This document shows, one piece after another, positions 1-52,738 of a stretch of 52,738 nucleotides of DNA; position 1 is the stretch's first letter; each line of letters opens with the position of its first letter. The position numbers and the translations under genes were made by a program. Under the pieces are notes generated by a model that ran no database searches, had not been told where the DNA came from, and was given only the letters and a program-made list of their open reading frames with translations. Source of the DNA: Lachnospiraceae bacterium (GTDB lineage Bacteria > Bacillota > Clostridia > Lachnospirales > Lachnospiraceae); contig JAAWRC010000022.1 in the NCBI GenBank assembly GCA_022800815.1, positions 1-52,738 on the forward strand, in the 5' to 3' direction.

Positions 1-120
1 TATCATGTAGGAGCGTCTTTGAAAGATGCAGGAAAAAAGTGTTTTGGAATCAATCTAATTCAAGATGCAGGCATCATCAAGGACATCCTGCAAAGATTGG
101 AACTGGAAACAGAGGAATAA
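1..120 (+). CDS. C-terminal end of a mobile-element-type protein (5' truncated by window)
   Basis: Frame 1 is open from the first base to a TAA at 118-120, giving 39 residues that begin YHVGASLKDAGKK and end in a charged helix (LQRLELETEE). The 'HxGASLKDxGKK' signature is one I associate with C-termini of ORF6N/RhuM-type and related proteins that travel on integrative elements, where it normally follows an FHDR-type motif; that upstream part lies outside the window. The reading frame is the only one open here and ends just before a tRNA remnant, which fits a gene at the edge of an integrated element. The family is tentative; the partial gene itself is fairly clear. Confidence 0.5.
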   Translation, partial: YHVGASLKDAGKKCFGINLIQDAGIIKDILQRLELETEE

Positions 121-189
121 GAAACTCTTTGAGGTCGCAAAGGGATCAGATAACATTAAGAGGGAGCTGCCTACTAGCAAAGGGTTCTA

Positions 190-231
190 CTCCTAAGCGG
201 TAGGTCGGAGGTTCAAATCCTCTTAGCGACG
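190..231 (+). other. 3' half of tRNA-Arg(CCU); probable attachment-site remnant
   Basis: The sequence from the anticodon loop CTCCTAA (anticodon CCT, 190-196) through a T-arm (GGAGG TTCAAAT CCTCT, 207-223) and an acceptor strand TAGCGAC plus G (224-231) reads as the 3' half of a tRNA-Arg(CCU). The 5' half is missing: no D-arm can be folded and the bases before the anticodon loop do not pair with those after it. A GTCGCAA at 134-140 could pair with six of seven acceptor bases, but the 98-nt spacing makes a working tRNA unlikely. A half tRNA starting at the anticodon loop is the usual trace of integrase recombination into a tRNA gene, so I read this as the distal att site of an element lying to the left. 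Confidence 0.6.
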
Positions 232-241
232 TCCCTGGAGG

Positions 242-280
242 CACCGGGAAGCTTGGAACTCCAAGTTTCCTGGTGTTTTC
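242..280 (+). terminator. Rho-independent terminator after the tRNA remnant
   Basis: A 15-bp stem (242-256 with 261-275, including two G-T wobbles) closes a four-base loop AACT and is followed by TTTTC. It follows the tRNA-Arg 3' half by ten bases and is probably the original terminator of that tRNA, kept when the element integrated. Confidence 0.8.
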
Positions 281-448
281 TCTTATCCCTTATCTTGAAT
301 TTTCTTATTTGAATTCCCTAAGCTGAATTTGCTGATCAGAATAGCGAGTCTGCTAATTTTTCAAAAATTTTAACTTGAAGACGGCTGTTAATCTGGCAGT
401 AGCCTCCCTATTTGCATTAATAAGTATCATTTTGTTTGGTATCAAAAT

Positions 449-568
449 GAAGGTTTCTCTGGTACGGACGTTGTGAAAAAAATGAAAGTTTTCTTTTGTG
501 GAGAATCTGCAACAGAACGGTTTTTTGAAAATCAGGGAACCCGGTACAAATTCGAGGTGACAAAATGA
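449..568 (+). pseudogene. Degraded 3' end of an OmpR-type response regulator
   Basis: One frame reads into GESATERFFENQGTRYKFE and ends with a TGA at 566-568 that overlaps the ATG at 565 of the following sensor kinase remnant (ATGA overlap). The ending resembles the last wing of winged-helix regulators ('ERF..N..GTGYKFEV'), and the overlap is the usual arrangement of a regulator followed by its kinase. No receiver domain or recognition helix is readable upstream, so only a fragment survives. The assignment is by pattern only, over about 40 codons. Confidence 0.35.
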
Positions 569-1668
569 AAAATATGAAGCTTTTCCCCAAAACGTTTCTT
601 CATTCTTTATGTCTGATCATCAGTATGGTAGTGGTTGTTTTTCTCTTGATTTACAGTCTGCTGCCGGCATAATTCCAAACTGCCGATGGAAGGACGGCAC
701 GTATTTCCTTAACGGTTTCCCTTCAGCCCATAGATGACGCCATGTCTGTTCTGCTGCTGATTTTGCCCGTTGCACTTGTGCTTTGTCTGCTCCTCTCCGC
801 TGTGGCTGCATATTTTTACGCAAAATCCATTACAAAGCCCATTCGGGACATTGCGCAGGCAATGGTCAGTATGCAGTCGCTGACACCGGAGGCGGCATGC
901 CGCACGGATCGAAATGATGAGATCGACATTTTAGCCCGCAATGTCAATGACATGTATCAACAATTGCTTTCCACGATCTCCCATTTAGAGCATGAAATTG
1001 AAACTGTGGGCAGATCTGAACTGGAAAAGCTGGATTTTCTGCTTCTCGCTTCCCACGAACTGAAAACCCCTGTTACGGCTGTTCGTGGAATGATTGACGG
1101 AATGATTTATCATGTGGGCGTATACAAGGACCGTGATACCTATCTGAGAGAGTGTCAAAAATCATTGGAAGGCCTGACAGAATTAATCTGCCGCATATTG
1201 GAAACTTCAAAGATGGATATCACCGAGGCTTCAAAGGAGAAAAGACTGACAGATATCGGTCTGCTGATAGGGGAAACCGCAGAGCCGTATCTTGCCATAG
1301 CGCAGAGCCGCAATATTCAGATGATACTTGCAAATGAGGATAGCTTTCAATCTGTTTTCCCGGCAGAGCTGATAAAAAAAGCATTGTCCAATATCCTTTC
1401 CAATGCTGTCAAATATACAAAGCCGGAACATACAATCCGGATATACTTAAAAGATCAGTCAGTAACGATTGAAAACGAATGCGAGCCGTTGTCGGAGGAA
1501 GAATTATCCCATATCGGAGAGCCGTTTTATCATCCGTCCGGTTACGAACAGGACAAGGGCAGTAGCGGGCTTGGTTTGTATCTGACGGACAGAATCTTAA
1601 GCGCCTGCGGGCTGTCTTATGATTTTGTGCCCTATGAAAACGGAATGAGATTTACTTTATACTTTTAA
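565..1668 (+). pseudogene. Broken sensor histidine kinase (in-frame stop, lost sensor domain)
   Basis: The frame starts at an ATG (565) with a basic N-terminus and a first membrane helix (about residues 9-35), meets TAA at 670-672, then continues in the same frame through a second membrane helix (about codons 60-90), a HAMP-like linker, the H-box SHELKTP, an N-box (SNILSNAVKY) and a G-box (GSSGLGLYLTD). Only about 25 codons lie between the stop and the second helix, whereas related kinases carry a much larger extracellular domain, so a deletion accompanies the stop. The open part from ATG 742 (308 residues) could still make a kinase core with one membrane helix. It lies between a regulator remnant and an ABC permease remnant, as in peptide-antibiotic sensing modules. 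Confidence 0.7.
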
Positions 1669-1760
1669 GAATTCGAAAAGACAGAAAATCGGAAGTTTTG
1701 TACTCCATACGAACTCCATTTAGCAAATGTATAATGGAGGCACAAAGGAGGTTGAGGATT

Positions 1761-2444
1761 ATGTACATATTAAAAAACGCACTGAAAAACCTTGTGCGCA
1801 ACAAGGGAAGGAATCTTGCGGTCCTGCTGATTGCCATACTGACACTTACATCCGTAACGATTTCGTTTTCGATTCAGACGATTTCAAATCTTGCCATTCA
1901 GTGGTATAAGGATCGCTTTGGCGTTCAGGCGACGCTTGAAACCAACTGGGAGAAGATCAGTCAGGAACATCCGCCGGAACAAGTCATAAACGAGGACGGA
2001 AGCATGTCTATCGAACAAAATTTTGAGGTGTCAACCCCGAGCATGGCGGAATATGAGCATTATGGGGATTCTCAGTATGTAAAGCAAACGCTGTATTGTG
2101 CGGAGTGTGCCGTCTATTCCGATTCCCTGAAGCCGATTGAGGATAACCTGCAGCCGGGGGAAGAAGTGATTGATATCGCCGGTATGAGCAAAGAGGAGCT
2201 TATGAAATTTTTTGGCGTATCCACCGAAAAGGAATTGGAAGATATTCTTGGCGGTAAGGAAGGCGTGGAAGAAACCATGGATCAAAAAAACGGAGGTATC
2301 GGTACTCTTGTGGGATTTACCGATCTTTCACTTTTATAGGATTTTACCTCCGGCAAACGAAAGCTGGAACAAGGTGTTTTCCCTGAAAAAGGAAATGAAT
2401 GCATCATAGGCACCGTAGTTGCAAAAGAAAACATGAAAAATGGA
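1761..2444 (+). pseudogene. Truncated FtsX-like ABC transporter permease
   Basis: An AAGGAGG ribosome site sits about ten bases before ATG 1761. The protein starts MYILKNALKNLVRNKGRN, followed by a membrane helix (about residues 18-40) and an extracellular acidic region. This is the N-terminal layout of MacB/FtsX-type permeases in antimicrobial-peptide exporters. A TAG at 2337-2339 interrupts it; past the stop the same frame continues with plausible permease sequence (DFTSGKRKLEQGVFPEKGNE) to about 2444, where similarity to the pattern seems to end. The three C-terminal membrane helices are absent. Together with the kinase and ATPase remnants it marks a dead regulator-kinase-transporter module. 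Confidence 0.65.
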
Positions 2445-2641
2445 AGAATGAATATCCGGATGAATTTCAGAAAGCATGAAGCATCAAAAAACTCCGGCGC
2501 CCGGTATCATACTGAGCGTCGGCTTCACATTGCTACGGAGCGTTGCCTTTATGAAAATGAGCGTTTCTTGAAACGAATTGTTATAGGCATTATTATGAAA
2601 TCGGCAGCGAAAAGCTGACTCGATTTCTGGAGGACTATAAA

Positions 2642-2974
2642 ATGCTGAAAAATGATGAAACGAGAATGACTTTAGGCGAAAGATTAAAGTCCGCACGGAA
2701 AAGTGCCGGACTTACGCAGGAGCAGTTGTCAGAAAAACTTTTAGTATCACGACAGGCAATTACGAAATGGGAAGCCGACAGGGGAATGCCCGATATAGAA
2801 AACCTCAAACAGCTTTCTAGGCTCCTTAACATCAGTATTGATTATCTTCTTGACAGCGGAGAAGCTATTGATTTGTCCGTTATGAGAGAAGAAATCAATC
2901 TTGATGATTATGCTTATACTCGAAAATTATTTAAGGGAAGATGGAGCGAGAAGGCAGTCAAACTTTTCCGGTAG
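2642..2974 (+). pseudogene. XRE-family regulator, C-terminus replaced at a recombination joint
   Basis: GGAGG lies eight bases before ATG 2642. The N-terminal 65 residues are a clean Cro/C1 helix-turn-helix (TQEQLSEKLLVSRQAITKWE), followed by a segment (DLSVMREEINLDDYAY) that in related clostridial regulators leads into a longer C-terminal domain with a conserved 'KGRW' region. Here 'FKGRWSEKA' is followed by five unrelated residues and a stop, and those bases are the start of an antisense ABC ATPase fragment. The gene is therefore cut at about 2955. The DNA-binding domain is intact and a 110-residue product may still be made. Confidence 0.65.
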
Positions 2975-3112
2975 GGAACGAATCAGCGTTCGGATTTCGT
3001 GGATACCCACAGGGTCAAGTCCGTTTGTCGGTTCGTCTAATATGAGGATTGGCGGATTTCCGATCAGGGCGCTTGCAAGGCCTAACCTCTGTTTCATTCC
3101 GAGGTGAGATAA
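2955..3112 (-). pseudogene. Fragment of a BcrA-type ABC transporter ATPase
   Basis: On the minus strand this stretch encodes HLGMKQRLGLASALIGNPP followed by ILILDEPTNGLDPVGIHEIR and TLIRSLPEKFDC. This is the signature loop through Walker B and D-loop of bacitracin/lantibiotic-export ATPases. It has no start, no Walker A and no C-terminus, and both edges are abrupt: 2955 joins the XRE regulator and about 3112 runs into a palindrome. It is an internal fragment of roughly 52 codons, probably moved or inverted relative to the permease remnant. Confidence 0.75.
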
Positions 3113-3115
3113 ACA

Positions 3116-3156
3116 TACCGCCGGAGGCGGCCTGAAAATCAGGGCCTCCGGCGGTA
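3116..3156 (-). terminator. Strong hairpin downstream of the minus-strand gene
   Basis: A 13-bp perfect inverted repeat (3116-3128 with 3144-3156; arm sequence ACCGCCGGAGGC) lies 15 bases past the stop of the minus-strand gene at 3172. On the minus strand it is followed by TGTTTATC, a weak T-tract. It also marks the abrupt change from AT-rich to GC-rich sequence. Confidence 0.6.
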
Positions 3157-3171
3157 GTTAGCGAAAACGGA

Positions 3172-3981
3172 TTATGCGACCGCCAGGAAGGGCTGTCTGC
3201 CTACAGGCTCCTGTCCGGAGTCGTTTGCCGCAACACCTTCTGTCTGCGGTTCGGATTCGGCGGCGGTGACGGTCCTGGTGGTGCCGCCGGAGATGTAGAC
3301 CTTGCCGCACTCCGGGCAGATGCCGGTGTGGAGAGTGACGTCCTGGCTGACGACCCGGCGGTCCTCCCGCTCGGCCTTGGCCTGTTCCCGGACCACGTGC
3401 TCCTGCTCGTGGCCCCGGACGGCGGAGGCGGCAGCCTCCGGGGCCACATGGGTGGGCGTCTTGAAGGAGACTCCCATGTCGTCGGAGCCGTCCTGGTACT
3501 TCCGCTGCTTGCAGGTCTGGCATTCCTCGCTGCCGTCGAGCTTTTCAAGCGCCGTGCCTCCGGGGACGTCGCCCTGCTGTTTGGAGAGTCCGGGAAGTTC
3601 CTCCGGGCTGCCGGAAGCGGCAGGGAAGCCGGAGCCGTTCGTGGCCTGATCCGGATACTGGATCCGCATGCGCACCGCCAGCTCCTCCGGGGAAGTGCCC
3701 ATCTGCAAAAGGCCGGAAGCGGAAGCTCCCTCGGCTGCCTTGGGATCTGCGGCCGGAGCCGTCAGAAACAGTCTGCCGCCCCAGGAAAGGGCCGGCCTGG
3801 AGACGGAGGACGCACTTGCGGGAGTGGTTCCGGAAACGGATTTCTCCGCCTGCGGGGCAGAAACCTTCTCCGTATCCTGCACGGGGTGTCTCTGCACCCT
3901 GCGGACGGGGGAAATGGCGGAAGCAGAACCATAGCGGTACATGGAATAATAAGGGTTCATGGCTGAAATGCTGCTTAACAT
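3172..3981 (-). CDS. Putative zinc protein with HEQEH motif between two CxxC pairs
   Basis: The product has 269 residues. I chose ATG 3981 because AAAGGTGAG sits just upstream on the minus strand; an ATG 48 bases earlier has no usable spacing. The first 150 residues are low-complexity (Ala, Ser, Pro, Gly). The conserved part runs from CQTCKQRKYQDGSDD (Cys154, Cys157) through GVSFKTPTHVAPEAA to HEQEH (191-195), and on to CPECGKVYISGG (Cys222, Cys225). HEQEH fits the HExxH zinc-protease pattern and recalls the SprA-related family, while the two CxxC pairs could form a zinc ribbon around it. No signal peptide or membrane helix is visible. Protease activity is inference. The gene has its own promoter and terminator, so it is probably monocistronic. 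Confidence 0.75.
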   Translation of the reverse strand: MLSSISAMNPYYSMYRYGSASAISPVRRVQRHPVQDTEKVSAPQAEKSVSGTTPASASSVSRPALSWGGRLFLTAPAADPKAAEGASASGLLQMGTSPEELAVRMRIQYPDQATNGSGFPAASGSPEELPGLSKQQGDVPGGTALEKLDGSEECQTCKQRKYQDGSDDMGVSFKTPTHVAPEAAASAVRGHEQEHVVREQAKAEREDRRVVSQDVTLHTGICPECGKVYISGGTTRTVTAAESEPQTEGVAANDSGQEPVGRQPFLAVA

Positions 3982-4033
3982 ATCGCTCACCTTTCGCTTT
4001 GCAAAAATTGAGACATTGTCTGTTCTCATCCTT

Positions 4034-4062
4034 ATTTTAGCGGAATTTCCACAAAATTACAA
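4034..4062 (-). promoter_or_regulatory. Sigma-A-type promoter for the HEQEH gene
   Basis: On the minus strand TTGTAA (4057-4062), a 17-base spacer and TAAAAT (4034-4039) precede the start at 3981 by about 50 bases. The palindromic element begins just upstream. Confidence 0.6.
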
Positions 4063-4067
4063 GACGG

Positions 4068-4308
4068 TATCTACTTGAGTTTCCGTATTTTGTATTGTCG
4101 CAAGAAATACGGAAGAAAAACGGTTCTTTTCACGCCAGAACACGCTTCCGCTCATGAAAGCTCGTAGCGGATACTAAGTGTTTTCCTGCGCTATCACTTG
4201 GAAAACACTTAGTACCGACGGCTTTCATACGGTTCTGGCTTAGAAAAAACCGTTTTTCTTCCTGACTTTCCAAACAAAATACAAAATACGGAAACTCAAG
4301 GGTATCTA
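4068..4308. repeat. 240-bp nested palindromic element (type A termini)
   Basis: Almost the whole stretch folds on itself. The outer arms match over about 25 bases (CTTGAGTTTCCGTATTTTGT at 4074 against its complement ending at 4300). Next come GAAGAAAAACGGT (4112) with ACCGTTTTTCTTC, then GCCAGAAC with GTTCTGGC, and a central 14-bp perfect repeat ACTAAGTGTTTTCC (4173-4186) with its complement at 4200-4213. No ORF is present. The outer arm is related to short palindromes near 23,238 and 47,958. It resembles a non-autonomous MITE-like element or a large structured RNA; I cannot tell which. Confidence 0.8.
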
Positions 4309-4392
4309 TAATAAATCGTACCGTCCCGTATGGAAAACAGGGAGGTTTTTGCCTGGGATTTCCGCTGCCGGCCCTTCTGTGGGTGCGGAGAC

Positions 4393-6129
4393 TTATCTGT
4401 AGAGGTAGGCGTATTCCGTATAGGCGTAACAGCCGTCCTTGTTGTCGTAGGAGGACTCTTTGACCAGGTCCCCGTCGGAGTCGTACTCGTAGACGGTTTT
4501 CGTGGTATAAGTGGAGGGATTCTTCCCTTCGCCGTCAATGATGCGGTACCACAGGAGACTGGAAGTGAGCCGCCCCTGGCCGTCGTATTCGTTGTCATAG
4601 GTGTAATAGCTGTACTCGCCGTTTGCCTTGATGGCATCTGCCGTCACGTTAGCTTTCCGGAGGGCGTATTCATGGCTGGCGGTCTTATTTCCCCGCTCGT
4701 CGTATTCATATTCAAAATATTGGCTGACGTAGACAGGATTCATGGCAATCTCGCTGCGGTTTAAGAGACTAAAATCCGCATCGTAGGTATATTGATAAAC
4801 ATATAACGGAGTCCGTTCCCCGGCGTGGGTGTCGTACCAGGTCTTGGAGACCACGTTGCCGTTTTCGTCGTACTGGTAATCTCCGTAGGTGTGGAGCAGG
4901 TCATCCGTCCCGTAAGCACGGTGCTCCGCCAGGCATTCCCGACCTTCTCCGTCATATTGATAATCGGTATATTTGTATTCATTTCCGAAATCATCGTATT
5001 CCATTTCCCGGGTCAGGCGTCCTTCCTCATCGTAGGTAAACTCATCGGAAAGGTCGCCCTGCCAGTATTCCTTTTTCTGATACAGGATCTTCTGCGTCTG
5101 TTCTGTCTCCGCCAGGAGGATCCCGTCCTTCGTCAGGAACGCTTCCGTATACTCGTAATTGGTCGTGGATTCGGACCCGCCGGAACGGGTGGTCTCTGTC
5201 AGGATGTTTCCGCAGTCGGCAATGGAGCGGCTGCTTTTGTCATAAGTAAGTTCCCGCTCATAGCTGACGGTGCCGTCCGAATCGGTGAAAGTATAACGGG
5301 AGGATGCGATATAGCCGTCCTCGTATTGATATTCCGTGAGACCGAAAGCCGAAGTGTCCGTAGACCCGGCTTTCATGGCTTTGACGGTCCCGTCAGAATG
5401 AAACTCCAGTTCATAGGTGTAATTTGAGCCGGAAGGGGCGGACATCTGCGTCACCCTGCCGTCGGGATCGCAGGTGTAGGTGATATCTTCCGTCACCGGG
5501 CTTTCCGGCACTTCCTCCAGGGTCTGCCGCGAGGCATAATGCGACAGATTGCCGTTTTCGTCGTACTGGTAATCCCGTTCGATGGTGATACCCTGGCCGG
5601 TGATTTCCTGCCGAGAATGGACGACGTGACCGGAGGAGTCGTAGTCGTCCTCCATGGTCTGGTACAGGGAGCCGTCCGCATAGGTATAGGAAGTCAGGTG
5701 GAAGCCGTCGGCCCGGTAGGTCAGGGTGATGTTGTCTCCTTCGCTGCTCCCGTCCGCAGGCGTGATCGACGTGAGGAGGGGGATTGCGGTCTGTGCGTCC
5801 GCCGGAAGCCCCTGTTTTTCTCCGGAAGCCGGCGTATTCTGCCCGGCAGATGCAGTTTGTCTGCTGCCCACGCTCTGCTCTTTGGCCTTTTCTTTGCCGG
5901 GACGAAGGATCAGGACTGCGATGACTGCGGCCAGAAGGACGGCCACCAGGACCGCAAGGCCGACGATCAGCCCGGTTTTCTTTTTGGGCGGAGGCAGAGG
6001 GGACTGCCCGGAACCTCCGGGAGCGGAGGCGTTATTTTGAGGGACGTCGGCCATCGATATGGGATGGCCACAGCCTGCGCAGAATTTTGCGTGGTCCGGC
6101 ACATTTGCGCCGCAATTGGGACAAAACAT
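4393..6129 (-). CDS. Membrane-anchored zinc-ribbon protein with YD-like repeats
   Basis: The product has 578 residues and starts at ATG 6129 after GGAGGAA. An N-terminal zinc ribbon (Cys3, Cys6, Cys17, Cys20) is followed by a proline-rich stretch, one membrane helix (about 52-73), a charged Ser/Gln/Gly linker, and from about residue 115 an array of tyrosine/aspartate repeats of the form YxYDExGN or YEYDxxG, more than a dozen times. These resemble RHS/YD repeats, which build beta-rich shells or fibres. The order zinc ribbon, helix, repeats predicts a cytoplasmic ribbon and an extracellular repeat domain. There is no RHS core-processing motif or toxin tip. The role is unknown; surface structural or binding functions are possible. 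Confidence 0.8.
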   Translation of the reverse strand: MFCPNCGANVPDHAKFCAGCGHPISMADVPQNNASAPGGSGQSPLPPPKKKTGLIVGLAVLVAVLLAAVIAVLILRPGKEKAKEQSVGSRQTASAGQNTPASGEKQGLPADAQTAIPLLTSITPADGSSEGDNITLTYRADGFHLTSYTYADGSLYQTMEDDYDSSGHVVHSRQEITGQGITIERDYQYDENGNLSHYASRQTLEEVPESPVTEDITYTCDPDGRVTQMSAPSGSNYTYELEFHSDGTVKAMKAGSTDTSAFGLTEYQYEDGYIASSRYTFTDSDGTVSYERELTYDKSSRSIADCGNILTETTRSGGSESTTNYEYTEAFLTKDGILLAETEQTQKILYQKKEYWQGDLSDEFTYDEEGRLTREMEYDDFGNEYKYTDYQYDGEGRECLAEHRAYGTDDLLHTYGDYQYDENGNVVSKTWYDTHAGERTPLYVYQYTYDADFSLLNRSEIAMNPVYVSQYFEYEYDERGNKTASHEYALRKANVTADAIKANGEYSYYTYDNEYDGQGRLTSSLLWYRIIDGEGKNPSTYTTKTVYEYDSDGDLVKESSYDNKDGCYAYTEYAYLYR

Positions 6130-6194
6130 GATAAATTCCTCCGATTATGTCTGGTTGCCTGACAATTATACTTGGGTGTCCGAAAACCATCTCA

Positions 6195-6223
6195 TTGTAC
6201 CATACATTTGGGAAGAATATCAA
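6195..6223 (+). promoter_or_regulatory. Weak candidate promoter for the Ltp gene
   Basis: TTGTAC (6195-6200), a 17-base spacer and TATCAA (6218-6223) lie 58 bases before the first possible start of the plus-strand gene. The -10 box matches only four of six positions. Confidence 0.3.
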
Positions 6224-6280
6224 ATGGTTCTTTCTGAAAAACATGAGGACTTAAGAAAAGACCAGGTCCCGTGACGGGAT

Positions 6281-6967
6281 GTGCGAGGAATGCGAAGAAC
6301 AAAATGGGAAGGCGCCTATATTACAAAGGCGAGTTTTTCCGATGCGAGAATGGGACAGGGCGGAGAACCGTTTGACGGAGGAACCATAGAAACCTTCCTG
6401 TCCGAGGAGGACTGCGGGGCGAGGGCGGAAAACCTGGAGAGCCAGACGGGTCCGGACATGGGAGCGTTGCAGTTAAAGCAGTATATCTACCGGCATGGAA
6501 AGATTCTGTTCCGGGTCAGCATGGAGCTTCCGGAGGCACAGGCGGACGAATATGACAAGCAATTGGAGGAGCTCCTCCTGGAATACGAAGGGAAGGCAGG
6601 CCCGGAGGAAGAGACGGAAGCCGCAGAAGAGACGGAAATGACAGAGGGGACGGGGGAAACCGAGGAAACGAAAGCGCCGACCACCGGAGAGAGAAATGCC
6701 CTCAAGTCTGCGAACCAGTATCTTAAGGTCATGCCGTTTTCTTACACCGGTCTGATCGACCAGTTGGAGTATGAGAAATACAGCCACGAGGAGGCCGTAT
6801 ACGCCGCTGACAACTGCGGGGCCGACTGGAATGAGCAGGCGGCGAAATCGGCGAAAAAATATCTGGACCTGATGTCATTTTCCAGAGGCGGTCTGATCGA
6901 CCAGCTGGAGTATGAGGGCTATACCCATGAACAGGCGGTATACGGGGCGGAGCAGAACGGATATTAA
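6281..6967 (+). CDS. Protein with two Ltp (host cell surface-exposed lipoprotein) domains
   Basis: The product has up to 228 residues. The C-terminus carries two tandem Ltp domains, NALKSANQYLKVMPFSYTGL to about residue 182 and SAKKYLDLMSFSRGGLIDQL to 225, each with the family pattern 'A..YL..M.FS..GLIDQLEYEGY..EQAVYG'. A Glu/Thr-rich linker (about 108-138) precedes them. The N-terminal 100 residues are soluble and unfamiliar. Ltp proteins are normally lipoproteins or secreted, but no signal peptide or lipobox is present here. The start is uncertain: GTG 6281 and ATG 6290 both have poor ribosome sites, and a stop at 6272-6274 bars an earlier one. The original N-terminus may have been lost. 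Confidence 0.75.
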   Translation: MRGMRRTKWEGAYITKASFSDARMGQGGEPFDGGTIETFLSEEDCGARAENLESQTGPDMGALQLKQYIYRHGKILFRVSMELPEAQADEYDKQLEELLLEYEGKAGPEEETEAAEETEMTEGTGETEETKAPTTGERNALKSANQYLKVMPFSYTGLIDQLEYEKYSHEEAVYAADNCGADWNEQAAKSAKKYLDLMSFSRGGLIDQLEYEGYTHEQAVYGAEQNGY

Positions 6968-6989
6968 AGAATAAGGGATGGAAACGAGA

Positions 6990-7034
6990 CAGGGGCCGCC
7001 GCACTAATTGTTTGGTGCGGCGGTCCCTGCTTTT
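6990..7034. terminator. Bidirectional terminator hairpin between convergent genes
   Basis: A 15-bp stem (6990-7004 with 7015-7029; core GCCGCCGCAC) with a ten-base loop is followed on the plus strand by CTTTT. It ends the Ltp gene and overlaps the last codons of the convergent dehydrogenase, whose stop is at 7004-7006. Confidence 0.7.
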
Positions 7035-7972
7035 ACGCAGTGCTCGATGGAGTAGCGGACCATGTCGCCGACGGCCTCGTCGGTGAAAAAGGCCGTATGG
7101 GGCGTCATAATCACGTTGGGCATGGCCTGGAGAATGGCCATCTCGTGGTGTCCGACGGGACGGTACTTGAAATCCTTGTAGTAGATGGAGCTCTCGCCCT
7201 CGATCACGTCCAGGGCCGCTGCGGCCACCTTTCCGCTTTCCAGGGCTTCGATCAGGTCGGCCGTGTTTACCAGGATTCCCCTCGCCATATTGATAAGAAT
7301 GACGCCGTCCTTCATGGAAGCGATGCTGTCCCTGTTGATCATGCCGCAGGTATCCGGGAGGGCGGGGGTGTGCAGGGTGATCAGGTCGGACTCCCGGTAC
7401 AGGGCGTCAAGGCCGCAGTACTCGGCGAGTCCCCGTAGGCCATCCTTTTCATGGACGTCGTAGGCCAGGATGCGGCAGCCGAAGCCGCTCAGGTTTTTGA
7501 TGACCGTCTCGCCGATCTTTCCCGTGCCGATGACGCCGACGGTCATGTTGCAAAGCTCCTTTCCCCGGATCTCCCTCAGGGAGAAGTCCTGCCCGACGTA
7601 CCTGGTCAAAATGGCCTTCATTTTCCGGATGGACATTAACATGGCCATGACCGTGTACTCGGCCACCGTGTGGGGCGTGTAGCTGACGTTGGAGACGGAA
7701 ATGCCGAGGGATCTGGCGTATTCGTGGTCCACGTGTTCGTAACCGACCGTCCTGGTGGCGATGGCCTTCACGCCATAACCGTGCCAGATGTCGATGAGCT
7801 CCCGTCCCACCGGGGTGGTAATGATATTGACGGCATCGCAGCCCCTGGCAAAATGAGCCGTCTCCGGTATCGGTGGAAGGGAGGAGATGGAAAGCTCTGC
7901 GCCGTATTCCTTTCCGTATTTTTCAAAAAGTGCGGTTTCGTCCTCCCGACAGCTGTAGACAGCAATTTTCAT
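7004..7972 (-). CDS. D-lactate dehydrogenase-type 2-hydroxyacid dehydrogenase
   Basis: The product has 322 residues, the usual length of the D-isomer-specific 2-hydroxyacid dehydrogenases, which reduce 2-keto acids such as pyruvate with NADH in the cytoplasm. The catalytic domain is split around a Rossmann fold with GVIGTGKIG at 146-154. The three catalytic residues are visible: Arg231 in NMARGILVN, Glu258 in LDVIEGES and His292 in MTPHTAFFT. Sequence around TRTVGYEHVD and YTPHTVAEY is typical of D-lactate dehydrogenase, including VanH-like members. I chose ATG 7972 because GAGGTG lies five bases upstream; a TTG 15 bases earlier is less likely. A fermentative D-lactate role is most likely; substrate is not proven, and no van ligase genes are nearby. 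Confidence 0.88.
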   Translation of the reverse strand: MKIAVYSCREDETALFEKYGKEYGAELSISSLPPIPETAHFARGCDAVNIITTPVGRELIDIWHGYGVKAIATRTVGYEHVDHEYARSLGISVSNVSYTPHTVAEYTVMAMLMSIRKMKAILTRYVGQDFSLREIRGKELCNMTVGVIGTGKIGETVIKNLSGFGCRILAYDVHEKDGLRGLAEYCGLDALYRESDLITLHTPALPDTCGMINRDSIASMKDGVILINMARGILVNTADLIEALESGKVAAAALDVIEGESSIYYKDFKYRPVGHHEMAILQAMPNVIMTPHTAFFTDEAVGDMVRYSIEHCVKAGTAAPNN

Positions 7973-8038
7973 AAAAACACCTCGCAATCATATGGATTCA
8001 GATTAGACATTGAAACAAAGGATCTGTGGTGGCAGGTC

Positions 8039-8683
8039 CTACTCGCTTTCCAAAAGCTCCACCCGGAGGCCGGTAAAGCCGAAAAGGGTGACCAGGCTGT
8101 CCCCGTCCGTGATGTCCCTGTCCAGGACGTAGGCGCCGGAGGCGTAGACGGCGTGCCCCTCACCGACAAGGAAGGTGACCAGCACTGCGGGGGCTTCCTC
8201 GTAGGTGTAGAGATAGGCGGTGTTTTCCGAGGCCTCGTCGCAGACGAAGGACTTGCTGCACATGAAAATGGAAGAGGCCGCAAGGGCTTCCGTCCCTGCC
8301 TGGGAATTTAAAATTGAGGCGAGGGATCCAAGGATCCGGGACTGGACATAGGCTTTTAAGTCTTTTGACATGCCGTCAAAACTCACGTTGCCCTGGGAGG
8401 CCTTTGCAAGCAGGCCGTCCAGGCCGCCCTCGCCGTCCGAGATCCGGTAGACGGCTTTCGGTGTCTGATAGCGTCCCATCCTTGCCGCCTCCGCCGCCTC
8501 TGTCGCTGCCTCCCTGACCTGGGCGGCAGGAGAAAATAATTCATAATATGCGTCGCTTTGCGTCATTTCTCCCATCAGCTCCACAAGCTCCAGGCCATGG
8601 GTGTAAAGGGAGCTTTCTTTTTTGCCTCCGCAGGCGGTGAGCAGCATGGCCGCCGCCAGACATAGCGCCAGTATTTTTTTCAT
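8039..8683 (-). CDS. Lipoprotein of unknown function
   Basis: The product has 214 residues with a textbook lipoprotein signal: MKKILALCLAAAMLLTAC, so the mature protein starts at Cys18 and is anchored to the outside of the membrane. AAGGAG precedes the start by eleven bases. The mature part is mixed alpha/beta with no motif I recognise; an Ala-rich helix around residues 55-70 and a C-terminal beta-rich region (YLYTYEEAPAVLVTFLVGEG) are visible. It lies just upstream of the dehydrogenase on the same strand (66 bases apart), which does not suggest a function. It has its own promoter. Confidence 0.75.
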   Translation of the reverse strand: MKKILALCLAAAMLLTACGGKKESSLYTHGLELVELMGEMTQSDAYYELFSPAAQVREAATEAAEAARMGRYQTPKAVYRISDGEGGLDGLLAKASQGNVSFDGMSKDLKAYVQSRILGSLASILNSQAGTEALAASSIFMCSKSFVCDEASENTAYLYTYEEAPAVLVTFLVGEGHAVYASGAYVLDRDITDGDSLVTLFGFTGLRVELLESE

Positions 8684-8766
8684 GGTCTCTCAAACTCCTT
8701 TTCCATTTCTTTTCCCGAGAATGCCTTTCCCCGGGAAATTTGGGGGGATTTTCTGACGATAATGCA

Positions 8767-8795
8767 GTTATACCGCAGTTTGGACGTATTGTAAA
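8767..8795 (-). promoter_or_regulatory. Sigma-A-type promoter for the lipoprotein gene
   Basis: On the minus strand TTTACA (8790-8795), a 17-base spacer and TATAAC (8767-8772) lie about 85 bases before the lipoprotein start at 8683. Confidence 0.6.
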
Positions 8796-8967
8796 GCTGT
8801 ATTGGCCCGGATATGGGCCGGAAAATGAAAAATATCGCAGACATAGGCACGGTTTGGAAAGCCTGTCTTTTTACGGCCCCGGAAAGCTCCGGTACAAGGA
8901 AGCTCGTGCGCACTTTAGATGACAACATAATAAATATAAAAATCTTAAAAAAATTGTAAAAAAAAGC

Positions 8968-8996
8968 TTGCATTTATGAAAACATTGAGATATAAT
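8968..8996 (+). promoter_or_regulatory. Promoter of the tRNA-Lys gene
   Basis: TTGCAT (8968-8973), a 17-base spacer and a perfect TATAAT (8991-8996) sit about 50 bases before the tRNA, inside an A-rich upstream stretch that could act as an UP element. Confidence 0.8.
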
Positions 8997-9049
8997 AATG
9001 TCCGTGCCCACAAGACAAGCTTCATGGAACGCTATGGGCACGGAGATAA

Positions 9050-9122
9050 GCGCTGCTAGCTCAGTTGGTAGAGCACCTGACTCTTAATCAGGGTGTCCAG
9101 GGTTCGAGCCCCTGGCGGCGCA
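9050..9122 (+). tRNA. tRNA-Lys (anticodon CTT)
   Basis: The 73-nt sequence folds as a full cloverleaf: acceptor GCGCTGC with GCGGCGC (one G-T), D-arm GCTCAGTTGGTAGAGC, anticodon arm CTGA-CTCTTAA-TCAG with anticodon CTT, and T-arm CAGGGTTCGAGCCCCTG. The 3' CCA is not encoded. It decodes AAG lysine codons. Confidence 0.96.
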
Positions 9123-9128
9123 CGAAAG

Positions 9129-9169
9129 CACTGTCTTTGATGAAATGTCATTGGGGACGGTGTTTTTTT
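9129..9169 (+). terminator. Terminator of tRNA-Lys
   Basis: CACTGTC (9129-9135) pairs with GACGGTG, with a further ATGA/TCAT stem inside, followed by seven T residues ending at 9169. Confidence 0.8.
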
Positions 9170-9267
9170 GTTGTCTTCCCCCGCTTGATTTATGGCACTT
9201 GCGGATTTCGAAAATTAACGGTCGTGTATTTTTTTTGATGGCAATCATTTCTTAAGAAAGTTTTATG

Positions 9268-9296
9268 TTTACAAAGCGTCGGTAATGATTTACAAT
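9268..9296 (+). promoter_or_regulatory. Promoter of the XRE-like acidic-tail gene
   Basis: TTTACA (9268-9273), a 17-base spacer and TACAAT (9291-9296) lie 74 bases before the chosen start at 9370. Confidence 0.6.
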
Positions 9297-9369
9297 CGAA
9301 ATGTAGGGATCAGCAGCATAGTCGGCTGTTTTTGTGAAAACATATCGTGTGGCAGAGAGGGATACGGAT

Positions 9370-11445
9370 ATGGAACTGACCTTTGGCGAACAGATCAAGA
9401 TTATACTGAAAAGGAAGAATATGACCATCCGCCAGCTGGCGGAGCTGGTGGAGGTTCAGACGGGCAAGCCCATGTCAAGACAGAACCTGACGCAGAAGCT
9501 GAACCGGGACAATTTTCAGGAGCAGGATATGAAGGAGATTGCCCAGGCCTTAGGCTGCGTGGTGAAGATTTCCGTGGTCGACCCGGCGGGAGAGGTTTTG
9601 TCCCCCGTGGTTTCCCGGGTCGCAGAGACGGTGCAGTCGGCGGGAAACGGAGCGCAGGGGACTGTTGCGGCGGCCGGACCGCAGGAAGGCAGACGCCAGA
9701 TTGGGCGTCTCAGGGCGGGCCGCCACGGCACTTGCGGGCTGGAAGTTCAGATGCGGGAGGAAGCGGCCAAACGCACAGAGAAAATGGCCGACCGCCTTGC
9801 AAGGGAGGAGGCGGCAGTCACCAGACAGCCTGTTTTGGAGGAACCGGACCCCGCCGGAAAGTCCGCCGTCGGCCACACTGCCGACGAGGACGACGTGAAT
9901 GCCGACGTGTTAAGAGAGATCGAAATGGCCCTTATGGAATCCGTTCAGAAGGAAATGAATTTCGAACCGGATTCTGCCGGGAAACCTTCTGCGGCACGGA
10001 AGAAGAAGGAGGAGGAACGGGAGGTGGACAGCCTGGCGTGGGCCAGTCAGAAACCGCTCGTGTGGCCGACCCTGACGGTGCCGACAACGTCGGTGAAACA
10101 GGGGGAGCGCAGCTGGCCGTCGGTGGCGGGTGAAGCGCCGGCCGGTGCCGAAGGTCTGCCGTCGTCAGAAGAGCCGCCGTCAAAGGAACCGTCCGCCGGG
10201 GAATTGTCTGTCGAAGAATCGCCAGTGGAGAAAATGTCTGCGAAGGAGCTTCCGGCGGAAGAACCGGCCTCCGGGGAACTGCCTTTTGAGGAGGAGCCGT
10301 TCTCGGAGCTTGAGGACATCCCCATACGGGAGGGGGAGGTTTCGGATGATTTTGAGGATCTGGAATTTTTTGACCTGGAGGATTTTATCGTGGAGGAGAC
10401 TTCCCGGGTTTCTGCGCCTTACGTGATGAGGCGGGAGAAAAAGGAAGAGAGTGAAAGATCGGAAGAACCGGTGAAGCGGGAGAGAGGCGAAAAACGGGAA
10501 AAACCGGAGAAGAGCGAAAAAACGGCAAGGCGGCAGACGGAGGAGAAAGAAAGGCCCGTCAGTTTTGACAGGGTTCCGGACAGCGACGGCGTGTCCTTTG
10601 CCTCTGCGCCCTATGTGATTTCGAGAGGGCCGGAGACGGATGCGGTAATTATAAAGGAAGAAACGGAAGCGGGAGGGGCGGAAGAAGAGGTGTCCGTCCG
10701 AAAGGAAACGCCGGAGGAAGGGCTGGTTCCGGCGGGAGCGGAGGAGAAAGAACCCTCGGAGGGGAGCGGGGAAGCGGCCCCTTCGGGTTTTCGGACTTTC
10801 GGGGGTTTTTCCGGAAGCCGGGGAGACATTTCTTCCGTGTCTGCGCCCTATGTGATCCCGAGAGAGCCTGAGGAGCTTCCGCCGTCAAAACCGATGGGAG
10901 AGACGGGCTATTGGCAGGAGCCGGAAGGGGATGACTGGTCGACGTTGACTCCGGAAGAGTCTGCGGAGGAGCCGGAGGAGGAAGCGGAGCCTCTGAGCCC
11001 GGATATGGAAGAAAAGATTGCCTCCTGGGATGCGGCGGTGAAACGGCGGCTGGAGAATCCCTTTTTGAGGGCGCTGGAGGGCCGGGCCCGCCGGGGAGGA
11101 AGGGGGACGGAGCCGGAAATCGTGACAGAACGGTCGGAGGTCGGCCGGGAAGAGACGAATACGAGGATCCGGCCGGAGCAGGAGGACCTGCCGGAACAGC
11201 TGCCGGGAGGTCGGAGGGAGGAGGAGACTCTTGATCTGCAGGGCCCGGCGCTGGACCCGGTTACCGGAAAGGAATATGAGACCAACACGGTGAAGCACCA
11301 TCCCACGGAGCCGGACATGCTCCTGGTGTATGATCAGGACGAGCATCGATGGATCGTGCAGGCGGAGCGGGCATTCCTGAATTTTCAGATCAATAAGAGG
11401 GCGCTTCTGGGGAAGGACTACGAACCGCCGCTTTATTTAGACTGA
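9370..11445 (+). CDS. XRE-like protein with long acidic disordered tail and SAPYV repeats
   Basis: The product has 691 residues. I prefer ATG 9370 (GAGAGGGA upstream) over a GTG 36 bases earlier that has no ribosome site. Residues 1-65 form a helix-turn-helix-like domain (FGEQIKIILKRKNMTIRQLA). The rest is very rich in Glu, Pro, Ser and Arg and probably disordered. It contains three copies of a short motif about 70-80 residues apart: SAPYVMRRE, SAPYVISRG and SAPYVIPRE, which look like linear binding motifs. The last 60 residues become ordered again (TGKEYETNTVKHHPTEPDML to the C-terminus). I do not recognise the full architecture. A DNA-bound scaffold or regulator that recruits a partner through the repeats is possible but unproven. 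It is transcribed alone from its own promoter. Confidence 0.75.
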   Translation: MELTFGEQIKIILKRKNMTIRQLAELVEVQTGKPMSRQNLTQKLNRDNFQEQDMKEIAQALGCVVKISVVDPAGEVLSPVVSRVAETVQSAGNGAQGTVAAAGPQEGRRQIGRLRAGRHGTCGLEVQMREEAAKRTEKMADRLAREEAAVTRQPVLEEPDPAGKSAVGHTADEDDVNADVLREIEMALMESVQKEMNFEPDSAGKPSAARKKKEEEREVDSLAWASQKPLVWPTLTVPTTSVKQGERSWPSVAGEAPAGAEGLPSSEEPPSKEPSAGELSVEESPVEKMSAKELPAEEPASGELPFEEEPFSELEDIPIREGEVSDDFEDLEFFDLEDFIVEETSRVSAPYVMRREKKEESERSEEPVKRERGEKREKPEKSEKTARRQTEEKERPVSFDRVPDSDGVSFASAPYVISRGPETDAVIIKEETEAGGAEEEVSVRKETPEEGLVPAGAEEKEPSEGSGEAAPSGFRTFGGFSGSRGDISSVSAPYVIPREPEELPPSKPMGETGYWQEPEGDDWSTLTPEESAEEPEEEAEPLSPDMEEKIASWDAAVKRRLENPFLRALEGRARRGGRGTEPEIVTERSEVGREETNTRIRPEQEDLPEQLPGGRREEETLDLQGPALDPVTGKEYETNTVKHHPTEPDMLLVYDQDEHRWIVQAERAFLNFQINKRALLGKDYEPPLYLD

Positions 11446-11446
11446 G

Positions 11447-11514
11447 CAGGCGATTGCGAAGCGTGAAACTGCCGGAATATTCGATAAATTTTGGAGTTTC
11501 ACAATTATGCATTA
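11447..11514. repeat. Short dispersed palindrome, type B copy 1
   Basis: The left arm CAGGCGATTGCGAAGCGTGA (11447-11466, continuing AACTGC) closely matches the inverted right arm of the copy at 41,799-41,862. Inside this copy TGAAACT (11464) and AGTTTCA (11495) form an imperfect inverted repeat. It starts two bases after the stop of the preceding gene and ends 24 bases before the next start. Confidence 0.6.
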
Positions 11515-11537
11515 GAGTGAGAAGTGAGAGGAACGAC

Positions 11538-12212
11538 ATGGAGAAAAACGGGAAAGAATACAAGGGGATCATTTTTGACCTGGACGGAACGCTGATCGAT
11601 ACGCTGGAGGATCTGGCAGACAGCGTCAACGAGGCACTGGAGCAGATGGGATATCCGGTCTGGCCGGTGGAGGCTTACCGGTTCAAGGTGGGCCGGGGCT
11701 TCCGAAATCTGATGGAAAACAGTGTGCCGGAGACGGTAAGGGAGGATGGCGGCGTCATCGACCGCATGCTGGGCTTTTTTGTGGAGGCTTATGACAGGCG
11801 TTATATGAACAAAAGCCATCCTTACGAGGGCGTCGACGAGCTTCTCGACGGACTGGTGGGAAAAGGGATTTTTCTGGCGGTCAATTCCAACAAGAGGACG
11901 GATTACACGGAGAAGCTCATTGACAAGCTGTTTGGCCGCATTCCCTTCGTGGGGGTGTTCGGGGAGCGGGCCGGGGTGCCAAAGAAGCCGGACCCGGCCG
12001 GGGCTCTGGAGCTTTGCGGACGGATGGGCCTTGAGCCGGGGGAGGTGCTTTACGTGGGGGACTCCGGCACGGACATGAAGACCGGAAGGAATGCGGGCAT
12101 GGACACCGTCGGCGTGGGCTGGGGTTTTCGGGGCTTTCCGGAACTTGAGGAGAACGGGGCGGTCTATCTGGCCGAGACCGTGCAGGACATCCTGAGCCTT
12201 GTGGAAGGCTGA
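11538..12212 (+). CDS. HAD-family phosphatase, phosphoglycolate phosphatase-like
   Basis: The product has 224 residues, the usual size for Gph/PgmB-type HAD enzymes, which remove phosphate from small cytoplasmic metabolites. All four HAD motifs are visible: FDLDGTLIDT with the nucleophile Asp, VNSN, the Lys of KKPDP, and VGDSGTDM. An alpha-helical cap between motifs I and II (about 25-90) places it in the subclass that includes phosphoglycolate phosphatase. I chose ATG 11538 because AGAGGA lies six bases before it; the frame is open further upstream but runs into the palindrome. Substrate cannot be fixed from sequence; 2-phosphoglycolate and sugar phosphates are the likely candidates. Confidence 0.85.
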   Translation: MEKNGKEYKGIIFDLDGTLIDTLEDLADSVNEALEQMGYPVWPVEAYRFKVGRGFRNLMENSVPETVREDGGVIDRMLGFFVEAYDRRYMNKSHPYEGVDELLDGLVGKGIFLAVNSNKRTDYTEKLIDKLFGRIPFVGVFGERAGVPKKPDPAGALELCGRMGLEPGEVLYVGDSGTDMKTGRNAGMDTVGVGWGFRGFPELEENGAVYLAETVQDILSLVEG

Positions 12213-12380
12213 CGGAATTTAGAAAATATTAAGGGAATCCCACGGGGTTTTTCAGATTGGTCTGCTATAGTAAACGACAAAGGTATTATATGTAAGGGGT
12301 TGAGGTCAAAAGCTCCATATGAAATATATAATGGACAATGGCGGGGAAGACAGAGAGAAAGAGCAGGAGGGGTACGTGAT

Positions 12381-13082
12381 ATGGATGACATTACGATACT
12401 GGTGTGCGACGACGACCGGGAGATCGTGGAGGCGATCGACATCTATCTCAGGCAGGAGGGCTACAATGTCTTAAAGGCTTATGACGGCGAGGAGGCCATC
12501 AAGCTGCTGGCGGACAACAAGGTGGAACTTCTCCTGATCGACGTGATGATGCCGAAGCTGGACGGTATCCGGGCGACTCTCAAGATCCGGGAGACCAGCA
12601 GCATCCCCATCATCATCCTGTCGGCCAAGTCCGAGGACGTGGATAAGATCCTGGGGCTCAACATCGGTGCGGATGATTACATTACCAAGCCGTTCAATCC
12701 ATTGGAACTGGTGGCCAGGGTGAAGTCCCATATCCGCCGGTACACGAAACTGGGAACCATGGCCATGGAAAACTGCGACACCATTCACAAGACCGGGGGT
12801 CTCTGTATCAACGATGACACCAAGGAGGTGACCGTGGACGGGGAGCCGGTGAAGTTAACCCCCATGGAGTACAACATTCTCCGCTTCCTGGTCATGAATG
12901 CGGGGAAGGTTTTTTCCATCGAGCAGATTTACGAGAATATCTGGAATGAGGAAGCCATCGGTGTGGACAACACGGTGGCTGTCCATATCCGGCACATCCG
13001 GGAGAAAATTGAAATCAATCCCAAGAATCCTACCTATCTAAAGGTGGTCTGGGGCGTGGGCTATAAGGTAGAAAAGCTTTAA
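12381..13082 (+). CDS. OmpR/VanR-family response regulator
   Basis: The product has 233 residues. The N-terminal receiver domain shows the acidic pocket Asp10-Asp11, the phosphoacceptor Asp54 in LLIDVMMPKLDG and Lys103 in ITKPFNP. The C-terminal winged helix begins about residue 135 (DDTKEVTVDGEPVKLTPMEY) and has the usual DNA-binding helix VDNTVAVHIRHIREK. AGGAGG (12366-12371) places the start at ATG 12381; an upstream in-frame start lacks this. A TATAGT with an extended TG motif near 12,266 could be the promoter. It lies 17 bases upstream of a large sensor kinase and is surely its partner. The VanR-like sequence suggests cell-envelope sensing, but no resistance genes follow. Confidence 0.92.
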   Translation: MDDITILVCDDDREIVEAIDIYLRQEGYNVLKAYDGEEAIKLLADNKVELLLIDVMMPKLDGIRATLKIRETSSIPIIILSAKSEDVDKILGLNIGADDYITKPFNPLELVARVKSHIRRYTKLGTMAMENCDTIHKTGGLCINDDTKEVTVDGEPVKLTPMEYNILRFLVMNAGKVFSIEQIYENIWNEEAIGVDNTVAVHIRHIREKIEINPKNPTYLKVVWGVGYKVEKL

Positions 13083-13099
13083 AAAACGGAGGGCCTGCC

Positions 13100-16099
13100 A
13101 TGAAGGTGCGCAGATATACGCAGAAAAAGAAACTGGGAGCGGTGCTGCTTTTTGTCTTGTTCATGTGTATAACGGTGGCCGGAGGGGCGGGCCTTTATTA
13201 TGTCAATAATTTCGGGAGTTTTCTCTACAGCAAGAAGGAGCTGATTCAGACCGGCCGTTTTGAACACACGGCAACCCTGGAACAGAAGGTTCTGCGGGAC
13301 ACGGAGGACATTTTCGCCTATGCGTCCCTCTCCCAGTTCTTCATCAAGTCCGACGAGGCGAACCGAAGGGAGCCCTTATATATCGCCGAGATCAACGGGG
13401 TGCAGTATTATCTCTGCATTCAGGATCTGGAAAACATTAGTCAGGCGATTGCGGAGGCTGCCTGGCAGGAGCAGGAGGAGGCGGCGGCCGATCAGGAGGA
13501 GGTGGTTTCCGACCGGAAAGCGGAGGAGGAAGCGGACCGGGTGCAGCAGGAACAACAGCTGGAACGGGAACTCACGGCGGCGGCCGTCGATTTCGGCGTG
13601 GAGGGTACGGCCGTTTTGGAGGGCGGCACGATCGTTGATTACATTGATGCGAACATGGAAGTCTACGAGGAGCTGCTGGGGGCGGCTCTGGAGGAGGATG
13701 GATATGAGGAGTCGGCGGTGAAGTCCGCAAGGAAGAACTGGTATGAGATGTCGGATGCCGAGCGGCTGGTGCTCGTCAACATGCTGGGGCTGCCGGGGGC
13801 GGAGCAGCTCACGCTGCTTCCGCTAAAATCCACGGCGGAGATTTCCGTCTATCCGGGGCAGACCTGTCTGGTGGTCTATGATTTCCTGCAACAGCAGGAG
13901 GTTCAGTACGAGGAGATCGCCCTGACGGACCTGTACGAGCGGGGGCTCAATCTTCTGAACCGGTACTATGAGTTGGCGAACCGGTTCGACACGGAGAAGA
14001 CGAACCTGCGCTATCTGATCTACGAGGACAGTTCCGGCCTCCGCCTGACCAACAATGAGACCAATGCGGATGAAATCACCAATTTTGAAAAATACATTTC
14101 CTACGATAATGATACCCACATCATCAAAAGCAATTTTACCAAGACGGACCTGAGCCTGTGGAATCTGGATTATCTGGCGTCGTCCTTGGTGGGGGTGAAT
14201 TCCGGTGCTTCCTTTTCCATCGGGCTGGATACCCGATACCTGGTGGCGGACGACTACAAGCTGATGGCGGAGGGCTTTGCCCGTTGTCGGCCGGTGCTGC
14301 TTCTGTCCCTGTTCGCCATCGTCGTGGGCATGGTGGGGAGCATCCTGTTCTTCATTTACCTGATGGCCTCGGTGGGGCACCGGGAGGGCCACGAGGAGAT
14401 CTGTCTGGATAAGTTTGACCGGTGGCCCACGGAGCTGGCGGCCCTGCTGATCATAGGGGGAATCCTGGCTTTCGTGTTTCTCTGCAGCTGGCTGGCCACG
14501 ATATTTGCGGAGAGCTTTTTCACCTCCCGTCAGATTTACACGGTCATGCAGGTGGTGTCCGTGGCGGTCTCCGTCATCATCGGGCTGATCGGGTTTTTCA
14601 GTCTGGTGAAGCGGCTGAAGGCCGGAATCGTCTGGAAGAACAGCCTGTTGAGGAGGATCTGCGTGACCCTTGTGAGGTGGGGAAGGGCCTTGGTGCGGCA
14701 CTGGCCCACCAGCGGAAAGGCGACGGCGATCATCATTCTGTACTGGACGATTTCGATCCCGCTCTGCATGTTTATCACCATCAATCGCTTCTGGGGCTCT
14801 TTTTTCCTCTATGTGACGGGGATCGTCGTTTTCGTGGGCGTCCAGGTGGCGGCGGCCGGAGTGATCCTGTGGGCGGTCATCAATCGCAGGCGGATCCTGG
14901 AGGGGGTGGAACGCATTTCCGGCGGGGACTTGGAGTACGTGATCGGCGACGAGGGAATGTTTGCGGACGACAGGCGGCTGGTGGAGGCGATCAACAACAT
15001 CGGTGCGGGCTTCCAGGATGCGGTGGACACGGCGGTGAAGAGCGAGAGGATGAAGGCGGACCTGATCACCAATGTCTCCCACGATATCAAGACGCCCCTC
15101 ACCTCGATCATCAACTATGTGGATCTGATGAAGCGGGAGAATATCGAGGATGAAACCCTGAAGCGGTATCTGGAGGTGCTGGATCAGAAGTCCCAGCGAC
15201 TCAAGAATCTGACGGAGGATCTGGTGGAGGCGTCCAGGGCCAGCTCCGGCAACATCAGCCTGCAGCTGGAGCGGATCAATTTCGTGGAGCTGGTAAAACA
15301 GGCGAGCGGCGAGTTTGAGGAGAAATTCAGGGAACGGGGGCTGACCCCGGTGACCTCCTTCCCGGAATACTCCCTTCACGTGATTGCGGACGGAAGGCGG
15401 GTGTGGAGGATTCTGGAAAACCTGTTTCAGAACACGAAGAAATACGCCATGCCGGGGACCCGAGTCTACATCAGTGTGACGGAGATGGGAGGCTATGCCA
15501 CCTTTGTCATGAAGAATATTTCGGAATCGGAACTGAATATCACTCCAGAAGAGCTGACGGAGCGGTTCACCAGGGGAGACACCTCCCGAACCACAGAGGG
15601 AAGCGGCCTGGGGCTTTCCATCGCCAAAAGCCTGACGGAGCTCCAGGGAGGGATTTTTGAAATCTATTTAAACGGCGACCTGTTCCAGGTGACGGTGCAG
15701 CTTGCGCTTGCGGAGGAGGAGCCGGAGGAGTACGACGAAATCCCGGAGGGGGAGGATTTTGGCGGGGACGCATATGGGGAGCCGGGGGAAAACCCTGAGG
15801 CGGAGGAAGAGGATGTCTCCGGCAGGACCTCCGGGGCGGTTTTCACCGAGGCGTTTTCGGGCGATTTCCGGTTGGAACAGGAAGGCTTTGGGGAGGAGAC
15901 GGAGGACGATCTGGAGTTTCTGGACAGGGAGGCTTCTGTTCCCGGCGCTGCGGACGGCGAGGGTTTTGGATCTGAGCTGGTGGGAGAGCCGGACAAGGAC
16001 GAGGCGGAACGGGAGGCAAGGTTTTTGCAGGAGGCCCTGGAGGAGCTTGAGAGCAGCGGGTTGCGCTGGCGCAAGAGGAATACGAAGACAGATTCGTGA
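13100..16099 (+). CDS. Very large membrane sensor histidine kinase with acidic C-terminal tail
   Basis: The product has 999 residues, about twice a typical VanS-type kinase. Layout: membrane helix (13-35), a long extracellular domain with a Glu/Gln-rich coiled stretch (about 120-160), then five or six further membrane helices (about 390-610), a HAMP-like linker, the H-box NVSHDIKTPLTSI with His661, an N-box (ENLFQNTKKYA), and a G-box (TEGSGLGLSIAKSL). The kinase core ends about residue 870. A tail of some 130 residues follows, extremely rich in Glu, Asp and Gly. Such a tail and extra helices are unusual. The kinase phosphorylates the response regulator encoded 17 bases upstream. A lipoprotein gene follows closely and may be an accessory sensor subunit. 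Confidence 0.9.
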   Translation: MKVRRYTQKKKLGAVLLFVLFMCITVAGGAGLYYVNNFGSFLYSKKELIQTGRFEHTATLEQKVLRDTEDIFAYASLSQFFIKSDEANRREPLYIAEINGVQYYLCIQDLENISQAIAEAAWQEQEEAAADQEEVVSDRKAEEEADRVQQEQQLERELTAAAVDFGVEGTAVLEGGTIVDYIDANMEVYEELLGAALEEDGYEESAVKSARKNWYEMSDAERLVLVNMLGLPGAEQLTLLPLKSTAEISVYPGQTCLVVYDFLQQQEVQYEEIALTDLYERGLNLLNRYYELANRFDTEKTNLRYLIYEDSSGLRLTNNETNADEITNFEKYISYDNDTHIIKSNFTKTDLSLWNLDYLASSLVGVNSGASFSIGLDTRYLVADDYKLMAEGFARCRPVLLLSLFAIVVGMVGSILFFIYLMASVGHREGHEEICLDKFDRWPTELAALLIIGGILAFVFLCSWLATIFAESFFTSRQIYTVMQVVSVAVSVIIGLIGFFSLVKRLKAGIVWKNSLLRRICVTLVRWGRALVRHWPTSGKATAIIILYWTISIPLCMFITINRFWGSFFLYVTGIVVFVGVQVAAAGVILWAVINRRRILEGVERISGGDLEYVIGDEGMFADDRRLVEAINNIGAGFQDAVDTAVKSERMKADLITNVSHDIKTPLTSIINYVDLMKRENIEDETLKRYLEVLDQKSQRLKNLTEDLVEASRASSGNISLQLERINFVELVKQASGEFEEKFRERGLTPVTSFPEYSLHVIADGRRVWRILENLFQNTKKYAMPGTRVYISVTEMGGYATFVMKNISESELNITPEELTERFTRGDTSRTTEGSGLGLSIAKSLTELQGGIFEIYLNGDLFQVTVQLALAEEEPEEYDEIPEGEDFGGDAYGEPGENPEAEEEDVSGRTSGAVFTEAFSGDFRLEQEGFGEETEDDLEFLDREASVPGAADGEGFGSELVGEPDKDEAEREARFLQEALEELESSGLRWRKRNTKTDS

Positions 16100-16119
16100 G
16101 CGGGAAGGGAGGAGGAGAA

Positions 16120-16689
16120 ATGAAGAAGGTATGGGTGAGCGGTCTGATGGCGGCGGCGGTTCTTTTGTCTTTGGCGGCCTGCGGCGGGAAACAGGCGGAG
16201 ACTGTCGACGAGCTGCCGGAGCCGGACCGGATCGTCATCAATGCAGGGCCGGAGGACCGGGATTTTTCCAACTGGCAGGAGAACGCAAGGGAGACGGTCT
16301 ATGAAAAAGGCTCGGAGGAATATGAGGAGCTCTATGCGCTGACGGCGGCCCGATGGAAAAAGGCTTACCGGAAGGGAGAAGTGGAGGATGAGGCGGAGCT
16401 TGAGACTTACGCCCACTGCTGGTCGTCGGAACCGGAAGCGGCGACAAGCAGGAAGCCGGTGGGGCTTTTGATGTTCTTCGAGTATGACGAGTCCATCCTC
16501 TGGAACAAAAACGGTGTGGAACGGGCGGAGGCGCTCGTGTTCCTGCCCGGGCATCCGAAAGGAGGGGAAGCGGGTCATAAGGGGGAGTTTTCCGTGCAGT
16601 GTGACGGGGGGTTTTTGGATGCCGCCTGCGCCTATGGCTATCTTTATTCGGAGGAGCTGGCGGCGGCGGCGGAGCGGCTGGCGCCGTGA
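16120..16689 (+). CDS. Lipoprotein downstream of the sensor kinase
   Basis: The product has 189 residues. GGAGGAG stands directly before ATG 16120. The signal MKKVWVSGLMAAAVLLSLAAC has a lipobox LAAC, predicting attachment to the outer face of the membrane. The mature protein is acidic, with no family motif I recognise; a region around ELYALTAARWKKAYRKGE is helical and two cysteines occur in the C-terminal part. It starts 20 bases after the kinase stop and is probably co-transcribed, so a role in signal perception or as an output of the two-component system is plausible. That role is inference from context only. Confidence 0.75.
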   Translation: MKKVWVSGLMAAAVLLSLAACGGKQAETVDELPEPDRIVINAGPEDRDFSNWQENARETVYEKGSEEYEELYALTAARWKKAYRKGEVEDEAELETYAHCWSSEPEAATSRKPVGLLMFFEYDESILWNKNGVERAEALVFLPGHPKGGEAGHKGEFSVQCDGGFLDAACAYGYLYSEELAAAAERLAP

Positions 16690-16768
16690 GGAAAGACTGG
16701 CCGTTGACATGCGGCGTTTTTCGTAAATGCAAAAAGGCGGCCATTGATCTTCGCATCGGTAAAAACCC

Positions 16769-16797
16769 TTGACTTACCGGACAAATTACACCATAAT
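16769..16797 (+). promoter_or_regulatory. Promoter of the aconitase-family gene
   Basis: TTGACT (16769-16774), a 17-base spacer and CATAAT (16792-16797) precede the start at 16836 by 39 bases. Confidence 0.75.
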
Positions 16798-16835
16798 GGG
16801 ATAGGAAATGACAGCCCTTAAGGAGGAGACGAACG

Positions 16836-19130
16836 ATGGTGAAAGTTTGGGAAAACGGAGCCTACCTGCTCGACGGCACGGAGCTGGTGGCGGACGATAG
16901 AGAGTGTGCGGCGAAGCTTAAGGAGAGGCTCGGCGTCTGTCCGGACAGGAGAGAGGCGGCGAAGGAGACCATGGCCTACGGGATCCTAGCGGCCCACAAC
17001 ACGTCCGGAAACATGGATCAATTGAAGATCAAATTTGACAAGCTGACCTCCCACGACATTACCTTTGTGGGGATCATTCAGACGGCCAGGGCCAGCGGGC
17101 TGGAGAAGTTCCCCATCCCCTACGTGCTGACCAACTGCCACAACAGCCTGTGTGCGGTGGGCGGCACCATCAACGAGGATGATCACATGTTTGGCCTGAC
17201 CTGTGCGCAGAAATACGGCGGCGTCTACGTGCCGCCCCACCAGGCGGTCATCCACCAGTACGCCAGGGAGATGCTGGCGGGCTGCGGGAAGATGATCCTG
17301 GGCTCCGACAGCCACACCCGCTACGGGGCGCTCGGCACCATGGCGGTGGGCGAGGGCGGTCCGGAGCTGGTGAAGCAGCTCCTAAACAAGACCTATGACA
17401 TCAATATGCCCGGCGTGGTGGGCATTTACCTCACCGGGAAGCCGGAGAGGGGGGTCGGCCCCCAGGACGTGGCCCTGGCCATCATCGGCGCCGTGTTTGC
17501 GGGCGGCTATGTCAACAACAAGGTCATGGAGTTCGTGGGGCCCGGTGTGGCGAATCTCAGTGCGGATTTTCGGATCGGCGTGGACGTGATGACCACGGAG
17601 ACCACCTGCCTTTCCTCCATCTGGCCGACGGCAGACAGGGAGATCCGGGAGTTCTATGAGCTCCACGGGCGTCCGGAGGATTATAAGGAGCTGGCTCCCG
17701 GTGCCGTTGCTTACTATGACGGGATCGTGGAGGTTGACCTCGGTGCGGTGAAGCCCATGATCGCCATGCCTTTCCATCCCAGCAACACCTACACCATTGA
17801 GGAGGTCAATGCGAACCTGGGCGACGTGTTGGCGGACGTGGAAAAGCGGGCGAAGGTGAGCCTGGGGAATGCGGTGGAATTTTCCCTGGCGGACAAGGTT
17901 CGGGACGGAAAGCTCTGCGTGGAGCAGGGCATCATCGCCGGCTGTGCGGGCGGCGGCTTTGAAAATATTTGCGATGCGGCGGACATCCTGGATGGGGCCA
18001 GCATCGGCAACGGGGCCTTTACCTTGAGCGTGTACCCGGCCAGCATGCCGGTCTATATGGAACTGATCAAAAACGGGGCGGCGGCGAAGCTTCTGCAGAC
18101 GGGGGCGGTCCTCAAGACGGCCTTCTGCGGTCCCTGCTTCGGTGCGGGCGATACGCCGGCCAACAACGCTTTCAGCATCCGCCATTCCACCAGGAATTTC
18201 CCCAACCGGGAGGGCTCCAAGCTCCAGAGCGGGCAGATCGCCTCGGTGGCGCTCATGGACGCCCGTTCCATTGCGGCGACGGCTGCCAACAAGGGCTGCC
18301 TGACCCCGGCGACGGAGCTGGACGTGAACTATACGAAACCGAAGTATTATTTTGACAAAACCATCTACGAGAATCGGGTCTTTGACAGCAAGGGACAGGC
18401 CGACCCTTCCGTGGACATCCATTTCGGGCCCAACATCAAGGACTGGCCTGCCATGTCGGCCCTGCCGGAGAATCTGCTCCTCAAAGTGGTCTCCGAGATT
18501 CACGACCCGGTGACCACCACCGACGAGCTGATCCCCTCCGGCGAGACGTCCTCCTACCGATCCAACCCTCTGGGGCTGGCGGAGTTCACCCTGTCCAGAA
18601 AGGATCCGGCCTACGTGGGACGGGCCAAGGCGGTGCAGGAGGCGGAGAAGGCCAGGATAAGCGGCGGGGAGCCGGAAAACGTCCTGCCTGAGGTCCGTGA
18701 GGCCATGGATGCGGTGCGGACGAGATATGCGGACGCCGGCCGGGAGAATACCGGCATCGGCAGCACGATCTTCGCAGTGAAGCCGGGGGACGGCTCCGCC
18801 AGGGAGCAGGCGGCCTCCTGCCAGAAGGTCCTCGGCGGCTGGGCCAACATCGCAAACGGCTATGCCACCAAGCGTTACCGCTCCAACCTGATCAACTGGG
18901 GCATGCTTCCCTTCCTGGTGGATGCGGGAGAGCTTCCCTTTAAGAATGGTGACTGGATCTTCGTTCCGGGGATCCGGGAGGCGGTGGAACAGAAAAAGAC
19001 CGAGATCCCCGCATACGTGGCCGGGGACGGCATGGGGGAGTTCACGCTGAAAATGGGAGAGCTGACCGACGACGAACGGCAGATCATCCTGGATGGCTGC
19101 CTGATCAATTATTACAGGGCGTCGAAGTAG
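16836..19130 (+). CDS. Aconitase-superfamily hydratase (YbhJ-like)
   Basis: The product has 764 residues with AAGGAGG upstream. It has the aconitase layout: an N-terminal three-domain part with [12 protein letters not shown] (the superfamily's 'DSHT' motif), three cysteines placed as [4Fe-4S] ligands (AGCAGGG about residue 371 and FCGPCFGAG about 430-433), and a C-terminal swivel domain ([18 protein letters not shown]). The cluster motif [11 protein letters not shown] differs from the SCTN form of classical aconitases and leuCD, so the enzyme belongs to the less studied hydratase branch, like E. coli YbhJ. It would catalyse a hydration/dehydration of a carboxylate, but citrate is not assured. 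No citrate synthase or isocitrate dehydrogenase gene is adjacent. It stands alone between its own promoter and terminator. Confidence 0.85.
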
Positions 19131-19140
19131 AGTTTGTTCT

Positions 19141-19182
19141 GAAATCGAAAACCACCGGTTTTGGCCGGTGGTTTTTGATTTC
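19141..19182. terminator. Bidirectional terminator between convergent genes
   Basis: An 18-bp stem (19141-19158 with 19165-19182; core AACCACCGG and CCGGTGGTT) with a short loop ends the hydratase gene, and on the other strand the small gene whose stop is at 19181. Confidence 0.85.
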
Positions 19183-19459
19183 AGGGATCAGGGGTCGTCT
19201 GGTCGGCACTTTGGGCCTCTGCTTCCTTCCAGGCTTTTTCCCAGGCTCCCAGGGCTTCGATTTCGGCTTTCAAAATCTTGTGATCCTCGGCCATGATGGC
19301 TTCCGCCTCTTCCGGCGTGTGAATTTTAAAGAAAGAGGGAAGATACATGGGTTCGTCTTCATAGACAAAGAGGGTCCAGGGTTCGTCGATTCCGGATATG
19401 CATTTCCAGTAAAAAGTTTTCAGCAGCTTCCACATTTTTTGTTTTAGAGTTTTTTTCAT
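19181..19459 (-). CDS. Small hypothetical protein, 92 residues
   Basis: GGGAGG lies six bases before ATG 19459 and a good promoter is found upstream on the same strand, so this is probably a real gene. The product begins with a basic stretch (MKKTLKQKMWKLLKTFYWK) and continues with an aromatic segment (EPWTLFVYEDEPMYLPSFF) and two charged helices. There is no signal peptide, membrane helix or cysteine motif. I do not recognise the family. It is monocistronic and converges on the hydratase gene. Confidence 0.6.
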   Translation of the reverse strand: MKKTLKQKMWKLLKTFYWKCISGIDEPWTLFVYEDEPMYLPSFFKIHTPEEAEAIMAEDHKILKAEIEALGAWEKAWKEAEAQSADQTTPDP

Positions 19460-19521
19460 TTGGAACCTCCCGGCACAAAGCCTGATCCTCTGGAAAATAA
19501 AAGAATGTTCGTGCTGGTTTA

Positions 19522-19550
19522 AATATACTACAATAATAGAGAGAGGTCAA
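19522..19550 (-). promoter_or_regulatory. Promoter of the 92-residue gene
   Basis: On the minus strand TTGACC (19545-19550), a 17-base spacer and TATATT (19522-19527) lie 63 bases before the start at 19459. Confidence 0.7.
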
Positions 19551-19673
19551 TGCAATATTAGAAATATTAATGGTAATAACAGGAAGAAATGGAAATATAT
19601 TACTATTATCTGCTCTTTTTTTTAATAAGCGTCTTCAGGTATGCGATCGCCACAAACAACATACAGATTTCGG

Positions 19674-19702
19674 TTGCCCCCAAAGAGGTTACGGGATATA
19701 AT
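19674..19702 (+). promoter_or_regulatory. Promoter of the trkA-trkH operon
   Basis: TTGCCC (19674-19679), a 17-base spacer and a perfect TATAAT (19697-19702) lie 63 bases before the trkA start. The AT-rich region at 19,551-19,625 upstream contains an eight-T run but nothing else I can name. Confidence 0.7.
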
Positions 19703-19764
19703 GGTTATTGGAGACGAGCCATACGAACGAAACCACCTGTGGGTGGAAGCATCAGGGGGAAGCT

Positions 19765-21123
19765 ATGAAGATTATAATTGTCGGAATCGGCAAGGTCGGT
19801 TATACGCTGGCGAAGCATTTGTCGGCCGAAGACAATGACGTGGCGGTGATTGACAAAGCCCAGGAGGCCGTTGACTGGGCCGGTGACAGTCTGGATGTGA
19901 TGTGCCTTAAGGGAAGCGGCCTTTCTACCAGCACGCTTTTGGATGCGAATGTCCGGGAGACGGATCTGATCATTGCGACCACGCCCAGCGACGAGGTCAA
20001 TATGCTTTGCTGCCTGACGGCCAAGCGGCTGGGGGCGAAGAACACGGTGGCCAGGATCCGGGATCCGGAGTATGCCAGGGAGGTGTCGGTCTTAAAGCAG
20101 GAGCTTGGCATCAATATGATTATCAACCCGGAGCTGGAGGCGGCCAACGAGATCGGGCGGGTGCTCCGGTTCCCGACCGCCATCAACGTGGAGACCTTTG
20201 CAAACAGGAGGGTGGAGCTGATTGCGTTCCGGGTGAAGGCCGAGGACAAGATCGTGGGACGCCGCCTGGCGGACGTGATGGGAGCCATTAAGCTGCCGAT
20301 CCTTTTCTGCACAACGGTCCGCGGGGATGAGGTCATTATTCCCGACGGAACCTTTGCGCCGCAGGAGGGAGATCTGATGTATATTGCCGGGAAGCCCTCG
20401 GCCATCACGGACTTCTTTAAATATGAAGGAAAATATCAGAAGCAGGTGAAGACTGCCGTTTTAATCGGCGGCGGCCGTATTGCCTATTACCTGGGGCTCA
20501 GCATGAGCCAGATGGGTATCAAGATCAAGATTATTGAGCAGAATAAGAGACGGTGCCAGGAGCTCGACGAGCTGCTTCCGAACTGCGTCATTATCCACGG
20601 GGACGGCACCGACGAGGAGATCCTTGCGGACGAGCATGTGGATGCGGCGGGAGCCGTGGTGACTCTCACGGGAAAGGATGAGGAAAACCTGTTGACAGCC
20701 CTCTTTGCCAGTCATATGAAGGTGCCCAAGGTGATCGCTAAAATCAACCGTGGAAACTATGAGGGGATCATCAAGACTCTGGGGGTCGACTCGGTGGTAA
20801 GTCCGAAAAACGTGACCTCGGCCCAGATCATCCGCTATGTGCGGGCCCTCAGAAACACCATTGGCTGCAATGTGGAAACCCTTCACCGGATCGCCGACGG
20901 CAAGGCCGAGGCGCTGGAATTCATTGCCAGGGAGGGAAGCAGGCATCTGGGCGAGCCCTTCAAGAATATCCGGTTTAAAAAGCATTTCCTGGTGGTGTCC
21001 ATTGTGCGCAATGGAAACATTATCATTCCCACCGGAAATGACTGCATCAAGGTCCATGACAATGTCATCGTTGTTACCAGGTCGTCCAATGTCAACGACT
21101 TAAACGACATTTTCGAGGATTAA
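19765..21123 (+). CDS. trkA: Trk potassium uptake regulatory subunit TrkA
   Basis: The product has 452 residues. I chose ATG 19765 (AGGGGGA upstream), where the protein begins directly with the first Rossmann strand, MKIIIVGIGKVG. It contains two RCK units in tandem: TrkA-N (about 1-130) and TrkA-C (about 145-225), then a second nucleotide fold starting VLIGGGRIAYYLG (about 230-350) and a second TrkA-C to the end. TrkA binds NAD(H)/ATP in the cytoplasm and gates the membrane subunit. trkH follows 18 bases downstream, so both subunits come from one operon. Confidence 0.95.
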   Translation: MKIIIVGIGKVGYTLAKHLSAEDNDVAVIDKAQEAVDWAGDSLDVMCLKGSGLSTSTLLDANVRETDLIIATTPSDEVNMLCCLTAKRLGAKNTVARIRDPEYAREVSVLKQELGINMIINPELEAANEIGRVLRFPTAINVETFANRRVELIAFRVKAEDKIVGRRLADVMGAIKLPILFCTTVRGDEVIIPDGTFAPQEGDLMYIAGKPSAITDFFKYEGKYQKQVKTAVLIGGGRIAYYLGLSMSQMGIKIKIIEQNKRRCQELDELLPNCVIIHGDGTDEEILADEHVDAAGAVVTLTGKDEENLLTALFASHMKVPKVIAKINRGNYEGIIKTLGVDSVVSPKNVTSAQIIRYVRALRNTIGCNVETLHRIADGKAEALEFIAREGSRHLGEPFKNIRFKKHFLVVSIVRNGNIIIPTGNDCIKVHDNVIVVTRSSNVNDLNDIFED

Positions 21124-21141
21124 GGCAGGAGGCGTGAAGAG

Positions 21142-22596
21142 GTGAATATTGCACTTGTAGCATACGTGGTGGGATACGTGCTGTGCATGGAAGCGGTGCT
21201 GATGTTCGTGCCCATGGCGGTGTCGGTCTTAACCGGTGTGGGGGACTGGATTTATTTTGCTTATACGGTGGTTCCCCTGGGGCTGGCCGGCTTCTTTCTG
21301 CGGTTTAAGAAGCCGAAGGTGAAGCGGATGACCACCAGGGAGGGATTGGCGGCGGTGGCCTTTTCCTGGATCTTCCTGGCGGCCTTCGGTGCGCTGCCCT
21401 TTTATTTCAGCGGCTATTTTAATAGCTATGTGGACTGCTTTTTTGAGACCGTGTCCGGCTTTACCACCACGGGAGCGACGATTTTAACAGATATCGAGGG
21501 CCTTAAGAACGGTGGACTGATGTTCTGGCGGAGCTTTACCCACTGGATCGGGGGCATGGGAATTCTGGTCTTTGTGCTGGCCATTCTTCCCAATATGGAC
21601 GCCTCCAATGTCCAGCTCCTTCGGGCGGAAAGCCCGGGGCCGACACCGGGGAAGGTGGTGCCCAGACTCAAGGAGACGGCCAGAATCCTGTATCTGATTT
21701 ATTTTGGCCTGACGATATTACATATCCTCTGCCTGCTTGCCACGGGGATGCCGCTTTTTGACTCGGTGATCCATTCCATGGGAAGTGCGGGCACCGGCGG
21801 TTTTTCCAACATGAACGCCAGCGTGGGCGCCTACGGAAATCCGGCGGCGGAGTGGGTGATCGCCGTGTTTATGATGTTGTTTGGCGTGAATTTCAGCCTC
21901 TACTACCTGCTCTTAAAGAGACAGGTGAAGGATGTGTTCAAAAACGAGGAGCTCAGGCTGTATCTGGGGATCATAGCTGCGGCCGTGGTGTGCATGACCT
22001 TAAACATTGCCAGGGATTACTACGACGGTTCCTGGCCGGACGCCATTCGGAGCGCTTTTTTCCAGGTGTCGTCCATCATCACCACCACCGGCTACAGCTC
22101 GACGGATTTCAACCTGTGGCCCACCTTCAGCAAGATGGTGATCGTGGTCCTGATGATCGTGGGTGCCAGCGCCGGCTCCACCGGCGGCGGTATTAAAGTG
22201 AGCCGCCTTCTGGCGCTTATCAAAGCCCTCCGTGAGGAATTCAGGCGGCTGATTCATCCGAGGCGGATCCATGCGCCCAGGATGGACGGGCGGATCATCG
22301 AGCAGAGCGTGCTGAAGGGGATTCTGATCTTTTTTGCCACTTACATGATGATCGCCGGAGCGTCCATGGTCTTAATCTCCATTGACGGCTATGACATCGA
22401 ATCGACCATCACGGCGGTGCTCTCGGCCCTCGGGAACATTGGACCGGGGCTGGGGACCGTGGGACCCATGGGAAATTTTTCCGGTTTTTCCATGTTCAGC
22501 AAGCTGATACTCTCCTTCTGCATGCTGGCGGGGAGGCTGGAGCTCTTCCCCATGCTGATTTTATTCAACCCTTCCTCCTGGAAGAAAACCAAGTAA
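21142..22596 (+). CDS. trkH: Trk potassium transporter membrane subunit TrkH
   Basis: The product has 484 residues and starts at GTG 21142 after AGGAGG. It is an integral membrane protein with about ten helices arranged as four pore repeats. Filter-type segments are visible in each: VSGFTTTGATIL, GSAGTGGFSNM, SIITTTGYSSTDF and SALGNIGPGLGTVG, with the conserved filter glycines. It conducts K+ into the cell under control of the preceding TrkA. The cell would use it for osmotic and membrane-potential control. It is in an operon with trkA; pth follows after 63 bases. Confidence 0.95.
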   Translation: MNIALVAYVVGYVLCMEAVLMFVPMAVSVLTGVGDWIYFAYTVVPLGLAGFFLRFKKPKVKRMTTREGLAAVAFSWIFLAAFGALPFYFSGYFNSYVDCFFETVSGFTTTGATILTDIEGLKNGGLMFWRSFTHWIGGMGILVFVLAILPNMDASNVQLLRAESPGPTPGKVVPRLKETARILYLIYFGLTILHILCLLATGMPLFDSVIHSMGSAGTGGFSNMNASVGAYGNPAAEWVIAVFMMLFGVNFSLYYLLLKRQVKDVFKNEELRLYLGIIAAAVVCMTLNIARDYYDGSWPDAIRSAFFQVSSIITTTGYSSTDFNLWPTFSKMVIVVLMIVGASAGSTGGGIKVSRLLALIKALREEFRRLIHPRRIHAPRMDGRIIEQSVLKGILIFFATYMMIAGASMVLISIDGYDIESTITAVLSALGNIGPGLGTVGPMGNFSGFSMFSKLILSFCMLAGRLELFPMLILFNPSSWKKTK

Positions 22597-22659
22597 ACCC
22601 CCATATCGGCATTGCAGATACCACCATGAATGAAAGGGGTTTAAAGTAGAGGTATTGTT

Positions 22660-23232
22660 ATGTTTATAATCGCAGGCCTTGGGAATCCGGGGCTTAAATA
22701 TGCCGGAACCAGGCACAATGTGGGATTCGGGGCCATTGACCTGCTGGCGGAGAAATACGGGATCGGGGTGGATGCGAAAAAGCACAAGGCTCTGATCGGA
22801 AAAGGGGTCATCGATGGGCAGAAGGTGGTCCTCGTGAAGCCGCAGACCTACATGAACTTAAGCGGCGAGAGCATCCAGGCGGCGGCGGCCTACTATAAGC
22901 TTCCCCCGGAGGAGGTTCTGGTCATCTATGACGATATCAATCTGGACGTAGGAAGGCTCAGGATCCGGGAGAAGGGGAGCGCCGGCGGCCACAATGGGAT
23001 GAAGAGCATCATCTCCTGCCTGGGCTCAGACCAGTTCCCCAGAATCCGCATCGGAGTGGGGGATAAGCCCTCCCGGATGGACATGGCCGACTACGTGCTT
23101 AGCCGTTTTCCGGCAGAGGAGCTTGCAGACGTGCGGGAGGCCATCGACCGGGCGGCGCAGGCCGCCGCCCTCATCGTAAACGGACAGATGGCCGAGGCCA
23201 TGAATCAATTTAATCGGAAGAAAGAACAATGA
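22660..23232 (+). CDS. pth: Peptidyl-tRNA hydrolase
   Basis: The product has 190 residues, the standard bacterial length. It cleaves peptidyl-tRNAs released from stalled ribosomes. Conserved elements are present: GLGNPGLKYAGTRHNVGF with catalytic His19 and Asn9, YMNLSG, DDINLDVG, and GGHNGMKSI. The ribosome site (TAGAGG) is modest. It lies just upstream of mfd, a gene order common in Bacillota, with a short palindrome between the two. Confidence 0.96.
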   Translation: MFIIAGLGNPGLKYAGTRHNVGFGAIDLLAEKYGIGVDAKKHKALIGKGVIDGQKVVLVKPQTYMNLSGESIQAAAAYYKLPPEEVLVIYDDINLDVGRLRIREKGSAGGHNGMKSIISCLGSDQFPRIRIGVGDKPSRMDMADYVLSRFPAEELADVREAIDRAAQAAALIVNGQMAEAMNQFNRKKEQ

Positions 23233-23237
23233 AATAA

Positions 23238-23297
23238 CTTGGGTTTTTGCATCTTTTCTTCCGTATTACTTGCGACACCAATATGCAAAAGCTCAAG
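23238..23297. repeat. Short dispersed palindrome, type A copy 2
   Basis: CTTGGGTTTTTGCAT (23238-23252) and ATGCAAAAGCTCAAG (23283-23297) pair over 15 positions with two G-T wobbles. On the minus strand, CTTGAGCTTTTGCAT and GTCGCAAGTAATACGGAAG match the left end of the 4,068 element (CTTGAGTTTCCGTAT, GTCGCAAGAAATACGGAAG), so the two are related. It lies between pth and mfd. Confidence 0.7.
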
Positions 23298-23320
23298 CGT
23301 ACAGAATGTGGAGGTGACAG

Positions 23321-26300
23321 ATGGCAGGTTCGTTTCAAAACCCGCTGCCGGAGCTGAAAGAATACGAAGATGCAAAAGAGGACCTTTGCAAAGGCAGGGG
23401 TCCTGTTTCTGTCAGCGGCGGCACGGATTCCCAGAAGATACATCAAATGGCGGAGATGGGGCGGGAGTTTCCCTTTAAGCTGGTGGTGACTTACAGCGAC
23501 GCCAGGGCGAGAGATATTTATGACGATTACCGGACCTTTGATTCGGATGTGTTTCTGTACCCGGCCAAGGACCTGCTTTTTTCCGGGGCGGACATTCAGG
23601 GGAAGGTCCTTGGCGGAAAGCGGCTCTTGGTGCTAAAGCAGCTTTTGGAGGGAAAGCGGGGGACGGTGATCACCACGGTGGACGGCTGCATGGACCATTT
23701 GATGCCCTTAAAGGCCCTGGAGGACAGCATTCTCACCGTGGAGGAGGGAGAAGAATTCTCCATGGATGCGGCAAAAGAATTGCTTGCGGGAATGGGCTAC
23801 GAACGGTGCGGCCAGGTGGAACAGGGGGGCCAGTTCTGCGTCCGGGGGGGAATTCTGGACGTGTTCCCTCTGACAGAGGAAAATCCGGTCCGCATCGAGC
23901 TCTGGGGGGATGAGGTGGATTCCATCCGTTCCTTTGACGCAGAGAGCCAGCGGTCCATAGAACGTCTGTCCGCAGTGCGCCTGTACCCGGCCAGGGAGCT
24001 GGTGATTCCTAAAGAGAGCCTTAAGGCGGGCCTTTTGAAGATGGAAAAGGAATGGAAGGCCACGGTAAAGGCCCTTTTTGAAGCGGGGCGGACGGAAGAA
24101 GCGCACCGGTTGGATATGGCCGTGAAGGAGCTTTCGGAAGAGCTTTCGGAGGGCTGGTTTCCGGGGGCTCTTGAAAGCTGCATCCGGTATTTCTGTCCGG
24201 AGACCGTGTCCTTTGCAGACTATTTCGGAGAGGATGCTCCGGTGTTTCTGGATGAGCCGGCCAGGCTTATGGAAAAGGCGGAGGTTCTGGAGGCGGAGTT
24301 TCGGGACAGCATGCAGAATCGGTTGGAGAAAGGATATCTCCTGCCGGGTCAGACGGATATTCTCTACTCGGCGGGACAGACGGCGGCGGCCCTTTCCGGA
24401 AAGCGAAGCATCCTCTTTTCCGCCCTGGAGCAGAGAGCATTTCCGGTAAAGAAGCGCTACAGCATGACCGTGAAAAACGGGAGTTCCTACAAGAACGGGT
24501 TTGAGCTTCTGGTGGAGGATCTGAAAAAATGGAAGCGGGAGAAATGGCGGGTGGCTCTTCTTTGCGGTTCCCGCACCAGGGGGGCCAGGCTGGCGAAGGA
24601 CCTCCGGGAGCAGTATGAGCTTTTGGCCTATTACACGGAGGATGAAAACAAGGAGATCTTACCCGGCGAAATCTGCGTCCTGTACGGAAACCTGCACAGG
24701 GGCTTTGAGTATCCCATGATCAAGTTCGTGGTGATTCCGGAGAGCGACGTGTTCGGCGTGGAAAAGAAAAAACGCCGGAAAAGAAACGTCTATGAGGGGC
24801 GCAAAATCCAGAATTTTTCCGAGCTCTCCGTGGGAGATTACGTGGTCCATGAAAACCACGGCCTGGGTATTTACCGGGGTATTGAGAAGATCGAGGTGGA
24901 TCACATTACCAGAGATTATATCAAGCTGGAATACGGGGGGAACGGGAGCCTTTATCTGCCGGTGACTCAGCTTGACATGATCCAGAAATATGCGGGGGCC
25001 GGGGCGAGGCCCCCGAAGCTCAACCGTCTGGGCGGCCAGGAGTGGGGACGGACCAAGGCCAGGGCCAAGGGGGCGGTGAAGGACATAGCCAAGGATCTGG
25101 TGGAGCTCTATGCGGCCAGGCAGAGAAGCGAGGGCTTCCGCTATGGGCCGGACACGGTCTGGCAGAGGGAATTTGAAGAATTATTTCCCTATGAGGCCAC
25201 GGAGGATCAGGAGGCGGCCATCGAGGCGGTCAAGCGGGACATGGAGGGCGGAAAGATCATGGACCGGCTGATCTGCGGGGACGTGGGCTACGGGAAGACG
25301 GAGATCGCCATCCGGGCGGCCTTCAAGGCGGTTCAGGAGGGAAAGCAGGTGGTCTATCTGGTGCCCACCACGATCCTGGCCCAGCAGCATTACAACACCT
25401 TCATCCAGAGGATGATGAATTTCCCTGTGCGGGTGGATATGCTTTCCCGGTTCCGGACAGCCACCGAGCAGAAAAAGACCCTGGCGGATCTGAAGAAGGG
25501 ACTGGTGGACATTATCGTCGGGACCCACCGAGTACTCTCGGCAGACGTGGTCTTTAAGGATCTGGGTCTTCTGATCATCGACGAGGAGCAGCGATTTGGC
25601 GTATCCCACAAGGAAAAGATCAAGAAGCTCAAGGAGAACGTGGACGTGTTGACCCTGACGGCCACGCCCATTCCCAGAACCCTCCACATGAGCCTGGCCG
25701 GAATCCGGGACATGAGCGTCCTGGAGGAGCCGCCCACGGGGCGGGTGCCCATTCAGACCTATGTCATGGAATACAACGAGGAGATGGTTCGGGAGGCCAT
25801 CGAGAGGGAGAGGGCCAGAGGCGGACAAGTGTACTACGTCTACAACAAGGTTCGGGACATCGAGGACGTTGCGGCAAAGATCCAGAAGCTGGTGCCGGAG
25901 GCCGTGGTGGTCTATGCCCATGGCCAGATGCGGGAACAGCAGCTGGAGCGGATCATGCTGGATTTCATCAACGGGGAAATCGACGTGCTGGTCACCACCA
26001 CCATTATCGAGACGGGACTGGACATTTCCAATGTGAACACCATGGTCATTCACGATGCGGACCGGTTCGGCCTCTCCCAGCTCTACCAGCTCAGGGGCCG
26101 GGTGGGCCGCTCCGGGCGGACGGCCTATGCCTTCCTCATGTACAAGCGGAACAAGCTTTTGAAGGAGGTGGCCGAGAAGCGGCTGGCGGCCATCCGGGAA
26201 TTTACGGAGCTTGGCTCCGGCATCAAGATCGCCATGCGGGATCTGGAGATCCGGGGCGCCGGGAACCTCCTTGGGGCCGAACAGCACGGACACATGGAGG

Positions 26301-26839
26301 CCATCGGCTATGACCTTTACTGTAAGCTTTTGAACGAAGCGGTGAAGGCCCTCAAGGGGGAGGGCACGGTGGAGGCCTTCGACACGGTGATCGACTTCAA
26401 TATCGACGCCTTCATTCCTCCTTCCTATATTAAGAATGAGGTACAGAAGCTGGAGATTTACAAGCGGATCTCCGGCATTGAGAGCGAGACGGAGGCCGAC
26501 GACATGAGAGACGAGCTCATTGACCGGTTCGGGGACATTCCCCGGGCCGTGGAAAACCTCCTGGAGGTCTCGCTCTTAAAGGGCCTGGCCCACAGCGCCT
26601 ACGTGACGGAGCTCTCCGGGAACCTTAAGGAAGTGCGGCTTGCGCTGTACGAAAAGGCACCTTTCCGGGTGGAACGGCTGCCGGAACTTATGGGAAAGTA
26701 CGGCGGAGCCCTCAAATTCTCCGGTGCAGAACGGCCATATTTTACCTTTACGGACCGAAGAAACGAAAATAAGGAGTCCAGACAGATGGTGGAAAAGGTG
26801 AAAATCCTGTTAAATACCATAAAAGAGTTGCTACTTTGA
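23321..26839 (+). CDS. mfd: Transcription-repair coupling factor Mfd
   Basis: The product has 1172 residues, full length for Mfd. GGAGGTG precedes ATG 23321. Domains in order: UvrB-like N-terminal part that binds UvrA (about 1-350), the RNA-polymerase-interaction CarD-like domain (SVGDYVVHENHGLGIYRG, about 500-570), the two helicase domains with Walker A GDVGYGKTE (about 653-660), DEEQ box (IIDEEQRFG), the translocation motif TATPIPRTLHMSLAGIRDMS and motif VI QLRGRVGRSGR, and the C-terminal inhibitory domain (from about 1010). It removes stalled RNA polymerase at DNA lesions and recruits nucleotide excision repair. Confidence 0.97.
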   Translation: MAGSFQNPLPELKEYEDAKEDLCKGRGPVSVSGGTDSQKIHQMAEMGREFPFKLVVTYSDARARDIYDDYRTFDSDVFLYPAKDLLFSGADIQGKVLGGKRLLVLKQLLEGKRGTVITTVDGCMDHLMPLKALEDSILTVEEGEEFSMDAAKELLAGMGYERCGQVEQGGQFCVRGGILDVFPLTEENPVRIELWGDEVDSIRSFDAESQRSIERLSAVRLYPARELVIPKESLKAGLLKMEKEWKATVKALFEAGRTEEAHRLDMAVKELSEELSEGWFPGALESCIRYFCPETVSFADYFGEDAPVFLDEPARLMEKAEVLEAEFRDSMQNRLEKGYLLPGQTDILYSAGQTAAALSGKRSILFSALEQRAFPVKKRYSMTVKNGSSYKNGFELLVEDLKKWKREKWRVALLCGSRTRGARLAKDLREQYELLAYYTEDENKEILPGEICVLYGNLHRGFEYPMIKFVVIPESDVFGVEKKKRRKRNVYEGRKIQNFSELSVGDYVVHENHGLGIYRGIEKIEVDHITRDYIKLEYGGNGSLYLPVTQLDMIQKYAGAGARPPKLNRLGGQEWGRTKARAKGAVKDIAKDLVELYAARQRSEGFRYGPDTVWQREFEELFPYEATEDQEAAIEAVKRDMEGGKIMDRLICGDVGYGKTEIAIRAAFKAVQEGKQVVYLVPTTILAQQHYNTFIQRMMNFPVRVDMLSRFRTATEQKKTLADLKKGLVDIIVGTHRVLSADVVFKDLGLLIIDEEQRFGVSHKEKIKKLKENVDVLTLTATPIPRTLHMSLAGIRDMSVLEEPPTGRVPIQTYVMEYNEEMVREAIERERARGGQVYYVYNKVRDIEDVAAKIQKLVPEAVVVYAHGQMREQQLERIMLDFINGEIDVLVTTTIIETGLDISNVNTMVIHDADRFGLSQLYQLRGRVGRSGRTAYAFLMYKRNKLLKEVAEKRLAAIREFTELGSGIKIAMRDLEIRGAGNLLGAEQHGHMEAIGYDLYCKLLNEAVKALKGEGTVEAFDTVIDFNIDAFIPPSYIKNEVQKLEIYKRISGIESETEADDMRDELIDRFGDIPRAVENLLEVSLLKGLAHSAYVTELSGNLKEVRLALYEKAPFRVERLPELMGKYGGALKFSGAERPYFTFTDRRNENKESRQMVEKVKILLNTIKELLL

Positions 26840-26856
26840 CGGTTTGGTATTATAAT
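26828..26856 (+). promoter_or_regulatory. Promoter of the PrsA-like gene
   Basis: TTGCTA (26828-26833) overlaps the last codons of mfd; a 17-base spacer leads to a perfect TATAAT (26851-26856), 62 bases before the next start. Confidence 0.65.
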
Positions 26857-26917
26857 AGCTAATGCCTGTGGGCTTCTTGCGGGCAGAGAGGAAACGATCC
26901 AGGAGGAAATAGTTATT

Positions 26918-28024
26918 ATGAAGAAATTGTTGAGGAAGCTGGCGCCTGTGGCGGCCGCAGCCCTCCTGCTTGGGACGGCGGCCGGCTGCGGGCGGACCAG
27001 GGTGACTTTGGAGACATATCCCGACACGGTGGTGGCGACTCTGGGAGACACGAAGATTTATCTGGACGAGGCCAATTACATGGCCAGGTCGAACCAATAC
27101 ATGATGGAGTACTCTTATACGATGTACGGCATGGACCCTGCGGGCATGTGGCAGGCCGACCTGGGAACGGGGACGACCTATGAGGCTTACAGCAAGCAGA
27201 GCGTCATGGCGGGGATCTATCAGACTTATGTGCTGAAGGCGAAGGCCGAGGAGCTGGGACTTGCCCTCAGTGAGGACGAGTTAAAGAAGGTGGACGAGTC
27301 CGTGAGCCAGATCATGGAGAGCATGGACGAGTCCGTCAAAGAGGCGACGAACATCACCGAGGAGCGGTTAAAAGAGTTTGTGACGGACAACGCCCTTGCC
27401 ATGAAGGCTTACGAAGAGGCCATCAAGGACGTGGACACGGAGGTCAGCGACGAGGAAGCTGCCCAGCATATTATCCGTTACGTGCTGGTGAAGGACGGGG
27501 AAGATGCCGAGACCCAGGCGGAGGAGATCAAGGCCAGAGTGGAAGGCGGGGAGAACTCCGAGGAAGCCATGAAGGCCATCGCAGAAGAGAACGAGAATTT
27601 TTCCTACATGACGAACACCTACGGAGATGGCGACATTGACAACGAGGTGGGCAATCTGGGCCTGTCTCTTAAAACCGGGGAGACGGGAAGCGTTCATCAG
27701 GAGGGCTACGGCTGGTACGTGGTCTATTGCGTGACGGATTTCGACCGGGACGCCACCGACAGGGAGAAGCCAGACATCGTCCGCAAGAGACAGAGCGAGC
27801 GTTTCCAGACGGTCTATGCCGGATGGGTGGAGGAGGCGCCTTCCTTCAAGGTGGACGAGAAGGTGTGGAGCCAGATCACATTTGATACCAATTTGTACAA
27901 GCTGCCGGAGACGGCGGCGCCTTCGGAGACTTCGGGGGAGAGCGAGACGCAGACGGAGGAGGCCAGGGCCGCAGATGAGACTGCGGCGGAGAGCGGTGCG
28001 GAGGAAACCACGGCTGCGGAGTAG
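26918..28024 (+). CDS. PrsA/SurA-like lipoprotein foldase
   Basis: The product has 368 residues and begins at ATG 26918 after AGGAGG. The lipoprotein signal ends AAGC (Cys25). A SurA-N-like helical chaperone region follows (about 35-175, including LKAKAEELGLALSEDELKK), then a parvulin-type domain (about 180-300; AQHIIRYVLVKDGEDAETQA, GDGDIDNEVGNLGLSLKTGE). The usual parvulin 'HIL' start is altered to HIIRYVLV, so isomerase activity is uncertain. An acidic Glu/Thr/Ala tail ends the protein. It would fold exported proteins at the membrane-wall interface. A PrsA-like gene right after mfd is common in clostridia. Confidence 0.85.
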   Translation: MKKLLRKLAPVAAAALLLGTAAGCGRTRVTLETYPDTVVATLGDTKIYLDEANYMARSNQYMMEYSYTMYGMDPAGMWQADLGTGTTYEAYSKQSVMAGIYQTYVLKAKAEELGLALSEDELKKVDESVSQIMESMDESVKEATNITEERLKEFVTDNALAMKAYEEAIKDVDTEVSDEEAAQHIIRYVLVKDGEDAETQAEEIKARVEGGENSEEAMKAIAEENENFSYMTNTYGDGDIDNEVGNLGLSLKTGETGSVHQEGYGWYVVYCVTDFDRDATDREKPDIVRKRQSERFQTVYAGWVEEAPSFKVDEKVWSQITFDTNLYKLPETAAPSETSGESETQTEEARAADETAAESGAEETTAAE

Positions 28025-28159
28025 GGAAGCTTGGCAGGAAGAATGGGCAATTGACATAGTGCAGGGGACGGAGGCTGTCCGCATCAATGGGCGTCATAGG
28101 TGCGGGCAGTCTCTGTTTCAATTACCTATTCATTATTGATTCACGGGGAGCGAACGGGT

Positions 28160-28912
28160 ATGAAGCGCAGGATGGAGATCAACGGCCTTGCGGTAGAGGC
28201 AAACTATTCAGATGAAACGGTGGGGACCATATTCCTGCCGCTGCTTGCGGGACTTGGGAGAATGCAGAGGGAATGCGGGCGGCGGCTCGTCGTGTTTCTC
28301 ACGGCGCCCCCGGCAGCGGGGAAGAGTACTCTGGTGAAGTTTCTCACGGCGCTTTCCAGGGAGGAGCCGGGTCTTGTGCCTGTGACGGCGGTGGGAATGG
28401 ACGGGTTCCATCATCGCCAGGAATACCTGCTTTCCCATACGGTTCTCCGGGACGGAAAGGAGCTCCCCATGACCCATGTGAAGGGAGCGCCCGTAAGCTT
28501 TGACCTTGCGGCGTTTGCGGAGAGGCTTTCGCAGGTGCGGACGGAAAGGACGTGCCCCTGGCCGGAGTATAACCGGAAGCTACACGACCCGGTGGACAAT
28601 GCGGTCCTGATTGAGGGGGACATCGTGATCGTCGAGGGGAATTATCTGCTTCTGGACGAGGAGGGCTGGCGGGATCTGAGGGCCCATGCGGACTATGCGG
28701 TCCGGATTCTGGCGGAGGAAGCGGACGTGCGGGACCGGCTGATCTGGCGGCGGACGGTGAACGGGGTGCCCTTGGAGGAGGCCAGGTACATGGTCGACAA
28801 CAATGACCTTCCCAATGTCCGGCTCTGCATGGAGCGGTCCATGGAGGGAGACCTCACCCTGCGGCTGCAGGAAAACGGAGATTATGTTCTGGCAGGCGGA
28901 AGGCTGCCGTGA
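28160..28912 (+). CDS. P-loop kinase of the uridine kinase / PanK-like fold (nucleoside or sugar kinase)
   Basis: The product has 250 residues. I chose ATG 28160 (GGGGAG upstream). A Walker A LTAPPAAGKST (about 47-57) is followed by a VGMDGFHH motif, EYNRKLHDP and the acidic strand DIVIVEGNYLLL, which together mark the uridine kinase/phosphoribulokinase fold and its uncharacterised relatives (YggC/FrcK group) acting on sugars or nucleosides. ATP phosphoryl transfer in the cytoplasm is very likely; the acceptor is not clear. The glycosidase gene begins 20 bases after its stop, so a shared sugar route is plausible. Confidence 0.8.
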   Translation: MKRRMEINGLAVEANYSDETVGTIFLPLLAGLGRMQRECGRRLVVFLTAPPAAGKSTLVKFLTALSREEPGLVPVTAVGMDGFHHRQEYLLSHTVLRDGKELPMTHVKGAPVSFDLAAFAERLSQVRTERTCPWPEYNRKLHDPVDNAVLIEGDIVIVEGNYLLLDEEGWRDLRAHADYAVRILAEEADVRDRLIWRRTVNGVPLEEARYMVDNNDLPNVRLCMERSMEGDLTLRLQENGDYVLAGGRLP

Positions 28913-28932
28913 AAGGAGACGGAGAGTTGGAT

Positions 28933-30471
28933 ATGGCGAAATGGCTTGACGATGCAGTATTTTATGAGGTTTATCCCCAGTCCTTCAAAGATACGAACAG
29001 CGATGGGATCGGGGATTTTGGCGGAATTCGGGAGAAGCTGGATTACATTAAGGAGCTGGGCTGTAATGCCATCTGGATGAACCCCTGTTTTGAATCTCCT
29101 TTCGGAGATGCAGGGTATGACGTTTCTGATTATTATCGGACGGCGGCCCGGTACGGCACCAACGAGGAACTGAAAAAACTGATGGATGAGGTTCACGACA
29201 GAGACATGCACATCCTTCTGGACCTGGTGCCGGGACATACCTCCGTCGCCCATAAATGGTTCCGGGAGTCCATGAAGGCGGAGAAAAATGAGTACACGGA
29301 CCGTTACGTGTGGACGGACAATATCTGGGAGGAGCCGGAAGGTGCGGGCAGCCTTCGGGGCATTTCCGACCGGGACGGCTCCTGTCTGGTCAGTTTCTTT
29401 TCTCATCAGCCGGCATTAAACTATGGCTATTATCGGCCGGAGAAGCCCTGGCAGCAGGCCATGGATGCCCCCGGCCCGAGGACGACAGTCGCAGAGCTCA
29501 AGAATATTATGAGGTTTTGGCTGAATGTGGGCTGCGACGGCTTCCGGGTGGACATGGCCCACTCCCTGGTGAAGGGGGACGAGGACGGGAAGGGCACCAT
29601 AGAGCTCTGGCGGGGGATCCGGGCATTTCTAGACGAGGAGTTTCCGGAGGCGGTTCTGGTCTCCGAGTGGGGGGAGCCGGACAAGGCCCTTGCGGGCGGT
29701 TTCCACATGGACTTCCTGCTCCATTTCGGGCCCTCCCACTACAATGACCTGTTCCGCTGCGAGGAGCCCTACTTCTCCGGGCGGGGAAAAGGGGACGTCT
29801 CGGAATTTGTCCGAAAGTATCAGGAGAATTACGAGAAGGCGGACGGAAAGGGACTGATCTGCATTCCCTCCGGCAACCATGACATGGCAAGGCTGGCCAG
29901 GGCCATCCATGGGAATGAGCTCAAGGTGGCCTTTGCCTTTCTGCTCTCCATGCCGGGAGCGCCTTTCATCTATTACGGTGATGAGATCGGCATGCGGTAC
30001 GTGGAGGGCCTCACCTCCGTGGAGGGCGGGTATGACCGGACCGGCTCCCGCTCCCCCATGCAGTGGGATGATTCCGTAAATGCGGGCTTCAGCCTGGCCG
30101 GGGAGGAAACGCTCTATGTCCCTCTGGACCCTGACACGGACCGGCCGACGGTGGAGAGGCAGATGGCGGACCCAGACTCCCTCTATCACGAGGTGAAGGA
30201 GCTGATCGCATTCAGGCAGGCTCATCCGGCTCTTAAAAACCGGGGCGGCATCCAGTTTGTCTGCGCCGGAAAAAATGAGTATCCTTTCGCATATTTGAGA
30301 AGCGAGGGGGACGAGAAGATCCTCGTGATCCTGAATCCGTCAGGGAGACCGGCTTCCTTCGCCTGTGAATATTCGCTGTCGGAGGAGCTTCGGACCTTCG
30401 GCGGGAAGCCCACGGCAAAGGACGGGACGGTGACGGTTCCGGGGGGATTCTATGGTTTCTACCGGGTGTAG
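28933..30471 (+). CDS. GH13 family alpha-glycosidase
   Basis: The product has 512 residues. It starts AKWLDDAVFYEVYPQSFKDT, typical of oligo-1,6-glucosidase/trehalose synthase-like GH13 enzymes. The catalytic triad is visible: nucleophile Asp207 (GFRVDMAHS), acid/base Glu245 (VSEWGEP) and Asp317 (SGNHDMARL). No signal peptide, so it acts on imported alpha-glucosides in the cytoplasm. ATG 28933 has GGAG nine bases upstream; a GTG overlapping the kinase stop is an alternative that would couple translation. The exact linkage is undetermined; the NHDMAR form replaces the commoner NHDQPR. Co-transcription with the kinase is likely. Confidence 0.9.
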   Translation: MAKWLDDAVFYEVYPQSFKDTNSDGIGDFGGIREKLDYIKELGCNAIWMNPCFESPFGDAGYDVSDYYRTAARYGTNEELKKLMDEVHDRDMHILLDLVPGHTSVAHKWFRESMKAEKNEYTDRYVWTDNIWEEPEGAGSLRGISDRDGSCLVSFFSHQPALNYGYYRPEKPWQQAMDAPGPRTTVAELKNIMRFWLNVGCDGFRVDMAHSLVKGDEDGKGTIELWRGIRAFLDEEFPEAVLVSEWGEPDKALAGGFHMDFLLHFGPSHYNDLFRCEEPYFSGRGKGDVSEFVRKYQENYEKADGKGLICIPSGNHDMARLARAIHGNELKVAFAFLLSMPGAPFIYYGDEIGMRYVEGLTSVEGGYDRTGSRSPMQWDDSVNAGFSLAGEETLYVPLDPDTDRPTVERQMADPDSLYHEVKELIAFRQAHPALKNRGGIQFVCAGKNEYPFAYLRSEGDEKILVILNPSGRPASFACEYSLSEELRTFGGKPTAKDGTVTVPGGFYGFYRV

Positions 30472-30670
30472 CCTTGCTCCACGGAGTTTCATCGGAGGTT
30501 CTTTTGAAAAATGAGAAAAAGCAATTGACACAGATATGAAGAATTGCTGGAGAGTGTTGTATCTGAACTTATTGAACGACTGACGGCGGATAATAGTAAT
30601 ATGTAATTTGTTTTGGAAAGATTAATACTATATCCAGATATTTGTAAAAAATAATATCCCCATGGGGGGC

Positions 30671-30699
30671 TTGTGGGCATTTTCCGTGCATGCTATACT
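30671..30699 (+). promoter_or_regulatory. Promoter of the methyltransferase-ABC importer operon
   Basis: TTGTGG (30671-30676), a 17-base spacer and TATACT (30694-30699) lie about 140 bases before the first start at 30837. The long leader could hold a regulatory site, but I see no riboswitch fold I can name. Confidence 0.55.
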
Positions 30700-30836
30700 T
30701 TTCCGTACAGAGAATCCGGTGGATGAATCGCAGGAACAAGCCTTCCAGGGGATTTTTTTGTCCCATGAGAAGCTGCGTTCTTTATACGTTGAAAATCCTC
30801 TGTGAAATTGCAAAAAACAAGGACGGTGAACAGACG

Positions 30837-31595
30837 ATGGGGAAAATGCTGGGAAAGATACAGGCGTATTGGACGAACCGGGCGGAGGGGTATTCGCAGA
30901 CAAACCGGGAAGAGCTGGCGGGAGCACAGAAGGAAAAATGGCTGGCGGTTCTTAAGGAAGGATTTCCAAAGCGAGAGCCTTCTGAGATCAAGGTTCTGGA
31001 CATGGGGACCGGTCCCGGATTTTTTGCCATCATTCTGGCGAGGGCGGGCTATCAGGTGACGGCGGTGGACTGCACCGAGGAGATGCTCTGCAAGGCCAGG
31101 GAAAATGCCGGGGATTATGCGGGGCGGATTAACTGGAGACAGATGGATGTTCAGAGGCTGGAGTTTGCGGACGAAAGCTTTGATGTGGTGGTCTCCAGGA
31201 ACCTGACCTGGGATCTGGAGGAACCGGACAGGGCCTATGCGGAATGGATGCGGGTTCTGAAGACTGACGGGATCCTTTTGAATTTTGACGCAAACTGGTA
31301 CGCCCATCTCTTCGACGCAGGAAAGCGGAGGGAGTATGAGGCGGACAGAAGGCGGGCCGAGGCGCATGGGGTGGAGGACCATTACGTCTGCACAGACGTG
31401 GCCGCCATGGAGGAGATCGCCAGGCAGATTCCTCTGAGTCCGGTGAAGAGGCCGGAGTGGGATATCCGGACCCTTAAGCAGATTGGCGCCAGAAGTATCC
31501 GGACAGACTGCAAGATCTGGTCCCGGGTCTGGAGCGAGGTGGAAAAAATCAATTACGCCTCCACGCCCATGTTCATGGTGAGGGCCGTGAAATAA
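30837..31595 (+). CDS. Class I SAM-dependent methyltransferase in metal/peptide importer operon
   Basis: The product has 252 residues. The SAM-binding motif I is VLDMGTGPGFFAIILARAGY and motif II VTAVDCTEEML, with a post-I strand (FDVVVSRNLTW). I chose ATG 30837 because upstream codons in the same frame run through the promoter. The N-terminal segment IQAYWTNRAEGYSQTNREEL is typical of methyltransferases that head nickel or opine-type importer operons in clostridia. Its substrate is unknown; a role in making or altering a metallophore is possible. The importer genes follow from 31,671 on the same strand. Confidence 0.85.
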   Translation: MGKMLGKIQAYWTNRAEGYSQTNREELAGAQKEKWLAVLKEGFPKREPSEIKVLDMGTGPGFFAIILARAGYQVTAVDCTEEMLCKARENAGDYAGRINWRQMDVQRLEFADESFDVVVSRNLTWDLEEPDRAYAEWMRVLKTDGILLNFDANWYAHLFDAGKRREYEADRRRAEAHGVEDHYVCTDVAAMEEIARQIPLSPVKRPEWDIRTLKQIGARSIRTDCKIWSRVWSEVEKINYASTPMFMVRAVK

Positions 31596-31670
31596 GGGAA
31601 TAAAAATATTCAATCGCACAGGTAGGAAAATTTAAGGGGCAAAACTCTCATGATAGGAGGAAGAAATCCG

Positions 31671-33278
31671 TTGAAAAGAGGAAGGAAAAGGGCCTCCGCA
31701 TGGCTTCTGGCGGTCCTGATGACGGCGCTCGCAGCCTGTGGAACGAAGGCGGGGCAGGGGGAGACGGCCGGCAAGGGGACGGACGCAAAGGCCGGCGGAG
31801 GTGAGACGGGGGGCACATCCGGCGGGGAAAGAACCGATGGCGAGGACGCCGGCGGGGAGAAGATTTTGAATGCGGGCGTGAGCTTCAATATCGCCTCCAT
31901 GGACGCCCATTTGGATTACAACGGCTGGTATACCAATGTCTACGGCGTGACGGAGGAGCTTTTTAAGCTCAACGGCAATTATGAGGTGGAGCCCTGGCTG
32001 GCGGAGAAGGCCGAGAGCGAGGGCAAGACCTGGACGATCACATTAAAAAAGGAAGCGGCCTTTTCCAACGGGAAAGCGCTGACTGCTGACATGGTGGTCC
32101 GCAATCTCGAGAGAGCGGCCGAGAAGAATGAACGCTTTGCCTGGCTCGGCGAGTATGAGATGAAGGCCGTGGACGATGGGACCCTGACCATCACCACGCC
32201 GGAGGTCTATCCGACCATGATGAACGACCTGGCAAGCCCGGAGCTTGCAATTATGGATTTGGATGATTCCGAGGATATCGACAACAATCCGGTCTGTACC
32301 GGCCCTTTCGTGGTCTCGGAGTTTGAGCCCAAGGGAACCGTGAAGGTAAGTAGGAATGAGAATTACTGGAACGGAAATGCAAAGCTGGACGGTGCGGTGT
32401 TCTATTACATGCCGGAGGACGACACCAAGCAGATGGCCTTGCAGAGCGGGGAGATCGACTGCTACGATTTTGTCACGGCTTCGGCCATGGAGATTTATGC
32501 GGCGGACCCGGATGATTACAACCTCACGGTGCTTCCGGCTTCCCGGCTGCAGTTTTATATTCTGAATGAGGAGCGATTGGAGGCCGGCGTGCGCCAGGCC
32601 GTCACCCTCACCGTGGATAAAGAGGCCATCGCCTCGTTTCTGCAGGGGACGGTCACTGCGGCGAAGGGGCCTTTTGCGGAGAGCAGCGCCTACGGGAAGG
32701 TGACGGTTCCGGCAGTCGATTTGGAGAAGGCGAAGGCTTCCCTGGAGGGGGCCGGATATGTTCTGAACGGGAACGGGTTTTATGAGAAGGATGGGAAGGA
32801 ACTGGACCTGAATATCGCCTATTATGCGTCCCGTTCCCTGGATTCTCTGGCGATTCTGATTCAGGAGCAGCTAAAGGAGGTGGGAATCAATTCCCATCTG
32901 ACCTGCGAGGAGGACCCGGACGCCACGTATATTGCCACGGGGGATTTTGATTTGGCCCTTTATTGCATGATCGCAGATAAGGCGGGAGATCCCTATTACT
33001 TTATCGACAGCACCCTCCGGGACGGGGCCTATTTCGATGTGGGCGGGTTTGACGATCCGGAGTGCGAGAAACTGATCGACCAATTGAAGTATGAGATCGA
33101 GCCACAAAAGCGGGCGGAGCTTGCCAATCAGATCGTACAGAGGGCCATTGACGATCATGCTTTCGGTTATGTGGGGCTCTTCAACAAGGTGACCGTTACC
33201 TTGCCGAGCGTGACAGGGTTTGCGGAACATCTGCCCTATGATTTTTATGGAATCGATGCGGATTCCGATAAACAATAA
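31671..33278 (+). CDS. ABC importer substrate-binding lipoprotein (NikA/OppA type)
   Basis: The product has 535 residues. AGGAGG (31655-31660) with a ten-base spacer points to TTG 31671 as start; the ATG at 31650 overlaps the ribosome site itself. The protein begins with a basic N-region and lipobox LAAC, then a Gly/Glu/Thr linker, then an SBP family 5 fold (GVSFNIASMDAHLDYNGW, YGVTEELFKL, TLKKEAAFSNGKALTADMVV). These match NikA/CntA-like proteins that bind nickel or metal-opine complexes rather than classical peptides, though the ligand cannot be read directly. It delivers substrate to the two permeases encoded downstream. Confidence 0.9.
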   Translation: MKRGRKRASAWLLAVLMTALAACGTKAGQGETAGKGTDAKAGGGETGGTSGGERTDGEDAGGEKILNAGVSFNIASMDAHLDYNGWYTNVYGVTEELFKLNGNYEVEPWLAEKAESEGKTWTITLKKEAAFSNGKALTADMVVRNLERAAEKNERFAWLGEYEMKAVDDGTLTITTPEVYPTMMNDLASPELAIMDLDDSEDIDNNPVCTGPFVVSEFEPKGTVKVSRNENYWNGNAKLDGAVFYYMPEDDTKQMALQSGEIDCYDFVTASAMEIYAADPDDYNLTVLPASRLQFYILNEERLEAGVRQAVTLTVDKEAIASFLQGTVTAAKGPFAESSAYGKVTVPAVDLEKAKASLEGAGYVLNGNGFYEKDGKELDLNIAYYASRSLDSLAILIQEQLKEVGINSHLTCEEDPDATYIATGDFDLALYCMIADKAGDPYYFIDSTLRDGAYFDVGGFDDPECEKLIDQLKYEIEPQKRAELANQIVQRAIDDHAFGYVGLFNKVTVTLPSVTGFAEHLPYDFYGIDADSDKQ

Positions 33279-33293
33279 GATAAGAAGAGATTT

Positions 33294-33316
33294 GGGGGGA
33301 GCCGCAGGGCTCCCCC
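33294..33316 (+). promoter_or_regulatory. Intercistronic hairpin after the binding-protein gene
   Basis: GGGGGAGCC and GGGCTCCCCC form a compact GC stem of nine to ten pairs with a tiny loop, 16 bases after the stop of the binding-protein gene and without a T-tract. Such hairpins typically protect the upstream mRNA from 3' decay or partly stop transcription, giving more binding protein than permease. Confidence 0.6.
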
Positions 33317-33339
33317 TGGTGAAGTTTGGATGGGAAGCC

Positions 33340-34290
33340 ATGAATGTGAAGCGTTATATCGGAAGGCGGCTTTTTCAACTGTTTTTGATTTTGATTGGAG
33401 TCACCTTTCTCGTATTTTTATTGATGTACTTATCGCCGGGGGATCCGGCCCAGAGGAAGCTTACGGCGGGGGGAGTGGCAGTCACGGAGGAGGTTCTGGA
33501 GCGGGCCAGGGAGGACATGGGCTTAAACAGGCCGCTTCTTGCGCAGTATGGAAGCTGGCTGGGAAGGGTGGTCCGCGGGGATTTCGGGGAATCCTTGAAC
33601 GACGGTCTGCCGGTGGCGGGGAAGCTGGCGAAGGGACTGAAAAACACGCTGCTTCTCTCGCTCACCAGCCTTTTTGCGGCCCTCCTTTTCGCCATCCCCC
33701 TGGGGACATATTCGGCCGTGCGGCAGCACGGGGCCGCGGACAAGATCATCAGTTTCCTGACTTTTATGGGAAATTCGCTGCCGAATTTTCTCATTGCCGT
33801 ACTCCTCATGTATTTTTTGTGCCTGAAAACAAAGCTTTTTCCCATCCTTGCCAACGGGTCGGCAAAGGGCCTATTTCTGCCGGCCCTTACCCTTGCGATC
33901 CCCCTGTTCAGCCAGTTTACCAGGCAGGTTCGGGCGGCGGTCCTGGAACAGCTCCACAAACCTTATGTGGCAGGGGCCAGGTCCAGAGGGGTGAAGGAGT
34001 CTGCGGTGCTGGTTCGAAATGTGCTGCGCAATTCCCTGATTTCCATCATTACGGTGGTGGGCATGGCGGGAGGCACCCTCATGGCCGGGAGCGTGGTGGT
34101 GGAGAGCATCTTTCTCTGGCCGGGAATCGGGAAGCTGATGATGGATGCGATCACGGCCAAGGATTATCCGGTGGTGCAGGGGCTTGTGCTTGTGATGGCC
34201 CTGCTCTTTGTGACGGTGAACTTGGTCACCGATCTTCTCTACCATAAGCTGGATCCGAGGATCTGGGATCAGGGGGAGGAGACATCATGA
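33340..34290 (+). CDS. ABC importer permease 1 (NikB/DppB type)
   Basis: The product has 316 residues, starting MNVKRYIGRRLFQLFLILIG, the standard N-terminus of DppB/NikB permeases, with about six membrane helices. The coupling-helix region (ARSRGVKESAVLVRNVLRNS) that contacts the ATPases is present near the C-terminal third. I chose ATG 33340 since the preceding 40 codons overlap the binding-protein gene and the hairpin. Its stop overlaps the next start (ATGA). Confidence 0.92.
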   Translation: MNVKRYIGRRLFQLFLILIGVTFLVFLLMYLSPGDPAQRKLTAGGVAVTEEVLERAREDMGLNRPLLAQYGSWLGRVVRGDFGESLNDGLPVAGKLAKGLKNTLLLSLTSLFAALLFAIPLGTYSAVRQHGAADKIISFLTFMGNSLPNFLIAVLLMYFLCLKTKLFPILANGSAKGLFLPALTLAIPLFSQFTRQVRAAVLEQLHKPYVAGARSRGVKESAVLVRNVLRNSLISIITVVGMAGGTLMAGSVVVESIFLWPGIGKLMMDAITAKDYPVVQGLVLVMALLFVTVNLVTDLLYHKLDPRIWDQGEETS

Positions 34291-35123
34291 GAAGACGTTC
34301 TTTTTTTCAGGGGAAGGCTCCCCGCCGGTTTCGTTTCTTCCTGGCACTGGCGGTCCTATTGCTGCTGACGGCGGCCCTGGCCCCGGCCTTGGCGCCCAAT
34401 GACCCGGAGAAAACTCACGTGCAGGCCATGAAGCAGGCTCCCTCCGCAGAATTTCCTCTGGGGACGGACGAATATGGAAGATGCGTGCTCTCCAGGGTGC
34501 TCGCGGGGGCGCCGGTGTCCGTCTTTGGAGCCATTGGCCTGGTGGCAGCATCCTTTGTCGTGGGAACCTTTTTGGGAATGCTCTGTGGGTATTACGAGGG
34601 ATTCCTGGACGAGGTTATGATGCGGCTGGCGGACATTCTGCTGGCCTTTCCCCAGATGGTGCTGGCGATCGCCGTGGCCGGGCTTCTGGGAGGTGGTTTA
34701 AAAAATGCGCTTCTGGCTCTTGGGATCACCAGCTGGACGGTCTATGCGAGACTGGCGAGAAGCCTGACGCTGCAGGCCAAAAAGGAGACCTACGTGGCGG
34801 CGGCCAGATTTTCCGGCTGTCGGGGTCCGGCGCTGCTCTTTAAACAGATCCTTCCCAACGTGGTCGGGTCCCTGGCCGTGACGGCGGCCACGCAGATCGG
34901 GAGCACGATGATGGGGATTGCGGGGCTGTCCTTTTTGGGGATCGGCGTGATTCCGCCTCGGGCGGAGTGGGGCTCCATGATCAGCGAGGGGAGAAGCTAC
35001 ATGCAGCTGGCCCCCTGGGCCACTCTGGCACCGGCGGCGGCCGTGGTGGTGACGGTGGTGGTCTTCAACTGTCTGGGGGATGTGGCGAGAGACCTGGGAC
35101 CTGCCGGAAAGGAGATGGGATGA
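34287..35123 (+). CDS. ABC importer permease 2 (NikC/DppC type)
   Basis: The product has 278 residues. It overlaps the previous gene by four bases (ATGA), so translation is coupled. The N-terminal helix, the 'HPLGTDEYGR'-like motif (FPLGTDEYGRCVLSRVLAGA) and the ATPase-contact loop (YVAAARFSGCRGPALLFKQI) are those of DppC/NikC proteins. It pairs with the preceding permease to make the membrane channel. It in turn overlaps the next gene by four bases. Confidence 0.92.
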   Translation: MRRRSFFQGKAPRRFRFFLALAVLLLLTAALAPALAPNDPEKTHVQAMKQAPSAEFPLGTDEYGRCVLSRVLAGAPVSVFGAIGLVAASFVVGTFLGMLCGYYEGFLDEVMMRLADILLAFPQMVLAIAVAGLLGGGLKNALLALGITSWTVYARLARSLTLQAKKETYVAAARFSGCRGPALLFKQILPNVVGSLAVTAATQIGSTMMGIAGLSFLGIGVIPPRAEWGSMISEGRSYMQLAPWATLAPAAAVVVTVVVFNCLGDVARDLGPAGKEMG

Positions 35124-36001
35124 GGAGTGGTGCGATACTGGAATTGGATCATGTAAGCCTTTCCTACGGGGAGACCGTGGTGCGGGACGTGAGCCTGACG
35201 GTGGAGCAAGGGGAGATCCTGGCGCTGGCCGGGGAGAGCGGAAGCGGCAAGACCACCCTGCTCCGGGGGATCCTAGGACTTCCCGGAACGGGGATCCGGC
35301 TCTCGGGCGGAGGGATGTATTACGACGGGATGGATCTGGGGCGCATGGGGCGGAAGGAGAGAAGCAGGCTCTGGGGCCGGGAGATCACCATGATCTTCCA
35401 GGATCCGGGGGCGGCCTTCAATCCCATCCGCAGCTATCGGAAGCAGTTTGCGGAGCTGTTAAAGAGCCATGGGCGTTTTTATGGACGGGAATCCTTCGGC
35501 GAGGTCCGGGAATGTCTGGAGAGCCTGGGGCTTTCGGACGGGGAAAGGATCCTCGCCTCCTGCCCCTATGAGCTCTCCGGCGGAATGAACCAGAGGATCG
35601 CCATTGCGGCCGCCATGCTGCTAAAGCCCCGCCTTCTGCTGGCGGACGAGCCGACCAGCGCCCTGGACGTCCTCACCCGGAAGGGGGTGCTCGACGCACT
35701 TTTGCGCATGCAGAAGCGGACGGGAACGGCCATGCTTTTCGTGACGCACGATCTCGGTGCGGCGGCCAGGGTGGCCGGGCGGATTGGGATCATGTGCCAG
35801 GGAAGGCTGGTAGAGTGCGGCGAGACGGGGAGGGTGCTCTCGCAGCCGGAGCACCCCTGCACCAGGAGTTTGCTTGCGGCGGTCCCATCCCCGGGACAAA
35901 GAATGCAGGTTCTGCCGAGGGACGGACAGGGACCTGAGACGGTGCGGCAGGAGAGGGGGAAGGCGGATGGTAGAGATTCGGAATCTGGAAAAAACCTATA
36001 G
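35120..36001 (+). CDS. ABC importer ATPase 1 (NikD/DppD type)
   Basis: The product has 293 residues. ATG 35120 overlaps the permease stop (ATGA). Walker A GESGSGKTT (about 37-45), signature ELSGGMNQRIAIA, Walker B LLLADEPTSALD and the H-loop VTHDLGAAARVAG are present. The C-terminal segment with PEHPCTRSLLAAVPSPGQRM is the extension typical of nickel/oligopeptide importer ATPases. It hydrolyses ATP with its partner encoded next. Its last 35 bases overlap the start of the second ATPase. Confidence 0.92.
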   Translation: MRSGAILELDHVSLSYGETVVRDVSLTVEQGEILALAGESGSGKTTLLRGILGLPGTGIRLSGGGMYYDGMDLGRMGRKERSRLWGREITMIFQDPGAAFNPIRSYRKQFAELLKSHGRFYGRESFGEVRECLESLGLSDGERILASCPYELSGGMNQRIAIAAAMLLKPRLLLADEPTSALDVLTRKGVLDALLRMQKRTGTAMLFVTHDLGAAARVAGRIGIMCQGRLVECGETGRVLSQPEHPCTRSLLAAVPSPGQRMQVLPRDGQGPETVRQERGKADGRDSESGKNL

Positions 36002-36713
36002 GAGAAACGGGAGAGAAATCCAGGCGCTCAGAAGCATGAGCTTTTTTGCCGCTCCCGGGGAGGCCCTTGGGATCGTCGGAGAAAGCGGAAGCGGGAAAAG
36101 CACGCTACTCAGGCTGATCGCCTGCCTGGAACGGGCGGATCAGGGCAGGATTCTGATCGAAGGAAGGGATGTTGCGGGGAGGAGGACCGAGGACGTCTGC
36201 CGGGACGTGCAGATGGTGTTTCAGGACGCAGTCCGCTCCTTCAATCCCAGAAAGAAAATACGGTCGGCGATTGACGAGGTTTTGGGGCGGCTTCGGGGCA
36301 AAAAGGGACCGGAGCTCTGTGCGGAGCGGGAGCGGCTGATTCGCATGGCGGGGCTTTCGCCGGAGCTTGCGGAGCGTTATCCGGGACAGCTGAGCGGGGG
36401 CCAGTGCCAGCGGATGGCCATTGCGAGGGCACTGGCGGCGAACCCGAAGGTGCTGCTCTGCGACGAGATCACCAGCGCCCTGGACCTGTCAGCCCAGGCC
36501 CGGATCGTCCGCCTGTTGAAGGGTCTGCAAAAGGAGCTGGGACTGACCGTTCTTTTCGTGTCCCACGACCTGGTGCTGGCCATGGAGTTCTGTGACAGGC
36601 TTCTGGTCATGAAGGACGGGGAATGTGTGGAGACGGGGACGCCGGAGGAGATACGGCGGCGCCCGAAGGGGGCGTATACCAGGGAGCTCTTGGGGGCGGG
36701 GGCGTTATTTTAG
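35967..36713 (+). CDS. ABC importer ATPase 2 (NikE/DppF type)
   Basis: The product has 248 residues. ATG 35967 follows GAGGGGGAAGG and lies inside the end of the first ATPase gene. Walker A GESGSGKST, Q-loop MVFQDAVRSFNPR, signature QLSGGQCQRMAIARA and Walker B VLLCDEITSALD are clear. Here the Walker B region reads CDEITSALD instead of the commoner ADEPTSALD, still with the catalytic Glu. It is shorter than DppF because the usual C-terminal extension is reduced. It completes a five-gene importer. Confidence 0.92.
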   Translation: MVEIRNLEKTYRRNGREIQALRSMSFFAAPGEALGIVGESGSGKSTLLRLIACLERADQGRILIEGRDVAGRRTEDVCRDVQMVFQDAVRSFNPRKKIRSAIDEVLGRLRGKKGPELCAERERLIRMAGLSPELAERYPGQLSGGQCQRMAIARALAANPKVLLCDEITSALDLSAQARIVRLLKGLQKELGLTVLFVSHDLVLAMEFCDRLLVMKDGECVETGTPEEIRRRPKGAYTRELLGAGALF

Positions 36714-36817
36714 GAGGGAAAAACCCTCCCATAGGGATATGTCTCCGGACATTCTGCTAAATCCGCCTGTAGCAGTTTTGCGCATTACCCCGGGGAGGCT
36801 TTTGGTTTCAGGGATTG

Positions 36818-36847
36818 ACGGTCAACGGTATTCGTTGGCCGTTTTTT
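36818..36847 (+). terminator. Terminator between importer operon and the Hsp70/AAA cluster
   Basis: A ten-base stem (ACGGTCAACG 36818-36827 with CGTTGGCCGT 36833-36842) is followed by six T residues. A smaller GGAGGG/CCCTCC hairpin overlaps the last ATPase codons at about 36,712. The T-run touches the -35 box of the next promoter. Confidence 0.8.
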
Positions 36848-36873
36848 GACTGTGCAATTTCGTTCATTATAAC
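36846..36873 (+). promoter_or_regulatory. Promoter of the Hsp70/AAA cluster
   Basis: TTGACT (36846-36851), a 16-base spacer and TATAAC (36868-36873) lie about 100 bases before the first gene (36972). No other plus-strand terminator is obvious until the end of the window. Confidence 0.65.
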
Positions 36874-36971
36874 TTCAAAAAATCTGCCAGATGGTGTAAA
36901 ATAAATCTGTCGGGACATTTGATAAGCGCAGTCTGCTCAATTCATACAGAAAGCGAAGGGGGAATGGATGT

Positions 36972-38207
36972 ATGTGGACATGTCCGGTTTGCAGGGAACA
37001 AAACGAGAGAAGTCTGCTGTGTGCGGTCTGCGGGTTTGACGTAAGTTTTCATTATAAAAAATATCGTACCCTGGCGTATGTGGACGGGAAGCGGGAAGCC
37101 GTGGCCGGGCTTTACCGGCTTGAGAAGGAGCCGGATTGGAGCCGGATGCCGCAGGGTTTGGAGAAGCTGGAAAAGCTGGCTTATTATGCGCAGAAAGGCT
37201 TTCCGGCGGCCCAGTACGAGCTTGGAAAGTTTTATAAAAACGGATTCGGATTTTCGGTGCGGGAAATCGAGGAGCGCAGAGACTTTTGGATGAAAAAGGC
37301 GGCGGAGCAGGGGTATCCGGGGCTTATGGCCGGAGGGGGAGGCGAAGGCTCGGCCGTTTCCGGAAACGGGCCGGAATCGGGGCTTACGTGCAGGCTGCGG
37401 GCAGTGGCCGTCGGCAGCAATCGGAGAGGGGAATGCAGCATACGGAAGTGGGCGGACGTGACGGCGGTGGCGGGCGGTTTTTGCTGTACGGCGGCGTTGA
37501 AACGTGACGGGACCGTGCTCGCTTCCGGAGGTGCGAAGAACTGGAAATGGGGAGTGGCCGGTCTGCGGGATATTCGGGCGGTGTCGGTTGGAAGGAACCA
37601 CATGGCCTTCTTAAAAACGGACGGGACCGTACTTGTACTGGGGTATGACGGAGAGGGCTGCCCGAGGACGCTAACATGGAGCGGCATCGTGGCCGTGGCC
37701 TGTGGGGAGAAGCATGCGGCGGGGCTGCGGACGGACGGAACCGTGGAGGCGGCCGGGGATAATGGAAACGGTCAGTGCAAGGTGGCGGGCTGGCAGGATA
37801 TCATGGCCATATCGGCCGGAGACGGTCACACGGTGGGCCTAAAGAAGGACGGAACGGTGGTTGCCGCCGGGGACAATCGGTGCGGCCAGTGCGAGGTCTC
37901 CTCCTGGCGGGACATCAAGGCGGTGTCGGCTGGAGGGGCCCACACGGCTGGCTTGAGGGAGGACGGGAGCGTGGTTGTTGCGGGAGCCAACCAATACGGC
38001 GAATGCGAGACCGCTTCCTGGCGGGACGTCGTGGCGGTCGCCGCCGGGGGGCATCATACGGTGGGCCTCAGAAAAGATGGACGCGTCGCCGCCGTCGGCC
38101 GGAATGAGGACGGCCAGTGCGATGTCGGCGCCTGGCGGGGGATCGCAGCGATCTGTGCCGGGGCCTTCCATACCGTGGGGCTTCAAAGGGTCTGGGACAT
38201 TGCGTAG
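36972..38207 (+). CDS. Zinc ribbon + Sel1-like + RCC1-repeat protein
   Basis: The product has 411 residues. An N-terminal zinc ribbon (WTCPVC...LLCAVC; Cys4, Cys7, Cys17, Cys20) is followed by a short Sel1-like segment (YYAQKGFPAAQYELGKFYKN, about 72-118) and then, from about 130, at least seven RCC1-type repeats of about 40 residues each, recognisable by 'DI.AVS.G..HT.GLK.DGTVVA.G.N..GQC'. RCC1 repeats form a seven-bladed beta-propeller used for protein binding. No signal peptide is present. In bacteria such propellers are usually uncharacterised. As first gene of a long co-directional cluster with Hsp70-like and AAA proteins, it may be a recognition or scaffold subunit; that is inference. 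Confidence 0.82.
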   Translation: MWTCPVCREQNERSLLCAVCGFDVSFHYKKYRTLAYVDGKREAVAGLYRLEKEPDWSRMPQGLEKLEKLAYYAQKGFPAAQYELGKFYKNGFGFSVREIEERRDFWMKKAAEQGYPGLMAGGGGEGSAVSGNGPESGLTCRLRAVAVGSNRRGECSIRKWADVTAVAGGFCCTAALKRDGTVLASGGAKNWKWGVAGLRDIRAVSVGRNHMAFLKTDGTVLVLGYDGEGCPRTLTWSGIVAVACGEKHAAGLRTDGTVEAAGDNGNGQCKVAGWQDIMAISAGDGHTVGLKKDGTVVAAGDNRCGQCEVSSWRDIKAVSAGGAHTAGLREDGSVVVAGANQYGECETASWRDVVAVAAGGHHTVGLRKDGRVAAVGRNEDGQCDVGAWRGIAAICAGAFHTVGLQRVWDIA

Positions 38208-38233
38208 GAATGATAAAAGGGGAGCGGGATGAG

Positions 38234-39469
38234 ATGAGAAAATGCATAAAATGTGGAAACGAGGTGAAAGCCGGCTGGGCCTTCTGTCCGGTCTGCGGCG
38301 GCTCCGAATTTCTGGAGGGGATTCCAATCTTTTCAGAGGCGGACGATTTTGAGCGGTATGCCACCGTTTCGCCGCTGTCCGCGGACGTGAGGGAGGATTA
38401 CCTGAGACACCGTTTCCCGCAGCCGGGGGGAGAGGCGGCGGAAGAGCCGCAGCCAGTGCAAGAGCCACAGTCGGCGGAAGGGCAGCCGCCGCTGGAGAAG
38501 CCTGCGGAAGAGCCGCAGCGGGAAGAGGAGCCGCAGTCGCCGAAGAAGCCCGCAGGCGAAGTGCGGCCGACGGGAGAAGCGCAGCCGCAAAAAGAATTGG
38601 CAGGAGCGCCGCAGTGGGCAGAGAAGCCGGCAAAGGAAGCACAGCCGCAAAAAAAGCCGCAGGAAGAGCCGCAGCCGGCAGAAATTCCGGTGACGGAAAA
38701 AACTGCGGAGACGGCCGGCATGAGTTTAAAACCCGCCACAAAAGCCGTTGCCGTTTTGGGGAGTTTTCTGGCCCTTGGCCTCGCCATTCTGGGCTGCATC
38801 GTTCTTGGAAACGGCTTGGTGGAGGTCATGGACGACGTACTCTATGGCGTTTCGGATCCCGGAGGATCCGGTCTGGTGCAGTTTCGGGAAATGTTGGCGA
38901 CGTGGCTTGGAGGTCTGCTTTTCTCCATCGTCCTCGCAGTGGGGGCAGGCGGCTTTTTGGGATTGTGCTGTGCCTATCTGCGCATTCGCAGGGTGCCCCT
39001 CGTCAGCCAGCTCCTGGCGGCGGTGACATCCTTTATCAGGAGGATTCCGGGAGAACTCTGGATCGTGGCGGCTTATGTTGTCTATGACGGGGAACATGGA
39101 GTGCGGGACATGGTTATTGCGGGGGCCTTCGTGGCGCTGGGCAGCGCTTACATCGGAGGTTTTGCTCACTGCGGGATTACGGAGGGGATTACGGAGGGCA
39201 GATGGAACACCCCCGCCTCCCCGGATGAGTTTGCGGGGCTCCTTAAGCGGGGCGGGTTAAGCGGGGTGGGAAAGGAGATACGGCTTCTTGCCCACTGTGC
39301 GATTGCCCACACCCTGCGGCGGGACATGACGACGGCCGTGGGATTGTTTGGCGGGCCTGCCAGTTACAGTGCGCTTCTGATCCTGCTTTTTACCGTGCCG
39401 GACGGGCTCGTCAGCATGGCCGTATGGGGAATTCGGAAGAGAAGGTCTGAGGACGGGGGAGGTGCGTGA
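38234..39469 (+). CDS. Zinc-ribbon polytopic membrane protein with Pro/Glu-rich linker
   Basis: The product has 411 residues, starting at ATG 38234 after GGGGAG. An N-terminal zinc ribbon (CIKCG...FCPVCGG; Cys4, Cys7, Cys17, Cys20) is followed by a long linker (about 60-155) rich in Pro, Glu and Gln, with repeated EEPQ/EPQ units. Four to five membrane helices follow (from about 172). The membrane part (LLFSIVLAVGAGGFLGLCCA, then RRVPLVSQLLAAVTSFIRRI) recalls the transmembrane core of polar amino-acid ABC permeases, but the normal ATPase-contact loop is not clear and no ABC partner is nearby. The next gene encodes a similar membrane protein, so they may form a heterodimer. Function is unknown. 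Confidence 0.75.
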   Translation: MRKCIKCGNEVKAGWAFCPVCGGSEFLEGIPIFSEADDFERYATVSPLSADVREDYLRHRFPQPGGEAAEEPQPVQEPQSAEGQPPLEKPAEEPQREEEPQSPKKPAGEVRPTGEAQPQKELAGAPQWAEKPAKEAQPQKKPQEEPQPAEIPVTEKTAETAGMSLKPATKAVAVLGSFLALGLAILGCIVLGNGLVEVMDDVLYGVSDPGGSGLVQFREMLATWLGGLLFSIVLAVGAGGFLGLCCAYLRIRRVPLVSQLLAAVTSFIRRIPGELWIVAAYVVYDGEHGVRDMVIAGAFVALGSAYIGGFAHCGITEGITEGRWNTPASPDEFAGLLKRGGLSGVGKEIRLLAHCAIAHTLRRDMTTAVGLFGGPASYSALLILLFTVPDGLVSMAVWGIRKRRSEDGGGA

Positions 39470-39470
39470 C

Positions 39471-40055
39471 ATGAGCATTGGATGGAGCTTGAGTGAGCTT
39501 GGGAGATTTCTCTTTGTGGAAATGATTTGGGCGTTTCTTCTCTTCCTTTTGTGTCTGTTTTTCGGACAGCTGACGGCCATGGCCCGCTTAAGCCGGGCTC
39601 CGGTTCTGACGCAGCTTTTGAATGCGGAGTTCGCCCTGTTTCGCCGGGTTCCGCTTCTGCCCATGCTGGCGTTGGCTGCGGTCTGGACAAACGGAGCGCT
39701 CGACGTGGCAACGATGACGGTTGTCCTGTTTCTGAGGTTTGTGCCGGAGCTGTCGGACGCCCAGATGGAGGGCATGAGGAGGGTGCCGGAGAATGGGAAT
39801 CCGGAGGGCACCGGAGCCTGGATGCTTTTTAAGCAGTCGCTGGCCTTTCCAGACCGGGTGAGCGTGCTTGGCGGAATTTGGAGAAGCCTGTTTTTGTGCG
39901 GATGGCTTTTCAGCGTCCCTCGCCATCCTTTCATGAATGCGGTGGCGGGCGTTCCCTTCCTCCTGGTGACGGTGACGGTCGGCTTCTGGTTTGTGGGGCT
40001 TTTGACGGAGGCCGTCCTCCGGTTTTTGTGCGGACGGCTGCAAAGGAAGGCCTGA
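39471..40055 (+). CDS. Polytopic membrane protein, permease-like, partner of the preceding one
   Basis: The product has 194 residues. GGGGGAGGTG lies seven bases before ATG 39471, one base after the preceding stop, so the two are translated together. Four membrane helices are visible (about 10-40, 60-85, 140-165, 165-185). The segment MARLSRAPVLTQLLNAEFAL with FRRVPLLPMLALAAVW resembles the first half of amino-acid ABC permease domains (cf. 'R.P.L.QL...'). It has no zinc ribbon. With the preceding protein it could form a membrane platform for the soluble ATPases in the same cluster. Function is unknown. Confidence 0.72.
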   Translation: MSIGWSLSELGRFLFVEMIWAFLLFLLCLFFGQLTAMARLSRAPVLTQLLNAEFALFRRVPLLPMLALAAVWTNGALDVATMTVVLFLRFVPELSDAQMEGMRRVPENGNPEGTGAWMLFKQSLAFPDRVSVLGGIWRSLFLCGWLFSVPRHPFMNAVAGVPFLLVTVTVGFWFVGLLTEAVLRFLCGRLQRKA

Positions 40056-40114
40056 CATGGGGGAGGCCTGACGGAGGAGGTGCCGGGAGACGGTGAAAGA
40101 GAGGGAGTGGAGAC

Positions 40115-41818
40115 GTGTTTGACATAGGAATTGATTTTGGGAGTACGTATACGACGGTGTCGGTATACCGGGTGGAGACGGGGCAGTTGGAAACGGTGTT
40201 TTTTAATCAGGATTCGCCCTATGTCCCCTCGGTGGCGGCCTACGACGGGAAAAAGCTGGAATTCGGTCGGGCCGCAAAGCTCCATGCGGGAAAAAGGGGG
40301 GTCTCCGTCTATAAGGCGTTTAAAATGCTTCTCACGGAGACGGATGAGGAGAAGCTGGAAAAGCGGGGCTACCTGGGTCTGCACACTCCGTCCTGGATTG
40401 CCAGGGAGTTTCTGGTCGACCTGATTCACAAGGTTCTGGCCCGCACCGGCGAGGAGCAGATCGGGTGTCTGGTCATCGGCGCGCCGGAAATCTGGTTCCA
40501 GGAGGTGAAGACCATCGCCGCAAGGAGCATTCTGCGGGACATCTGCCTGGAGATTCCGGAGGTTGGCTCCGTGCAGGTGGTCAGCGAGCCGGCGGCGGCC
40601 AGCGCATTCTTCTCCTACAATTATCAGATGATTACGGGAAAGGCCTTTGACGGGAACATCCTGCTGATTGACTATGGCGGAGGAACTCTGGACCTCACCC
40701 TCACCCAGGTTACGGCCCGGCCGGACGGGAAAAACCGGCAGCGCATGGAAATCAAGGTGCTGGAGGCGGTGGGCGCCGGGGAGAATGCGGAGCGCCGCAT
40801 CGGCAAGGCGGGCATTGTCTACATGGAGGTGGTGGTGGCGGAGGCCATCTGGCGGGCCGGCCTCGTGGAAGGGGACGGGGGACCGAGGATCGACGGGAAA
40901 TTTCTCCGGGCGGTCAATGCGCTGGAGGATGAGCTGCAGAGCCGGACCGAGGAGATCGGTGCGTTTTTTTCGGAGCGGGGCGTCGATGATCCGGACCGGC
41001 TGGGCGAGGAATTTACCAGTATCGACTACCGGGGGGAAGAGCTGGACATCACTTACGGGCTTCTGGCGGAGGTCTACGACGAGGTGATACGGCCGGTCCT
41101 CGATGAAAAGCTGAGGGAAATGCTTTCTTTCATGGAGGGGAAAGGAATCGATTACGGGGACAGCCGCTGGGATTCCTTTAAGATTGCGCTGGTCGGCGGT
41201 TTTGGAAATTTTTACCTGGTGAAGAAGCAGGTCATGGACCTGTTTCAGTTTACGCCGGGGGACAGGCGTCAGTCGGATATCATTCGCAACAAGTCGGACT
41301 GCGAGAAGGCCGTTTCCCTGGGAACCGCCCTGCTGGCCTCCCGCATGGTGGGAATCCGCCAGACGGCGCCTTATTCTATCGGCGTGTTCGCCCGCAGCGC
41401 TTCCGGGGAGACATGCCGGGATTATGCGTTCCGTTACAAAGAGGACATCGAGTTTGGAAAGGCGTATTTTCCGGTCAGCCCTGCGGACGGGCACCGGATC
41501 GTCACATTTATCGCCTCCAATTCCATTTCCCGGCTCGTAATCAACATGGGGCACGACGAGCAGACGGCGATCATCGTGCCGCTGAAGGAGGAGTTTAAAA
41601 ATCGGCTGGAGAACGTGGTGAAAAATGCGTACCGGACGGCGGTGATCGGTTTTTCCCTGGACCCCTCCGAGGTGGTGAGCGTTCATGTCTGCGAATACGA
41701 CCTGCTGGAGGATGAACTGGGGGAGGATCACGTGATTGAGCTTACCCGGTTTGACGAGCTGTTTGAGTTGACGAGGGTGGAAAAGCTTGACGGAGTATCA
41801 GGTAATTGCGCAATATGA
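40115..41818 (+). CDS. Divergent Hsp70/DnaK-like ATPase A
   Basis: The product has 567 residues and starts at GTG 40115 (GGGAGTGGAG upstream). The actin/Hsp70 ATPase motifs are present: phosphate-1 IDFGSTYTTVSVY (from residue 6), phosphate-2 LIDYGGGTLDLTL (Asp186), and adenosine motif IALVGGFGNF (about 357-366), plus VVSEPAAASAFF. The C-terminal 170 residues do not look like the DnaK substrate-binding domain and there is no EEVD-type tail. It is shorter than DnaK (about 610-640). It is closely related to the second Hsp70-like protein at 44,280. Its last six codons and stop lie inside a dispersed palindrome. No dnaJ or grpE gene is near. Client and partners are unknown. Confidence 0.88.
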   Translation: MFDIGIDFGSTYTTVSVYRVETGQLETVFFNQDSPYVPSVAAYDGKKLEFGRAAKLHAGKRGVSVYKAFKMLLTETDEEKLEKRGYLGLHTPSWIAREFLVDLIHKVLARTGEEQIGCLVIGAPEIWFQEVKTIAARSILRDICLEIPEVGSVQVVSEPAAASAFFSYNYQMITGKAFDGNILLIDYGGGTLDLTLTQVTARPDGKNRQRMEIKVLEAVGAGENAERRIGKAGIVYMEVVVAEAIWRAGLVEGDGGPRIDGKFLRAVNALEDELQSRTEEIGAFFSERGVDDPDRLGEEFTSIDYRGEELDITYGLLAEVYDEVIRPVLDEKLREMLSFMEGKGIDYGDSRWDSFKIALVGGFGNFYLVKKQVMDLFQFTPGDRRQSDIIRNKSDCEKAVSLGTALLASRMVGIRQTAPYSIGVFARSASGETCRDYAFRYKEDIEFGKAYFPVSPADGHRIVTFIASNSISRLVINMGHDEQTAIIVPLKEEFKNRLENVVKNAYRTAVIGFSLDPSEVVSVHVCEYDLLEDELGEDHVIELTRFDELFELTRVEKLDGVSGNCAI

Positions 41819-41862
41819 AACTGCAGAGCGGATTCTCGCAATTTCATGTTTCGCAATTGCCT
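41799..41862. repeat. Short dispersed palindrome, type B copy 2
   Basis: CAGGTAATTGCGCAATATGA (continuing AACTGC) and, inverted, TAGGCAATTGCGAAACATGA (continuing AATTGC) form two arms around a 12-15 base centre. Both match the left arm of the 11,447 element. The stop codon of the Hsp70-like A gene lies inside the left arm, so the element provides the last residues SGNCAI. Confidence 0.75.
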
Positions 41863-41894
41863 AGAACAAAGTATGTTTGAAAGGAGGAAACGGG

Positions 41895-42422
41895 ATGAAT
41901 TGCCTCGCATGTGGAAGTGATGAGGGGGAGGCGGCCATGAGCCGCTGTCCCAGATGTGGATTCCCCCTGATTCACACGGTGGGAGAATCGGAGGACCAGG
42001 AGAGGACGCTCGAAAAGATGGCGGAGGAATACCGGAGGAAGAAGCTGGATGGGTTGTCCCTCGGGTTTCTGACCTACCGGCATGAGCTGAGGGAGGGGCG
42101 TCTGGTGCAGTGCGGCATTCAGGAGGTCACGTTCCCGGTGCCGGCCTCGGAGCTTTCGCCTGGGGAGATTTTCTGGCAGGAGGGAAAATTTGCCAGAATC
42201 CGGGGCGGGAAGGAGATCACGCTGACCTTGGTCGTCCGGAAGGACGGGGCGAGGCGGAAGACTCACCTGCCGATGTGCGCACCGGGGACGGACGGCTTCT
42301 GGAAAGTGGGACTCCTGTTGGGACCGGGCTTTGCGGTGCGGCTGGCCGTGGGGGACGAGACGGCTTACAGATGCTCCGGCGAGGTGCCGCTTTTGCGGTT
42401 TGCAATGTCCGGGGAGGAATAG
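41895..42422 (+). CDS. Small zinc-ribbon protein A
   Basis: The product has 175 residues and starts at ATG 41895 after AAGGAGG. An N-terminal zinc ribbon (CLACG...RCPRCG; Cys3, Cys6, Cys18, Cys21) is followed by a charged helix (about 36-52) and a C-terminal beta-rich domain (about 75-175). The same layout and several shared positions (W.E..FAR..G.E, VRK.G, G..LRL) occur in the 163-residue protein encoded at 47,462, so the two are paralogs. Each follows an Hsp70-like gene in this cluster. They could be adaptors for the Hsp70-like proteins. No signal peptide or membrane helix. The family is unknown to me. Confidence 0.78.
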   Translation: MNCLACGSDEGEAAMSRCPRCGFPLIHTVGESEDQERTLEKMAEEYRRKKLDGLSLGFLTYRHELREGRLVQCGIQEVTFPVPASELSPGEIFWQEGKFARIRGGKEITLTLVVRKDGARRKTHLPMCAPGTDGFWKVGLLLGPGFAVRLAVGDETAYRCSGEVPLLRFAMSGEE

Positions 42423-42470
42423 GATCTATGTGGAGCCGTCTAAAAATTATGGGAACGAACGGAATTATAG

Positions 42471-42499
42471 TTTACAAAGCAGGTCAAAATTGTTAAAAT
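42471..42499 (+). promoter_or_regulatory. Internal promoter in the Hsp70/AAA cluster
   Basis: TTTACA (42471-42476), a 17-base spacer and TAAAAT (42494-42499) lie 25 bases before the start at 42524, in the only AT-rich gap of the cluster. It could express the second half (42,524 onward) separately from the first. Confidence 0.65.
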
Positions 42500-42523
42500 T
42501 TATGTAATCATGGAGTGAGGGCG

Positions 42524-44233
42524 ATGTTTTCCTATAACAGATTTTGGCACTTTGTATTTGCGGACGAGACGGATACCTATTTCATAGAGAGCGGGACGGG
42601 GCTTAAATTCCGCTTTTATTTGTGGTATCGGCTTTGCCAGGATGAGTTCAGGGAGATCTACTTTCTCAATGGGACGAAGCGGAATTTGAGGATTGAGTTT
42701 TTGGACCCGGCATCCTTTGGCGCTTACAACCAGAAGCCGGTCCTGGGCGTGTTCGGAAAGGCGAAGAACTATGACAGGGAAGACCGGGTCCAGCCGGTAG
42801 AAAACCTGGCAAGATACCGTGGTTGGATGGAGAAGCAGTTAAAAAGAGGGCGGCAGGCCTTTGTGATTCCCCTGGACGTTTTTGAGAGTCTCACCTCCGG
42901 GGCGGACGGGGAACGGTTCTTGGACGGGCTCATCGACCTGGCCGGGCAGAGGACGGAGAGCACCGTGATTTTGACCGCCCCCGTTCAGGGGGAGGAGACC
43001 AGAAGGCTCCTCGGCGGGCCGGCTTTTGAATATTGCGGCAGGGCGGGCAGAAGGCTCTGCCCGCAGCTGTATGACATTTTGCACGGAAGGGAGCGGACCG
43101 GCCTTTATGGAGCCCTCCACGAGGAGCTCGACGGTGCGGCGGTGTTTCTGCACGCATATGACAGAGAGCAGCTGAAAAGCCTTGTCCGGGCGGCTCAGTT
43201 CAGGCAGACGAAGGAGATCTGCGGGGAGGTGGAGCTGGAGGCGATTGCAGAGTATCTTTATTGCTGGTGCCGCTCCCGGAACCTGAGGGAGGGGTCGGCG
43301 GTTCTGCCCGCCCCCCGAAAGTCGGTCCGCCTTGCGGATCTGTATGACCGGCTCCAGAGCGAAAACGTCTGGAGAAAGCTGAGAAAAGCTGCCGCCAGCT
43401 TCCATGTCAGCAGAAAGTCGGATCGGATTGAAACCCTGTACCCGGATCTTGAGGGGCGGCTTTCCGGCTTTTACTGCGGGGAGACGGACTGTTACCGGGA
43501 GCTTGTCAGGGCTGTCGACGGCATCGATTTGGCAGGATGCCTGGAATACGGCGTTTCCCGCACGGAGCTTTCCCGGTTTGAAGAATTTAAAGAACAGATA
43601 CGCACGCCGTCCAACTGGGACATTTGCATAAAGGTGGAGGAATATGTGCTCCGGTATCTGGCGGAGCTCCGTCAGGCTTTCCTTTCGGGTCGGGCAGAGT
43701 GGGATGATCTGGAGCGGGTGGACGAAGTTCACCGGATCACCCGGATCCTGGAGGCCATAAATTTTGGCGGGCAGCATCTTTGGGAGAGTCCGGGGGCCGG
43801 GGAACCCACGGAGATACTCGCCATCTGCGAGCTGTATCAGCAGTATCTGGATATCTCCAAGACGAGATGCCGCTATGGCAGGAAGCGGAGACGGTTAAAG
43901 CGGGAATACGACGAGATGCTGGAATTGGGGGAGGAGGATCCGGAGCTTGCCGTGCGCCTGGAAAACGTCTGGAAAAGAGAACGGGTTTTTGAACATGCGG
44001 AGAGGGAGGCGAAAAAGCGGATTCTCCAATGCGAGGAGGACCTGGAAGAACAGAATTTTGGGACGATTCGGGAAGTCCTCCGGGAGTGGAGCGAGGAGAG
44101 ACCCGAGAGTCGGCAGATAATCGCCGCAGCCCCGGAGGAAAAGGATCAAATTGACGAGTCGGATCCGGTGCAGGAGAAGTATGATCTGGAGGCGGCAAGG
44201 CGGATTGCGGATCTGGTCCATTATCATGGATGA
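42524..44233 (+). CDS. Unknown 569-residue protein, possible inactive AAA-like N-terminus
   Basis: I do not recognise this family. I prefer ATG 42524 (GGAGTGAGG upstream); a GTG nine bases earlier is possible. The N-terminal 190 residues have alternating strands and helices in an order like an AAA core (REIYFLN, QAFVIPLDVF near residue 110, STVILTAPV near 148), but no Walker A (no GxxxxGK[ST]) and no catalytic Glu after the Walker-B-like strand. The rest is mainly helical, with a strongly charged segment from about residue 440 (CRYGRKRRRLKREYDEM) and a long coiled-coil-like stretch to the acidic C-terminus. It stands first behind an internal promoter and before Hsp70-like B, so it probably works with that protein. 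Confidence 0.75.
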   Translation: MFSYNRFWHFVFADETDTYFIESGTGLKFRFYLWYRLCQDEFREIYFLNGTKRNLRIEFLDPASFGAYNQKPVLGVFGKAKNYDREDRVQPVENLARYRGWMEKQLKRGRQAFVIPLDVFESLTSGADGERFLDGLIDLAGQRTESTVILTAPVQGEETRRLLGGPAFEYCGRAGRRLCPQLYDILHGRERTGLYGALHEELDGAAVFLHAYDREQLKSLVRAAQFRQTKEICGEVELEAIAEYLYCWCRSRNLREGSAVLPAPRKSVRLADLYDRLQSENVWRKLRKAAASFHVSRKSDRIETLYPDLEGRLSGFYCGETDCYRELVRAVDGIDLAGCLEYGVSRTELSRFEEFKEQIRTPSNWDICIKVEEYVLRYLAELRQAFLSGRAEWDDLERVDEVHRITRILEAINFGGQHLWESPGAGEPTEILAICELYQQYLDISKTRCRYGRKRRRLKREYDEMLELGEEDPELAVRLENVWKRERVFEHAEREAKKRILQCEEDLEEQNFGTIREVLREWSEERPESRQIIAAAPEEKDQIDESDPVQEKYDLEAARRIADLVHYHG

Positions 44234-44279
44234 AAGAACGATCAGGGGAAGGATCAATTAGGAGAAGAGGGTAAGACAG

Positions 44280-46010
44280 ATGGGACAGAAAATCGGAGTC
44301 GATTTGGGAAGTACCTATTCTTCCTTCGCCGTGTTTGACTGGGAGGGAGGCATGCCCAGGACGGTGACGGCGGTGCAGGGGAGCACGGCGGCCAGCGAGC
44401 CGTCGGTGGCGGTCATTGACATGAGCGGAAACTGGCAGTACGGCACGGCTGCGAAAAACATGGTTCCCTTGTCAAGCTTGTATCCCCGGATTCAGGTGTT
44501 CCGGGCTTTTAAGATGCTGCTTCCGGAGAATCGGAAGGAGATTTTGCAGGGCGGCGGATATTCCAGGGAGCACTCCCCGGCAGACGTGACCAGAAGATAT
44601 CTGGACCATTACCTGAGCGGGATCTTAAACCGGCTTGACAGCCCGGAGGACGGGAGGGAGATCGAGCAACTGGTGATCTGTGCGCCGGAGATCTGGGGGA
44701 AGGACGACAGAACCCAGGACGGCAGGGCGGTCTTAAGCGATATCTGCAAGGGGTTTGACTACGTGAAGTCGGTGACCGTGGTCAGCGAGCCGGCGGCGGC
44801 CAGTGCTTTTTTTGCATTCAGCTTTATGAAAAACACGGGAAAGCCCTTTGACGGCAGAATCCTGATTATCGATTATGGCGGCGGAACTTTGGACATCACG
44901 CTGACGCAGGTACATGCGGAGGGCGGCGGGAAGGAATCCCTGGCACAGATCAGGGTTCTTGATTCCACCGGCGCAGGCGAGAATCAGAGGGACGGGAAGC
45001 TGGGGGATGCGGGGATCGCCTACATCCACGCCCTCTGCCGCCTGGCCCTGGAGGAGGGCGGGGTTCTGGAGGCGGGAGAGTCACCGGCGGGCAAGGAGTT
45101 CGAGCTGATGTTTGATTTTGCGGAGCAGGGGCTAAAGCAGCCGGAAAACCTGGCGAAGATCCGCAGGCAATTAAAGAAATACGGCGATGACTTTTCTGAG
45201 TTTGCGGCTTCCTCCGAGACGGTATTCTCCGTGAATTACGGCATGACGACGGTGCCGGTCACCTACACCCTCTTAAACAGGGCCTACGAGGAGGCCATCG
45301 CTCCGGTTCTCAGGGAACAGCTGGACCTGATCCGGGTCTCCATGGACGCTCACAAGGTGGACTACATGGACGGTGATTCCGACAGCTTCAAGATCGCCCT
45401 GGTGGGCGGTTTCGGGAATTTCGCCCTGGTGGAGCGGCAGGTCAGGGAATATTTCAAATTTTCCGCCATTGACCGGAGACTCAAGGACATTGGCGCCGAG
45501 ATGAAGGAGGTGGCCGTTTCCTACGGGGCGTCCCTCATTGCGGACGGGGCGGTGAAGATCAGGAGCACGGCGGACCGGAGCCTCGGCATCTACAGCCACC
45601 GGGAGGGGAGTGCGGAGGAAATCTGCCGGTTTGCCATCCTCTACCGTCAGGATCTGGAGCCCTACCGGATCTACCCTGTCCTGAATGAAAAAGGAAGGCC
45701 CTCGGTGTTTTTGAATTCCATGGGGAGGATCGAGGAATTCGGCGTGTCCAGAGGGCTTGACGAGGACGGAAGGCCCAGGAAGCCCCATCATCTGGTGTTA
45801 AAGAAATCCGTTCGGGAGAGGCTTAGCCATCTGCCGGTGGACACCTACGTCCGGTATGGGTTTTCCATCGATCCGTCCGGAATTTATTATTTTCACGTGG
45901 AGGCGCAGAACGACGACACCGGTGAATTCGAACCCTTCGGGGAGCCGATCCCGCTGGACCGGTACAACCGGCTCTTTGAGAACATGATCGAACTGGACTG
46001 GGATTACTGA
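44280..46010 (+). CDS. Divergent Hsp70/DnaK-like ATPase B
   Basis: The product has 576 residues. Motifs: phosphate-1 VDLGSTYSSFAVFDW (from residue 7), VVSEPAAASAFF, phosphate-2 IIDYGGGTLDITL (Asp198), and adenosine motif IALVGGFGNFALV. It shares long patterns with Hsp70-like A, including FRAFKMLL against YKAFKMLL, and the region after the second motif (TLTQV). As in A, the C-terminal 180 residues (ending YNRLFENMIELDWDY) are not a recognisable DnaK substrate-binding domain. It is probably a cytoplasmic ATP-driven chaperone or remodelling factor specialised for this system. Next come a coiled-coil protein and a zinc-ribbon protein, with overlapping reading frames, in the same order as a module. 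Confidence 0.88.
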   Translation: MGQKIGVDLGSTYSSFAVFDWEGGMPRTVTAVQGSTAASEPSVAVIDMSGNWQYGTAAKNMVPLSSLYPRIQVFRAFKMLLPENRKEILQGGGYSREHSPADVTRRYLDHYLSGILNRLDSPEDGREIEQLVICAPEIWGKDDRTQDGRAVLSDICKGFDYVKSVTVVSEPAAASAFFAFSFMKNTGKPFDGRILIIDYGGGTLDITLTQVHAEGGGKESLAQIRVLDSTGAGENQRDGKLGDAGIAYIHALCRLALEEGGVLEAGESPAGKEFELMFDFAEQGLKQPENLAKIRRQLKKYGDDFSEFAASSETVFSVNYGMTTVPVTYTLLNRAYEEAIAPVLREQLDLIRVSMDAHKVDYMDGDSDSFKIALVGGFGNFALVERQVREYFKFSAIDRRLKDIGAEMKEVAVSYGASLIADGAVKIRSTADRSLGIYSHREGSAEEICRFAILYRQDLEPYRIYPVLNEKGRPSVFLNSMGRIEEFGVSRGLDEDGRPRKPHHLVLKKSVRERLSHLPVDTYVRYGFSIDPSGIYYFHVEAQNDDTGEFEPFGEPIPLDRYNRLFENMIELDWDY

Positions 46011-46058
46011 ATCGTCACTGATATTTGTAAAAGGCACGGCCTTGCGGAGGGAGAAGAG

Positions 46059-47465
46059 ATGGTTTTTCAGAACATGGAGCGTTACCTTGAGATTTTGAAA
46101 TCGAAGGAGGACATCTCTGCGGAACAGGTGTTGGGAGGCTTTCAGGAGCTCTGCAAGGACGTGACCAGGGCCGGACAGAACGTGGCCTATCATGACGTCA
46201 GGGACGTCCCGGCCTTTCTGGAGCTGTTGTTCTGGACGGGAAACCTGTATTGTCGACTGTACGAGAAAAAGAAAGAGCAGCTTTCGGGGTATGACGAGGC
46301 GGAGGACGTGGGAGAGCTGCACAGGGAGATTCAGGAGAACCAAGAGCTTTTGCGGGGGATCGGAGAGCGGGTGCAAAGCGTCAGGGGAGAGAGGGAACGG
46401 CTGGCCCGGGAGGTAAAAGAAGCCGAGGATGGCGCAAGGGAACTCTCCCTGGAGACGGAGCGGCTTAAGAGCCGGAATGCGGCGCTTAAGGCGCAGATCG
46501 AGGAGGAAGAAAGGCGGAAGCGGGAGGCCGGGGAGGAGACCCGTGCGCTTCGGGCCCAGTTCGAACAATACAAGCAGGAAGCCCTGATGGCCTTGGACGA
46601 TGCGGAGAGCCTTCGAAAGAGCAATGAGAAGTTTCGGAACGGGGAGCTTGCAAAGGCGAGGGAGGAGCTTGAGGGGGCGGAAGCGGAGAGAGCGGTCCAG
46701 GAAAAGGAATTTCAGGAGCTAAATGCGGGCAGGGCGGCGCAGACGGAAAAACTACGGGAATGGAAGGCCAGAAAGGAAGAGCTGGAAAGCCAGATTGCCT
46801 CTGGGGAATTTGGGCGGGATCAGATAAAAAAACGTCTGGAGAGGCTGGAGGCCGCATATAAGGGCCTGTCGGAAGAAAACGAGGAGCGGGCGAGGAGGGC
46901 GGAGGACCTTGCGGCCCGGTGCCTGGAGCTGGAAGGGCGGAAGGCGGAGCTGGAGAGCCAAAATCAGTCGGCGGAGGCGGAGACGGAGAATCTGCAGGAC
47001 GAGATTCGCCGGCGGGAAGAGAAAAATCGGGGTCTTCTTGCGATCCTTGAGAAAAGCCGGGGGGAGGAGAAGCGGCTCAAGGATGAGACGAAGCGCCATG
47101 AGGACGAGATCCGCTCCCTCCAAAAGAAGCTGGATGATTTGGACAGCGAGCGGGAAAACCTCCAGATGGAGCAGGAGAAGATGAACGAACGGCTGGAGGA
47201 CCTGAACAGGAGTTTTGACCCCGCCATACGCAAAGAGGTGGAGCAGAGGTTAAAAAAGACGAAGGACAAGGAGGCGTTTTTCACGAAACAGCTGGAGGGG
47301 ATACGGAAGGTGGTCGCAGTCATCGCCCCCCGCATCCAGACGGCCGGAGATTTCGGTGACATGGACAAGATCCGGCAGGCTTTGTCCGAGATTGACAAGA
47401 GCATAGACGAACTGGCAAACGGAATCAGATTGTATGAGAAAATTATAGAGGAGAGCCTGACATGA
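46059..47465 (+). CDS. Long coiled-coil protein
   Basis: The product has 468 residues; ATG 46059 follows GGAGGGAGAAGAG. After a globular N-terminal region (about 1-85; LGGFQELCKDVTRAGQNVAY) the protein is almost unbroken coiled coil from about 90 to 400, rich in Glu, Lys, Arg and Leu (for example REVKEAEDGARELSLETERL). The C-terminal 60 residues (RKVVAVIAPRIQTAGDFGDM) form a further helical bundle. No membrane helix or motor motif. It could be a spacer, tether or client of the Hsp70-like protein encoded before it. Its stop overlaps the next start (ATGA), so it is translationally coupled to the zinc-ribbon protein. Confidence 0.82.
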   Translation: MVFQNMERYLEILKSKEDISAEQVLGGFQELCKDVTRAGQNVAYHDVRDVPAFLELLFWTGNLYCRLYEKKKEQLSGYDEAEDVGELHREIQENQELLRGIGERVQSVRGERERLAREVKEAEDGARELSLETERLKSRNAALKAQIEEEERRKREAGEETRALRAQFEQYKQEALMALDDAESLRKSNEKFRNGELAKAREELEGAEAERAVQEKEFQELNAGRAAQTEKLREWKARKEELESQIASGEFGRDQIKKRLERLEAAYKGLSEENEERARRAEDLAARCLELEGRKAELESQNQSAEAETENLQDEIRRREEKNRGLLAILEKSRGEEKRLKDETKRHEDEIRSLQKKLDDLDSERENLQMEQEKMNERLEDLNRSFDPAIRKEVEQRLKKTKDKEAFFTKQLEGIRKVVAVIAPRIQTAGDFGDMDKIRQALSEIDKSIDELANGIRLYEKIIEESLT

Positions 47466-47953
47466 ATTGTTACGTGTGCGGAACAAAACTGGACGAGGGA
47501 GCGGACCGCTGTCCCTGTTGCAAGGAATACGTGGTGGATTTCATCGGTGATTCGGAAAATACGGGGCGAATCTTAAAGGAAAAAGGGGAAAGGCGGCGGG
47601 AGAAGCTTCTGTCCCAATACGGGATTGAAATCGCCGTTTACAAATGGGAGGAGGAACAGTCCCGGAAGATGCGGGTTCAGATGCCTCCTGCGGAGAGCCT
47701 GTACCGCAGCGAGGGATGGCTGGAGGAACCCTTTGCAAGGGTGCCGGGCATGGAGGAATTTGCGGTTGAGACGGCGGTTCGGAAAGCTGGAGAAGAAAAA
47801 ACGGTTGTTATGACGGTTCAGTCTTTTTCGTCACCGACCTTTTTGCATATCGGGGCCGTGATCGAGGATGGGTTTAAACTCCGGCTGGTGTTAAAAAATG
47901 ACGACGGGGAGATTCATCGCTCGGAGGCGGTTTCACTTTTGGATGTTCTATAA
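47462..47953 (+). CDS. Small zinc-ribbon protein B
   Basis: The product has 163 residues. ATG 47462 overlaps the previous stop by four bases. The N-terminal zinc ribbon is CYVCG...RCPCC (Cys3, Cys6, Cys17, Cys20). A charged helix follows (KEKGERRREKLLSQYGIEIA) and a beta-rich C-terminal domain (about 70-163). It is a paralog of the protein at 41,895. Same order, zinc ribbon then helix then beta domain, suggests both are adaptors, one per Hsp70-like protein. A type A palindrome begins five bases after the stop. Confidence 0.78.
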   Translation: MNCYVCGTKLDEGADRCPCCKEYVVDFIGDSENTGRILKEKGERRREKLLSQYGIEIAVYKWEEEQSRKMRVQMPPAESLYRSEGWLEEPFARVPGMEEFAVETAVRKAGEEKTVVMTVQSFSSPTFLHIGAVIEDGFKLRLVLKNDDGEIHRSEAVSLLDVL

Positions 47954-47957
47954 AACA

Positions 47958-48005
47958 TTTCAGTTTCCGCATTTTTATTTTCACCAAGAAATGCGGAAAC
48001 TGAAA
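47958..48005. repeat. Short dispersed palindrome, type A copy 3
   Basis: TTTCAGTTTCCGCATTT (47958-47974) is perfectly complementary to AAATGCGGAAACTGAAA (47989-48005), with a 14-base loop. GTTTCCGCATTTT and CAAGAAATGCGGAA match the left part of the 4,068 element at most positions. There is no T-tract, so it is not a standard terminator. Confidence 0.75.
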
Positions 48006-48057
48006 AGACAGAGAAGTATCGTGCGGCGGGACGTAGTCGGCTGCGGGGAGGACAAGA

Positions 48058-49344
48058 ATGGCATTAAAGAAAAAGATCAGGCGGACCCAGAATGCGATTA
48101 TAAACAAGATCCGGGGAACGAAAAAGACGGATGCGGAGAGGGAGAAGGAGATCAAGGAGCAGGTGGCGGAGCAGACCCGGAGGATGTGCGACATTAAGGG
48201 GATCCTGGAGGCGATCGACTTTTCCCTCAGCGAGCTTCCGTCGGAGGAACTGGAGAAGAAGATGTCGTCCGGACAGTCGGTGCCGGATTATGAGCTGGTC
48301 CGGAAGATGGCGGTGGCTTATCTGGACCAGGCGAGGGCCACGGAGATGGATACCTCCAGGATCGACGAGAGCATCCGCTACGCCGCCAACGCCTTTGCAG
48401 AGGGCGTCAAGTACGGGCAGCTCAACAAGGCCAGGTGGGGCATGGTCGCCATGATGCACCTGATCCAGTATGAGCGGGAGGACGTGGACGAGACGGACCG
48501 GGGGCAGTTTGCCGAGATGGCTGCCAGGAAGGAGCGGCAGGCGGAGAACTACGTGACCATGCTCAAGGAGTGCAAAAAGTTAGATAACCGGGAGAAGCGG
48601 AAGGCGAAGTTAAATTCCCTGTATCGGAAGTTTGTCGGTGAATTTGAGGCGAAACGGGCAGAGTTCAACAGACTCCGGGAGACGGAGGAGGGCGAGTACG
48701 CCATGGGAGAGCTGGAGGAGAACGCCCACCATCCCATCAACCTCTCCATGCTGGCCTCCGAGCTGGACGCCCTGCTCACGGTGATCAGCCGGAAGGATAT
48801 GGACATCCTGCTCCTTCGGGGGGAGATCCGGGAGATCAACCGCCAGATCGCCCTGATTCAGTCCACCATGGACCAGATCTATCTTGCCTTGAGCGAGGAT
48901 TCCTACGTGGAGGACCAGGATCTCCTGGCCAGGATCGAGGAGGTCAATAGAGAGCGGCAGGAGGCGGTCAGCCGGATCATCGTGGAGAGCGAGCGGATGG
49001 ACACTGCGCTGACAGAGCATCAGACGGCCATGAAGCAGATTTTGGATTCCCCCGCCAGTGCGAAGAAGACGGCTCAGAACCTGGTCTATCTGGAGCGGAA
49101 AGAGCAGGAAGAGATTGAAAAGAAAGAACGAATGGAGGCCAACCGTGCAAGGCGGAGGGCGGAGAAGGAGCGGAAGATCGAGGAGCTTAAGCGGCGTCAG
49201 CGGGAAGAGCAGGAGGAACGGGAACTGGACAGGACCCTTGACGATCTGGAGCAGGAGCTGGAAGAGGGCTTCGAGGAGGCCTACATGGAGGACGCCCTGG
49301 AGGAAGTGGAAGCCGAAAATTACCAGTACAATGAGGATTATTGA
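48058..49344 (+). CDS. Charged helical protein 1, candidate AAA substrate (ESCRT-III-like layout?)
   Basis: The product has 428 residues and starts at ATG 48058 after GGGGAGGACAAGA. The first 25 residues are strongly basic (MALKKKIRRTQNAIINKIRG); then helices throughout, with low Pro and Gly content. The middle has a hydrophobic helical core (SELDALLTVISRKDMDILLL, then REINRQIALIQSTMDQIYLA). The C-terminal 100 residues switch from basic coiled coil (EMEANRARRRAEKE-like) to a very acidic end (EELEEGFEEAYMEDALEEVE). A basic N-terminus, helical core and acidic C-terminal helix is the layout of ESCRT-III subunits, but I see no diagnostic motif, and the length is nearly double. It is encoded immediately upstream of a second basic helical protein and of a Vps4-like AAA. 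Confidence 0.7.
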   Translation: MALKKKIRRTQNAIINKIRGTKKTDAEREKEIKEQVAEQTRRMCDIKGILEAIDFSLSELPSEELEKKMSSGQSVPDYELVRKMAVAYLDQARATEMDTSRIDESIRYAANAFAEGVKYGQLNKARWGMVAMMHLIQYEREDVDETDRGQFAEMAARKERQAENYVTMLKECKKLDNREKRKAKLNSLYRKFVGEFEAKRAEFNRLRETEEGEYAMGELEENAHHPINLSMLASELDALLTVISRKDMDILLLRGEIREINRQIALIQSTMDQIYLALSEDSYVEDQDLLARIEEVNRERQEAVSRIIVESERMDTALTEHQTAMKQILDSPASAKKTAQNLVYLERKEQEEIEKKERMEANRARRRAEKERKIEELKRRQREEQEERELDRTLDDLEQELEEGFEEAYMEDALEEVEAENYQYNEDY

Positions 49345-49361
49345 TAAGGAAGGGAGACCCC

Positions 49362-50060
49362 ATGGCGCTTGGCGGTATGTTTGACAAAGGGAAACGGGAA
49401 GAGAGAGTGTTAAAGAAAGAGCGGAAAAAGAAGAATAAGCTATGGCAGGAGAAGCTTTGCCGGGAACTTAGCTATGCGGACTGCGCTGCGACCCTGGAAC
49501 GGTGTAAGCTGGAACTGGACACGGTCATCAAGCTGGAGCGGATGCGTTACAACGAGCGGGTGGACAAGGGGCTGGATCCCAAAAATCAGAGGGAGCGGAT
49601 CGCCAATGCGGCCAAGGGCCGGAGGATCGTGGACCAGGCCATGGTGGAGCTGGAGGACAACCGCAATACGGAGGATTTAAATACCAGCATCAACCTGGTG
49701 TGCCTGGCGGTCAGACAGTTGGACCGGGTGTCGGATTCCACGCCGTCGGTGAGCAGGCGTTTTTACGGCTATGCCAAGGGCCTGTTCCGTTCCGAGCAGG
49801 ATTACCTTGCGGAGCTCAACAAGCTGGAGATGCCGCCGGAGGTGGACAATCTGGTGAGCGGCAGCTTTGTGGACGACCTGGTGGCGGGAGGAAGCTATGA
49901 CGCCTGCCTGAAGAAGCAGCTTCGGGGAAACAAGGAGGCCAGAAGCCAGACGGCGGCGCAGTACGGGGCCATGCTGGACGAGCTTCCGGCGGGCGGCACG
50001 GAGTACGGCGCCGGGGCAAAAAGCGACATAAGGGCGGCGAGGAAGATGACCGATCTGTAG
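49362..50060 (+). CDS. Charged helical protein 2, candidate AAA substrate (ESCRT-III-like size and layout?)
   Basis: The product has 232 residues. ATG 49362 follows AAGGGAGA with good spacing; a TTG at 49341 overlaps the previous stop. The N-terminus is short, glycine-containing and then very basic (FDKGKREERVLKKERKKKNK), followed by a chain of helices (about 30-170; LERCKLELDTVIKLERMRYN, then RIVDQAMVELEDNRNTEDLN). The last 50 residues are Ala/Gly-rich and end RAARKMTDL. This size and the basic helical N-terminal half recall CHMP/Snf7-type ESCRT-III subunits, or the PspA/Vipp1 branch. There is no sequence motif I can claim. It lies 17 bases after the preceding gene and 37 before the AAA gene. 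Confidence 0.7.
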   Translation: MALGGMFDKGKREERVLKKERKKKNKLWQEKLCRELSYADCAATLERCKLELDTVIKLERMRYNERVDKGLDPKNQRERIANAAKGRRIVDQAMVELEDNRNTEDLNTSINLVCLAVRQLDRVSDSTPSVSRRFYGYAKGLFRSEQDYLAELNKLEMPPEVDNLVSGSFVDDLVAGGSYDACLKKQLRGNKEARSQTAAQYGAMLDELPAGGTEYGAGAKSDIRAARKMTDL

Positions 50061-50097
50061 GGCGGCGCCCCGCAGAGCTTGGGAAGGAGAACAGGAT

Positions 50098-51429
50098 ATG
50101 GAAAGGCAGTATATACGGGAGATCAACCGTCTGGATAACGAATATCATTCCCTGCGGAACCAGGCCATGGCGGCTAACATGGCAAACGGAGGGGCAGTAT
50201 CCAGGGAAGAGGGAAAGCTCTACCAGAAGGCGGCGGAGGTTTGCGCCATGGCGGCTTCCATGAGCGTGGGTGCGGCCCAGGATAGATGGATCGAAAGGCA
50301 GATCGACTGCGAGGGCGAGCTCTGCCATATCGTGGAGATTCTGAATCCCAGGGCGGTCAAAAACATGGAGGCGGCCGCCGAGGCAAAGAAAAAGAACGGG
50401 TCGGCCTCCGGGCGGCAGACGGAGGGAGGCACTGCGGGAGGCGCTCCCGGAAATGCGTCTGGAAATCCGGCAGCAGGCGGCGGCAGGGCTTCCGGGAATC
50501 CGGCGGCCGGCGGCCGGGACGAGATCAGTGAGGAGACGGTCGCATCCTGGTTCCGGGAGGCCCCGAAGACCGGGTTTGAATCCGTGGCCGGCATGGAGGG
50601 ATTAAAGGCCCTCATGGAGCGGATCATCCGGGACATCGGCAACGCCAGTTTGAATGCGTTTTTTGAGATGGAGACGGTCCAGTCCTTCTTTTTCTACGGA
50701 CTTCCCGGCTGCGGAAAGACCTTCCTGTTGGAGGCCTTCGCCCATGAGCTCATCGAGAGGTTCGATTTTAAATACATGTGTCTGTCCGGGGCGGACATCC
50801 ACGAGAGCCTGGTGGGACGGACGGAGAAGATCATCAAGCGGATGTTCGAGGAGGCGGAAAAGAACGCCCCCTGCATCCTGTTCATCGACGAGATCGACGG
50901 CGTCTGCGGCAACCGCAAAAAGAGCCATCAGCCGGCCCACGTGATCTCCGCCACCAACCAGTTCCTCACCAGCTATAACGATTTGATCAAATCCGACAAG
51001 CAGGTGATCTTCATCGGGGCCACCAACAACCCGGAGGACGTGGACATCGCCATGCTGGACCGGGTGGAGCTCATCGAGGTGGAGCTGCCGGACGCCGCCG
51101 CCAGGGCCAATTATTTCAGGATGCGGCTGGAGCACATCATCCGGAACGAAGAGGGCTTCTCCTATGAGGACATGGCAGGGCAGACGGAGGATTTCAACTA
51201 CCGGGATCTGAGGAAGTTTACCGCCAGGCTCAAGAAGGAGCTGGTGACCGAGATCGGAGTCTCCTACGGAAACGACACGGCCGCCGCGACGGAGGCCATG
51301 AAAAACAATGCTTTCTGCCTGAGGGGAGAGACTTTCAAAAAGGTCAGAGAGGAATATCACTTGCTGCCCAAGGATACCGGCCATCTGAAACAATGGGCGC
51401 AGAGCGCCATGGAGGAGCTGGGCGGCTGA
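50098..51429 (+). CDS. Vps4/katanin-like AAA ATPase with helical N-terminal domain
   Basis: The product has 443 residues; AAGGAG precedes ATG 50098. Layout: an N-terminal helical domain (about 1-90; YQKAAEVCAMAASMSVGAAQ) in the position of the MIT domain, a Gly/Ala/Asn linker (about 95-140), and one classical AAA module. This starts FESVAGMEGLKALM, then Walker A GLPGCGKT (201-208), pore-loop region around SGADIHESLVGRTEKI, Walker B ILFIDEID (Asp264, Glu265), sensor-1 VIFIGATNN and an Arg (322) in AMLDRVE where the meiotic-clade AAAs carry Arg fingers. It would form a hexamer that threads substrate proteins. Among known AAAs the order and motifs best fit Vps4/katanin/spastin-type proteins; FtsH, p97 and ClpX features are absent. 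Confidence 0.88.
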   Translation: MERQYIREINRLDNEYHSLRNQAMAANMANGGAVSREEGKLYQKAAEVCAMAASMSVGAAQDRWIERQIDCEGELCHIVEILNPRAVKNMEAAAEAKKKNGSASGRQTEGGTAGGAPGNASGNPAAGGGRASGNPAAGGRDEISEETVASWFREAPKTGFESVAGMEGLKALMERIIRDIGNASLNAFFEMETVQSFFFYGLPGCGKTFLLEAFAHELIERFDFKYMCLSGADIHESLVGRTEKIIKRMFEEAEKNAPCILFIDEIDGVCGNRKKSHQPAHVISATNQFLTSYNDLIKSDKQVIFIGATNNPEDVDIAMLDRVELIEVELPDAAARANYFRMRLEHIIRNEEGFSYEDMAGQTEDFNYRDLRKFTARLKKELVTEIGVSYGNDTAAATEAMKNNAFCLRGETFKKVREEYHLLPKDTGHLKQWAQSAMEELGG

Positions 51430-51445
51430 GGGGAGAGGGAAACTT

Positions 51446-52702
51446 ATGGCGGACAGAGCGGAAAATGAAGCTGGACAGGCGGCGGAAGGTGCGAGGGATG
51501 CGGCCGGGCAGTGGGCGGAACAAAAGCTGATCCTCCTGGAAGAGTCAGACCAATATGAGAAGGTTCTGTCTGCTCTTACCGGTTCCGGCTATGAAGGGAA
51601 TCTGGAACGGCTTGGGCGGATGGATCATTACGGTCAGGCAAAGCTTCTGGAGATGCTCTTTGAACAGTCAGAACGGAGAATGGACATGAGTGCTTTGCTT
51701 GGCGTGGAGGAGGCTTACGGCCTGCTCTTTGCCGGCCCCTCCGGCTGTGGGAAAATGACGACGGCAGAGCATCTTGTGGGAAACTTAAAGGATATGGGAT
51801 ATACTCGTCTGGTGACGTTGAGCGGTGTTCGGTTCGGAGTGCATTCCGGAAAAAAGGCCGTGAAGCGGATGAAGGCCGTTTTGAGGCTTGCCTCGGAGGA
51901 ACATCCGCTGATCCTCCTCCTGGAACAGCTCAGTGAGAATCCCTATGGGGGGGAGCTCTATGACCTCCTCCTGGAATTTGCGGAGGAGCAGGAGCCGGGA
52001 GTCTTTTTTCCGATTTTGATCGAGCAGGATGGAGGAATGTTTTCCGCCGCCCTGAAACGGGATTTTCCGCTCATCTTCTTTCCTCTTCCCTCTTTCGAGG
52101 AGCGGAAAAATTACATCCGCCTCCATCTGAATGTGGAGGTCGCCTATGAGGAAGACGGGGAGGCGGGAGAAGAAGAGGCCTTTTCCTATCAGGTCGCATT
52201 GGAAGGGATCACTCCGGATGAGATTGCGGCGGAGACGGAGGGGTTTGACTATGCGCAGATGAAGCGGCTGATGGAATGGATCAAATTGTACCTGTCTGAC
52301 ATTGTGGTGCGGGACCACGTGTCGGAGCAGTATGCCTATGAACGGCTGCGGGACGGGGGCTATTACAAAGTAAGGGGCCATATGGTGCGGCAGGCGATCG
52401 CCATGGCGAGAGAGACGGAGGGCCAAAGCCAGGCCGCCGCCCCTGCGCTCCAGCCGGCCATCGGGCTTCTCTCCCAGAGGGAGCATCCGGCCGGGGAGAA
52501 GGCGGCGGGGAGCCCGGAGCCGTCCGTCCGCCTGACCCTCTCCGAAATCGAGCAAAAGGTGAAGACCGCAGCGGAGGGCGGGCCGAAGGACGCCCGTGCC
52601 CTGGCGTTCCGCTACCGGGAACGGGTGTATCAGACGGATGAATTTGGAAACGTGGACGAGCGCCTTGCCAACGCATCTGACGAATACGACGAGGAAGAGT
52701 GA
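51446..52702 (+). CDS. Degenerate AAA-like partner protein
   Basis: The product has 418 residues, starting 17 bases after the AAA gene with GGAGAGGG upstream. The AAA core is recognisable: GLLFAGPSGCGKMTTAEHL in the Walker A position has Met instead of Ser/Thr after the Lys, and the Walker B strand reads LILLLEQL, lacking the Asp-Glu pair. A sensor-like strand (FFPILIEQDGG) and the lid-like helices (EIAAETEGFDYAQMKRLMEW) match the neighbouring AAA (MAGQTEDFNYRDLRKFTARL). It is therefore probably a catalytically weak or dead AAA, perhaps a regulatory or structural subunit of a mixed ring. The C-terminal 90 residues are charged and probably flexible. The gene ends 36 bases before the window edge. 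Confidence 0.82.
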   Translation: MADRAENEAGQAAEGARDAAGQWAEQKLILLEESDQYEKVLSALTGSGYEGNLERLGRMDHYGQAKLLEMLFEQSERRMDMSALLGVEEAYGLLFAGPSGCGKMTTAEHLVGNLKDMGYTRLVTLSGVRFGVHSGKKAVKRMKAVLRLASEEHPLILLLEQLSENPYGGELYDLLLEFAEEQEPGVFFPILIEQDGGMFSAALKRDFPLIFFPLPSFEERKNYIRLHLNVEVAYEEDGEAGEEEAFSYQVALEGITPDEIAAETEGFDYAQMKRLMEWIKLYLSDIVVRDHVSEQYAYERLRDGGYYKVRGHMVRQAIAMARETEGQSQAAAPALQPAIGLLSQREHPAGEKAAGSPEPSVRLTLSEIEQKVKTAAEGGPKDARALAFRYRERVYQTDEFGNVDERLANASDEYDEEE

Positions 52703-52720
52703 CGTAAGAAAGTCTGGGGC

Positions 52721-52738
52721 GCCCTCCCCGGGGAGGGC
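52721..52738. terminator. GC palindrome at the window edge (possible operon end)
   Basis: GCCCTCCCCGGGGAGGGC is a perfect 18-base palindrome 18 bases after the last stop. Any T-tract would be beyond the window, so whether this is the end of the cluster cannot be decided. Confidence 0.4.

Follow-up and report, generated by a model that had tools for sequence, protein, structure and literature searches.

A conserved gene cluster of Hsp70-like ATPases, AAA proteins and helical proteins in gut bacteria, a candidate remodelling machine

Within the window, the 52,738-nucleotide stretch of Lachnospiraceae DNA analysed here, a set of about nine genes stands in an order that is almost unchanged in about a dozen related gut-bacterial genomes, and this near-constancy makes the set look like one undescribed molecular machine. 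The existence of one gene system is well supported by the sequence comparisons. Our preferred reading, offered tentatively and short of an even chance, is that the genes encode an Hsp70-coupled AAA machine that would remodel, close to the membrane, the helical proteins of the same system and be steered by swappable adaptors.

The cluster comprises thirteen open reading frames (g01 to g13), all on the same (+) strand between positions 36972 and 52702, where the initial annotation had placed them. Its description of overlapping or closely spaced genes agrees with the gaps of −8 to 104 nt; with starts at 38234 for g02 and 49362 for g11, the successive values from g01 to g13 are 26, −8, 59, 70, 92, 46, 48, −4, 104, 17, 37 and 16 nt (g05 from 41889; an ATG at 41895 gives a fourth gap of 76 nt). 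The dN/dS values across the thirteen genes range from 0.075 to 0.353. A terminator-like hairpin with a T tract (36817..36843, +, 12-pair stem) separates upstream ABC-transporter genes from the cluster, in a hairpin scan that performed around chance level overall (17 found against 15.5), and the contig (G000:C14, G000 being the window's genome) ends 36 bp past g13. In G004, a second species of the genus, orthologues of all thirteen genes are present in the same order with 50–93% identity, and three extra RCC1 genes are inserted between g05 and g06. The sequences flanking the cluster are not alike in G000 and G004.

The core, which reads g06, Hsp70, coiled coil, zinc ribbon, (small TM protein), g10, g11, AAA, (pseudo-AAA), recurs almost colinearly at 14 loci; its distant members show 16–43% identity. 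A set of twelve loci had been selected through their Hsp70, and L068 and L069 were left out when the models that later identified their core genes were trained. The divergent locus L132 has a reordered core, in which g10 and g11 were assigned by position. A g06 gene is present in 13 of the 14 loci (L043 is cut before it), no g13 was seen in L046 (where the contig ends inside g12), L047 or L049, and the small TM gene is absent from the core in the window, G004 and L069. Homologues of these genes are hence not scattered, the point on which the initial annotation had made its single-system reading depend, and the near-constant order in the 14 loci argues for one conserved multi-gene system rather than a chance neighbourhood.

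The system is rare. Clear matches to g10 occur in 6 of 397 genomes of the family and, in a phylum sample, in 1 of 398, the window's own. The full-length zinc-ribbon protein occurs in 8 of the 397 family genomes (the other 40 of the 48 genomes in that search had partial zinc-ribbon matches only). All six g10 genomes are among these eight, and all eight carry such clusters or close variants, that of G722 being cut by the contig end. Three weak g10 matches in the family (G678, G520 and G363; E = 3e-4 to 8e-4) and two in the phylum sample (E = 8.6e-4 and 9.3e-4) were also returned; no cluster was seen at the locus of the G678 match (L071). The helical protein of L132, searched against 245 genomes of the class, matched G562 itself only. 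Three scans of viral contigs returned no cluster (two were empty, and the third yielded a pair of weak AAA loci, L137 and L138), and a viral origin was rejected. A DUF4145 protein was discarded as a part of the system, as it is present only in G004 among 16 genomes.

Two of the proteins, g04 (40115..41818; Pfam HSP70, 2.7e-6) and g07 (44280..46010; 3.6e-6), exceed the cut-off for PF00012 and possess the actin-fold nucleotide-binding motifs. In an alignment of 18 rows, DYGGGTLD and the EP of EPAAAS are invariant, the aligned lysine is K in 15 rows and R in three (L051, L069 and L132), and GST in the first motif is intact in 17, the L043 sequence being truncated there. Neither protein reached the curated DnaK/HscA score (best 34.8 bits, cut-off 822.55). 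The classical Hsp70 cycle requires a J-domain protein and GrpE; Pfam detected neither among the 13 cluster proteins. Two zinc-ribbon proteins accompany the ATPases, g05 (41895..42422), which has a second conserved region that by eye is of β-type, and g09 (47462..47953). The paralogy that had been claimed for both pairs is real (37% for g04 and g07, 30% for g05 and g09). Between g07 and g09 lies the coiled-coil protein g08 (46059..47465), with a conserved N-terminal region; g06 (42515..44233) also has a conserved N-terminal region, a less conserved tail and no known domain. Pfam gave no match above its curated cut-off for g03, g05, g06, g08, g09, g10 or g11.

The initial annotation further took the paired modules for a local duplication, which the trees rule out: on long branches, g04 and g05 group with the Hsp70 and zinc-ribbon proteins of L048, whereas g07 and g09 group with those of L069, as g06, g10 and g12 likewise do with their L069 counterparts. 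This split suggests that two operons were joined here. A promoter-like site (42471..42499, +, 10/12 matches, TG before the −10 element) lies where the two sub-operons meet and is weak, since six such sites were found against 4.4 expected. At L051, the Hsp70–g08–zinc-ribbon unit adjoins a Clp-type AAA plus FtsH-type AAA plus M41 peptidase fusion, so that the unit accompanies AAA motors in two contexts.

The protein g12 (50098..51429; Pfam AAA, 1.5e-29) is an active AAA of the CDC48/Vps4 type that is extended at the N terminus by about 85 residues. The Walker A motif, the Walker B DE pair, the sensor-1 asparagine and one arginine are invariant in 12 rows. The earlier label "Vps4-like" is correct in so far as g12 is a single active AAA of this type, but its AAA domain scores best with CDC48/p97, then with AFG2 and NVL/Rix7, and only then with Vps4, and no MIT match was obtained. 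The MIT family (PF04212) was found neither in the window nor in the list of families for g12 itself, and among the 25 of 64 families listed it was not seen over 12 g12 members; a profile of the N-terminal region compared with the PDB found no MIT domain, and a separate PDB profile search listed a VPS4B stretch at an E-value of 0.79. The curated CdvC score (NF041006) was not reached (84.7 bits against a cut-off of 650). The following gene, g13 (51446..52702; Pfam AAA, 3.1e-5), encodes the degenerate AAA that the initial annotation had listed beside the active one. Across ten rows its three Walker A glycines are invariant and the lysine is K in nine and R in one, while the Walker B DE pair is found in none.

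At the other end of the cluster, g01 (36972..38207, 411 residues) is the RCC1 propeller proposed earlier (Pfam RCC1_2, 5.7e-45). It shares with g02 (38234..39469) a common zinc-ribbon tag that the initial annotation had missed, the Pfam zinc-ribbon match of g02 falling below the cut-off. The tag has variable partners and is borne by interchangeable proteins with RCC1, Sel1, MORN or LRR repeats. Strong tag matches numbered 17 across the six genomes searched, and 15 of them were no more than 20 kb away from the cluster; 12 of 14 loci have a repeat protein next to the core, five RCC1/Sel1 tag genes stand at the G004 cluster, and six tag genes adjoin that of G539 (all three of those scanned were RCC1). 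Apart from its tag, g02 is a membrane protein with four hydrophobic segments (L048 homologue: 27%, E = 9e-17), and g03 (39462..40055) is a small membrane protein with two above threshold (L048 homologue: E = 5e-11). Both had been called permease-like, and the segments are present, but no permease domain was matched. Hydrophobic segments are absent from g06 to g13, so that a location near the membrane would follow from the neighbouring genes only; of the earlier idea of one machine near the membrane, the conserved system stands, with its 14 loci, while its whereabouts remain an inference.

The long charged protein g10 (48058..49344) appears helical by eye and is the most constrained of the thirteen (dN/dS 0.075). 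Its neighbour g11 (49362..50060) is helical, with two extended segments and a further helix set apart at the C terminus; an AlphaFold2 model of middling confidence (pLDDT 70.5, pTM 0.62) places helices at residues 6–68, 74–99, 103–123 and 219–230, the last with a pLDDT below 50. A hydrophobic C-terminal pattern is seen in 14 of 17 g11 proteins, which are related sequences, and in 6 of the 252 remaining gene calls at these loci (a first background of 19/268 had included g11 genes, 13/16 in that set). The ending LxxRLxxL, which we take to be the core of the MIM1 motif, occurs only in the L132 protein that occupies the place of g11. Pfam, PDB profiles and a PspA profile comparison gave no sequence link between g10 or g11 and any filament family; for Snf7 and PspA_IM30 the Pfam test has low power, the Snf7 cut-off being passed in 0 of 14 control genomes, Sulfolobus included. 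Approximate sequences of four human ESCRT-III proteins, whose joint model barely detects genuine PspA (3.7 bits at best), found their best single matches among 372 proteins in g11 proteins (that of L049 against CHMP4B at E = 0.0049, that of L069 against the four-sequence model at E = 0.015), and the model ranked the 17 g11 proteins above 339 others (p = 0.0012) and above 43 helical ones (p = 1.7e-5). Since 56 of 60 column-shuffled models did equally well or better, this signal was rejected as composition.

According to our preferred reading, all genes would contribute to one machine. A zinc-ribbon protein, the coiled-coil protein and an Hsp70-like ATPase would form a client-capturing unit, which would pass clients to a hexameric motor of g12, probably complexed with the pseudo-AAA g13, in which the ATP-binding motif is kept and the hydrolysis motif lost. 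The main clients would be g10 and g11, the long helical proteins that the system itself encodes; these may assemble at the inner face of the membrane beside the small membrane proteins and be disassembled or remodelled by the AAA. The zinc-ribbon-tagged RCC1, Sel1, MORN and LRR proteins could be exchangeable adaptors or sensors that direct the machine to its site of action. We infer the physical interactions, the membrane location, the direction of transfer, the polymerisation and the hexamers alike. A more specific version, in which g10 and g11 form membrane-bound helical filaments of a bacterial ESCRT-like machine, disassembled by the Vps4-type AAA via their C-terminal helices, with the Hsp70 and zinc-ribbon proteins as loader and the repeat proteins for targeting, seems to us unlikely.

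Still less probable is a true ESCRT-III/Vps4 system, with g10 and g11 in the ESCRT-III superfamily and g12 an MIT-bearing Vps4. The layout, in which helical proteins neighbour a single-AAA protein extended at its N terminus, the long modelled helices of g11, the MIM1-like end in L132 and the best single matches to the human ESCRT-III sequences all point that way; the Snf7 and MIT Pfam searches, the PDB profiles and the PspA comparison were negative, if of low power, and the four-sequence model reflected composition. Rather unlikely, too, is a role in quality control, in which the Hsp70 and AAA proteins would be a second disaggregase or unfoldase pair for stress-damaged or membrane clients, like DnaK–ClpB, and the helical proteins scaffolds rather than substrates. 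Such a role would fit the presence of both ATPases in one cluster, the coupling of the Hsp70 unit to the Clp/FtsH–M41 fusion in L051 and a ClpB-like gene (by eye, 861 residues) downstream in G004, after the DUF4145 gene. However, outside G004 no ClpB was recognised by eye in the gene lists of the loci, J-domain and GrpE matches are absent from the 13 proteins, g10, g11 and the pseudo-AAA are co-conserved although plain quality control would not need them, and six clear g10 genomes among the 397 sampled from the family are few.

Patchiness would suit a biological-conflict (defence-type) system, in which the repeat proteins sense an invader or stress signal and the Hsp70, AAA and helical proteins form a membrane-acting effector; we give this about the same low likelihood as quality control. 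One tag on variable repeats, with its multiple genes in G004 and G539, is consistent with it. So are the genes for a kinase, FHA and PP2C at L051, the gene of the dynamin family at L045 and the HSP70-containing conflict systems described by Kaur et al. 2020 (PMC7159879). Against it, PADLOC, run on 10 of the 13 proteins, found no system-specific component (g12 matched only the AAA models IetA, TRIP13 and PDC-S01, and g08 only coiled-coil stretches of JetC/LmuB), no nuclease, toxin or other effector domain exceeded its cut-off in the 13 proteins, and the core genes evolve slowly. The same patchiness and the unlike flanks of G000 and G004 might also suggest that the genes have nothing to do with one another and came together by chance or on a mobile island. 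This reading is already refuted by the conserved order, near-colinear in 14 loci down to 16–43% identity; such a cluster or a close variant is present in every clear-g10 or full-length zinc-ribbon genome of the family sample, and we regard the reading as extremely improbable.

If the genes do form one machine, an Hsp70-coupled AAA remodelling system would be added to bacteria, and the repeat-protein group would gain a function; if g10 and g11 are membrane filaments that g12 takes apart, bacteria would have a counterpart of ESCRT-III/Vps4. The genes are few, colinear and conserved enough for co-purification work. As the initial annotation had supposed, no named bacterial system of this composition was matched in PADLOC (10 of 13 proteins) or the literature searched, on which basis the novelty would lie in the gene system and not in its folds. 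In the DnaK–ClpB bichaperone an Hsp70 is likewise coupled to an AAA+ motor. The cluster differs in that its AAA is of CDC48/Vps4 rather than Clp type, it has no J-domain protein or GrpE, and it includes extra conserved helical and zinc-ribbon parts. The DO-GTPase/tubulin/HSP70 and GAP1-N2/HSP70/GrpE conflict systems described in PMC7159879 resemble it in their Hsp70, zinc ribbons, membrane proteins and added repeat modules, whereas the cluster has AAA motors instead of GTPases and its 13 proteins gave no tubulin, GrpE or DnaJ match. Bacteria have been said to lack a clear Vps4 (PMC7615534), while PMC11237479 reports transfers of VPS4-like ATPases to some bacteria. It describes bacterial VPS4-like ATPases with a TPR + 6TM partner, and PspA next to a protein with two AAA copies, of which the N-terminal one is inactive. 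Going by that description, these systems share an active and an inactive AAA and a membrane partner with the cluster, which is set apart by separate genes for the active and dead AAA, no PspA homology, and conserved Hsp70 and zinc-ribbon proteins. In ESCRT-III/Vps4 and archaeal CdvBC, too, helical proteins are encoded next to a classic AAA that has a single domain and is extended at its N terminus; the cluster, in which Snf7, PspA and MIT homology is not detectable, adds to this arrangement Hsp70, zinc-ribbon proteins, a pseudo-AAA and repeat proteins.

The initial annotation had proposed that this 15.7-kb cluster forms one machine near the membrane, an idea drawn from gene order and module duplication. 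Searches with the Hsp70-like proteins, the helical protein g10 and the small zinc-ribbon proteins (ZnR) bear out a conserved neighbourhood, with 14 core loci: the window, G004 (a second species of its genus), and fetched loci L042-L050, L068, L069 and L132. The independent number is below 14, because L042/L043 and L046/L047/L049 are close relatives. For 11 of the 14, placement or title points to the window's family, Lachnospiraceae; the titles of L042, L047 and L050 do not name it. Run once against the species-genome collection, the Hsp70 alignment returned 12 loci, namely G004, nine with the core (L042-L050, L043 and L046 being cut at one end), and L051 and L052 from one genome, which hold only Hsp70 and ZnR, plus the coiled-coil gene g08 in L051. 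Across 397 family genomes, the g10 profile was clear in six: the window's own (G000), G004, G379 and G701 (L044 and L049 under other handles, as matched by contig position), and G501 (L068) and G539 (L069), which this search added and which both carry full clusters. Among 398 genomes sampled from the phylum, G000 alone was clear. Full-length ZnR profile matches occurred in 8 of the 397, the same six together with G562 (L132) and G722 (L133), where a contig end cuts the cluster.

The source genome of the window comprises 3.4 Mb in 75 contigs, and the window (G000:C14) ends 36 bp past the last cluster gene. The 13 genes, g01-g13, span 36972 to 52702 on one strand, and neighbours are spaced by -8 to 104 nt. 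Directly upstream (33220-36713) lie genes identified by eye as encoding ABC-transporter permease and ATPase proteins. G004 has an orthologue of all 13 genes in identical order, to which it adds a further tag gene (Sel1) at the 5' end and, separating g05 from g06, three more RCC1 genes. Nei-Gojobori dN/dS values are 0.075 for g10, 0.093 for the AAA gene g12, and 0.104 and 0.136 for the Hsp70s, the maximum being 0.353 for g03.

In the gene-order matrix of 17 loci, the order g06-Hsp70-g08-ZnR-TM-g10-g11-g12-g13, where TM is a small membrane gene, is found in L042, L044, L045, L048 and L050. L068 shares this core order and adds one g10 and a short second g12-like AAA fragment (182 aa, L068:11143-11691) between AAA and pseudo-AAA. 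L046 (cut inside g12), L047 and L049 have g11 twice and no g13 was seen; L043, cut before g06, has two g11 genes, and a tag gene separates its g12 from its g13. L069 places g06 after ZnR, and TM is missing from L069, the window and G004. In L132, g06, Hsp70, g08, ZnR, TM and AAA are present in changed order, two proteins unrecognised by the profiles occupy the g10/g11 place, and a small protein within this divergent cluster (6793-7248) weakly matches biotin/lipoyl carriers (E 0.077). L045 (3427-7291 and 18909-21135) contains a dynamin-family GTPase (Pfam) with, by eye, a similar GTPase gene upstream on the opposite strand and WXG100-like small genes just downstream.

The Hsp70s retain nucleotide-binding motifs, yet score far under DnaK cut-offs; what follows the nucleotide-binding domain is, in our reading, a short stretch of about 165 residues. 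The motifs seen in g12 are GLPGCGKT (Walker A), FIDEID (Walker B), a GATN sensor and one Arg, and their key residues are invariant in 12 rows; its best PDB relatives rank as CDC48/p97, then AFG2 and NVL/Rix7, then VPS4B. Its neighbour g13 retains the Walker A glycines and lacks the DE pair in 10 of 10 rows, and is by these motifs a conserved pseudo-ATPase. The g13 homologues of L042 (16939-17916) and L043 (8920-9951) carry a C-terminal hydrophobic pattern of the g11 kind. No known family was found for g06 and g10 among the members scanned, and g08 gave weak, coiled-coil matches alone. The AlphaFold2 model of g11 (pLDDT 70.5) shows, at the level of secondary structure, two extended helical stretches plus a helix set apart at the C-terminus. 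Of the window cluster's genes, g02 and g03 alone have hydrophobic segments by the measure used.

The window cluster appears to join two operons. Hsp70 and ZnR trees agree in placing g04/g05 with L048 (100/98; 100/99) and g07/g09 with L069 (87/94; 88/88), and the L069 grouping recurs for g12 (100/99), g10 (90/89) and g06 (90/93); the tree programme warned of long branches, L069 most of all. Homologues of g02 and g03 lie just upstream of g06 in L048. The region's best promoter-like site (42471-42499) falls at the joint, and a terminator-like hairpin and promoter-like site precede g01; these sites are compatible with joining, though the scans yield about as many in shuffled sequence.

An N-terminal zinc ribbon, or tag, is common to g01, g02 and their relatives, followed in 10 of 16 rows by [YF]..[YF].T[LVI]. 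The window, G004 and L042-L052 supplied the training sequences for the gene models, and L069 was added for the tag model; five of the six G539 tag matches were not in that model. Across six entire genomes the tag model matched strongly (>= 42.8 bits) 17 times; 15 of these matches lie within 20 kb of the cluster, and none is in G501 or G701. The two distant ones lie on G379:C12 and at G004:C4:48115-48246, where one internal stop interrupts what is probably a decayed gene. The tagged bodies scanned are RCC1 (g01, G539), Sel1, MORN, and DUF285-type LRR or LRR. Twelve of the 14 core loci (window, G004, L042-L045, L047, L049, L050, L068, L069, L132) have a repeat protein, tagged or untagged, next to the core; none was recognised among the flanking genes scanned at L046, where the contig ends, or L048.

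Cluster layout raised an ESCRT-III/Vps4 reading, and the L132 protein in the g11 position ends in LxxRLxxL. Snf7 and MIT searches were negative, and the Snf7 model stayed below its cut-off in all 14 control genomes, Sulfolobus included; PDB searches for ESCRT homology were likewise negative, as was PspA profile comparison (E 0.32 and 0.22, against 0.025 for the coiled-coil decoy g08). Under a model built from ESCRT-III proteins, which scarcely detects PspA, the strongest individual matches were g11 proteins (E 0.0049 and 0.015); an apparent g11 enrichment was rejected, as a shuffled control abolished it. These sequence tests, which have low power, thus do not show ESCRT membership. Elsewhere, the window's genome encodes an ordinary PspA (G000:C25:8234-8905).

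A literature search, mostly of non-subscription papers, returned no title or abstract opening with this composition; the literature covered includes PMC11237479, PMC11188069, PMC7159879, PMC7615534 and PMC11746142. L051 is a second, protease-type context of the Hsp70-g08-ZnR unit: at 1755-14258 the unit adjoins a 1171-aa fusion of a Clp-type AAA, an FtsH-type AAA and an M41 peptidase, with an FHA-kinase, two further kinases and PP2C. From this adjacency we infer that the unit would be an Hsp70 loading unit serving AAA motors. The motor of the window cluster has no protease domain; its likeliest substrates would be the co-conserved helical proteins, and the cluster may possibly work like ESCRT-III/Vps4.
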